Below are positions 1-39,606 of a DNA stretch of 39,606 bases, piece after piece. Origin of the DNA: Duncaniella sp. (GTDB taxonomy: Bacteria; Bacteroidota; Bacteroidia; Bacteroidales; Muribaculaceae); the NCBI GenBank assembly GCA_029056055.1, contig JAIDCC010000034.1, forward strand, positions 1 to 39,606, in the 5' to 3' direction. The first letter of the stretch is position 1; each line of letters begins with the position of its first letter. The notes under the pieces are model-generated. The model saw nothing but the letters and a program-made list of their open reading frames with translations, was not told the origin of the DNA and searched no databases. The position numbers and the translations under genes were made by a program.

Positions 1-110
1 TACCAGGCATAACAACCACCAGTCAACCTCCTTCAGGAATAACAGCTAACGAGTCAACTTCTGGCAGGAATAAAACCATCCGACAGTCAACCTTTTTCAG
101 GCAACGACAA
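1..110. repeat. Degenerate ~32-bp tandem repeat, cut by window edge
   Basis: GTCAAC occurs at 22-27, 53-58 and 86-91 (spacing 31 and 33 bp). Each is followed by a CTTC/TTTC-like stretch and CAGG(A/C)A. A partial unit with CCAGGCATAA lies at the left edge. The copies are too diverged for CRISPR repeats and no credible reading frame explains them. It may be a decayed tandem repeat extending out of the window. Confidence 0.45.
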
Positions 111-163
111 ATTGACATTTTGACAAGATGATAATGATTATGAGAAATGAGAAATGAGAAATT
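106..163 (-). repeat. Composite GTCAA/GAGAA intergenic element (copy A)
   Basis: A short tract of TTGACA-type units is followed by three TGAGAAA units. Read on the minus strand, this is the [TTCTCAT]n-[TTGTCAA]n left half of the composite element found throughout the window; the hairpin half is missing. It lies just upstream of the promoter of the first gene. Confidence 0.75.
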
Positions 164-185
164 GGTCGGGGGTGGGGAGGCAAAT

Positions 186-217
186 TTTGGATATAAGAAT
201 ATTTTTTTGTAATTTTG
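186..217 (+). promoter_or_regulatory. Bacteroidota-type promoter of the glycosidase cluster
   Basis: A -33 TTTG at 186-189 and a -7 TAATTTTG at 210-217 are separated by 20 bp, matching the Bacteroidota consensus (TTTG, 19-21 bp, TAnnTTTG). It lies about 100 bp before the first lipoprotein gene. No other convincing promoter was seen before 9801, so it may drive the whole cluster. Confidence 0.75.
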
Positions 218-318
218 CGGTTGAAACGATTTTGCGCGGTGTCGCGGCGTTTCATCAACCTTAGTCTTTGCCTTCGTCTGCGGGGGCATTCATACCAAAA
301 AACTCTCACGTCAAAACA

Positions 319-2451
319 ATGCTTACCTCGGGTAAATATCTACTGTTAGGTACGGGCGCTTTGTGGCTTCTTGGCGCCGCCACTTCATGCAAGACCACTT
401 CGGGCATTGACCGCGATGCACTCGTGGCCCGTAACAATCCCCACATTACGGCTATCGACACTATGGCTTCGCTCACTGTCGGCAACGGCGGCTTTGCCGT
501 GACGGTTGACGTGACGGGTCTGCAATCTTTCCCTGAATACTATACGAACGGTGTGCCTCTCGGCACCCAGAGCGAGTGGGGCTGGCATAAGTTTGCCAAT
601 CCCGAAAATCTGCGTTTCGCGGAGACTCTCAAGGAGATGGACTTCGGGCGCGGTCATAAGGAGCTTTATGCCGCTCAGTATAAAGAGCTGGGCCGTCAGC
701 AGGACGCGGCCAACTGGTTTCGCGAAAATCCTCATCGTCTGCACCTCGGTTGCATAGGTTTCGAGGGGCTTACGCCCGCGTCGGTGAGCGACATCGACCA
801 GACCCTCGACATGATGAACGGTCAGATTACCTCGGAGTTTACCCATGCCGGAGAGCGCGTGAAGGTGGAGACCGTGTGCGATCCCGAGCTCGACATGCTC
901 GCCGCCTCGATAACGTCGGCTTCGCGTCTGCCTGTGAGCATCCGTCTGCCTTACCCGACGGGCAAACATGCCGATGACGCCTGCAACTGGAGCGCCGACT
1001 CGCTCCACCTGACTGAAATCGTGGCCACTTCAGACAACTCGGCCCTGCTGCGCCACACGCTCGACTCGACCACCTATTATATAAATCTGACGTGGGAGGG
1101 TGCTTCGGCTCCCGTGATGGACGGACGCAACAAGGCGGTCATCACCCCGACGCAAGACACATGGAGCTTCACGGCAGAGTTTACGCCCGAACGTCCCGAG
1201 GGTCGCGACGGACTGTCGTTTGCAAAGTCGCAGAAAGACGCTTCGGCCTATTGGCAGAAATTCTGGCGCGAGGGTGGAGTGGTGGACTTCAGCGAGTGCA
1301 CCGACCCGCGAGCCGCCGAGCTTGAACGCCGCGTGGTGTTGTCGCAGTACCTCCTTGCCGCCCAGTGCGCGGGAGTGACCCCTCCGCAGGAGACCGGTCT
1401 CACCTACAACTCATGGTTTGGCAAATATCACATGGAAATGATATGGTGGCATCAGGCACAGTTTGCGCTCTACGGACACGGCGACCTGCTGGCCCGCACG
1501 CTGCCCTGGTATGACTCGGTCAAGACCGTGGCCCGCGACATAGCCGCCCGTCAGGGATTCAAAGGCCTGCGCTGGATGAAGATGACCGACCCGTCGGGCA
1601 CGGAAGCCCCCTCTAACGTGGGTTCGTATCTGATATGGCAGCAGCCCCACCTCATCTATCTGGCCGAACTGCTCTATCGCGAAGCTCCCGACGAGGCATC
1701 GAAGAAGAAAATCATCGACCAATATTACGACCTCGTGCAGGGCACTGCCGAATTCATGGCCGACTTCGCCGAGTATGACGGCCTGGGCAACCGCTACGTG
1801 CTCCGCGGCGCTATCCCCGCGCAGGAGACGCTGCGAGCCGCCGAGACTGTCAACCCGCCTTTCGAACTGAGCTACTGGCATTTCGGACTTGACACCGCGC
1901 AGAAATGGCGCGAGCGCAAGGGAGAAGGCCGCAATCTCAACTGGGACGAAATCATCGACAAACTCTCGCCCCTCGCCGCCGGCGAAGAGGGTCTCTACCT
2001 CGCAGCCGAGACTGCCACCGACACCTACAAGGATATCCGATTCACGTCAGACCACATGGCCGTGCTCGCCGCGCTGGGAGTGCTGCCCAAGTGCAACCTC
2101 GTGCGTGAGGACGTGATGGACAAGACCTTCGACTGGATTTACGACAACTGGAACTGGGGACGCACCTGGGGCTGGGACTATCCGACTACAGCCATGTGTG
2201 CCGTGCGCCTCGGTCAGCCCGAAAAAGCTATCGACGCGCTGCTCATGGACAAGCGCACCAACACCTATCTGCCCAACGGCCACAACTATCAGGACGGACG
2301 TCTGCGCTGCTATCTGCCCGGAAACGGCGGTCTGCTCACAGCTGTGGCGCTGATGACTGCCGGTTGGGACGGTTGCGAGGTGGAAAACCCCGGCTTCCCC
2401 AAGGACGGCACATGGAACGTGCGCTGGGAGGGGATTAAGCCGATGCCGTAA
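319..2451 (+). CDS. Six-hairpin (alpha/alpha)6 glycosidase-like lipoprotein
   Basis: A 710-residue secreted lipoprotein. The ATG at 319 is chosen because it gives a normal signal sequence with a lipobox Cys at about residue 24; an upstream in-frame start at 268 would place 17 odd residues before it. An N-terminal beta-rich half is followed from about residue 350 by a helical half. The helical half contains NSWFGKYHMEMIWWH and then an acidic stretch (TEAPSNVG), which resembles the layout of GH65/GH95-type (alpha/alpha)6 barrels, where a Glu in this area is the general acid. The exact family is not recognised. It is the first gene after a good promoter and lies beside DUF4450, GH106 and GH105 genes, so a role in trimming a pectic side chain outside or in the periplasm is inferred. 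A non-catalytic sugar-binding relative cannot be excluded. Confidence 0.8.
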   Translation: MLTSGKYLLLGTGALWLLGAATSCKTTSGIDRDALVARNNPHITAIDTMASLTVGNGGFAVTVDVTGLQSFPEYYTNGVPLGTQSEWGWHKFANPENLRFAETLKEMDFGRGHKELYAAQYKELGRQQDAANWFRENPHRLHLGCIGFEGLTPASVSDIDQTLDMMNGQITSEFTHAGERVKVETVCDPELDMLAASITSASRLPVSIRLPYPTGKHADDACNWSADSLHLTEIVATSDNSALLRHTLDSTTYYINLTWEGASAPVMDGRNKAVITPTQDTWSFTAEFTPERPEGRDGLSFAKSQKDASAYWQKFWREGGVVDFSECTDPRAAELERRVVLSQYLLAAQCAGVTPPQETGLTYNSWFGKYHMEMIWWHQAQFALYGHGDLLARTLPWYDSVKTVARDIAARQGFKGLRWMKMTDPSGTEAPSNVGSYLIWQQPHLIYLAELLYREAPDEASKKKIIDQYYDLVQGTAEFMADFAEYDGLGNRYVLRGAIPAQETLRAAETVNPPFELSYWHFGLDTAQKWRERKGEGRNLNWDEIIDKLSPLAAGEEGLYLAAETATDTYKDIRFTSDHMAVLAALGVLPKCNLVREDVMDKTFDWIYDNWNWGRTWGWDYPTTAMCAVRLGQPEKAIDALLMDKRTNTYLPNGHNYQDGRLRCYLPGNGGLLTAVALMTAGWDGCEVENPGFPKDGTWNVRWEGIKPMP

Positions 2452-2470
2452 CGCAGCCCCACGACGGAGC

Positions 2471-2570
2471 CTTCTCAGCAGGCGGTGGCTTTTGAGAAGT
2501 GAGAAGTGTCAAATTGACATTTTGACAAATTGACATTTTGACATTTTGATTGAGAAATGAGAAAATGAGA
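2471..2570 (-). repeat. Composite GTCAA/GAGAA element (copy B)
   Basis: Read on the minus strand, this has the complete element order: TTCTCAT-type units, TGTCAA units at period about 9, CTTCTCACTTCTCA, a C-rich loop and TGAGAAG. It fills the gap between the first two genes, and its end overlaps the first codons of the DUF4450 gene. Confidence 0.85.
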
Positions 2571-5500
2571 AAGATAATCCTCCGAAGAACAAGGTCTATC
2601 CTGTCGGCGCTCGCTGTGACGGCAGGGGGACTTCTCGGCTGCTCGTTCACGCCCTCGGCCAACTTCGGGGGGGCGGGGCAGACCCCTTCAGACACAACAA
2701 TGGCAATGCACTACACGCCCTCGGCCGACGCCATCTCGGTGGAACTCTCGGGGAAAGCGCGCAAATTCAACCGCGGTCTCTACGGCGCCCACACGGGATT
2801 TCGCGTCGACGCTTCAGACACTCCCGAATTCGGTATCTACCTGCCGCGAATGGGGGGCAACATGCGTTTCACCCTTCCGAAAGGGAAACTCCGCTCAACG
2901 TACACGCCCGGACGTATGGACTACGAGCAGGGAGGTGTCGAGGTGCAGGCTCAGGTGCTCCGCTCGTCAGACGCCGCTCTGTGGAGCCTCACCAACCGCA
3001 CGGACAGCGAGGTGAGCATACCCGTGCGCTTCGGAGGTGTGGCCGAGAAAAAGTTCTCGCGCGAGGGCGACCTCGGAGTCGACCCCGCCGACTGCTTCGA
3101 GCTTAAGGACGAATATTGCAAAGGCAACGTCTTCACTGTCAAGGGCGATGAGGTCACGGTGGAATACGGGCCGAAAGAACGCAAAGAGCTCCACCTTGTC
3201 ATCCCCGCCTCGGAATACAAGATTTCGAAGAAGCCTGTCTACGAAGGCTCAATCATCCTGCGCCCCGGCGAAACGAAATACGTGGCCCTCTTTCCGGCCG
3301 GAGTGACCCCCGCAAAGGCAGCCGAACTGCCCGCGCTCATGGACCGGGCCGAAGCTGAGAGAGAAGCCCTCGCCTCGACGGTGAAAATCTCCACCCCCGA
3401 GAGTCTGCTCAACCCGATAGGCGGAGCGTTGGCCATAGCCGCCGATGCCATCTGGAGCGGCGAGGCATGGCTGCACGGTTCGATAGGCTGGCGCACCCCC
3501 CACCTCGGTTGGCGCGGAGCCTACGCCGGCAATGCTGTAGGGCGTCACGACCGTTCGCTCACCCATCTGCTCAACTATGCCGACAATCAGATAACCGACA
3601 TTCCCGCCATCTATCCTCACCCGTGTCAGGACCCGAAAGCCAACCTTGCACGCGCCGAAAAGAAGTGGGCCACCCCGATGTATTCAAACGGCTACATCTG
3701 CCGCCGCCCGGGCCACAAGGACGAAATGTCGCACTACGACATGAACCTCGTCTATGCCGACGCGATGCTGCGCCATTTCCGCCACACAGGCGACACGGCA
3801 GCGATGCGCAAGCTCTGGCCCACACTTCAGAGACACCTCGCATGGGAGAAACTCAACTTCGACCCCGACGGCGACCACCTCTATGACGCCTACTGCTGCA
3901 TCTGGGCGAGCGATGCGCTCTACTATGACGGAGGGCAGGTGACCCACTCGTCGGCCTACAACAAATTTGCCAACCAACTGGCCGCGCAGGTGGCCGAAGC
4001 GATAGGCGAGGACGCAACCCCCTACCGCGCCGAAGCCGAAGCCATAGGCCGCGCCATCGACTCGGTGCTGTGGATGAGCGACGAAGGCCATTGGGCCGAA
4101 TTCAAGGACACCATGGGCAAGAAGCGTCTCCACCCCTCGGCAGCGCTCTGGACCATCTATCATGCCATCGACTCGGAAGTGGGCGACCCCTTCGACCGCT
4201 ATGCCGCGGCGGGTTACGTAGAGGCCGAAATCCCTCACATCCCCGTGGGACGATATAACGGCGAGAAGTATTATACCGTCTCGACAACCGACTGGAAACC
4301 ATATGCGTGGAGCATCAACAACGTGGCCATAGCCGAGGTGATGCACACGGCGCTCGCACTTTGGGAAGCGGGACGCAGCGACGAAGCCTATGCCCTGATG
4401 ATGGGGTGTGTCATCGACAATATGTATCAGGGAGCCTCGCCCCTCAACTTCGGACAGATTTCGCAATATGACGCTGCCCGCGGCGAATGCTACCGCGACT
4501 TCGCCGACCCGATAGGCGTGTGGGGGCGTGCGTTGACCGAAGGCTTGTTCGGCATACGCCCCGACCTGCTCGGACGCAAGACGGTAGAAGTGATGCCCGG
4601 CTATCCCGCCGACTGGAAGGAAGCCTCGATTTCGCTCCCCGACATCTCCTATCAGTTTGCCCGCAGCCTCGATGAGAATACCGAGACCTATACGATAGAA
4701 AACCGTTACCCGGGCGACACACCCGTAGAACTCGTGGTGAGAGCCAAGGGAAACCTCGAAGTGACCATCGACGGCCGCCCCGCCGAATGGGAGACTGAAA
4801 CAATGTCGTTTCTCGAGCCGCGCATCCGCATCAAGGTGCCTGCCGCAGCACGCTCGGAAGTGAAAGTGGTGCGCAAGGACCGCGGGCAGATGAACCGCCC
4901 GACCGGACGCGAGGAGCGCCGCGGCAAATACTGCAAATTCGTAGAGATGACCAACGGCGTGCAGACCTGGTGGAACGTCATCGAGTCGGCCCGTGAGAAT
5001 GAGAATGAGAAATTTCTCAAGCTTATGGCCTCCGTGAGAAATGAGAATGAGAAAAATCTCACCACAGGGGCTTCCGTGAGAAATGAGAATGAGAAAAGCG
5101 CGATAGCCAGCGACTTTGAGGAGATACCCTCGGAGATGGTGACCGTAGACATCGACGGCTCGTTTAACGCCCGCCTCAACGACCTCTTCCGCGAAGACTA
5201 CGTCTCGCCCGCACCCGCATCGACCACCCTGCGCATGCCGCGTCAGGGAATAGGGGAGTGGTGTCACCCGACAGACACCTTTGCCGTAGACAACAGCGGA
5301 CTCCGAGCCCTCGCCACGGCAGCCGGAGGCGAGTTTGTCACCCCGCTCGGCATCCCCCTGCGCATCCCAGCCGAAGGGCGCGACATCGTCTTCACCTCTC
5401 TGTGGGACAACTACCCCGACTCGGTCACCGTGCCCCTCTCAGGGTCAGGCACCAAACTCTATGCCGCCCTTGCCGGCTCGTGCAACCACATGCAACACAA

Positions 5501-5855
5501 GATGGAGGCGGGACGAATCACGGTGAGATACACCGACGGCACGTCGACCGTCTATCCGCTCGTCAGCCCCTTCACATGGGCACCGATAGAGCAAGACTTC
5601 TATACCGACGACTACGCCTACACCAACCACGGCATTCCCCAGCCCATGCGTCTGCACCTCAAGACAGGCCTCACCTCGCGCCGGCTCACCGACCACATCG
5701 AGGGCAGCGGAGTCTACGGACGTCAGATAGAAGGCGGGGCGGGCGTCATGGCCGAAATAGCCCTCGACCCGTCGAAACAGCTCTCTTCGCTCACACTCGA
5801 AACACTTTCAAACGACGTAATAATCGGCCTGATGGCCCTTACAATAGGAAAATGA
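2565..5855 (+). CDS. DUF4450-type lipoprotein with (alpha/alpha)6 region
   Basis: A 1096-residue secreted lipoprotein. The ATG at 2565 gives a signal sequence with lipobox LLGC (Cys26); a TTG at 2550 is a less likely start. The N-terminal part (about residues 45-260) carries FNRGLYGAHTGFRV and LPRMGGNMRF, which I associate with DUF4450 proteins of Bacteroidales polysaccharide loci. The middle (about 290-690) looks like a six-hairpin glycosidase domain (DPDGDHLYDAYCCIW, then SAYNKFANQLA). The C-terminal part is beta-rich. Residues 810-844 are odd: three N-E-N-E-K repeats encoded by the window's intergenic GAGAA element. Its stop overlaps the GH106 start (ATGA), so the two are probably co-translated. 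The enzymatic activity is unknown; a glycosidase or accessory role on rhamnogalacturonan is inferred from the GH106 and GH105 neighbours. Confidence 0.8.
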   Translation: MRKIILRRTRSILSALAVTAGGLLGCSFTPSANFGGAGQTPSDTTMAMHYTPSADAISVELSGKARKFNRGLYGAHTGFRVDASDTPEFGIYLPRMGGNMRFTLPKGKLRSTYTPGRMDYEQGGVEVQAQVLRSSDAALWSLTNRTDSEVSIPVRFGGVAEKKFSREGDLGVDPADCFELKDEYCKGNVFTVKGDEVTVEYGPKERKELHLVIPASEYKISKKPVYEGSIILRPGETKYVALFPAGVTPAKAAELPALMDRAEAEREALASTVKISTPESLLNPIGGALAIAADAIWSGEAWLHGSIGWRTPHLGWRGAYAGNAVGRHDRSLTHLLNYADNQITDIPAIYPHPCQDPKANLARAEKKWATPMYSNGYICRRPGHKDEMSHYDMNLVYADAMLRHFRHTGDTAAMRKLWPTLQRHLAWEKLNFDPDGDHLYDAYCCIWASDALYYDGGQVTHSSAYNKFANQLAAQVAEAIGEDATPYRAEAEAIGRAIDSVLWMSDEGHWAEFKDTMGKKRLHPSAALWTIYHAIDSEVGDPFDRYAAAGYVEAEIPHIPVGRYNGEKYYTVSTTDWKPYAWSINNVAIAEVMHTALALWEAGRSDEAYALMMGCVIDNMYQGASPLNFGQISQYDAARGECYRDFADPIGVWGRALTEGLFGIRPDLLGRKTVEVMPGYPADWKEASISLPDISYQFARSLDENTETYTIENRYPGDTPVELVVRAKGNLEVTIDGRPAEWETETMSFLEPRIRIKVPAAARSEVKVVRKDRGQMNRPTGREERRGKYCKFVEMTNGVQTWWNVIESARENENEKFLKLMASVRNENEKNLTTGASVRNENEKSAIASDFEEIPSEMVTVDIDGSFNARLNDLFREDYVSPAPASTTLRMPRQGIGEWCHPTDTFAVDNSGLRALATAAGGEFVTPLGIPLRIPAEGRDIVFTSLWDNYPDSVTVPLSGSGTKLYAALAGSCNHMQHKMEAGRITVRYTDGTSTVYPLVSPFTWAPIEQDFYTDDYAYTNHGIPQPMRLHLKTGLTSRRLTDHIEGSGVYGRQIEGGAGVMAEIALDPSKQLSSLTLETLSNDVIIGLMALTIGK
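4991..5097 (+). repeat. Intragenic in-frame copy of the GAGAA element (copy C)
   Basis: Three units of CCGTGAGAA(A)TGAGAATGAGAAA start at 4991, 5032 and 5074 (spacing 41 and 42 bp), inside the DUF4450 gene. Between them lie TTTCTCAAG and AATCTCACC, the opposite hairpin arm. The flanks GGCCTCCGTGAGAA and GGCTTCCGTGAGAA resemble the loop and arm of intergenic copy F. The insert has no stop and encodes R-E-N-E-N-E-K, then V-R-N-E-N-E-K twice. Confidence 0.85.
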
Positions 5856-8638
5856 AAATCTCACGTTATGCCATAGCGCTGTGTCTCGGTCTCGGAGGCG
5901 CGCTCCCCCTGACAGCGCAGCAACTCCCCACCGACTGGTATGAGGAGTCGACCCTCACGCGCCCCTTCGTGCGCTGGTGGTGGCTCGGTAGTGCCGTCGA
6001 CCCCGAAGGCCTCACGTTCAACCTCTCAGAAATGGCCGACAAAGGTCTCGGAGGCGTGGAAATCACCCCCATCTACGGAGTGAAAGGCAACGAAGCCAAC
6101 GACATCCCCTACCTCTCGGACAAATGGATGGACATGCTGGCCCACACCACCGCCGAAGCGCGTCGCCTCGGGCTGCAGGTGGATATGAACAACGGCACGG
6201 GCTGGCCATTCGGAGGTCCCGAAGTCACCACCGACGATGCCGCCAAAAAGTATATCGTAGAAAAATTCACCACCGGAGCCAAACGACGCGTCGAAGAGGC
6301 AATCCGTCCCGCCGACCCCCGTCAGCGCGGCGTGGCACGCCTGCAGCACCTGCTCGCAGTCAGCCCCGACGGCAAGCAACGCATCAACGTCACCGAACAC
6401 CTCAAAAACGACACCGTCCTGACGTGGCGCGCCCACAAGGGAGAGCCTTGGACGGTCTACGCACTGTTCTGCGGCCCTACGTTCCAGATGGTGAAACGAG
6501 CCGCCCCCGGCGGAGAAGGCTACGTGGTCAACCACTACGACTCGCTGGCCGTGAAACGCTATCTGGCCAAATTCGACCGCGCATTCGAAGGGCGCGAAAA
6601 CCTGACGCCCACCTCGTTCTTCAACGACTCATACGAAGTCTACGGCTCGTCGTGGACCGACAACTTCCTCGCCGAGTTTGAAGCCGACCACGGCTATCGC
6701 CTCGAATCGTTCCTGCCCGAATTCGTAGACGAGGAAAACCACACCGGCATCCGTCCGCGCATCATCCGCGACTACCGCACCACCCTGGCACGCCTCCTGC
6801 GCGACAACTTCACCGACGTGTGGACCCGCTGGGCACACTCGCACGGAGCCACCATCCGCAACCAGAGCCACGGCTCGCCCGCCAACATCCTCGACATCTA
6901 TGCCGCCGTCGACATCCCAGAATGCGAATCGTTCGGCAAGAGCGACTTCGACATCCCCGGACTCCACGCCACAGGCCCCTCGCGCCCCAGCGACGCCGAC
7001 CCCGCCGTGCTTAAATTCGCCTCGTCGGCCGCACACCTCGCAGGCCGCCCCCTCACCTCGGCCGAGACCCTGACGTGGCTCACCGAACACTTCCACACCT
7101 CGCTCGCACGCTGCAAACCCGAAATCGACCAGATGCTATGCTCGGGCGTCAACCACGTTTATTTCCACGGCGCACCCTACTCGCCCGCTCGCGAACCCTT
7201 CCCCGGCTGGCTCTTCTACGCCTCGATAAACGTGTCGCCCACCAACTCGTTCTGGCAGGACGCCCCCGGACTCTTCCGCTACATCTCGCGCACGCAGGCC
7301 GCACTATCGGCCGGCACACCCGACAACGATTTCCTCCTCTTCTTCCCCTTCGAAGACATCATCACGCGCCAGGGAGGAACGCCCTACCTGATGTTTGACA
7401 TCCACAAGATGGACCAGCGTATGCCCGACGTCAAGGCAGCCGTGGCCGAAGTGATGGGACAGGGCTTCGACGTAGACTATCTGAGCGACGCCCTCATCGA
7501 CATGCTCGCCATCGACCCCTCGGGACGACTGCTCTCGCGCGGCGGCAACAAGTATAACGCCATCATCGTGCCTCCGATGAAGGTGGTCAAGCCCGAGACA
7601 CTCGCCTCGCTGCTCCAGAAAGCACGCGCGGGCGCCACGGTGATTTTCGTGGGTGAGTTGCCCGGAGACGTGCCGGGTCTCTCCGACCTCGCCGCCCGTC
7701 AGGACGCACTCTCCGAAATCCTCAAGCTCATCCCTCAGGGCAACGGCATCCATGCCTACGGCAAAGGCCGCCTCATCATGGCTCCGACCATCACCGAAGC
7801 CCTCGCACAGACAGGAGTGAAGGGAGAACCCCTCCGTCGCGACGGACTCCACATGATACGTCGCACCAACGAAGCGGGAGGCCACAACTACTTCATCTCG
7901 CTGCTGCGCAACGCCCCGATTGACGGGTGGGTGAACCTCGCCGTCCCCTCAGCCTCGGCCATGCTTTTCGACCCCCTCACGGGCGAGTCGGGCAAGGCAC
8001 AGACACGCGCCGCAGCCGACGGCACCACCGACCTGCGCCTGCGTCTGCAACCCGGGCAGAGCATACTCGTCAAGACCTTCCCCACCGACGTCGAAGCCGC
8101 CGCCTGGACCTACTTCACCCCCGCGGGTGAGCCTGTGGCCATCGAGCGCGGCTGGAGCATCTCCTTCCCCCAGAGCGACCCCGAGATAGCCGAAACGTTT
8201 GCCACCGACACCCTGACGGCATGGACCTCGCTCCCCGACGAACGTGTCAAGGTGAACAGCGCGACAGGACGCTACACCGTCACGTTTGACTTCGACCCCG
8301 CCACCGCCGACGACTGGCTCCTCTCGCTGGGCGACGTCTGCGAAAGCGCCCGCGTCAACATCAACGGCACGGATGTCACCACCCTCTGGGCAGTGCCCTT
8401 CGAGACGAGTGTGGGACGCTTCTTGCGCAAGGGAAAGAACACCCTGACGATAGACGTCACCAACCTTCAGGCCAACCGCATAGCCGACTTCGAACGCCGC
8501 GGCGTGGAATGGCGACGCTTCAAGGACGCCAACGTGGCCACCGTCACCGGCGCGCGCACCTTCTCGTTTGCCGACTGGCCCACGGTGCCCTCCGGACTCA
8601 ACTCGCAAGTAACATTAACCCCAATCTCATACAAATAA
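5852..8638 (+). CDS. GH106 alpha-L-rhamnosidase
   Basis: A 928-residue secreted enzyme of glycoside hydrolase family 106, which removes terminal alpha-L-rhamnose, typically from rhamnogalacturonans. The start at 5852 overlaps the upstream stop in an ATGA and gives a signal peptide ending near TAQQ; the open frame continues far upstream, but that part is a shadow of the DUF4450 gene. The mature N-terminus has RPFVRWWWLG, then GLGGVEITPIYGVKGNE and LQVDMNNGTGWPFGGP, typical of the GH106 TIM-barrel entry. The length fits the family. The C-terminus (about residues 790-920) looks like a galactose-binding-type beta-sandwich (SARVNINGTDV, GKNTLTIDVTN). The GH105 gene follows after 16 bp, so the two are co-transcribed. 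The family call is firm; the exact substrate is inferred. Confidence 0.93.
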   Translation: MKISRYAIALCLGLGGALPLTAQQLPTDWYEESTLTRPFVRWWWLGSAVDPEGLTFNLSEMADKGLGGVEITPIYGVKGNEANDIPYLSDKWMDMLAHTTAEARRLGLQVDMNNGTGWPFGGPEVTTDDAAKKYIVEKFTTGAKRRVEEAIRPADPRQRGVARLQHLLAVSPDGKQRINVTEHLKNDTVLTWRAHKGEPWTVYALFCGPTFQMVKRAAPGGEGYVVNHYDSLAVKRYLAKFDRAFEGRENLTPTSFFNDSYEVYGSSWTDNFLAEFEADHGYRLESFLPEFVDEENHTGIRPRIIRDYRTTLARLLRDNFTDVWTRWAHSHGATIRNQSHGSPANILDIYAAVDIPECESFGKSDFDIPGLHATGPSRPSDADPAVLKFASSAAHLAGRPLTSAETLTWLTEHFHTSLARCKPEIDQMLCSGVNHVYFHGAPYSPAREPFPGWLFYASINVSPTNSFWQDAPGLFRYISRTQAALSAGTPDNDFLLFFPFEDIITRQGGTPYLMFDIHKMDQRMPDVKAAVAEVMGQGFDVDYLSDALIDMLAIDPSGRLLSRGGNKYNAIIVPPMKVVKPETLASLLQKARAGATVIFVGELPGDVPGLSDLAARQDALSEILKLIPQGNGIHAYGKGRLIMAPTITEALAQTGVKGEPLRRDGLHMIRRTNEAGGHNYFISLLRNAPIDGWVNLAVPSASAMLFDPLTGESGKAQTRAAADGTTDLRLRLQPGQSILVKTFPTDVEAAAWTYFTPAGEPVAIERGWSISFPQSDPEIAETFATDTLTAWTSLPDERVKVNSATGRYTVTFDFDPATADDWLLSLGDVCESARVNINGTDVTTLWAVPFETSVGRFLRKGKNTLTIDVTNLQANRIADFERRGVEWRRFKDANVATVTGARTFSFADWPTVPSGLNSQVTLTPISYK

Positions 8639-8654
8639 TCCTCAGTTCTCCACC

Positions 8655-9800
8655 ATGAAGAAAATCATCTTCGCAGCCGTGGCGCTCCTGTGCTCGACGA
8701 TGGCCTTTGCCAAGACCGAGAGCAACGACACCCAGCTGCCTCCCCGCGCCGAGACACTCAAGACCCTCATCAAGGTCAACGACCACTACATGAAGAAACA
8801 CCCCGACCCGCTCGAAGGCATCCCTTACTATTCGCGTAAGAAAGTCTACGAGGCCAACATCTGGACCCGCGGTGTCTACTTCGAAGGTCTGATGGCCCTC
8901 TATTCCATCCATCCCTCCAACCGTCTGCTCGACTATGCCATCGAATGGGCCGACGGCTTCAAATGGGGCATGCGCCGCGACGACACCACCTCGCGCAACG
9001 CCGACAACTACTGCTGCGCGCAGACCTACATCGACCTCTACAACCTCTGCCCCGAACCTCAGCGTCTCACCAAGACGAAGGCAGCCATGAACATGCTCGT
9101 CAACACCCCGCAGGTGGACGACTGGACATGGATTGACGCCATCCAGATGGGACTGCCCGTGCTCACCAAACTCTCGAAGACCACCGGCGACCCCGCCTAT
9201 GCCGAGAAGGGCTGGCAGATGTATGAATGGGCCCGCAACACCCTCGCAGGCGGCCTCTTCAATGAGAAAGAAGGTCTCTGGTGGCGCGACGCCGATTTCG
9301 TGCCCCCCTATAAGGAGCCTAACGGCAAGAACTGCTACTGGAGCCGCGGCAACGGTTGGGTAGTGGCTGCCTATGTGCGTGCCATCGAAGACCTGCCCGA
9401 AGGCGACCCCCACCGCGCGCAGTACATCAAAGACCTCCAGACCATGTGTGAGGCCCTCGTGAAGTGCCAGCGTGAAGACGGCTTCTGGAACGTCTCGCTC
9501 CACGACCCCTCGAACTTCGGCGGCAAGGAACTCACGGGCACCGCACTCTTCGTCTACGGCATGGCCTACGGCGTGCGCACCGGTCTGCTCGACCGCGCCA
9601 AATACATGCCTGTCATCGCCAAGGCCTGGAACGCGCTCATCAACGACGCAGTACACCCCAACGGCTACCTGGGCTACGTGCAGGGCACAGGCAAAGAGCC
9701 TAAGGATGGTCAGCCCGTGGCCTACGACTCAGTGCCCGACTTCGACGACTACGGAACAGGTTGCTTCCTCCTCGCCGGCACTGAAGTCTACAAACTTTAA
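8655..9800 (+). CDS. GH105 unsaturated rhamnogalacturonyl hydrolase
   Basis: A 381-residue exported enzyme with a signal peptide ending near MAFA-K. GH105 enzymes (YteR/YesR type) add water across the 4,5-unsaturated uronic acid that lyases leave on rhamnogalacturonan fragments. Visible features are NIWTRGVYFEGLMALY at the barrel start, WTWIDAIQMG with Asp161 where YteR has its catalytic Asp, WSRGNGW at about 229-235, and a C-terminal DFDDYGTGCFLLAG. The length is that of the family. It follows GH106 after 16 bp and is followed by a good terminator, so it closes the main operon. Its presence implies that a polysaccharide lyase acts earlier; none lies in the window. Activity on another unsaturated uronide remains possible. 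Confidence 0.93.
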   Translation: MKKIIFAAVALLCSTMAFAKTESNDTQLPPRAETLKTLIKVNDHYMKKHPDPLEGIPYYSRKKVYEANIWTRGVYFEGLMALYSIHPSNRLLDYAIEWADGFKWGMRRDDTTSRNADNYCCAQTYIDLYNLCPEPQRLTKTKAAMNMLVNTPQVDDWTWIDAIQMGLPVLTKLSKTTGDPAYAEKGWQMYEWARNTLAGGLFNEKEGLWWRDADFVPPYKEPNGKNCYWSRGNGWVVAAYVRAIEDLPEGDPHRAQYIKDLQTMCEALVKCQREDGFWNVSLHDPSNFGGKELTGTALFVYGMAYGVRTGLLDRAKYMPVIAKAWNALINDAVHPNGYLGYVQGTGKEPKDGQPVAYDSVPDFDDYGTGCFLLAGTEVYKL

Positions 9801-9831
9801 TTGAAAGAAATAACAAGTCAACTCAACAGAA

Positions 9832-9875
9832 GGCCGGTGCGAAAACAAAAACATTCGTGCCGGTCTTTGTTTCTT
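9832..9875 (+). terminator. Intrinsic terminator after GH105
   Basis: A 12-bp stem (GGCCGGTGCGAA at 9832-9843 with TTCGTGCCGGTC at 9854-9865, using G-U pairs) with a 10-nt A-rich loop, followed by TTTGTTTCTT. It lies before the small plug-protein gene, which may be expressed by read-through or its own promoter. Confidence 0.8.
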
Positions 9876-9890
9876 AACCCCTCAAAAGCC

Positions 9891-10568
9891 ATGCGAAATC
9901 TCATCGTCACATTTCTGCTCGCCGTGATAGGTCTGACAGCCTCGGCGCAGATTCCGTTCAACGGCCTTGTGGTAGACGTTGCCGGCAAGCCGATAAAGAA
10001 AGTGCGCGTGTGGGCCGACGACCCGAATGCCTATGCCACCACCGACAAGAAGGGTCGCTTCGGTTTCTCCGACCAACCCGCCTCCGATACTCTCTACGTG
10101 AAATATCAGAAGGAAATCTACAGCATCCCCCTCGAAGGGCGAAAGTCAATCAAAATCACCCTCGTTGACACAAATCAGCCGAAAAGCGCGGCGATGACCG
10201 CCGTAGAAGCCCCCGAACTCATGGACCTCGGCTATGGCTATGTGTCGCGCCGTGAGCGCATGAATGCCTCGGAGGGCATAACGGGAGCACAGCTCAAGGC
10301 CACGGGCGCACACGATATCCTCAATGGCCTCAAGGGGCTTGTGCCGGGACTTGAAATCACCCCCGACGGACGCGCCATAATTCGCGGCGTCAAATCATTC
10401 CTTTCGTCGTCTGAACCTCTCTACATGGTAGACGGCGTGCAGGTGGCCGACTTCAACGGCATCAACATCAACGACGTCGAGAGTGTCGAGGTGCTCAAGG
10501 ATGCGGCCATCTACGGGTCGCGCGGAGCCAACGGCGCAATCCTCGTCACCACAAAACGCGGCCGCTGA
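9891..10568 (+). CDS. Stand-alone SusC-like carboxypeptidase-regulatory/TonB-plug protein
   Basis: 225 residues. The ATG at 9891 is chosen because it opens a normal signal peptide (MRNLIVTFLLAVIG to ASAQ). Mature residues 22-90 form a carboxypeptidase-D regulatory-like beta domain (FNGLVVDVAGKPIKKVRV, TTDKKGRFGF). Residues about 120-225 match the plug of SusC-type TonB-dependent receptors: GLVPGLEI, PLYMVDGVQV, DVESVEVLKDAAIYGSRGANGAILVTTKRG. The frame stops right after this motif, where a full receptor would start its roughly 700-residue beta-barrel, and no barrel sequence follows downstream. It is either a natural plug-only protein, a type I have seen annotated in Bacteroidales, or a receptor cut back to its plug. 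No TonB box could be assigned. Confidence 0.85.
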   Translation: MRNLIVTFLLAVIGLTASAQIPFNGLVVDVAGKPIKKVRVWADDPNAYATTDKKGRFGFSDQPASDTLYVKYQKEIYSIPLEGRKSIKITLVDTNQPKSAAMTAVEAPELMDLGYGYVSRRERMNASEGITGAQLKATGAHDILNGLKGLVPGLEITPDGRAIIRGVKSFLSSSEPLYMVDGVQVADFNGININDVESVEVLKDAAIYGSRGANGAILVTTKRGR

Positions 10569-10591
10569 CCCCGACGGCTGTCCCACCCGCG

Positions 10592-10646
10592 CTTCTCACT
10601 TCTCACTCTTCGCTTTCTTGAGAAGATGAGAAATGAGAAGATGATA
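10592..10646 (+). repeat. GAGAA hairpin element (copy D)
   Basis: CTTCTCACTTCTCACT faces TGAGAAATGAGAAG across a short loop; this is the hairpin half of the composite element without its GTCAA tract. It lies 24 bp after the plug gene and could also act as its transcript end. Confidence 0.75.
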
Positions 10647-10660
10647 GGGGGATGGTTGGT

Positions 10661-10748
10661 ACGCGATTCTTCGCGTCCTCGCACCCCCACGATGTCGAAT
10701 TGCCCTGAAACGCCGTGCCAACGTCGCTGCGGACGCGAAGAATCGCGT
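10661..10748. repeat. Pair of REP-like palindromes (REP 1)
   Basis: ACGCGATTCTTCGCGTCC at 10661-10678 recurs as its exact reverse complement at 10731-10748. Each arm is itself nearly self-complementary (GACGCG...CGCGTC). The right copy is followed by CTAC, as in the palindrome at 36073. This paired layout resembles the paired REP elements (BIMEs) of enterobacteria. Confidence 0.75.
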
Positions 10749-10780
10749 CCCTACTTTCGTAGTTTGGAAAATTATTGTGA

Positions 10781-10825
10781 AAAATAAAAAATAGCCGGAG
10801 CTGACCGATTGGGTCAATTCCGGCT
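10781..10825 (-). terminator. Terminator of the cdsA-amylase transcript
   Basis: AGCCGGAGCTGACC (10793-10806) pairs with GGTCAATTCCGGCT (10812-10825), with one mismatch and one G-U pair around a 5-nt loop. On the minus strand the hairpin is followed by ATTTTTTATTTT. It lies about 30 bp past the amylase stop. Confidence 0.8.
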
Positions 10826-10853
10826 TAATTGTTATGTGTGCGAAATTCGGCTA

Positions 10854-12296
10854 TCAATAGCGCGAGATGATGTAGGAGGTCATCGGGGCGAGTTCGCCGC
10901 GGATGATGCCGTCCTGCACCGTAAACTCTTTGTTGTAGACGCGGTCGCCATAGTTGCCGTCGGCAATGGTCGTAGGCATTTCGAGGGGCAGGTTGGCTTC
11001 CGAGAGATTGATGACAGCCACACCTCCGTCGCCACGGCAAATCTCTACGATAGCGCCGTCGAGGCTGGTGAGAATGGTTTCGGGTTTGCCCGACATGGCA
11101 CGGCGGAATTTGTTGACAGCCACCACTTCGGGATGACGGAACTCATCGTTGCCGCGGGCACCCACGAGGTTGTTGCCCCAGTAGTTTTCGCGGGTCGAGC
11201 CTGCGGGACGGCTGAAGAAGAGGGGAGTAGAGTTGGCGCGTGAGGCCAGAAGCACCCAGCCCATGCGAATCTGTTCGTCGGTGAGACCGGCCGATTCGTG
11301 CTCGTTGGCATAGGTGTCGTGGCTTTCAACCCATGTCACGAGACGGTCGGGAGTGGCTGAATGATGCCATGACGTGGCCAGAGAGTCGGACTCGTCAAAG
11401 CGGTGGGCGGCGAGCGAATGACGCAGGGCATGACCGTAGGCCGAAGCTGTCACGGGCATAAGAGCCGCATATTCAAGCTCCTTGACGTTCTTGTCCTGAA
11501 GCACTTCGCCATAGATGAAGAGGGAGTCGCGCGTAGCGGCGAGGCTTACGCCGTCAACCTCCTCTGCGCCGAGCGCAACGGGCCAGAAATTGTTGACCTT
11601 GGCAAGAGAGTCGAGCGGGTCGGAGGGCAGACCGATATGCTTGGCCGTGTCGTAGCGGAAACCGCGCACACCCATCGAGATGAGGTCGTTGACGTAGGCC
11701 ATGTAATACTTCTGGAAGTCGGGATTTTCGGTGTTGACGTCGGGCAGGCCTCCCATCATGCCGGTGGTACACTCGTAGCGGTCGTTGTAGTCGCGGATGT
11801 CGTTGAAGCCGTTGGCGTGGAAAAGGTTTGCGTGGCCGCCTACGGCTGCATCAAGGTCGGGGAGCACAGCCGTGTGGTCGACAGCTGTATGGTTGGGCAG
11901 AACATCGACGATGACCTTCACGCCATACTTGGCGGCCGAGTCCATCATGTTTTTAAATTGGTCGCGCGAGCCGAGCAGATAGTTGCCCACTTTCCAGTCG
12001 GTGGGTTGGTAGTAGTAATACCATTTGCCCTTCACCGAGTCGCCGGGCTGCGAGTAGAGCGCCATGCCGCCCCCCTCGCCCACAAAGCAGGTGTTGGCGG
12101 GCGAAGTCTGCACGTAGGCATAGCCGGCGTCGGCGATATCCTTCATGTTGGCTGCAATGGTGTCGAACGACCACGACCAGGCGTGGAGAATCACGTCGTC
12201 CTGCGTGTCAGTCTTAGCCTCGGTAGAAGCCGAGGGTTTGCAAGAAGCCAGCGCGAGCATAGCTATGGCCGCTCCGGCGTAAAAAGTTTTGTTCAT
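10854..12296 (-). CDS. GH13 alpha-amylase lipoprotein
   Basis: A 480-residue secreted alpha-amylase. The signal sequence ends in lipobox LASC (Cys19), so it is probably membrane-anchored in the periplasm or at the surface. All four conserved GH13 regions are present: DVLPNH (131-136), GFRYDTAKH with nucleophile Asp216, GEV with acid/base Glu264, and VESHD with transition-state Asp327. The early HAWSW and YVQTSP segments fit bacterial alpha-amylases acting on starch or maltooligosaccharides. The gene starts 45 bp after cdsA with no visible promoter or terminator between them, so it is probably transcribed with cdsA, an unexpected partner. No SusC/D or other starch-utilisation gene lies nearby. 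Confidence 0.93.
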   Translation of the reverse strand: MNKTFYAGAAIAMLALASCKPSASTEAKTDTQDDVILHAWSWSFDTIAANMKDIADAGYAYVQTSPANTCFVGEGGGMALYSQPGDSVKGKWYYYYQPTDWKVGNYLLGSRDQFKNMMDSAAKYGVKVIVDVLPNHTAVDHTAVLPDLDAAVGGHANLFHANGFNDIRDYNDRYECTTGMMGGLPDVNTENPDFQKYYMAYVNDLISMGVRGFRYDTAKHIGLPSDPLDSLAKVNNFWPVALGAEEVDGVSLAATRDSLFIYGEVLQDKNVKELEYAALMPVTASAYGHALRHSLAAHRFDESDSLATSWHHSATPDRLVTWVESHDTYANEHESAGLTDEQIRMGWVLLASRANSTPLFFSRPAGSTRENYWGNNLVGARGNDEFRHPEVVAVNKFRRAMSGKPETILTSLDGAIVEICRGDGGVAVINLSEANLPLEMPTTIADGNYGDRVYNKEFTVQDGIIRGELAPMTSYIISRY

Positions 12297-12341
12297 TGAT
12301 TAAAAGGGTATTGGAAAGATAAGTATGACGTTCGGATGGAA

Positions 12342-13172
12342 TCAGGCGAAGTAGCTGACCACGAAGAGGTAGATGGCCGTAGCGGGCGCGGCGAGGAGGA
12401 GCGAGTCGATGCGGTCGAGCATTCCTCCGTGGCCGGGCAGAATGTTGCCGGAGTCTTTCACGCCGAGGCTGCGCTTGATGAGGCTTTCCACGAGGTCGCC
12501 CCACGTAGAGAACACCGCCACGACGAGACCCATGCCACCCATGGCGACAACCGAGAATTGACCGAAGGCCTCGGGCCAACAGATGCGGGCCACGACACCG
12601 GCGGCTATGGCAAACACCACGCCCCCTACGAAGCCCTCGATAGACTTGGCGGGCGAGATGCGGGGGAAAAGCTTATGGCGCCCGATGAGCGAACCTACGC
12701 AATAGGCTCCGGTGTCGCTGAGCCAAATCATCACAAACATGGCGAGCACGAAAAATTCGCCGTTGAACAATGAGGAGCGCATCAGCAACAGAAGGCACAG
12801 AGGCAGGCAGATGTAGCCGAGCCCCATGTAGGTCAGGGCGAGATTGAGAATCGGTTTTTCCTCGCGGGTGTAGAGCTGCACCACGGGCCGGGCCAGCAGG
12901 TAGAGTCCGGTCAAACCCATAAGCCATACAGACGCAGGCACAGTCAGCCCTGCGGCGGCAATCAGAACGACACCCCCGACAAGGTCGAGCCACAACGTTT
13001 CGCGTCGCTCGCCGCCGTTGGCAGCATTTGTGAGGGTCAGAAATTCGTGAAGGGCGAAAAAGCCGAAGATGGCCATGAGGGCGGTGAGCCAGGCTCCGCC
13101 ATAGATTACGGCCGTGACAATCGCTGCGACATAGACAATGCCGGTCATTGCGCGCGTGACAAGGTTGTTCAT
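12342..13172 (-). CDS. cdsA: Phosphatidate cytidylyltransferase
   Basis: A 276-residue polytopic inner-membrane enzyme making CDP-diacylglycerol from CTP and phosphatidate, the branch point of phospholipid synthesis. The ATG at 13172 (MNNLVTRAMTG) is chosen: the further upstream frame has no membrane character and runs into the promoter. About eight hydrophobic segments are visible. The C-terminal signature is complete: GDLVESLIKRSLGVKDSGN, then LPGHGGMLDRIDS, with the Asp residues that bind Mg-CTP. A promoter lies about 45 bp upstream. In relatives I recall ftsH and rsfS beside cdsA; here neither is adjacent, and an amylase gene follows. Confidence 0.95.
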   Translation of the reverse strand: MNNLVTRAMTGIVYVAAIVTAVIYGGAWLTALMAIFGFFALHEFLTLTNAANGGERRETLWLDLVGGVVLIAAAGLTVPASVWLMGLTGLYLLARPVVQLYTREEKPILNLALTYMGLGYICLPLCLLLLMRSSLFNGEFFVLAMFVMIWLSDTGAYCVGSLIGRHKLFPRISPAKSIEGFVGGVVFAIAAGVVARICWPEAFGQFSVVAMGGMGLVVAVFSTWGDLVESLIKRSLGVKDSGNILPGHGGMLDRIDSLLLAAPATAIYLFVVSYFA

Positions 13173-13216
13173 TCCGATGGGGGTGATGATTATAGGTGGA
13201 CTTCTAAACGTTTGCG

Positions 13217-13247
13217 CAAAGATAGTGATTTTCGCGCTCACTTCAAA
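13217..13247 (-). promoter_or_regulatory. Promoter of cdsA-amylase
   Basis: On the minus strand a -33 TTTG (13247-13244) and a -7 TATCTTTG (13224-13217) are separated by 19 bp. It points at cdsA (start 13172) and matches the Bacteroidota consensus. Confidence 0.78.
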
Positions 13248-13292
13248 ACCCATTCACACAATTTACGTTTCTCGCAAATCTATTTGGTAAAA

Positions 13293-13360
13293 GTTTCTCA
13301 AATCGACTCAAATTGTCAAAATGACAACTTGACAAATTGAGAAATGAGAAATGAGAAATT
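13293..13360 (-). repeat. Composite GTCAA/GAGAA element (copy E)
   Basis: On the minus strand, three TTCTCAT units are followed by TTGTCAA and TTGACAA units and a weak TCAAATTTGAG-type end. It fills the gap between the GH115 stop and the cdsA promoter. Confidence 0.78.
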
Positions 13361-13369
13361 TGCTTCCGC

Positions 13370-15901
13370 CTATTCGCCGAGTGTCGGGGTGGGGAAGAGG
13401 TAGTAGGAGCGGGAGGGACGCGGGTCGATGAGAATCTGGTCGGCTACGATGTGGGGGTCGATGGCCGTGAGGGTTATGGTGTGGGTGCCCGGTGCAAGGT
13501 CGGGGAGACGGAGCGAGCGGAGGGCCTGACCGCGCAGCACGTTTTGTTTCCATCCTTCGGAACGGAAGGCTTCGCGGAGGTCGAATTCTGTCGGGGTGGA
13601 GCCGTCGACGCTCACCGAGAAACGAAGCTGTCCGTTGTCGGCGGGTTGAGTGGGGATGAGGGCCACGGTGAGAAGGGGTGAGGCCATCAGGCTGTCGATG
13701 CTGATTTCGTAGGATAGAGTAGAGGCAGGGGAGAGCTCTACGGCGCGCCCGCTGTGGCCGAGCATTTCAGTGAGGCGGTGAGAGCCTGCGTGACCGGTAA
13801 AGTCGGCGGCAGCCAGAGCTATTGCCCCATCGGTGTCAAGGGGGTGACGTGTGGGAGAGGGTGCGGCGGCAAGGGCGGCCTCGGTCTCGGCGTCGGTTAG
13901 GAGAAGCGGGAGCGAGGGGGCGGCGAAGACAGGCAGCCCGCGGGGAGCCATGTCCATCGAGCCGTGCCATTTTCCCTCGGCGAGCGAGTCGTTGTAGAAT
14001 TGCGTGAGCGAGCGAATTGTCTGATAGGCATTCTGAGAGCGTGCCGAAGCGAGAGTTACGTCGGCGAGGCGTTCGGCCTTGATGCCACCTGCGGCGAGAG
14101 AGCGGGCGCGCTGTGCTTCGAGCATCTTTACGGCGTGTGAGCCGGCGGCGATGACGGGATAGGTGACGGCGGCAAAGTAGGCGTCGCGCAACTCGGGGCG
14201 CACAGTCTGTGAGGCGGCCTCGACCTGAGCCATGATGTCGGTCCATTCCTCAAGGTAGCGGTCGGCTTCGTCGCCAAATTCAGAGAAACTGAAGGCGGTG
14301 TCGGCTGCGGGGCTTAAGCCGCGGGAGTAGAGGCGTTTGTCGAGTTCCACCTGACTCCACCCCATGAATTCGGGTCGGCGGCGCGCGGTCAGTGCATAGT
14401 AGCGTCGCATTGCGGGATAGATTTGTCGGGCTGTTTCGGAGCCGAATTGTTGGGTGAGCCATGAGCGGAGATGTTCGCCGAGGTTTTCACCGTCGACGGC
14501 GTCGATGTCCCACGCCATGTCGAGAAACAGCGAGAGGGGATAGGCGGCAGTCTTGGGGTCGTGGACGTTGGCTATCCAGAGACGGCGTGCATTGTGGCGG
14601 TAGGCGTTGAGCATCTCGTTGTAGACCAGTCCTGGGGGTGTGGTGGCGAGCCAGAGATGGTCGTGAGGTCGCCCCCAGTAGCTAAGGTGGTAATAGACAC
14701 CGGCACCTCCGGGGCGTTTTTGTTCGTCCGGGTCGGAGAGGCGGGTGATGTAGCCGTAGTTGTCGTCACACCACATGAGGGTGACGTAGGGGGGCACGTT
14801 GAGACCTTGGTTGTAGAGTTCGAGCACCTCTTTGTAGGGCACGAACACCTGCATCTGTTTCGAAGGGTCGCCGATGTGGCGCGAGATGAGCTGCTGCTGG
14901 TCGTCGATGACCCGTTGCAGAGCGTCGAATTTTTCTTCAGGAGTCTTTACACCCTCCATCGAGCCGTCGTGGATGCCACGCATACCGATGGTAAACATGT
15001 TGCCACCCTGCGACGAGCGCACTTGGTCGAGGCGTTCGGTCCAGTAGTGGCGCACTTGGTCGGCATTGGTGATGTAGTTGAAGCGGCCTCGCTGCGATTC
15101 GTCCCATTCGCCCACGTTGTTGCGCAGGAGCGGTTCGCAGTGCGAGGTGCCTATGGCTATGCCGCAGCTGTCGGCCACGAGCTTGTTTTCGGGATTGGCG
15201 AAGAACGCGGTGGTGCAGGGGTGCATGGCGGGCCATACGGCGTTGGCACGCAGACGCATGAGGAGTTTGAAGATTTCTTTGTAGGTGCGAGGCCCGATGG
15301 TGCCAGAGGGAGAGCCGTCGGCCGAGGGTTCAAAAGTAGCCGAGCTCCAGGGGTTGAGGCTCCAGTCTTCGTCGTTGATGAAAATGCCGCGAAATTCTAC
15401 CGATGCGCCTTTGGTGACGTGAAGCGTGTCGGGCCATTCGAGTCGGGAGCGGCGCTGGGGCACCACGTCGCCCCACCATATCCAGGGGCTCACCCCTGCG
15501 CTGCGCGAGAGTTCGAGCAGGCCGTAGGCTGTGCCGCGTGCGTTTGAACCTGTCACGAGCAATCGTCCGTCGGGCGTAGGGGTGATGTTGAAACCGTCTG
15601 TGAGTGTGTCGAGGGCTTCGACGGGCACACCGGCTTCTTCGAGCATGCGGCGCTGACGCTTTCCGGCGCGGTCGAGCTGCGTGAGATTGATGACGGCTTT
15701 TCGTGAGGGGAGAGTGACGGATTTCCGGCCGGTGACAGCTTCCATGTCGGAGCCGAACATTTCGAGGGCTGTGCCTACGACGAGGTCGGCTGGAGTTTCG
15801 AGGGAGACACTGACGGGCGATGTGCCGTCAAACCAGACGGTGGCCGAGGCGGTGGCTCCGCAGATGCCGAGCGCGAGCGAAAGTAGGGGTTTAAGGGTCA
15901 T
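13370..15901 (-). CDS. GH115 alpha-glucuronidase
   Basis: An 843-residue exported enzyme with a signal peptide ending near ATASA. Glycoside hydrolase family 115 removes (4-O-methyl-)glucuronic acid from internal xylose of glucuronoxylan, or glucuronic acid from other glycans. Family features seen: a small N-terminal alpha/beta domain, FRGIFINDEDW, NAVWPAMHPC, GTSHCEPLLRNN, MFTIGMRGIHDG, and near residue 378 MWCDDNYGYI with PGGAGVYYHLSYWGRPHDH. The C-terminal part is beta-rich (SVDGSTPTEFD). The length is normal. The gene stands alone on its strand with its own promoter and a long leader containing repeats. No xylanase gene is close, so the substrate stays open. Confidence 0.93.
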   Translation of the reverse strand: MTLKPLLSLALGICGATASATVWFDGTSPVSVSLETPADLVVGTALEMFGSDMEAVTGRKSVTLPSRKAVINLTQLDRAGKRQRRMLEEAGVPVEALDTLTDGFNITPTPDGRLLVTGSNARGTAYGLLELSRSAGVSPWIWWGDVVPQRRSRLEWPDTLHVTKGASVEFRGIFINDEDWSLNPWSSATFEPSADGSPSGTIGPRTYKEIFKLLMRLRANAVWPAMHPCTTAFFANPENKLVADSCGIAIGTSHCEPLLRNNVGEWDESQRGRFNYITNADQVRHYWTERLDQVRSSQGGNMFTIGMRGIHDGSMEGVKTPEEKFDALQRVIDDQQQLISRHIGDPSKQMQVFVPYKEVLELYNQGLNVPPYVTLMWCDDNYGYITRLSDPDEQKRPGGAGVYYHLSYWGRPHDHLWLATTPPGLVYNEMLNAYRHNARRLWIANVHDPKTAAYPLSLFLDMAWDIDAVDGENLGEHLRSWLTQQFGSETARQIYPAMRRYYALTARRRPEFMGWSQVELDKRLYSRGLSPAADTAFSFSEFGDEADRYLEEWTDIMAQVEAASQTVRPELRDAYFAAVTYPVIAAGSHAVKMLEAQRARSLAAGGIKAERLADVTLASARSQNAYQTIRSLTQFYNDSLAEGKWHGSMDMAPRGLPVFAAPSLPLLLTDAETEAALAAAPSPTRHPLDTDGAIALAAADFTGHAGSHRLTEMLGHSGRAVELSPASTLSYEISIDSLMASPLLTVALIPTQPADNGQLRFSVSVDGSTPTEFDLREAFRSEGWKQNVLRGQALRSLRLPDLAPGTHTITLTAIDPHIVADQILIDPRPSRSYYLFPTPTLGE

Positions 15902-15922
15902 GGTTACAGATTATGGCATGAA

Positions 15923-15962
15923 GGTGGGGCGCAATACATAGCGCCCGCGCAGGCCCACGAGG
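15923..15962. repeat. REP-like palindrome (REP 2)
   Basis: Core GGGCGC AATACATA GCGCCC (15927-15946), flanked on the right by GCGC-AGGCCCACGAGG. The reverse complement closely matches the element at 36054-36096, including the CGTGGG flank. It lies in the 5' leader of the GH115 gene. Confidence 0.75.
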
Positions 15963-15993
15963 ACAATTTCTTGCGAGCCAAGCTACTGTGTCG

Positions 15994-16069
15994 GTTCTCA
16001 TCAAATTCTCATCATTATTCTCATCGGGGGGGAGGCCCGTGAGAAGTGAGAAATTGAGAAGTGAGAAAC
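15994..16069 (+). repeat. GAGAA hairpin element (copy F)
   Basis: Three TTCTCATC-type units face GTGAGAAGTGAG and further GAGAA units across a G-rich loop (GGGGGGGAGGCCC). Only the hairpin half of the composite element is present; there is no GTCAA tract. Confidence 0.75.
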
Positions 16070-16076
16070 GGCAATG

Positions 16077-16108
16077 CAAAGGTATGAAAAATCGGCGAGA
16101 CCCGCAAA
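16077..16108 (-). promoter_or_regulatory. Promoter of GH115 gene
   Basis: On the minus strand a -33 TTTG (16108-16105) and a -7 TACCTTTG (16084-16077) are separated by 20 bp. The transcript would have a leader of about 170 nt containing the GAGAA hairpin and the REP-like palindrome. Confidence 0.72.
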
Positions 16109-16130
16109 CTCGGCAATTAGGCCGCCGTTT

Positions 16131-16163
16131 TTTTCGAAATATGGATTAAAATTAGTAACTTTG
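16131..16163 (+). promoter_or_regulatory. Promoter of purM operon
   Basis: A -7 TAACTTTG at 16156-16163 is preceded at about 20 bp by a T-run ending TTTTC (a weak -33). It lies about 30 bp before purM and just 22 bp from the divergent GH115 promoter. Confidence 0.65.
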
Positions 16164-16191
16164 CCGAAAAATCAGACCTCACATCAACAAT

Positions 16192-17358
16192 ATGACCGAC
16201 CAGCGCTATAATCTCCGCGGCGTTTCAGCCTCGAAAGAAGATGTGCACAATGCCATCAAAAACGTAGACAAAGGGCTCTATCCCAAAGCATTCTGCAAGA
16301 TTATCCCCGATATTCTCGGAGGCGATGCCGACTACTGCAACATCATGCACGCCGACGGCGCGGGCACGAAGTCGTCGCTGGCCTACGCCTATTGGCGCGA
16401 GACGGGCGACTTGAGCGTGTGGAAGGGAATTGCGCAGGACGCGCTCGTGATGAATATCGACGACCTGCTCTGCGTGGGCGCCACCGACAACATTCTTGTT
16501 TCGTCGACCATCGGACGCAACAAACATCTCATTCCCGGCGAAGTGATTTCGGCCATCATCAACGGCACCGAAGAACTTCTGGCACGTCTGCGCGAAATGG
16601 GTGTGGGCATCTACTCGACAGGCGGCGAGACTGCCGACGTGGGCGACCTCGTGCGCACCATCATCGTCGACTCTACAGTGACCTGCCGTATGCGTCGCGC
16701 CGATGTGGTAGACAACGCCAACATCAAGGCGGGCGACGTAATCGTAGGCCTCGCTTCGTTCGGACAGGCTGTCTATGAGGATTCCTACAACGGAGGTATG
16801 GGCTCGAACGGTCTGACTTCGGCCCGTCACGATGTGTTTGCCAAGTACATCGCCGAGAAATATCCCGAAACCTATGATGCCGCCGTGCCCGACGAACTCG
16901 TCTATTCAGGGTCGTGCAGTCTGACCGACCCCGTGGAGGGTACGCCCCTCACCGCCGGCCAGCTCGTGCTCTCGCCCACACGCACCTACGCACCTTTCGT
17001 GAAACGCCTTCTTTCGGAAATGCGTCCCGCCGTCGACGGCATGATACATTGCACCGGAGGCGCGCAGACCAAGGTGATGCACTTTGTGGAAGGCAAACAT
17101 GTCATCAAAGACAATCTCTTCCCCGTGCCGCCGCTCTTCGACCTCATCCGTCGCGAAAGCCATACGCCGTGGGAGGAAATGTATAAGGTGTTCAACATGG
17201 GCCACCGTCTCGAGGTCTACGTTGCCCCCGAACACGCCGCCGAAGTGATTGCCATAGCCGAAAGTCTTGGTATCGAGGCTCGCATCGTGGGTCGCGTCGA
17301 AGATGCTCCCGCCAACCGCCTCACCATCGTCAACGCCGAAGGCACTTACGAATATTAA
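16192..17358 (+). CDS. purM: Phosphoribosylformylglycinamidine cyclo-ligase (AIR synthase)
   Basis: A 388-residue cytosolic enzyme that closes the imidazole ring in purine synthesis, turning FGAM and ATP into AIR. Features of the PurM/PurL ATP-binding fold: DGAGTKSSLAY near the N-terminus, the aligned helix and loop AQDALVMNIDDLLCVGA, STGGETADVGD, and the C-terminal domain with TGGAQTKVMHF and FNMGHRLEVYV. The sequence is the longer, diverged form I associate with Bacteroidota rather than the short E. coli form. It leads a run of genes: an MltF-like gene follows after 51 bp and a DUF3332 gene after that, so purine and envelope genes appear to share a transcript. Confidence 0.93.
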   Translation: MTDQRYNLRGVSASKEDVHNAIKNVDKGLYPKAFCKIIPDILGGDADYCNIMHADGAGTKSSLAYAYWRETGDLSVWKGIAQDALVMNIDDLLCVGATDNILVSSTIGRNKHLIPGEVISAIINGTEELLARLREMGVGIYSTGGETADVGDLVRTIIVDSTVTCRMRRADVVDNANIKAGDVIVGLASFGQAVYEDSYNGGMGSNGLTSARHDVFAKYIAEKYPETYDAAVPDELVYSGSCSLTDPVEGTPLTAGQLVLSPTRTYAPFVKRLLSEMRPAVDGMIHCTGGAQTKVMHFVEGKHVIKDNLFPVPPLFDLIRRESHTPWEEMYKVFNMGHRLEVYVAPEHAAEVIAIAESLGIEARIVGRVEDAPANRLTIVNAEGTYEY

Positions 17359-17409
17359 TCAGCCTTTACATATAATATAGGTGTAAAGACCACAAAACCC
17401 TCTCTCGAT

Positions 17410-18819
17410 ATGCGTCGTATCACTCTCCTCATTCTTGCCGCCCTGACACTCGGCCTCTTCATGTGCCGTTGCGGGTCGGGCAAAGGAAATTCGTCGGACG
17501 CCACAGGCGCGGATGCCGACTCTGTAGGCGGCCACACATGGCCCGACACCCTGCGCGTGGCCACGCTCTACAGCCCGCAGAGCTACTTTTTCTATCGCGG
17601 GCAGGAGATGGGATATGACTATGAGCTGGTGGCGACTATGGCAGCCGAAAACTCGCTGACTCTGAGGCTTGAAGTGGCCTCGTCGCTGCCCCGCGCAATC
17701 GAGATGCTCGACTCCGGACTTGTCGACCTCATAGCCTACGAAGTGCCCGTCACGGCCGAATACAAGGAAAAAGTGGTGGCGTGCGGACCCGAGAACATCA
17801 CCACTCAGGTGCTCGTGCAGCCGCGCGGAGGCAACGGGGCTGAAGTGATTACCGACGTCACCGACCTCGTTGGCAAGGATGTCTATGTGGAAGCCGATTC
17901 CAAGTACGAGGCGCGTCTGCGCAATCTCGACGAGGAGCTTGGCGGAGGCATACGCATCCACACCGTGTCGCAGGACACTCTCATCACCGAGGACCTCATA
18001 GCCATGGTGAGCGACGGACGTTTGCCGCTGACCGTGGTTGACAGCGACATAGCCCGAATCAACAAGACCTACTACAACGACCTCGACATCACGCTTCCGC
18101 TCAGTTTCGAGCAGCGTTCGGCGTGGGCTGTGGCTCCCGACAAGGCATGGCTCGGAACGCTGATTGACAATTGGTTTAACGAAGACAAGCCCCGTTCGGA
18201 ACAGGCGCAGTTGCTCAAACGATATTTCGAATTGAGCAAGGCCGACCCCTCGAACAAACTGACAGCGCTCAATGGTTCGGGAGTTTCTCCCTTCGATGAC
18301 ATTTTCCGCCGTTATGCCGACGATTTCAACTGGGACTGGCGTCTGCTTGCCTCGCAGGCCTTTGTAGAAAGCCGCTTCGACTCGACCGCCGTTTCGTGGG
18401 CCGGAGCGAGAGGCATGATGCAGATTATGCCACGCACAGCGCGCGGATATGGAGAGACACCCAAGTCGGTGATGAAGAACGACGTGGCCGTGCGCACGGC
18501 TCTGCGTCTGCTCTCCGACCTTGACAAGTCGCTTGCTTCGCGAGTGCCCGATGCCGACGAGCGCAAAAAGTTTGTGATAGCCGCCTACAATTCAGGTTTG
18601 GCTCACGTGCTCGATGCGATAGCCCTCGCCAAGAAGTACGGACTAAATCCGCAGAAGTGGGACGGCAATGTGGCCCAGGCCATACTATGGAAGTCAAATC
18701 CGCGTTATTACAAAGACCCTGTCGTGAAGTTCGGCTATTCGCGAGGCCGCGAGACCTACGACTACGTCAACCGCGTCTACGCTTTCTATTCGCGAGCCAA
18801 AGCCAAGGCTGATGCCTGA
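17410..18819 (+). CDS. MltF-like membrane-bound lytic murein transglycosylase
   Basis: A 469-residue lipoprotein; the lipobox is probably LFMC (Cys19), with a second Cys at 21. Residues about 45-280 resemble a periplasmic solute-binding protein family 3 domain (TLRVATLYSP, GYDYELVATMA, DLIAYEVPVTAEY). Residues about 300-465 form an SLT domain with catalytic Glu320 in ASQAFVESRFD, followed by GARGMMQIMP and VIAAYNSGLAHV. This two-domain layout is that of MltF, which cleaves peptidoglycan glycan strands to 1,6-anhydro products and is modulated by its binding domain. It lies 51 bp after purM and 61 bp before a DUF3332 gene, so it is probably in the purM operon. Confidence 0.92.
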   Translation: MRRITLLILAALTLGLFMCRCGSGKGNSSDATGADADSVGGHTWPDTLRVATLYSPQSYFFYRGQEMGYDYELVATMAAENSLTLRLEVASSLPRAIEMLDSGLVDLIAYEVPVTAEYKEKVVACGPENITTQVLVQPRGGNGAEVITDVTDLVGKDVYVEADSKYEARLRNLDEELGGGIRIHTVSQDTLITEDLIAMVSDGRLPLTVVDSDIARINKTYYNDLDITLPLSFEQRSAWAVAPDKAWLGTLIDNWFNEDKPRSEQAQLLKRYFELSKADPSNKLTALNGSGVSPFDDIFRRYADDFNWDWRLLASQAFVESRFDSTAVSWAGARGMMQIMPRTARGYGETPKSVMKNDVAVRTALRLLSDLDKSLASRVPDADERKKFVIAAYNSGLAHVLDAIALAKKYGLNPQKWDGNVAQAILWKSNPRYYKDPVVKFGYSRGRETYDYVNRVYAFYSRAKAKADA

Positions 18820-18880
18820 CGCATGGGCCGCTCCAGTTTCACCAAGTCAACCTTAACCTTTCAAATCTCACCACACAGTC

Positions 18881-19432
18881 ATGCCAAAAATGAAACCTCT
18901 GCTGCCCGTGCTCCTCGCCGGAAGTCTGATGTGTTCGTCGTGTATCGGGTCGTTCGGCCTTTCGAAGAAAATCCTCGCCTGGAACCGTCAGGTGGGCAAC
19001 AAAGTGGTCAACGAACTCGTGTTCATAGGTTTTCAGATTGTGCCTGTCTATCTGGTCAGTGTTCTGGCTGATTTGCTGATATTAAATTCGATAGAGTTTT
19101 GGAGCGGGTCAAACCCGGTTGACAACACCTACGCGCAGGTGGTGCGGGGAAGCGACGGCACGGACTATCGTGTGGACTGCTCGCCCGAGGGCTATCTCAT
19201 CACGTCGCTTGCCGACGGAAGCACATTGCGCCTCGACTTCGATGCCGAGAACAATTCGTGGACCACGCCTCTGGCCGACGGCACAGACTACACGCTCATC
19301 ACGTTTGTCGACGATGACCGCGTGCTCCTTCCCGACGACAACGGTGGTATGTTGGAAATGCGACTTTCCGACACCGACCTGATGGCTGCCTATGCCGCAG
19401 CTGTAGCTCCCGAGTTTACAGCTTCGCTATGA
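18881..19432 (+). CDS. DUF3332-type lipoprotein
   Basis: A 183-residue envelope protein of unknown function. The signal sequence ends in a Cys-rich lipobox region (SLMCSSC, Cys18 or Cys21); a second possible start is Met4. Next come FGLSKKILAWNRQVGNKVVNELVF and a hydrophobic segment FQIVPVYLVSVLADLLILNSIEFW, which I associate with DUF3332. The C-terminal half is acidic and beta-rich with repeated D-G-T-D-Y motifs. Its end overlaps the VanZ-like gene start by an ATGA, suggesting co-translation. It may be membrane-embedded rather than a classical lipoprotein. Confidence 0.75.
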   Translation: MPKMKPLLPVLLAGSLMCSSCIGSFGLSKKILAWNRQVGNKVVNELVFIGFQIVPVYLVSVLADLLILNSIEFWSGSNPVDNTYAQVVRGSDGTDYRVDCSPEGYLITSLADGSTLRLDFDAENNSWTTPLADGTDYTLITFVDDDRVLLPDDNGGMLEMRLSDTDLMAAYAAAVAPEFTASL

Positions 19433-19833
19433 AGCCGGGTCAATTTCGACTTCCTGCAATTCCGCAGTGGCAACCTACGGTGGCTGTCATTGCGGTGATT
19501 TGCTATCTGACACTTATGCCGCAGCCGCTTCGACCCGACGACGGGTTTTTCGAGGGGGCTGACAAAGTGGTGCATTTTCTGATGTTCGGAGGATTGACCG
19601 GGACTGTGATTTTCGACCGTTGGCGAGTGAAAGCCGTAGGTGTGGGGATGCGCTTCGCTCTCTGCGTAGCCGCAGCTTCGATATTGTTCGGTCTCTTCGT
19701 GGAGTGGGCGCAGGATGCCATGCAGCTCGGACGCACCGGCCTCGACCCCTACGATGCGTTGGCAAATACCCTCGGGGCACTCACGGCCATACCCGTGACG
19801 AAAGCACTGGGGTGGGTGAGCAGGAAAAAGTGA
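19429..19833 (+). CDS. VanZ-like membrane protein
   Basis: 134 residues with about four hydrophobic segments. The conserved VanZ-type acidic and polar motifs are visible: GADKVVHFLMFGGL, then VEWAQDAMQLGRTGLDPYDALANTLGA. The family was named for a teicoplanin-resistance gene, but most chromosomal members have no known role. It starts within the stop of the DUF3332 gene (ATGA). Together with the MltF-like enzyme it suggests an envelope-related operon. Confidence 0.85.
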   Translation: MKPGQFRLPAIPQWQPTVAVIAVICYLTLMPQPLRPDDGFFEGADKVVHFLMFGGLTGTVIFDRWRVKAVGVGMRFALCVAAASILFGLFVEWAQDAMQLGRTGLDPYDALANTLGALTAIPVTKALGWVSRKK

Positions 19834-19859
19834 CGCCCCGCCGCCGTTGACGAGGGTTT

Positions 19860-19984
19860 TCTCACTTTCTCATTTTGTCAAATTGACAATTTGTCAATTT
19901 GTCAATTTGACATTTTGACATCTTGACTCTTCTCACTTCTCACTTCTCATGTAGCCACTCCGATGAGAAATGAGAAATGAGAAT
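19860..19984 (+). repeat. Composite GTCAA/GAGAA element (copy G), fullest plus-strand form
   Basis: The order is TTTCTCATT units, then about six TTGTCAAA/TTGACAAT units (19876-19925), then TTCTCAC repeats (19930-19950), a 12-nt loop (19951-19962) and ATGAGAA repeats (19963-19983). The last two blocks pair over 21 bp with two mismatches. Confidence 0.88.
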
Positions 19985-20183
19985 TATTTGCAGTGCAAAG
20001 CGGCAAGCCGATTGGGGGATTTCGGGTGTGACACCCATCTGAGACCCCTGTATTGCGGATTGGGTGGCTTTTGACGTAGTAGAAAATGTTGAGATTTCTA
20101 TTGGAATTTGCTATAACGTGCAAGCCGTGGTGATACATTTTTAACAAATTTTCATCGGTAAAATGCGTTTTGTGCAGAAAAAA

Positions 20184-20215
20184 TTTGGTGGATTGTTGCG
20201 AAATATCTAACTTTG
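20184..20215 (+). promoter_or_regulatory. Promoter of secreted all-beta protein gene
   Basis: A -33 TTTG (20184-20187) and a -7 TAACTTTG (20208-20215) are separated by exactly 20 bp, about 40 bp before the start codon. One of the best promoter matches in the window. Confidence 0.82.
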
Positions 20216-20254
20216 CAAAGTTTTTATAAGATTTCTTAACCTATATACCAGCTT

Positions 20255-22429
20255 ATGAAGAAATTCTACTCATTTTTGATGGTAATGATGGCTCTGGTGT
20301 GCTTCAGCCTGACATCGGCCGCCAAAACCATTACCTTAACCATCGACAATCCCGAAGCGGCTTCATACCGCAATCCTCTCGACGAATTCAACGTAGGTCA
20401 GTGGGACGACAACAATTCCGTCACTTTTACGTTTGACGGAAATATCTCCATCCCCGTCACAGCCAACACCGGCTATGAGTTGACCAAAGCTACCGATGGC
20501 GACGAAATTGTATTTTCGGCCGCCACCACTTCTTATACGATTAATACCGACGGCTTCAACGACGGAGCGGTGATTGCTTTTACCACCACCGAACGCGAAG
20601 CAAAGAAACTCGTCATCTACGGCGACGCCTCGCAAGTGTATGTCACCACCGACTCCTACGCACAGCTCGGAGCTGACGACCAGGTGGACGGCGCTTGGAA
20701 TGTCACGCTGACCTCGGAGTGGGGCAGCACTACCATCACCGCCCTCGAAGGCTACCTTATTACTAAGGTTGAAGATGCCAACGGCGCGCAGTGGGTCAAC
20801 GGCGCTCCTACCGGCTCTTGCTCCATCTCGTCGTATGGTCTTTCGTCAGGCACGACTACCATTACCGTGACCTCAGCTTCGACCGACGACCTCTACGACG
20901 GCCACGCCACGGTCAACGTCAACGGCGACGGCTACAAAGTGGCTATGCGTCTGGCAGGTCAGTATCAGTCGGTAGTTCTCAATTCGGGTGCAAACCAGTT
21001 TGACTACGATTCAAGCTCGGCTTTCCCCATCTCAATCCAGCACGCCTACAGCAGCTACTACAATCCCCAGTATCTCTACAAGGTGACGGTAGACGGCACC
21101 GAACTCACACCCGTTGACGGCGTGTTTACCATCTCGTCGCTCGAACCTGATGCCGTAATCGATATCGATGTCGACGTGCCCGCGGTAGATATCCCCGTTT
21201 CCATCCTCTTTGCCGACGAAGAGTCGAAGGGCGCCCTGCGCGACGTTAAGGTTGACTACGAAACCGTAGACCCCTCTACCTATGCAGAGTTCACCAGCCA
21301 GACCGGTAAGAATATTTCGTTCACGTTTGACCACGAGAACTACGACGTAGCCCTCACAAGCAACGGCGAACCTGTCACCATCTCTTACGGAAACTACTCC
21401 TGCACAATGCTTAACAACGAGGGCTACACCTTCATGGTCACCGCCACCAAGAAGCAGCCCATCACGGTCAACATCATCTGCGAAAACTGGCAGCACCTGG
21501 TGATTTCGAGCAACTACAGCGGCGAAAATCCCTACGAGCTGACCGGCATCGAATCGACCATCGTGGTTGAGCCTTCAGCCGCCTACACCTATTTCAAAGC
21601 CGAGTCGGGCTGGCGCATGGTCGACATCACCGACCCCGAAACCGGCGAATCGTATGGCAGCACGAGCTTCTACGTCACCGAAGGCATGAGCCTCTTCATC
21701 GAAATCGAAGAATACAAGCGCGACAATTCGTTTACGCTCTACACCGAGCCCATCGAATGGGGCTACCTCAAACTGACTCTCTCGCCCCAGACCTATGAGA
21801 CCCGCGAGGAAATCACCCCCGAACCCGGCTACTCGACCATCAAGTTTGCCGATGCCGACCGCCCCTTCACCATCAGCGGCTACGCTTCCGCTCCTGACTA
21901 TGCCGCTCCCGAAGTCTACCTCAACAACGTGCTCTGCGAGAGCAATTACGGAGCTTATCCCGCGCTTGAAGAGGTGAAAGACGGCGACGTCATCAAGATT
22001 ATGAGTGTCGGCGCACCCAAGTACACCGTGGGCTACCAGATGGCCGCTCCTCTGGGTGTCACCATCAAGCAGGACATGACTCTCGCCGTCGACCCCTCGG
22101 AGACCACCGAGCAATTTGCCGGCACACTCATCGCCATCACTCCCGCCGAAGGTGAGGAAATCACTGTCAAGGCATCGCTCGGCGACTCGACCGTAGACGT
22201 AACTCCCGGCGAGGACGGCGTATTCTACTACACCGTCGAGGCCAACGTGGAATTTGTCATCGCTCCCGTTGAAAGCGCTATCGCCGGCATCGAGGCCGAC
22301 GCTCAGGCTCCCGCCGACGTCTACAACCTTCAGGGCGTGTGCGTGCTCCGCGCAGCTACCGCCGAACAGATTGAAGCACTCCCCGCAGGCATCTATGTCA
22401 GCGCCGGACGCAAAATCGTTGTCAAGTAA
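20255..22429 (+). CDS. Large secreted all-beta repeat protein with sorting-type C-terminus
   Basis: 724 residues; function not recognised. A signal peptide (MKKFYSFLMVMMALVCFS to TSAA) is followed by about six beta-sandwich-like segments of roughly 90 residues, rich in Thr, Asp, Tyr and Val. Segment starts such as TITLTIDN, KLVIYGDAS, VSILFADEE and ITVNIICEN suggest serial Ig-like or bacterial-adhesin modules. No enzyme motif was seen. The C-terminus has VYNLQGVCVLR and ALPAGIYVSAGRKIVVK, a tail common on Bacteroidales secreted proteins and similar to the end of type IX secretion (T9SS) sorting domains. It has a strong promoter and is followed by a strong hairpin before the S8 protease gene. 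A surface or outer-membrane-vesicle role is inferred. Confidence 0.8.
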   Translation: MKKFYSFLMVMMALVCFSLTSAAKTITLTIDNPEAASYRNPLDEFNVGQWDDNNSVTFTFDGNISIPVTANTGYELTKATDGDEIVFSAATTSYTINTDGFNDGAVIAFTTTEREAKKLVIYGDASQVYVTTDSYAQLGADDQVDGAWNVTLTSEWGSTTITALEGYLITKVEDANGAQWVNGAPTGSCSISSYGLSSGTTTITVTSASTDDLYDGHATVNVNGDGYKVAMRLAGQYQSVVLNSGANQFDYDSSSAFPISIQHAYSSYYNPQYLYKVTVDGTELTPVDGVFTISSLEPDAVIDIDVDVPAVDIPVSILFADEESKGALRDVKVDYETVDPSTYAEFTSQTGKNISFTFDHENYDVALTSNGEPVTISYGNYSCTMLNNEGYTFMVTATKKQPITVNIICENWQHLVISSNYSGENPYELTGIESTIVVEPSAAYTYFKAESGWRMVDITDPETGESYGSTSFYVTEGMSLFIEIEEYKRDNSFTLYTEPIEWGYLKLTLSPQTYETREEITPEPGYSTIKFADADRPFTISGYASAPDYAAPEVYLNNVLCESNYGAYPALEEVKDGDVIKIMSVGAPKYTVGYQMAAPLGVTIKQDMTLAVDPSETTEQFAGTLIAITPAEGEEITVKASLGDSTVDVTPGEDGVFYYTVEANVEFVIAPVESAIAGIEADAQAPADVYNLQGVCVLRAATAEQIEALPAGIYVSAGRKIVVK

Positions 22430-22471
22430 TTACTACGGTGACGCTTCAATTCATCTTCGGATAGATTAATC

Positions 22472-22519
22472 ACACAGGTAAGTGGTGAGGTTTACGAGCC
22501 TTGCCACTTATCGCTGTGT
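22472..22519 (+). terminator. Strong hairpin after the all-beta protein gene
   Basis: ACACAG-GTAAGTGG-TGAGG pairs with CCTTG-CCACTTAT-CG-CTGTGT around a 7-nt loop, with a small bulge. The tail is only weakly T-rich (TTAACC, later ACTTTTC). It is probably a transcript end or an mRNA-stabilising structure separating this gene from the S8 protease gene. Confidence 0.55.
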
Positions 22520-22671
22520 TAACCGAACCGACTTTTCTCCGACGTGTCCCGCTGTCCCACGGGGATGCCTCCTGCTTGGGACAGGCGTGACAGTCGAGCT
22601 CTCAAAACATATTTCTCTTCTCATATTCTCTTCTCATTACCAAAACACAGACCAATTTTTTTAACCTCTCT

Positions 22672-24975
22672 ATGACCATCAGAACAACCCTCCTCGCCGC
22701 TTCGCTCATCCTTGCCTCGGGCGGAGCATGGGCAGCAGCCAAAACCGACCTCGGCAGCCGTGCCCGCATCCATGCCGAAAAGCATGGCCTTGTGCTGACT
22801 CCCGTCGACGCAAAGACAAAGAAATATGCGGCAGCCCCCGCACGCATGAAAGCAAAAGCTGCCGAAACAAACGAAATCCACACATTCATCACCCTCGCCG
22901 AAGGAGCGGATGCCTCGGCCCTCGAAGCTCTCGGCGTAAGAATCGACGGAGGTCGCGGCAAGGTAGTGCTCGCCTCATTTCCCGAGACACTTCTCGAAGC
23001 TGTCGAAGCCCTCCCCGAAGTAGCGTCAATCCGCTCGCAGGCCCCCCTCACCCAGAAGATGGACCGCGTGCGTGCTCTCACCGGTGTCGACAAAGTGCAT
23101 CAGGGCATCGACCTTCCCCGAGCATTCACGGGCAAAGGGGTAGTGGCCGGTGTGGTAGACGGCGGTATGGACCCCAACCACGTCAACTTCCTCAATGCCG
23201 ACGGCACACCCCGCATCAGCAACTTCACCTTCTTCCGTCCCACCCAGTCGGGCGACTACGTGCAGCAGACCTACGGCGCAGACTACATCCCGGTGATTGA
23301 CACCGAGACCTCGACCACCTTCCACGGCACCCATACGCTCGGCATCATGGCCGGCTCTTACAAAGGCGACATCGAAGTGGCCGAACCGGCAGCCAACGGA
23401 GTAGACGCCGAAATCAAAGTGGCTCCGTGTCCCTATTACGGTGTAGCCCCCGAGGCTGACCTCGCCGTGGCCTGCGGCGCCTTAAACGACTACTACGTGG
23501 CTCTCGGCATCGAAGCCATCCTCGACTATGCCTGGGAAAAGCAGATGCCTTCGGTCATCAACCTCTCGATAGGCAGCAACCTTGGCGCACACGACGGCTC
23601 GTCGGCTCTCAGCCAGTATCTCGACCTTGCCTCCGAACTCGACCGCGTAATCTTCTGCGTGGCTGCCGGCAACGAAGGCGAACTCGCCATAGCCCTCCAC
23701 AAGACTTTCGACGAATCAGACAAGACCCTCTCGACCTGCATCCGCCCCGGAGTGGAAGTGGACGATATGAAAAACCTCCGCTACGGTCAGGTCTACATCT
23801 ACTCGAACAACGAGGTGCAGTTTGACCTTCAGGCCACCGTGGTCAACTCCTCGCGCGGAGCAGTGGCCATGCGTATGCCCATGGGCGCCACCGACGGCAA
23901 CATGCAGTATTGGGTTTCGTCGTCGGCTTACGTTTCTAACGACACCGACGTCGTTTCGGCTCAGCTCGCCAAATGGTTCACCGGCTACATCGGCGTAGGC
24001 GCGGAGTTTGATGCGGCCACCGGACGCTACTATGGCGTCATCGACTACATGCTCTGGGACAACGAAGAAGGCAATCCCACAGGCAACTACATCATCGGTC
24101 TGCAAGTCGACGGCAAGGAAGGCCAGCGTGTCGACCTCTACGGCGACGGCTCCTACTGCGACTTCTCCGGCTATGGTCTTGACGGCTTCGCCGACGGTAT
24201 GACCGACGGCACCATCTCCGACGTGGCCACCGGCTTCAACACCATCTCTGTCGGCTCCTACAACAGCCGCTCCGAGTGGGGTGCGATGGACGGCTGGGTC
24301 TACACCTATCCCACCCCGCTGCCCGAAGGTGAGATTTCTCGTTTCTCATCTTACGGGTCGCTGCCCGACGGACGTGTGCTCCCCGACCTTTGCGCACCCG
24401 GTTCGACCGTGATTTCGTCGACCAACGAATACTACATTCTCGAAAACTTCCTCGACAACGATGTGCGTCAGGCCTACGTGGAAGTGGGCGAACGCGGCTA
24501 CTCGTGGCAGCAGTGCTCGGGCACCTCGATGTCGACCCCCGTCGTGAGCGGCACCGTGGCTCTCATGCTCGAAGCCGACCCCTCGCTCACCTATGCCGAC
24601 GTCAAGCAAATCCTGCGCGAGACAGCCGTCAAGGATGAAGCCGTCACCGGCTCAGACACCCCCGCACAATGGGGCGCAGGCAAACTCGACACCTATGCCG
24701 CCGTGCGCAAGGTGGTAGGGCAGAGCAGCATCATCGACATCAACGACAACCTCGGCGAGCAGCTCTACATCACCCCCGCGGGCGACCGCGCTGTAGCCGT
24801 CACCATGGCCGGAGCCGCCTCCCTCGACATCCGCGTCTTCTCGACCACCGGCGCACAGGTCATCGCCACACAGGCTGCCGGACAGGATGCCGTCGTAGAC
24901 CTCTCGAACCTCCCCGCAGGCATCTACATCGTCTCGGTCAACGGCGCACACTCACGCAAAATCGCAGTAAAATAA
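22672..24975 (+). CDS. S8 subtilisin-family serine protease with sorting-type C-terminus
   Basis: A 767-residue secreted protease. A signal peptide (to GGAWA) is followed by a propeptide-like region (about 25-140). The catalytic domain shows Asp163 (GVVDGGMDPNH), His218 (FHGTHTLGIMAG), oxyanion Asn334 (AAGNEG) and Ser619 (SGTSMSTPVVSG), so the triad is intact. The roughly 280 residues between Asn334 and Ser619 exceed the compact subtilisins and contain a beta-rich insert, as in other large Bacteroidales S8 proteases. Residues about 700-767 look like a T9SS type-A-like sorting domain (DIRVFSTTGAQV, LSNLPAGIYIV, RKIAVK). The LRR gene follows after 25 bp, so the two are co-transcribed. Its targets are unknown; its secreted neighbours are candidates. 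Confidence 0.93.
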   Translation: MTIRTTLLAASLILASGGAWAAAKTDLGSRARIHAEKHGLVLTPVDAKTKKYAAAPARMKAKAAETNEIHTFITLAEGADASALEALGVRIDGGRGKVVLASFPETLLEAVEALPEVASIRSQAPLTQKMDRVRALTGVDKVHQGIDLPRAFTGKGVVAGVVDGGMDPNHVNFLNADGTPRISNFTFFRPTQSGDYVQQTYGADYIPVIDTETSTTFHGTHTLGIMAGSYKGDIEVAEPAANGVDAEIKVAPCPYYGVAPEADLAVACGALNDYYVALGIEAILDYAWEKQMPSVINLSIGSNLGAHDGSSALSQYLDLASELDRVIFCVAAGNEGELAIALHKTFDESDKTLSTCIRPGVEVDDMKNLRYGQVYIYSNNEVQFDLQATVVNSSRGAVAMRMPMGATDGNMQYWVSSSAYVSNDTDVVSAQLAKWFTGYIGVGAEFDAATGRYYGVIDYMLWDNEEGNPTGNYIIGLQVDGKEGQRVDLYGDGSYCDFSGYGLDGFADGMTDGTISDVATGFNTISVGSYNSRSEWGAMDGWVYTYPTPLPEGEISRFSSYGSLPDGRVLPDLCAPGSTVISSTNEYYILENFLDNDVRQAYVEVGERGYSWQQCSGTSMSTPVVSGTVALMLEADPSLTYADVKQILRETAVKDEAVTGSDTPAQWGAGKLDTYAAVRKVVGQSSIIDINDNLGEQLYITPAGDRAVAVTMAGAASLDIRVFSTTGAQVIATQAAGQDAVVDLSNLPAGIYIVSVNGAHSRKIAVK

Positions 24976-25000
24976 AACCTCTGACAAACCAAATAATGAT

Positions 25001-28000
25001 ATGAGTATCAAACATGCAATGCGCGGTCTGGCCCTCACGGCCCTGCTGACCGCCGGCACATCCTCGCTTTGGGCGGCCCAACACGCCCCCGACGAGGAGC
25101 CGATTATCACTTTCCACACCACTCTCTACGACCAGGCACAGGAGGCAAATGCCTTCACGCTCTGTCTCGGAGCCACCGAACCCACCTACTTCGACATCGA
25201 CTGCGGCTTCGGTGCTGTTGAGTCGGAGGTAGGCGTGGCCTATTTCGACCAGGAGACGGGCGCTCTGCGAGGCACCTACATCACCTGCACCGTGTCGTCG
25301 GCAGGCGACGTGCGCATCTACGGCGACCCCACGAAAATCGACTACATCGACTTTGACGGATGCTACATCACCGAGATGAGTTTCCCGAAGGTCACCAACG
25401 TGGAAATCCTCTCGCTCAACCACAACCTCTTCACCGGCCTCGACCTTTCTCATCTCACCAAGCTCCAGGCCCTCTACATCTCAGACAACCCCTTCGACAA
25501 GACCGGCTTCATCGTGGGTAAGAACCATCCCGACCTCACGATAGCCGACATGAGCATCATCAACAACCTCGACCCGTCGTTCAATCTCTCCGACTATCCC
25601 GAGATGCGCTCGTTCCAAGGCTGGGACAACCCCTCGCTGACGAGCATCGACCCCTCAGGCTGCCCCAATCTGCTCCAGCTCTCGATTGACAACACCAACG
25701 TTTCGTCGGTAGACCTCAGCAACAACCCCAACCTTCTCATTCTCAACGTCGCCAACACCCGCGTCACCGAGCTCGACCTCTCGCCCGTCACCGGCCTCAC
25801 CGAGCTCTACATCAGCCACTCGGCCGACATGAACAATGAGTACAAATTCTCGTCGATTGACGTCAGCATGCTCCCCTCGTTGCAGCGCCTCTCATGCTCG
25901 AGCAACAACCTGACCACGCTTGACGTGAGCAACAACCCCCTCCTGCTCAGCCTCAACTGCTCGTGGAACCAACTGACCTCCATCGACCTGAGCAACAACC
26001 AGCAGCTCGTCTCGCTCGACGTGGCCTACAACCATTTCGACTTCGCCACCCTTCCCTCGCCCCGCGAAATGTGGAGCGAATACTGGTACACCCAGCTCCC
26101 CATGGAGGTAGACCGCTCCTACAAGGTAGGCAGCACCATCGACCTCGCCTCGCGAGTGCTCCGCCCCGGCACCGCCACCCAGACCTTCCTCTTCGCCTAT
26201 GACGAAAACAATCCTCAGGAGCCCGTGATGCTCGACAACACCGCTTTCTCATACAAAGACGGCGTCGTTACCCTCAACAAAGTCTACACCGACAGCCTCT
26301 ATCTCACATTCATCAACTCCGAGCTTCAGGACTATCCCCTCTCCACCTCGAAGTTTATGGTGAAGAGCGCCGAAGACTTCGGCAAGCCCAGCGCAGCCAT
26401 GTCGATGACATTCTTCCCGACGCTGACTGAAGTATCGTTTGGCGTAGGCGTGCAGGGCGCAACAGCCGAAGCACCCAAGACCTTCTACGTTGACTTCGGC
26501 GACGGCGAGCTCAAGGAATTCACCGCCTCGTCGCACCTCCGTCCCGCCACCCCCAACGTCACCGGCGCACGCAAGGGCCGCGTCACCATCTACATGCCCG
26601 AAGGCGCTGACATCTCGGCCTTCTCGCTCGACGGCCAGCGCCTCATGTCAATTTCGCTCGACCAGGCACACACCCTCGCCGAACTCTCGCTCACCGACTG
26701 CCAGCTCCCCACAATCGACCTCTCGTGGAACCGCTGCCTGACCTACCTTGACCTCTCGGGCAACAACCTCACCGCGCTCAACCTCGGCGAGACCCCCAAC
26801 GGCTACGGCAAAACCGTGCTCCACACCATCAAGGCCGCCCGCAACCGCCTCGTGACCGTCACCATCGACGAACGCCACGCTATCAAATACATCGACTTCT
26901 CCGACAACAACCTCTCCGAAGGCTTCAGCTTCCTGCAACTCCTCAACGTCAGCACCCTCAACGTAGCCAACAACGAGTTTACCGAAGTTGACCTCCGCGA
27001 CCTCGAGGCTTGTGTCGACCTCAACCTCTCGGGCAACTATCTGACCACCGTCGCCATGCCCGACTACCTGCCCCTCGAGTCGTTCGACATCTCGAACAAC
27101 TCCTTCTCGCTGACCACGCTGCCCCTCCCCGGCAACATAGCCAACTACGTCTACGCACCCCAGAAGAACGTGCCTCTCCCCGTCAAGGCTCCTACCGTCA
27201 ACCTCTCGGCCAACTACCTCGACGTCGACGGTCAGACCACCTCTTATGTATGGCGTAAGGCCGACGGCACCGTCGTCCCCACCGACGAAATCACCGGCAC
27301 CGAAGGCCGCTTCCGCTTCATCAACACCGAGCTCGGATTTGTCTACTGCGAAATGTCTCACCCCCTCTTCCCCGACTTCGCGGGCGAGAACATTCTCAAG
27401 ACCACTCAGGTAGAGACCGCCGGAATGCCCACCCACGTCTTCGCCACCTTTACCACCGCCGAAGAGGGTGAAGCACTCCTCTCGCTTGCAGCCGAAGCCG
27501 AAAACACCGGCATCTACATCGACTGGGCCGGCAACGACGACCTCGAGCAGTACACCCTCACCACCACCTATCGTGCATTCACCGCCAAGACCTATCCCGG
27601 CGTGACCGTCAAGTGCTACAGCTACGACGAAAACGACGGCATGACCGTCTTCTCAATCGGCAACGTCAAGCTCAACGATATGGACGCTTCCGCCATGAAG
27701 AAAGTCTATTGCTTCTCGTCATACGACACCGGTCTTGACCTCGACAAAATCAAGCTCCCCGCCAACAAGGCTATCCTTGAAGAGCTCAACCTCGAAGGCA
27801 ACAACATCTCTTCGATTGACCTCTCGGGCTACGACGCTCTCCGCATGCTCGACCTCGCAAGCAACAAGTTCACCACCTTCGACTCGTCGAACCTCCCCGC
27901 TCTCGAACTCATCTCGCTTGCCTACAACGGACTCACCTCGGTGAAACTCAACAACCCCATCCTCTGGCAGGCCGCTCTCGTGGCCAACGAGCTCACCGAA

Positions 28001-28627
28001 CTCGACCTCTCCGGCGTGCCCGCTATGGAGCAGCTCTATCTCTCGAACAACAAGCTCTCGGAGCTCGACATCACCAAGACCCCCAATCTGAAGTCGCTGA
28101 CCATTGACCGCAACAACTTCACCTTTGCAACTCTGCCCGACTTCTTCGACGGCATCTACTATCTCTACTCCAACCAGGCCATGCTCGAAGTGACTCCGGT
28201 TGACGGCATCGTCGACCTCTCGGCACAGGCCTCCTGCAACGGTGTGGCAACCACCTTCCAGTGGTTCATCGACTCGCCCTACTTCGACGACAACTACGAA
28301 CTCGTGGGCGAAGAGCTCATCGAAGGCACTGAATACCGCCTCGACAAGGGTGTCACCACCTTCCTCAAGCCCTTCGAACACATCATGTGTGTCATGACCA
28401 ACCCCATCGCTCCCGACCTCTACCTTCTCACCGACTTCATCGACGTCAAAGCCTCGTCGACAGGTCTTGAGGAAATCATCGCCGGCAGCGACAACCTCGA
28501 TGCACGCTGGTATGACCTCAACGGTCGCCTCGTAGCCGAAACCAAGGGTGGCGAAGTTCCCGCTCTCGCTCCCGGTGTCTACGTGCGCCAGACTTCTGAA
28601 GGTGCCACCAAGGTGCTCGTGAAGTAA
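25001..28627 (+). CDS. Secreted three-module leucine-rich-repeat protein
   Basis: A 1208-residue exported protein with a signal peptide ending near SLWAA. It contains three leucine-rich-repeat blocks, at about residues 110-345, 535-700 and 890-1040, with units such as NLTTLDVSNNPLLLSLNCSW. Each block ends in the same cap motif: FDFATLP, FSLTTLP or FTFATLP. Each cap is followed by a beta domain with a (V/I)(D/N)L(S/A)...T.(F/Y).(W/F) pattern. So the protein is built of three copies of one LRR-plus-beta module. The last roughly 40 residues (WYDLNGRLV, LAPGVYV, KVLVK) form a sorting-type tail. Ligand binding or adhesion at the cell surface is inferred from the LRRs. It is in one operon with the S8 protease. 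Confidence 0.9.
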   Translation: MSIKHAMRGLALTALLTAGTSSLWAAQHAPDEEPIITFHTTLYDQAQEANAFTLCLGATEPTYFDIDCGFGAVESEVGVAYFDQETGALRGTYITCTVSSAGDVRIYGDPTKIDYIDFDGCYITEMSFPKVTNVEILSLNHNLFTGLDLSHLTKLQALYISDNPFDKTGFIVGKNHPDLTIADMSIINNLDPSFNLSDYPEMRSFQGWDNPSLTSIDPSGCPNLLQLSIDNTNVSSVDLSNNPNLLILNVANTRVTELDLSPVTGLTELYISHSADMNNEYKFSSIDVSMLPSLQRLSCSSNNLTTLDVSNNPLLLSLNCSWNQLTSIDLSNNQQLVSLDVAYNHFDFATLPSPREMWSEYWYTQLPMEVDRSYKVGSTIDLASRVLRPGTATQTFLFAYDENNPQEPVMLDNTAFSYKDGVVTLNKVYTDSLYLTFINSELQDYPLSTSKFMVKSAEDFGKPSAAMSMTFFPTLTEVSFGVGVQGATAEAPKTFYVDFGDGELKEFTASSHLRPATPNVTGARKGRVTIYMPEGADISAFSLDGQRLMSISLDQAHTLAELSLTDCQLPTIDLSWNRCLTYLDLSGNNLTALNLGETPNGYGKTVLHTIKAARNRLVTVTIDERHAIKYIDFSDNNLSEGFSFLQLLNVSTLNVANNEFTEVDLRDLEACVDLNLSGNYLTTVAMPDYLPLESFDISNNSFSLTTLPLPGNIANYVYAPQKNVPLPVKAPTVNLSANYLDVDGQTTSYVWRKADGTVVPTDEITGTEGRFRFINTELGFVYCEMSHPLFPDFAGENILKTTQVETAGMPTHVFATFTTAEEGEALLSLAAEAENTGIYIDWAGNDDLEQYTLTTTYRAFTAKTYPGVTVKCYSYDENDGMTVFSIGNVKLNDMDASAMKKVYCFSSYDTGLDLDKIKLPANKAILEELNLEGNNISSIDLSGYDALRMLDLASNKFTTFDSSNLPALELISLAYNGLTSVKLNNPILWQAALVANELTELDLSGVPAMEQLYLSNNKLSELDITKTPNLKSLTIDRNNFTFATLPDFFDGIYYLYSNQAMLEVTPVDGIVDLSAQASCNGVATTFQWFIDSPYFDDNYELVGEELIEGTEYRLDKGVTTFLKPFEHIMCVMTNPIAPDLYLLTDFIDVKASSTGLEEIIAGSDNLDARWYDLNGRLVAETKGGEVPALAPGVYVRQTSEGATKVLVK

Positions 28628-28654
28628 GCCGCAGATTTCGATTATCTCTTTTCA

Positions 28655-28702
28655 GCCATCCTACGTCTCGCAGTCCGAGCGGAGGGTGGTTTTTGTTTTT
28701 TC
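28655..28702 (+). terminator. Terminator after the LRR gene
   Basis: CCATCCT (28656-28662) pairs with AGGGTGG at the end of 28681-28689, and the hairpin is followed by a long T-run interrupted by one G (TTTTTGTTTTTTC). This closes the S8-LRR transcript. Confidence 0.75.
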
Positions 28703-28710
28703 ATTAATCA

Positions 28711-28814
28711 ATCAATTTGTCATTTTGTCAATTTGACATTTTGACAATTTGACATTTTGACAATTTCTCAAATTCTCACTTCTCACTTCTCACATGCCGC
28801 CCCTGATGAGAATA
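28711..28814 (+). repeat. Composite GTCAA/GAGAA element (copy I)
   Basis: Alternating TTGTCAAT and TTGACATT units at period about 9 are followed by TTCTCACTTCTCAC, a C-rich loop and GATGAGAAT. The leading TTCTCATT block is absent. It lies directly after the terminator and before the next promoter. Confidence 0.85.
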
Positions 28815-28837
28815 GGCCCCGTCTTGATAGCTTCCTT

Positions 28838-28868
28838 TTTGCTTTTTGCGATTTTTTCCTTACCTTTG
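28838..28868 (+). promoter_or_regulatory. Promoter of the GH43-GH97 gene
   Basis: A -33 TTTG (28838-28841) and a -7 TACCTTTG (28861-28868) are separated by 19 bp. It lies 30 bp before the start codon. Confidence 0.72.
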
Positions 28869-28897
28869 TGCCATAAAAATCACGTTACAATCTAACC

Positions 28898-31777
28898 ATG
28901 AAAATACTTCGTTACATTGTGCCTGCCCTTGTGGCCGGAATTGCTTCGGCTGCCTCTGCCGCTCCCGTGGCCGACAGCGACCTCGAAGGCTATCTCTTCG
29001 TCTACTTCACCAGTGGAAAAGACGGCGAAGCCATCCGCTACGGTGTCTCCGACGACGCTTTCCGGTGGCATGCTCTCAACGACAATCTCCCCGTCATTTC
29101 TTCGAAAGCTATCTCGCAGACCGGCGGTGTGCGCGACCCCCACATCCTGCGTCGCGAAGACGGCAAAGGTTTCTACATGGTGGCCACAGATATGGTGGCG
29201 GCCAACGGTTGGGACTCAAACCGCGCTATGGTGCTCATGAAGTCGAAAGACCTCGTCAACTGGGACCACACCGTAATTAATATACAAGACCGTTTCCCCG
29301 AAATGGCCGAAGGACTCAAGCGAGTGTGGGCGCCGCAGACCATCTACGACCCCGCAGCCGGGCGCTACCTCGTCTATTGGTCGATGAAACATGACGACGG
29401 CCCCGACATCATCTACTATTCCTATGCCAACGACGACTTCACCGACCTCACCGACACCCCCCGTCCCTTCTTCCTCCCCGCCGACGGCATGGCTTGCATC
29501 GACGGCGACATCGTGGTGAAAGACGGCAAGTATTACCTTTTCTATAAGACCGAGGGGCATGGCAACGGCATCAAAGTGGCCGTCACCGACAATCTCACCT
29601 CTGGCCACTGGACCGAAAGCCCCGACTACAAGAACCTCACCCGCGACAAAGTGGAGGGAGCCGGCACGTTCAAACTCATCGGTCGCGACGAGTGGGTGCT
29701 CATGTATGACGTCTACACCTCGCGCCGCTACGACTTCAACACCACCACCGACCTCTCGACGTTCCACTCCGTAGACCACGCCATCGAAATGGACTTCAAG
29801 CCCCGCCACGGCACTGTCATCGCCCTCACCGGTCCGGAACTCGCCCGCATCCGTCAGGCCTTCCCCTCGGCCGTCAATCCCGAGCAGACCGTCACCGCCA
29901 CGAGTCCCGATGGCGCAGTCTCGCTCACCGTCAGCTGTCCCGACGGCATTCCTTCCTACTCGCTTAGCCTCGACGGAACCCCAATCCTCCTCGACTCACC
30001 CCTCGGCCTCGCCACTTCCTCCACCGACTACACCTCGGGCATGCGTCTCGTAGCCGCCTCGGAAGCACCCTTCACCAAGCATTACACCCAGACACGCATC
30101 AAGCAGAGCAGCGTCGACGTCGAAGCAAACCGTCTCCACTGCACCTATGTCAACCCCGACGGTCGTCGTCTCGGTGTGGAATTCATCATCAAAAACAACG
30201 ACGTGGCTTTCCGCTACCTCCTGCCCAAGCAGACCGAAGAGGGTAGTGCCCGCGTCATGCGCGAAGCCACAGGTTTCCGTTTCCCTGCCGAGACCACCAC
30301 GTTTCTCTCTCCGCAGAGCACGCCCATGATAGGGTGGAAGCGCTCCAAACCGAGCTATGAGGAAGAATACACCCCCGACGCTCCCCTGACGGCCCGCTCC
30401 AAATTCGGCGAAGGCTTCACATTTCCCGGCCTCTTCCACATCAACGGCCCGAAGGAAGCTTGGGCGCTCGTCAGCGAGACCGGTGTAGATTCGCGCTACT
30501 GTGCCTCACGCCTGCTCGACGCCGACTCCACAGGTCTCTTCCGTCTCGGTTTCCCCATGCCCGGCGAAAACAATGGCAACGGCACCCTCGAACCCGCCTT
30601 TGCGCTGCCCGGCTCAACGCCGTGGCGCACCATCTCGTTTGGCTCCACCCCCGCGCCCATAGCCGAAAGCACCATCTACTGGGACGTGGTCGAACCTCTC
30701 TACGAAGCTCCCGTGGCGCCCGTTCCCGGCCGAAGCACATGGAGCTGGATTCTCTGGCAAGACAATTCCATCAACGCCTCCGACCTGCGCGAGTTTGTCG
30801 ACCTCGCAGCAGCAATGGGCTACGAATACACCCTCATCGACGCCGGTTGGGACAAGACCCTCGGCCGCGACGGCATGGAGGCGCTCTTCGAGTATGGCCG
30901 CGAGCGCGGTGTGGCTCCCTTCGTCTGGTATAGTTCGTCGGGCTACTGGAACGACATCGTCCAAAGTCCCATCAACCGCATGGACAACCCCATCGCCCGT
31001 AAGGAAGAAATGCGCTGGCTGCGCGACAACGGTGTCAAGGGCATCAAGGTTGACTTCTTCGGAGGCGACAAGCAGGAGACCATCCGCCTCTACGAAGCTA
31101 TCCTCTCCGACGCCGCCGACCATGGCCTGATGGTGATTTTCCACGGCTGCACCCTCCCGCGCGGCTGGGAGCGCATGTATCCCAACTACGTTGGCAGCGA
31201 GGCTGTGCTCGCGAGCGAAAACATGGTGTTTCAGCAACATTTCTGCGATACCGAGGCATTCAACGCCACGCTTCACCCCGTCATCCGCAACTCTGTAGGG
31301 TCGATGGAGTGGGGTGGTACCTTCCTCAATCGTCGCCTCAGCCGCGACAACCGCCACGGTTCGGAGCGACGCACCTCCGACGCCTTCCAGCTCGCCACCA
31401 CGGTGCTCTATCAAAACCCCATTCAAAACTTCGCCCTCGCCCCCAACAACCTCACCGATGCCCCTGCATGGGCGCTCGACTACATGAAAGCCGTGCCCAC
31501 CACCTGGGATGAGACCCGCTACATCGACGGCTATCCCGGACGCTACGTAGTTCTTGCACGCCGCCACGGCGACGACTGGCGCATTGCCGCTGTCAACGCC
31601 TCGACCGAGCCCCTCGACCTCTCGCTCAATCTTGCCGACTACTTCGCCCCCGGCACGGAAGTGACCCTCATCTCCGACAACGCCCGTCTCGAAAGCACGC
31701 CCTCCCGCGTCAAGGCCGGCAAAAAGCCCCTGCGCGTCACCGTCCCCGTCAACGGCGCCGCCCTCATCACCCGCTGA
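28898..31777 (+). CDS. GH43-GH97 bifunctional glycoside hydrolase fusion
   Basis: A 959-residue exported protein with a signal peptide ending near ASAA. Residues about 28-325 form a GH43-type five-bladed beta-propeller: GYLFVYFTSG, GVRDPHIL (Asp80), CIDGDIVV (Asp202/204) and VEGAG (Glu253) are the likely active-site acids. Residues about 330-959 form a GH97 enzyme: an N-terminal beta-sandwich (SYSLSLDGTPILLDSPLGL), then a TIM barrel (LIDAGWD, GVKGIKVDFFGGD, YPNYVGSEA). Asp719 in KVDFF matches the nucleophile position of retaining GH97 enzymes such as alpha-galactosidases, rather than the inverting SusB type. GH43 members often remove arabinofuranose or xylose, so the pair may strip two sugars from one branched glycan, for example an arabinogalactan or arabinan. 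The substrate is inferred. The gene has its own promoter and no enzyme gene beside it. Confidence 0.9.
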   Translation: MKILRYIVPALVAGIASAASAAPVADSDLEGYLFVYFTSGKDGEAIRYGVSDDAFRWHALNDNLPVISSKAISQTGGVRDPHILRREDGKGFYMVATDMVAANGWDSNRAMVLMKSKDLVNWDHTVINIQDRFPEMAEGLKRVWAPQTIYDPAAGRYLVYWSMKHDDGPDIIYYSYANDDFTDLTDTPRPFFLPADGMACIDGDIVVKDGKYYLFYKTEGHGNGIKVAVTDNLTSGHWTESPDYKNLTRDKVEGAGTFKLIGRDEWVLMYDVYTSRRYDFNTTTDLSTFHSVDHAIEMDFKPRHGTVIALTGPELARIRQAFPSAVNPEQTVTATSPDGAVSLTVSCPDGIPSYSLSLDGTPILLDSPLGLATSSTDYTSGMRLVAASEAPFTKHYTQTRIKQSSVDVEANRLHCTYVNPDGRRLGVEFIIKNNDVAFRYLLPKQTEEGSARVMREATGFRFPAETTTFLSPQSTPMIGWKRSKPSYEEEYTPDAPLTARSKFGEGFTFPGLFHINGPKEAWALVSETGVDSRYCASRLLDADSTGLFRLGFPMPGENNGNGTLEPAFALPGSTPWRTISFGSTPAPIAESTIYWDVVEPLYEAPVAPVPGRSTWSWILWQDNSINASDLREFVDLAAAMGYEYTLIDAGWDKTLGRDGMEALFEYGRERGVAPFVWYSSSGYWNDIVQSPINRMDNPIARKEEMRWLRDNGVKGIKVDFFGGDKQETIRLYEAILSDAADHGLMVIFHGCTLPRGWERMYPNYVGSEAVLASENMVFQQHFCDTEAFNATLHPVIRNSVGSMEWGGTFLNRRLSRDNRHGSERRTSDAFQLATTVLYQNPIQNFALAPNNLTDAPAWALDYMKAVPTTWDETRYIDGYPGRYVVLARRHGDDWRIAAVNASTEPLDLSLNLADYFAPGTEVTLISDNARLESTPSRVKAGKKPLRVTVPVNGAALITR

Positions 31778-31784
31778 GAGATTT

Positions 31785-31950
31785 TTCTCGATTCTCATTT
31801 CTCATTTTCTCATTTTCTCATTTTGTCAATTCGTCAATTTGTCAATTTGTCAAAATGTCAAAATGTCAATTCCTCTCTCCTCCCTTTCTCAATTTCTCAA
31901 TTTCTCACTTCTCACGCCCCCTGTGCGAAGCGAGAAATGTGAGAAATCGC
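31785..31950 (+). repeat. Composite GTCAA/GAGAA element (copy J), longest copy
   Basis: Five TTCTCATTT-type units, six TGTCAA units at period about 9, several TTTCTCAA/TTCTCAC units, a C-rich loop (CGCCCCCTGTGCGAAGCG) and GAGAAATGTGAGAAAT. This is the full block order and fills the gap between GH43-GH97 and the prs promoter. Confidence 0.88.
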
Positions 31951-31966
31951 AATTTGCCCCCGTTTT

Positions 31967-32000
31967 TTTGGTGTCGTTTCGGGAATAATTTGTAACTTTG
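31967..32000 (+). promoter_or_regulatory. Promoter of prs
   Basis: A -33 TTTG (31967-31970) and a -7 TAACTTTG (31993-32000). The 22-bp spacer is slightly longer than the usual 19-21. It lies about 28 bp before the prs start. Confidence 0.68.
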
Positions 32001-32028
32001 CAGCCGAAAATACTTCACTCCAACTCTT

Positions 32029-32976
32029 ATGATTGACAATCTACCCCCAATCAAAGTTTTCGCCGGCACTAAATCCACCTACATGGCCGAGGAAATCTGT
32101 CGTGAACTTGGCTGCCAGCTCGGCCAGATGAACATCCAGTACTTTGCCGACGGCGAATTCGAAGTCTCGTTTGAAGAATCAATCCGTGGCTGCGAGGTCT
32201 ACCTCGTGCAGTCCACGTTTCCCAACTCCGACAATCTGATGGAGCTGCTCCTGATGATTGACGCCGCCAAGCGTGCCTCGGCTGCCTCTATCATCGCCGT
32301 CATGCCCTACTTCGGTTGGGCCCGTCAGGACCGTAAGGACAAACCCCGTGTTTCGATTGCCGCCAAGCTCGTGGCAAACCTGCTCACCACCGCCGGCGTC
32401 GACCGCATCATCACCATGGACCTCCACGCCGACCAGATTCAGGGCTTCTTCGACATCCCCGTCGACCACCTCTATGCCTCGTCGGTGTTCATCCCCTACA
32501 TCCAGAGCCTCAAGCTCGAAAACCTCGTCATCGCCTCGCCCGACGTCGGCGGCGCCAAGCGTGCCAACAACTACGCCAAATATCTCAACGTGCCCCTCGT
32601 GCTCTGCCACAAGCAGCGTGCCAAGGCCAACGTCGTGGCCAACATGACCGTCATCGGCGACGTCAAAGACAAAGACGTGATTATCGTCGACGACATGGTC
32701 GACACCGCCGGCACTATCACCAAGGCTGCCAATCTGATGATGGAAAACGGTGCCCGCTCCGTCCGCGCCCTCTGCTCGCACGCCATCATGAGCGACCCCG
32801 CTTCCGAACGCGTCGACAACTGCGCTCTCACCGAGATGATTTTCACCAACTCGATTCCCTTCACCCACAAGTGCAGCAAGGCCACCATCCTCTCTGTGGC
32901 CCGACTCTTCGCCGACACCATACGCCGTGTCCACACCCACGAGTCGATTTCCTCGCAATACCTCATCAAGCACTAA
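32029..32976 (+). CDS. prs: Ribose-phosphate pyrophosphokinase (PRPP synthase)
   Basis: A 315-residue cytosolic enzyme making PRPP from ribose-5-phosphate and ATP, the feed for nucleotide, His and Trp synthesis. Near-universal motifs are present: YFADGEFEVSFEESIRG, MPYFGWARQDRKDKPR (ATP and catalytic loop), TMDLHADQIQGFF, and the PRPP/ribose-phosphate loop DVIIVDDMVDTAGTI at 216-230. The length is standard. An S9 peptidase gene follows after 27 bp and upp, a PRPP-using enzyme, comes next; the three may share a transcript. Confidence 0.97.
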   Translation: MIDNLPPIKVFAGTKSTYMAEEICRELGCQLGQMNIQYFADGEFEVSFEESIRGCEVYLVQSTFPNSDNLMELLLMIDAAKRASAASIIAVMPYFGWARQDRKDKPRVSIAAKLVANLLTTAGVDRIITMDLHADQIQGFFDIPVDHLYASSVFIPYIQSLKLENLVIASPDVGGAKRANNYAKYLNVPLVLCHKQRAKANVVANMTVIGDVKDKDVIIVDDMVDTAGTITKAANLMMENGARSVRALCSHAIMSDPASERVDNCALTEMIFTNSIPFTHKCSKATILSVARLFADTIRRVHTHESISSQYLIKH

Positions 32977-33003
32977 AGCCCGCCCTCTCCCTCCATCTCA
33001 TCC

Positions 33004-35154
33004 ATGCAACACATCAAGACTCTCGCACTTTCGGCCGCTCTCTGCGGCACGCTCGCCTCTTGCTCAGGCTCGGGCGAATCGAAAGCTGACATCATCGACC
33101 GTCCCGCCGCTCCCGAAGCCGGGACTCTCTTCAGCCTCGATGCTCTCGAATCGCTCGGTCGCATTTCCGACGTGAAAGTTTCGCCCGACGGCTCGAAGGT
33201 GCTTTTCTCAATCTCATATGAAAGCGTTGAGAAAAACACTTCCAACGCCGACCTCTACGTGGTAGACATCGACGGCTCAAACCTCACCCGTCTCACCAAG
33301 ACCCCCAAGAGCGAAGCAAACTTCTGCTGGATTGACCGCGGCCGTCAGATAGCCTACACCTATCCTGTCGACGGTAAGCCCCAGATTTGGGTGATGAATG
33401 CCGACGGCTCCTCGCCCCGCGCCGTCTCCAAAATCGAGAAGGGTGTCGAAGGCTTCCTCTTCTCGCCCGACACCAAGAAGGTGGTGGTAATCTCTACCGT
33501 CAAGTATGCCCACACCGCAGCCGAGCTCTATCCCGACCTGCCCGATGCCACCGGACGCATCATCGACGACCTCCTCTACAAGCACTGGGATGAATGGGTC
33601 ACCGAAATCCCTCATCCCTTCCTCGCCGACTTCACGGGCAGCGGCCTCGAAAATGTCACCGACATCATGGCCGACGAACCCTACGAAGCTCCCATGCGCC
33701 CCTTCGGCGGTGTCGAGTCGTTTGCCTGGGCGCCCGACTCCCACAGCCTCATCTATGTATCGCGCAAGAAGACCGGTATGGAATATGCCCTCTCCACCAA
33801 TTCCGACCTCTATCTCTACGACCTCGCCGAAGGCACCACACGCAACCTCACCGAGGGCATGATGGGCTACGACACCTGTCCCGCCTACTCGCCCGATGGC
33901 CGCTACGTGGCATGGCTCTCGATGGAACACGACGGGTATGAAAGCGACAAAAACCGCATCTTCGTGCTCGACAACACCACCGGCACCAAGACCGACCTCA
34001 CCGCCGATTGGGACTACACCGCCGACGCTATAGCCTGGCGTCCCGACGGAAAGGGTCTCTTCTTCATCGCTCCCAAGGATGGCGTGACTCCCATCTTCTC
34101 CGTGGCCCTCGACTCTCACGAGGTTTCCGTAGTGGCCGAAGACGTGGCCGATTTCGCCGGTCTCCAGCCCCTGCCCGAAGGTGGTGTCGTCAGCCTGCGC
34201 CACTCGATTCTCTATCCCAACGAAGTCGTGGCCATCGCCGCCGACGGCTCGCTCAAGCAGCTCACCGACGTCAACACCTCGGTGCTCGCCTCGCTCAAGA
34301 TGCCTACCGTTGAAAAACGCATGGTGCCCACTACCGACGGCAAGGAGATGCTCGTCTGGGTGGTGCTTCCCCCCGACTTCGACCCCAACGGCTCTTATCC
34401 CGCGCTTCTCTACTGTCAGGGTGGCCCGCAGCAGCCCGTAAGCCAGTTCTGGAGCTATCGCTGGAACCTCGCCCTCATGGGTGCCCGCGGCTACATCGTC
34501 ATTGCCCCCAACCGTCGCGGCCTTCCCGGCTTCGGCACCGAATGGAACGCTCAGATTTCGGGCGACTATCCCGGTCAGAATATGCGTGACTACCTCTCGG
34601 CTGTCGACTACATGAAGCAGTTCCCCTACGTCGACTCGGCCCGCATCGGTGCTACAGGCGCAAGCTACGGCGGCTTCTCGGTCTACTGGCTCGCAGGCAA
34701 TCACGAAGGTCGCTTCGCCGCCCTCCTCGCCCATGCAGGCATCTTCAACACCGAAGCTCAGTATCTCGAGACCGAGGAAATGTGGTTTGCCAACTGGGAC
34801 CTCGGCGGCCCCTACTGGGACAAGAGCAACCCCGTAGCACAGCGCACCTTCGCCTCGTCGCCCCACAAGTTTGTCGACCGCTGGACCGCTCCCATCATGA
34901 TTTCTCACGGCGAACTCGACTACCGCATCCTCTCCTCGCAGGGCGAAATGGCCTTCAACGCCGCAAAACTCCGTGGCATCCCCGCCGAGATGGTCATCTA
35001 TCCCGATGAAAACCACTGGATTCTCAAGCCCCAGAACGCAGTGCTCTGGCAGCGACTCTTCTTCCGTTGGTTCGACCGCTGGCTCAAGCCCGACACCGCC
35101 AAGGCCATCGCCGAAGATTCCGTCGACCCGTCTGTCGACCCCGACGTGAGGTAA
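33004..35154 (+). CDS. S9 prolyl-oligopeptidase-family (DPP-like) lipoprotein
   Basis: A 716-residue secreted serine peptidase. The signal sequence ends in lipobox LASC (Cys20). Residues about 40-420 form a beta-propeller with WD-like blades (ISDVKVSPDGSKVLF, SPDGRYVAWLS). Residues about 440-700 form an alpha/beta-hydrolase domain with catalytic Ser554 (GASYGGF), Asp639 (HGELDYRI) and His671 (DENHW). This is the build of dipeptidyl peptidases such as DPP5/DPP4 of Bacteroidales, which release N-terminal dipeptides from oligopeptides in the periplasm. The exact cleavage preference cannot be read from sequence. It lies 27 bp after prs, so it probably depends on that promoter despite the unrelated function. 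Confidence 0.93.
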   Translation: MQHIKTLALSAALCGTLASCSGSGESKADIIDRPAAPEAGTLFSLDALESLGRISDVKVSPDGSKVLFSISYESVEKNTSNADLYVVDIDGSNLTRLTKTPKSEANFCWIDRGRQIAYTYPVDGKPQIWVMNADGSSPRAVSKIEKGVEGFLFSPDTKKVVVISTVKYAHTAAELYPDLPDATGRIIDDLLYKHWDEWVTEIPHPFLADFTGSGLENVTDIMADEPYEAPMRPFGGVESFAWAPDSHSLIYVSRKKTGMEYALSTNSDLYLYDLAEGTTRNLTEGMMGYDTCPAYSPDGRYVAWLSMEHDGYESDKNRIFVLDNTTGTKTDLTADWDYTADAIAWRPDGKGLFFIAPKDGVTPIFSVALDSHEVSVVAEDVADFAGLQPLPEGGVVSLRHSILYPNEVVAIAADGSLKQLTDVNTSVLASLKMPTVEKRMVPTTDGKEMLVWVVLPPDFDPNGSYPALLYCQGGPQQPVSQFWSYRWNLALMGARGYIVIAPNRRGLPGFGTEWNAQISGDYPGQNMRDYLSAVDYMKQFPYVDSARIGATGASYGGFSVYWLAGNHEGRFAALLAHAGIFNTEAQYLETEEMWFANWDLGGPYWDKSNPVAQRTFASSPHKFVDRWTAPIMISHGELDYRILSSQGEMAFNAAKLRGIPAEMVIYPDENHWILKPQNAVLWQRLFFRWFDRWLKPDTAKAIAEDSVDPSVDPDVR

Positions 35155-35200
35155 ACAACACGTGAAGTAAACAACAACTGATACTCATACGTTAATATAT

Positions 35201-35227
35201 GTGCCCTCGGCTCCCCTCCGGGGGCAC
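35201..35227 (+). terminator. Hairpin between S9 peptidase and upp
   Basis: GTGCCCTCGG pairs with CCGGGGGCAC over 10 bp (one G-T) around a 7-nt loop. The tail (TGTCATATCC) is not T-rich, so it may be an attenuating or mRNA-stability hairpin rather than a full terminator. Confidence 0.45.
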
Positions 35228-35259
35228 TGTCATATCCTCTACAATCCCCCCTCTCAGCT

Positions 35260-35913
35260 ATGGAAGTAATCAACTTCGCCAAAACCCCCTCGCTCGTCAG
35301 TCAGTACATGGCCGAGCTCCGCGACGTCAACGTTCAGAACGACCCCCTCCGTTTCCGCCGCAACCTTGAGCGCATCGGTCAAATCATGGCCTACGAAATC
35401 TCGAAGCTCATCCACTACGACACCGTCGACGTCACCACCCCTCTCGCCACGGCCAAATGTCAGGTGCTCAGCGAGCAACTCGTCCTCGCCACAATCTTCC
35501 GCGCCGGCATCCCCTTCCATCAGGGCTTCCTCAGCTACTTCGACCACGCCCAGAACGCCTTCGTCTCGGCCTATCGCAAATATCGCGAGAAAGAAAACTT
35601 CGACGTCTTTATCGAATACATAGCCTCGCCCCGTCTCGACGGAAAGACCATAGTCATCGCCGACCCCATGCTCGCCACCGGAGCCTCCATGGAACTCTGC
35701 TACCGCGCGCTCCTCACCAAAGGCAACCCCGCCCACATCCACGTGGCCGCCGTCATAGCCTCGCAGAAAGCCATCGACTACATCCGCGCCACCTTCCCCG
35801 CCGACCGCACCACCGTATGGGTAGGCGCCATTGACGACGAAATCAATTCCCACTCCTACATCGTCCCCGGACTCGGCGACGCCGGCGACCTCGCCTACGG
35901 CATCAAGGAATAG
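35260..35913 (+). CDS. upp: Uracil phosphoribosyltransferase
   Basis: A 217-residue cytosolic pyrimidine-salvage enzyme making UMP from uracil and PRPP. Seen: LRDVNVQNDPLRFRRNLERIG near the N-terminus, FRAGIPFHQGFLSYF (where other UPRTases read RAGLPM..G), the PRPP loop TIVIADPMLATGASM at 130-144, and WVGAIDDEINSHSYIVPGLGDAGDLAYG as the uracil-binding end. It is a little longer than the E. coli enzyme, with the diverged sequence I associate with Bacteroidales. It comes 105 bp after the S9 peptidase, across a hairpin, and may be part of the prs transcript or have its own weak promoter. Confidence 0.95.
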   Translation: MEVINFAKTPSLVSQYMAELRDVNVQNDPLRFRRNLERIGQIMAYEISKLIHYDTVDVTTPLATAKCQVLSEQLVLATIFRAGIPFHQGFLSYFDHAQNAFVSAYRKYREKENFDVFIEYIASPRLDGKTIVIADPMLATGASMELCYRALLTKGNPAHIHVAAVIASQKAIDYIRATFPADRTTVWVGAIDDEINSHSYIVPGLGDAGDLAYGIKE

Positions 35914-35942
35914 CCGGCCGACCGGCTACACCCCGAAGGCAC

Positions 35943-36053
35943 CTCAATTTGTCAATTTGTCAATTTGTCAATTTGTCAAAATGTCAAAATGTCAAATTCC
36001 CCTTCTCAAATTCTCAATTTCTCACTTCTCAAGAGCCCCCCTTGATGAGAAGT
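35943..36053 (+). repeat. Composite GTCAA/GAGAA element (copy K)
   Basis: Six TTGTCAATT/TGTCAAAA units at exact 9-bp period (35946-35995) are followed by TTCTCAAA, TTCTCAATTTCTCACTTCTCA, a C-rich loop and TGATGAGAAG. The leading TTCTCATT block is missing. It runs straight into a REP-like palindrome. Confidence 0.88.
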
Positions 36054-36121
36054 CGCCTTCGTGGGTCAGCGCGGGCGCAATGCATTGCGCCCCTACCCCC
36101 CCTTGATGAAAAGCCCCCTTC
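36036..36121. repeat. REP-like palindrome (REP 3) flanked by a 25-bp direct repeat
   Basis: The 20-bp core at 36073-36092 is perfectly self-complementary (GGGCGCAATG/CATTGCGCCC), followed by CTAC. On each side lies a copy of CCCCCCTTGATGA(G/A)AAG..CC.TTC (36036-36060 and 36097-36121). The left part matches the reverse complement of the element at 15923-15962. Confidence 0.8.
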
Positions 36122-36152
36122 ATCATTTCCCACAACTTTTCCATATAAAAAT

Positions 36153-36183
36153 TTTGTGTTTACAAAAATAATGCCTACCTTTG
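36153..36183 (+). promoter_or_regulatory. Promoter of the DUF177-rpmF-fabH genes
   Basis: A -33 TTTG (36153-36156) and a -7 TACCTTTG (36176-36183) are separated by 19 bp. Because the -7 box covers the first in-frame TTG at 36181, that codon cannot be the start of the DUF177 gene. Confidence 0.78.
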
Positions 36184-36210
36184 CACAGTTTTTGCAAACA
36201 ACTCTCTATC

Positions 36211-36819
36211 GTGGGAAAATTTACAGCATTTAATCTCCCCCTGAAGACACTGTCGGAAGGCGAACACAAATTCTCTTTCACCCTCGACAAACAGTTCTTC
36301 AAGAATATGGAGAATCCCGACATACACGACGCCGACCTCGTGGCCGACATCACCGTGACGCATAAAAACGACCTCTATCACCTGTCGATGCACGTCACGG
36401 GTACAGTCACGCTCATCTGCGACCGCTGTCTCGACAACTTGCTCTGGCCCATCGACGCCTCTTACGACATCACCGTCAAGTATGGCGACGACTACGAGGA
36501 GACCGACGAATTGCTCGTCATTCCTTACGGCGACAATTCGCTCAACGTGAGCTACATGCTCCACGACACCGTCTCGCTCGCTGTGCCCATCAAGCATGTC
36601 CACCCCCTCGGGAAATGCAACCGCGCCATGAGCGCCCTGCTGCGCAAACACCGCGCCGTAGGTCCCGACGACGAGGACGCCGACCTCACCTCGCAGCTCA
36701 TCGACGAAATGGACTCCATGGAGCCCGAAGCCGACAGCGCCGACAAAGAAGCCGACACTCCCGTCGACCCCCGCTGGAACGAATTGCGGAAACTCTCTTC
36801 AAAACCCGACGAAGAATAA
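36211..36819 (+). CDS. DUF177 (YceD-like) protein
   Basis: 202 residues. GTG at 36211 is chosen as start: it gives MGKFTAFNLPLKTLSEG, the usual opening of Bacteroidota DUF177 proteins, and lies 28 bp past the promoter. The middle has a beta-rich core with the paired-Cys motif ICDRCLDNL and later LHDTVSLAVPI. The C-terminal tail is highly acidic and ends in WNELRKL, as in other family members. YceD-type proteins sit before rpmF in most bacteria and are linked to 23S rRNA accumulation and ribosome assembly. rpmF follows after 118 bp, as expected. Confidence 0.9.
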   Translation: MGKFTAFNLPLKTLSEGEHKFSFTLDKQFFKNMENPDIHDADLVADITVTHKNDLYHLSMHVTGTVTLICDRCLDNLLWPIDASYDITVKYGDDYEETDELLVIPYGDNSLNVSYMLHDTVSLAVPIKHVHPLGKCNRAMSALLRKHRAVGPDDEDADLTSQLIDEMDSMEPEADSADKEADTPVDPRWNELRKLSSKPDEE

Positions 36820-36937
36820 TCCCCCTTCAGCCGGCCTGCCCCTCGAAGATTGCGGAATCCGTCTCCGCCACTCCCGAACGGACATCCCCCGGCAACTTAC
36901 ATACTAAAACAGTAACTCAGAAATAGAATAAGAAGTC

Positions 36938-37123
36938 ATGGCACATCCTAAACGCAAACAATCCAAGACCCGCACCGCCAAGCGTCGCACCCACGACAAA
37001 GCTCTTGTCCCCACCCTCGCTCTCTGCCCCAACTGCGGCTCATGGCACCTCTATCACACCGTTTGCGGTGTTTGTGGTTACTACCGCGGTCGCATCGTTA
37101 TCGAAAAGAACGAAGCCGTCTAA
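36938..37123 (+). CDS. rpmF: 50S ribosomal protein L32
   Basis: 61 residues, the normal size. The basic N-terminus MAHPKRKQSKTRTAKRR and the zinc-ribbon Cys pairs CPNC (30, 33) and CGVC (43, 46) are the L32 hallmarks; keeping all four Cys marks it as the zinc-binding form. It lies between DUF177 and fabH, the conserved order linking ribosome assembly to fatty-acid synthesis. No own promoter was seen, so it is probably read from the DUF177 promoter. Confidence 0.97.
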   Translation: MAHPKRKQSKTRTAKRRTHDKALVPTLALCPNCGSWHLYHTVCGVCGYYRGRIVIEKNEAV

Positions 37124-37129
37124 CACTCC

Positions 37130-37146
37130 CTGCACTCTCCGTGCAG
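37130..37146 (+). other. Small hairpin after rpmF
   Basis: CTGCAC and GTGCAG form a 6-bp stem with a 5-nt loop, 7 bp after the rpmF stop. There is no T-run, so it is unlikely to end transcription; it could stabilise the upstream message. Confidence 0.35.
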
Positions 37147-37279
37147 TCTCCCCGCCTCCTCCTCATGTCATAATCTGCAAAAATCCTCCGCACGCCTTCA
37201 GGGGTCCAAGCTCTCGAAGCGGCATTTCTCCATTCGGGACGTGTGAGGACTTTTGTCGAACTCTATAAATCAAATCTCC

Positions 37280-38263
37280 ATGCTCAACGCACGCATCACT
37301 GGGCTTGCCTCCTATGCACCCGAAGATATTCTCGACAACGAGATGCTCTCGAAAATGGTAGACACCAACGACGAGTGGATCACCTCGCGTGTCGGCATCA
37401 AGGAGCGTCGCATTCTCAAAGAAGAAGGTAAAGGCTCTTCGTTTCTCGGCATGAAAGCCGTCAATGCTCTCCTCGAGCAGACCGGCACCAAGCCCGAAGA
37501 AGTCGACCTCCTCATCTGCGCCACCTCCAACCCCGACTACCGTTTCCCCTCGACAGGTTCAGTTATAGCCCACGATTGCGGACTCACCAACGCCTATGCC
37601 TACGACATCCAGGCCGCTTGCGCCGGTTTCCTCGTGGCTCTTCAGGATGGTGCGGCCTACGTCAAGTCGGGCCTCCGCAAGAAAGTGATTGTTGTGGCTG
37701 CCGAGAAGATGTCGTCGATGACCAACTACAAGGACCGCGCCACCTGCCCCCTCTTCGGCGACGGCGCCGGCGCTATGCTCCTTGAGCCCACCGACCGCCC
37801 CGTAGGTATTATAGACGGCGTGTTCCACGTCGACGGCTGCGGAAAAGAGCACCTCTGGATGCCCGCAGGCGGCTCCGTGCTCCCCGCTTCTCACGAGACC
37901 ATCGATGCCGACCAGCACTACGTCATTCAGGACGGCCGCATGGTCTACAAGCACGCTGTCACCGACATGCTCAACTCTACCGTTGAAGTCATGGAGCGCA
38001 ACGGCCTCACCGCCGAAAACATCGACTACTACTGCACCCATCAGGCCAACCTCCGTATCATCGAGGCCGTAGGCTCGCGCCTCGGCATCGCTCCCGAGAA
38101 GGTGCTCGTCAACATTCAGAAGTATGGCAACACTTCGGCTGCCTCAATTCCTCTCTGTCTCGACGAGTTTAAGGCTCAGCTCAAACCGGGCGACAAAATC
38201 GTGCTCACCGCCTTCGGCGCCGGCTTCACTTGGGGTGCGCTCTACATCATCTGGGACATCTGA
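37280..38263 (+). CDS. fabH: Beta-ketoacyl-ACP synthase III
   Basis: A 327-residue cytosolic enzyme that starts type II fatty-acid synthesis by condensing acetyl-CoA (or a branched acyl-CoA) with malonyl-ACP. The ATG at 37280 is chosen: MLNARITGLASYAPED matches the family N-terminus. The catalytic triad is complete: Cys114 (QAACAGF), His254 (THQAN) and Asn284 (YGNTSAAS). DEWITSRVGIKERRI is also typical. It follows rpmF at 156 bp, the usual neighbour order. Bacteroidales make branched fatty acids, so branched primers are likely substrates; this is family knowledge, not visible in the sequence. Confidence 0.97.
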   Translation: MLNARITGLASYAPEDILDNEMLSKMVDTNDEWITSRVGIKERRILKEEGKGSSFLGMKAVNALLEQTGTKPEEVDLLICATSNPDYRFPSTGSVIAHDCGLTNAYAYDIQAACAGFLVALQDGAAYVKSGLRKKVIVVAAEKMSSMTNYKDRATCPLFGDGAGAMLLEPTDRPVGIIDGVFHVDGCGKEHLWMPAGGSVLPASHETIDADQHYVIQDGRMVYKHAVTDMLNSTVEVMERNGLTAENIDYYCTHQANLRIIEAVGSRLGIAPEKVLVNIQKYGNTSAASIPLCLDEFKAQLKPGDKIVLTAFGAGFTWGALYIIWDI

Positions 38264-38631
38264 CCTCATGGTCGGCCCGTCCCTACCCACTGATACTTCA
38301 AATCACCCACACATGGTTGGTTTCTTCATCCGTCAATGAAGAAGAGCTAACATAATAGTGAAAATATTTCATAACATTAAACTGTAATTTTATCTCCCCA
38401 CGCGCTGTGACAGCGCTTATTTACTCATCATCATTTAGAATTTTAAATATCCCGGAAGACGATTTGCCCGTGAGGGTAGGTCGTCTATTTTTTCAATCCC
38501 CGCTCCCATCGCTCTCCGTCGCGCCGCCGTGTCCGCGTGGCTCGAAGCTGAGGCAATAAGCGGGTGGGGCGAACACTTCACCCTCCGCAGGTGTTATAAA
38601 GACAAAAGTATAATTATAATCATCAAACATT
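38264..38631. other. 368-bp AT-rich intergenic region between fabH and era
   Basis: It holds no credible gene. Contents: an AT-rich stretch (about 38340-38400), a tight perfect hairpin GCGCTG-TGA-CAGCGC (38402-38416), a terminator (38457-38494), then GC-rich sequence and an AT-rich leader (38597-38630) with no clear TAnnTTTG promoter before era. Confidence 0.55.
38457..38494 (+). terminator. Terminator between fabH and era
   Basis: AGACGA (38457-38462) pairs with TCGTCT (38481-38486). An inner GCCC/GGGT can also pair, and ATTTTTTC follows. It lies nearly 200 bp past the fabH stop, so it either ends a long 3' tail or a separate small RNA. Confidence 0.65.
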
Positions 38632-39516
38632 ATGGATCATAAAGCAGGATTCGTCAACATAGTAGGCAACCCCAACGTAGGCAAATCGACTCTGATGAAC
38701 GACCTCGTGGGCGAGCGCATCAGCATCATCACCTCGAAAGCGCAGACCACACGTCACCGCATCATGGGCATCGTCAACACCCCCGAATATCAAATCGTAT
38801 TCTCCGACACCCCGGGTGTACTCGCCCCGAAGTACAAACTTCAGGAGTCTATGCTTCAGTTCAGCGAGGGTGCCCTCAAGGATGCCGACATCCTCGTCTA
38901 CGTCACCGACGTCGTGGAAGACCCCTCGAAAAACGCCGACTATCTCGCTAAGGTAGCTAAGGAGACCATCCCCGTGCTCCTCGTCATCAACAAAATCGAC
39001 CTCGTCAAGAATCAGGCCGACCTCGAAGCCCTCACCGCCCGTTGGCAGCAGATGCTCCCCAACGCACAGATTTTCCCCGTCTCGGCTAAGGAACACTTCA
39101 ACGTGACCAACCTCATGGCGCGCATTGTCGAACTCCTCCCGGTCTCTGCCCCCTACTTCGGCAAGGACGCCCTCACCGACAAGCCCGCACGTTTCTTCGT
39201 CACCGAAATCATCCGCGAGAAGATTCTGCTCAACTACGAGAAGGAAATTCCCTATTCGGTAGAGGTCATCGTCGAGAAATTCGAAGAAAAGGAGACCGCC
39301 ATCCACATCATGGCCGTCATCTACGTCGAGCGCGACTCGCAGAAAGGCATCATCATCGGCCATCAGGGCAAGATGATTAAGCGCATCGGCACCGAAGCCC
39401 GCAAGGACATCGAAAAATTCTTCGGCAAGAACGTATTCCTCGAACTCTTCGTCAAAGTTGAACCCAACTGGCGCAACCGCGAGAACAAGCTCAAATCGTT
39501 CGGCTACATCGAGTAA
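38632..39516 (+). CDS. era: GTPase Era
   Basis: A 294-residue essential GTPase that binds the 3' end of 16S rRNA during small-subunit assembly. GTPase motifs in order: G1 GNPNVGKS, G2 region AQTTRHRI, G3 DTPG, G4 NKID and G5 VSAKE. The C-terminal KH domain has GIIIGHQGKMIKRIG, followed by FLELFVKVEPNWR as in Era. The length is typical. It follows fabH, and in relatives der (EngA) comes next; the window ends too soon to see it. A terminator-like hairpin directly follows, which would separate der if present. Confidence 0.97.
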   Translation: MDHKAGFVNIVGNPNVGKSTLMNDLVGERISIITSKAQTTRHRIMGIVNTPEYQIVFSDTPGVLAPKYKLQESMLQFSEGALKDADILVYVTDVVEDPSKNADYLAKVAKETIPVLLVINKIDLVKNQADLEALTARWQQMLPNAQIFPVSAKEHFNVTNLMARIVELLPVSAPYFGKDALTDKPARFFVTEIIREKILLNYEKEIPYSVEVIVEKFEEKETAIHIMAVIYVERDSQKGIIIGHQGKMIKRIGTEARKDIEKFFGKNVFLELFVKVEPNWRNRENKLKSFGYIE

Positions 39517-39540
39517 TCCTCTCCCTCCAACACCCCATCC

Positions 39541-39580
39541 ACGACCGCCCGGCCCTCCCGTCGCGGTCGTTTGCCGTTTA
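39541..39580 (+). terminator. Terminator after era
   Basis: ACGACCGC (39541-39548) pairs with GCGGTCGT (39563-39570) around a C-rich loop, followed by TTGCCGTTTA. The stem is strong but the T-run is short. Confidence 0.6.
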
Positions 39581-39606
39581 ATATCCCCTCCCGCCCTCCG
39601 TCACAC

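Follow-up and report, generated by a model that had tools for sequence, protein, structure and literature searches.

The intergenic DNA of this Duncaniella genome carries dispersed arrays of short words and hairpins, which we take with moderate confidence to be a BIME/STRR-like mosaic of non-coding repeats (STRR being the name for such short tandem repeats in cyanobacteria), in which slippage-grown words are joined to REP palindromes and to a hairpin copied locally. In the window, i.e. the whole stretch of 39,606 nucleotides that was analysed, we counted the words TGAGA, TCTCA, TGTCA and TGACA and scored clusters of at least 4, 5, 7 and 10 words. There are 11, 10, 8 and 6 such clusters, respectively, against means of 0.09, 0.01, 0 and 0 in 100 dinucleotide shuffles of the window, and a control with reversed words gave none at any of the four thresholds. 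This confirms that the micro-repeat clusters are real and beyond chance. The copies named in the original prediction are all present where it had placed them (Table 1), those described as hairpin only (D and F) are so, and orientation is independent of that of the genes, as seen for B and G. Copies A and E had both been said to lack a clear hairpin, which holds for A, whereas E folds into a long nested one.

Table 1. Positions of repeat copies and associated features in the window
Feature	Position	Strand	Description
IS-like element terminus, contig edge	1..109	+	Ends ...AGTCAACCTTTTTCAGGCAACGACA; copy A directly after
Copy A	106..163	n/a	TGACA words followed by TGAGAA words; hairpin absent
Copy B	2471..2572	-	Full block order; hairpin adjoins upstream stop codon
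Intragenic copy	4994..5096	n/a	Within gene 2706-5855; 3 TGAGAA sets in frame
Copy D	10593..10640	+	Hairpin alone
Copy E	13295..13360	n/a	TCTCA-TGTCA-TGACA-TGAGA; one nested hairpin fold
Copy F	15995..16068	-	Hairpin alone; linker and REP-like piece at 15926-15971
Copy G	19859..19984	+	Full block order
Copy I	28711..28813	+	TGTCA/TGACA array, TCTCA block, hairpin; first TCTCA block missing
Copy J	31784..31950	+	Full block order but without TGACA block
Copy K	35943..36052	+	TGTCA array, TCTCA block, hairpin
GTAG-tagged REP palindrome	36073..36096	-	Next after copy K

The GTCAA block had been assigned a period of about 9, but a survey of ∼616 kb shows that it is 8 (18 arrays have period 8, three period 7 and five period 9, the last consisting of another word), and the hairpin arms have period 7. 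A second word family, TCAGAGTTA, with period 9, is present in the same genome. Units of the GTCAA and GAGAA types differ little from a single word, TTTSWCAW, and succeed one another in one register; units within an array differ by single bases in this period-8 register, and their number differs among copies. The order of the blocks was assessed genome-wide in 37 arrays of at least six words each, and reads TCTCA, TGTCA, TGACA, TCTCA, loop, TGAGA, with 31 steps from TGTCA to TGACA and seven in reverse. The mostly fixed block order originally described is therefore borne out, except that it missed the TGACA block usually found between TGTCA and the second TCTCA. Ten hairpins have a GTCAA array no more than 130 bases away, and in nine of them, C68:4389 being the exception, the array is on the 5' side of the C-rich loop (12 additional hairpins had no array within that distance and fall outside this count). 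Moreover, 19 hairpin loops resemble each other more than shuffles do (z 5.6), and copy K, copy F and the copy at C17:24656 have a linker and a REP piece in common. Considering the shared order, the alike loops and this common linker, the composites therefore probably descend from one another.

We found 65 matches in the genome, on 11 of its 129 contigs, and 57 of them lie on six contigs that amount to 178 kb of 2.88 Mb (6.2% of the genome). One contig of the assembly, C35, is all N. Using a custom hexamer-based script for gene calls beyond domain-bearing genes, 4 of the 53 clusters in the genome were placed inside called genes; the clusters are mostly intergenic. The claim that the copies sit in gaps has an exception in the window, the copy at 4994-5096. 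In 30 tandem gaps, the median distance is 13 nt behind the upstream stop and 110 nt before the next start, and the genes next to the copies are mutually unrelated. With tandem units of period 8 and 7, inside the 5-11 bases typical of STRR-like repeats, many copies and a mostly intergenic location, the arrays are STRR-like. Once the words are masked, the flanks of most arrays are unique, and most copies therefore have no long piece in common. The possibility that the arrays sit in a larger dispersed element was likewise rejected, since what recurs in the masked rich contigs is limited to REP and IS-like pieces and a few short ones.

Among relatives, the TTCTCA/TGAGAA hairpin occurs in one of 397 family genomes, namely this one, and none of the 36 arrays examined from relatives has a hairpin of this type. 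At the threshold used, the GTCAA array was detected in 10 of 297 family genomes, from 5 of 30 genera, and most genus-mates are without it. Its word TTTGTCAA is also found in several phyla, and one viral contig has seven exact units, for which carriage by phages was considered. The original prediction regarded blocks found independently and in random order as its refutation; this fails within the present genome, although other family genomes do have the GTCAA tract with no GAGAA hairpin. Its idea of one unit of an unknown kind is not supported, since the GTCAA array occurs alone in other genomes and the hairpin and REP palindromes are separable modules. Empty orthologous sites, which it had named as support, were found: 3 of the 10 window sites could be bridged in genus-mates, and the array is absent at all three. 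The copy B gap measures 265 bp here and 134 bp in G003, and the copy K gap 234 bp here and 57 bp in G024. At the third site, gene 2706-5855 has ∼30 extra residues compared with G024, G019, G012 and G003, including the peptides RENENEK and, twice, VRNENEK; the intragenic copy is an in-frame insertion.

The arrays fold. All eight stretches tested fold better than shuffles (z −7.4 for copy G and −4.2 for copy E), and when the units of the 37 arrays were permuted, 28 arrays folded better than their own permutations and nine did not. The difference reaches p<0.05 in 11 of the 37, a result that might reflect selection for structure. Together with the position just behind upstream stops, this folding would suit a transcript-end or mRNA-stability module, whose 3' hairpin would block exonucleases or end transcription in either direction. 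Canonical terminators are found in 0 of 33 array gaps on the rich contigs against 25 of 225 array-free gaps (p 0.053), a contrast that a function at transcript ends could explain as well but that is only suggestive of arrays substituting for terminators: when array-free gaps on the rich contigs alone are considered, 3 of 43 have a terminator (p 0.25, not significant), and on other contigs there are just five array gaps, one with a terminator. Furthermore, no U-tract follows the hairpins in the copies inspected, and a T-run, which in an intrinsic terminator follows a G+C-rich stem, lies beside 1 of 46 arrays, where it belongs to a REP palindrome. A scan of 26000-39606 for sigma-70 promoters and terminators gave counts at shuffle level. 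The arrays of relatives often stand behind an existing terminator (12 of 38), and the gene-independent orientation and the intragenic copy also argue against such a module, which we consider rather unlikely.

A non-autonomous mobile element, MITE- or REPIN-like and moved in trans by a transposase, is also unlikely. It would explain the dispersal of copies with common order and alike loops and the absence of the array from relatives at three sites. Array words abut IS-like ends, of IS3 type, in six of six places: the terminus in the window is common to the starts of contigs C18 and C42, and related termini are found on C62 (both ends) and C17. The terminus search gave only these six ends, at contig edges, and no IS body in this genome. 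GTAG-tagged REP palindromes are present; of 40 candidates, eight lie no more than 250 bases from an array, and one stands behind the hairpin at C17:24656 as well as at copy K. The TTCTCA/TGAGAA hairpin itself, however, has neither a GTAG nor a CGTC tag and so is not a REP/BIME unit. The copies compared in the window and genome vary widely in length and in their ends, unlike MITEs with their fixed length and common TIRs, and the bridged gaps are too diverged to show target duplications. Y1_Tnp (PF01797) has no match in the 129-contig assembly, whereas 5 of 14 control genomes were positive, and RAYT-driven spread was rejected on this result. Transposition of the repeats thus has no direct support.

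Alternatively, the TGWCA sites every 8 bases could form a protein-binding array for chromosome organisation or regulation. The core is a near-palindrome, its 8-base spacing is kept across genera, and TGTCA precedes TGACA in relatives too (24:9). Nevertheless, the array is absent, at the threshold used, from most genus-mates and 287 of 297 family genomes, the copies adjoin unrelated genes and no protein was identified, which makes this reading improbable. That the array-rich contigs come from another organism is extremely unlikely: matches on so few contigs and a weak separation by tetranucleotide usage (balanced accuracy 0.69, equalled in 5 of 200 permutations) are outweighed by a single-copy prsA on the window contig, a listed contamination of 0.13%, similar G+C (0.583 and 0.568, p 0.38) and the same gene run in genus-mate G024 at 80-82% identity, and contamination was rejected on prsA and the composition comparison.

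The original statement that no described family was known with this structure stands so far as we searched. No Rfam family matches the window at gathering score, the array words did not occur, in the exact forms searched, in the collection of papers covered, and the literature search returned neither a described repeat with this layout nor anything combining Muribaculaceae, intergenic and tandem repeats. The Nostoc tRNA-Leu intron carries degenerate heptamer repeats in its stem P6b, likewise with heptamers in the two arms of a hairpin, but these are intron-internal and come with no period-8 array. Filamentous cyanobacteria have short tandem heptamer repeats, e.g. csR1.1 ttgtcagttgtcagttgtca, with 44 copies in Nostoc PCC 7120 (PMC2408588). 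Like the Duncaniella arrays, these are intergenic, occur in many copies and repeat a nearly identical word, and the Duncaniella arrays would share their growth by whole units; but the heptamer repeats have period 7, and neither a fixed block order nor an attached hairpin features in the part of that description drawn on here (PMC2408588). TAACTGA direct repeats, reported from Beggiatoaceae, cyanobacteria and five Bacteroidetes with up to 169 sets per genome, share the use of a single short word sporadic over distant phyla; the word differs, however, and these repeats lie mostly just upstream of start codons, whereas the Duncaniella arrays are mostly behind genes (PMC4679880). REP palindromes and BIMEs, which are moved by RAYTs, likewise form mosaics of palindromic modules in intergenic DNA, commonly on the downstream side of a gene and in some cases within one (PMC2817692, PMC3733652), and REP palindromes are targets of IS elements (PMC1525189). 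The Duncaniella repeats differ in combining tandem words with a hairpin in a genome without a Y1 transposase match, and the GTAG-tagged REPs near some copies are not the element.

The mosaic reading would run as follows. The period-8 array, with TGWCA cores every 8 bases, would arise and grow by replication slippage or unequal recombination, processes that would also make variant units spread as blocks. The period-7 TTCTCA/TGAGAA hairpin with its C-rich loop would, in this species, then have joined the array. Copying of the composite into further gaps, sometimes together with an adjacent REP palindrome, would have taken place mainly within one part of the genome, the rich contigs presumably being neighbours. 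The simplest route for such ectopic copying would be template switching, or else gene conversion, at short words that the sites share. Copies would persist where they are least harmful, in many cases directly behind a gene; several of them have an IS3-type element beside them. The mosaic is favoured by the variation of units in one register and in number, the common order and loops, the concentration on six contigs, the empty sites in relatives, the in-frame copy, the IS-like ends next to array words, the second word family in the same genome and the word arrays reported from cyanobacteria and Beggiatoaceae (PMC2408588, PMC4679880). On the other hand, the missing long shared piece in most copies counts against it, as do the terminator contrast and the arrays that fold better than their permuted units, and slippage alone accounts for neither the fixed order nor the recurrence of one word in five genera. 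Conceivably, though we think it doubtful, a dedicated trans-acting copying activity both makes the TGWCA arrays and uses them as its template. Sporadically acquired in Muribaculaceae and other phyla, it would write the same word behind genes wherever it occurs, with the hairpin here giving polarity and local spread; an end-joining or reverse-transcribing polymerase priming on the 5-base core might be an example.

Taken together, the repeats look more like runaway repeat DNA than a new machine, and probably have no host function. In this one species, a short tandem repeat would be on its way to becoming an interspersed mosaic that is ordered and folds, intermediate between a microsatellite and a mobile repeat; its arrays adjoin the ends of IS elements and can insert into a gene without breaking its frame. 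The sporadic recurrence of TTTGTCAA in family genomes and several phyla makes it a testable question why the same few 7-8-base words are amplified by bacteria.

The words TGAGA, TCTCA, TGTCA, and TGACA form 11 clusters of at least four words in the window, as compared with a mean of 0.09 in 100 dinucleotide shuffles, and six of at least 10 words versus none in dinucleotide shuffles. The reversed words, used as a control, form no cluster in the window. The period is 7 in the hairpin arms and 8 in the GTCAA part, rather than about 9 as in the original prediction. Because TTTGTCAA, TTTGACAT, and TTTCTCAA differ by only 1-3 bases and are consecutive in one register, the GTCAA and GAGAA micro-repeats represent variant forms of a single word, TTTSWCAW. 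Elsewhere, in stretches L106, L098, L107, and L109 of other genomes, TTTGTCAA arrays continue from arrays of different words (for example TGATTAT/TGATTAC, TTAGCTCA, or TTTAACAA), which looks as if words may drift along the array.

In the contigs read from this genome, 37 arrays contain six or more words; we coded these words as A (TCTCA), t (TGTCA), T (TGACA), and a (TGAGA). The consensus order runs A, t, T, A, loop, a. Steps t-T outnumber T-t (31 versus 7); counting complements, A-t occurs 17 times, T-A 22, t-A 9, and A-T never, these being non-independent events since the arrays are mutually related. A C-rich loop occurs in 22 hairpins, of which 10 are accompanied by at least three TGWCA words (TGTCA or TGACA) within 130 bases on one side and 12 by none; the array lies 5' of the hairpin in nine of these 10 and 3' in one (C68:4389). 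The block order proposed originally is borne out as a mostly fixed one. The loops are more alike than shuffles (z 5.6, 0 of 300 shuffles as alike) in a hand-chosen set of 19, with four listed hairpins left out. A linker plus a piece of REP palindrome 3' of the hairpin is common to copies K and F and to C17:24656, and part of this linker is also seen by eye in copy B. That the order is fixed and the loops are alike favors a common origin of the composite copies, without showing function. As for folding, all eight window stretches tested are stabler than shuffles (z -3.0 to -7.4). In a stricter test, permuting units within arrays, 28 of 37 arrays are more stably folded than the permutation mean, 11 of them at p<0.05, and nine are not; the mean z of -1.07 indicates a modest advantage.

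Three of the 10 window copies (K, B, and the copy at 4994) could be bridged in relatives. The gap measures 234 bp here versus 57 bp in genome G024 for K, and 265 versus 134 bp in G003 for B. For the copy at 4994 it is 117 versus 24 bp (G024), 163 versus 76 bp (G019 and G012), and 311 versus 209 bp (G003). No array is present in the bridged gaps, one of which holds a single TCTCA. Orthologous sites without an array, which the original prediction expected in sister strains, exist in these genus-mates for the three copies, in gaps too diverged to reveal target duplications. In gene 2706-5855, the copy at 4994 inserts ~30 residues in frame, and none of the four relatives just named has a counterpart. 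Related sequence from eight genus-mates, ~159 kb in total, contains three clusters of scattered words, none a period-8 array by eye. All comparisons rest on one genome per species.

Three consecutive TTTGTCAA units (≤3 mismatches) give 65 overlapping matches in this genome (2.88 Mb, 129 contigs), and the reversed pattern none. Six contigs (C15, C17, C18, C58, C62, and C68; 178 kb, 6.2% of the genome) hold 57 of them. C42 and C68 are neighbors, since their ends overlap by 42 bases, and we infer that all rich contigs belong to one region. Eighteen arbitrarily picked contigs (244 kb) contain a single cluster, within a called gene. At ≤2 mismatches, the array occurs in 10 of 297 family genomes and five of 30 genera (reversed control, one genome). 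Exact matches are found in 32 stretches of an 84,980-genome collection, many from Bacteroidota, others from cyanobacteria, a betaproteobacterium, and more. The only viral contig with an array has seven exact TTTGTCAA units (L220, 5568-5623). This genome also carries another word family, TCAGAGTTA, whose period is 9; its 43 matches are spread over 15 contigs, of which C79 alone holds the first family as well. One TCAGAGTTA array lies behind a terminator-like stem, and one reads in frame as SEL/SE repeats.

Coordinates of repeat copies and associated features (window positions unless a contig, C, is named)
Feature	Position	Remark
Copy B	2471..2572 (-)	
Copy at 4994	4994..5096	
Copy D	10593..10640	
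Copy F	15995..16068 (-)	
Copy K	35943..36052 (+)	
IS-like terminus	1-109	contig edge; array words adjoin
GTAG-tagged REP-like palindromes	10727-10754; 36073-36096; C1, C15, C20, C42, C85, C110, others	
TCAGAGTTA arrays	C5:8590-8636; C5:10743-10788; C45:1303-1450 (L073, L150); other contigs	

We placed 53 clusters on a gene map called with our own script, a non-random sample in that 35, outside C58, C110, and others, come from contigs picked for having matches (~616 kb of this genome was read, hit-bearing contigs being taken deliberately). Thirty lie between tandem genes, seven between convergent and three between divergent genes, nine at contig edges, and four in called genes. In the 30 tandem gaps, the array lies a median of 13 nt from the upstream stop and 110 nt from the next start, and is nearer the stop in 18. 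Such a position behind genes would be expected whether the arrays are tolerated insertions or elements acting at transcript ends. Canonical intrinsic terminators adjoin 12 of 38 arrays in relatives and one of 46 in this genome, a REP palindrome. Gene ends facing array gaps have a terminator in 0 of 33 cases in rich contigs and one of five elsewhere, as compared with three of 43 array-free gaps in rich contigs and 22 of 182 in others. This deficit leans toward the arrays being transcript-end elements, short of significance (Fisher p 0.25 within rich contigs, 0.053 versus all array-free gaps).

Related IS-like termini, AGTCAACCTTTTTCAGGCAACGACA and GAGTCAACTTTTTTCAGGCAAAGACA, are found at the starts of C58, C18, and C42, both ends of C62, and the end of C17, and in all six places array words follow directly or within ~15 bases. 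No body of the element was found in this assembly. In relatives, the 26-bp terminus lies next to transposase-like frames in three loci read; an rve domain in the one tested, and the layout, suggest an IS3-type element. No array follows the terminus at ten loci in which it was seen. In L181 (1490-1540; G263:C17), two terminus copies face each other 7 bases apart, a near-perfect large palindrome. Array words beside termini recall the targeting of REPs by IS elements, known from PMC1525189. The stretches read hold 40 GTAG-tagged REP-like candidates, some probably due to chance; there is no Y1_Tnp match in this genome. In the excerpted part of PMC3733652, the repeats given for Bacteroidetes are all of the CGTC type, and GTAG repeats are assigned to other phyla.

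The simplest account is a short tandem repeat grown by slippage, similar to the short tandem repeats of cyanobacteria and the TAACTGA repeats described in PMC2408588 and PMC4679880, respectively. Slippage alone fails to explain one word in five genera, which leaves some weight to a dedicated copying activity, in our estimation very unlikely. A foreign origin of the window contig (C58; 39,606 bases) was rejected because prsA, on this contig, is single-copy in the genome and because its run of genes recurs in G024, with 80-82% identity. The gene content is ordinary (prsA, uracil phosphoribosyltransferase, S9 peptidase, YceD, ACP synthase III, cytidylyltransferase, several glycoside hydrolases, and a putative Era-like GTPase, named from its GTPase and KH domains).

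The 36 non-redundant arrays of eight other family genomes contain 24 t-T and nine T-t steps, and no A-a hairpin. The hairpin pattern TTCTCACTTCTCA-N8-18-TGAGAA occurs 11 times in this genome and is absent from all other 396 family genomes searched (backward control, one match in each of two genomes). Because relatives keep the t-T bias without the A-a hairpin, the core held in common is the polar GTCAA array, and the hairpin is this species' own. In the simplest account, the tandem repeat grown by slippage turned into a mosaic that includes a hairpin and REP palindromes and was copied inside this genome.
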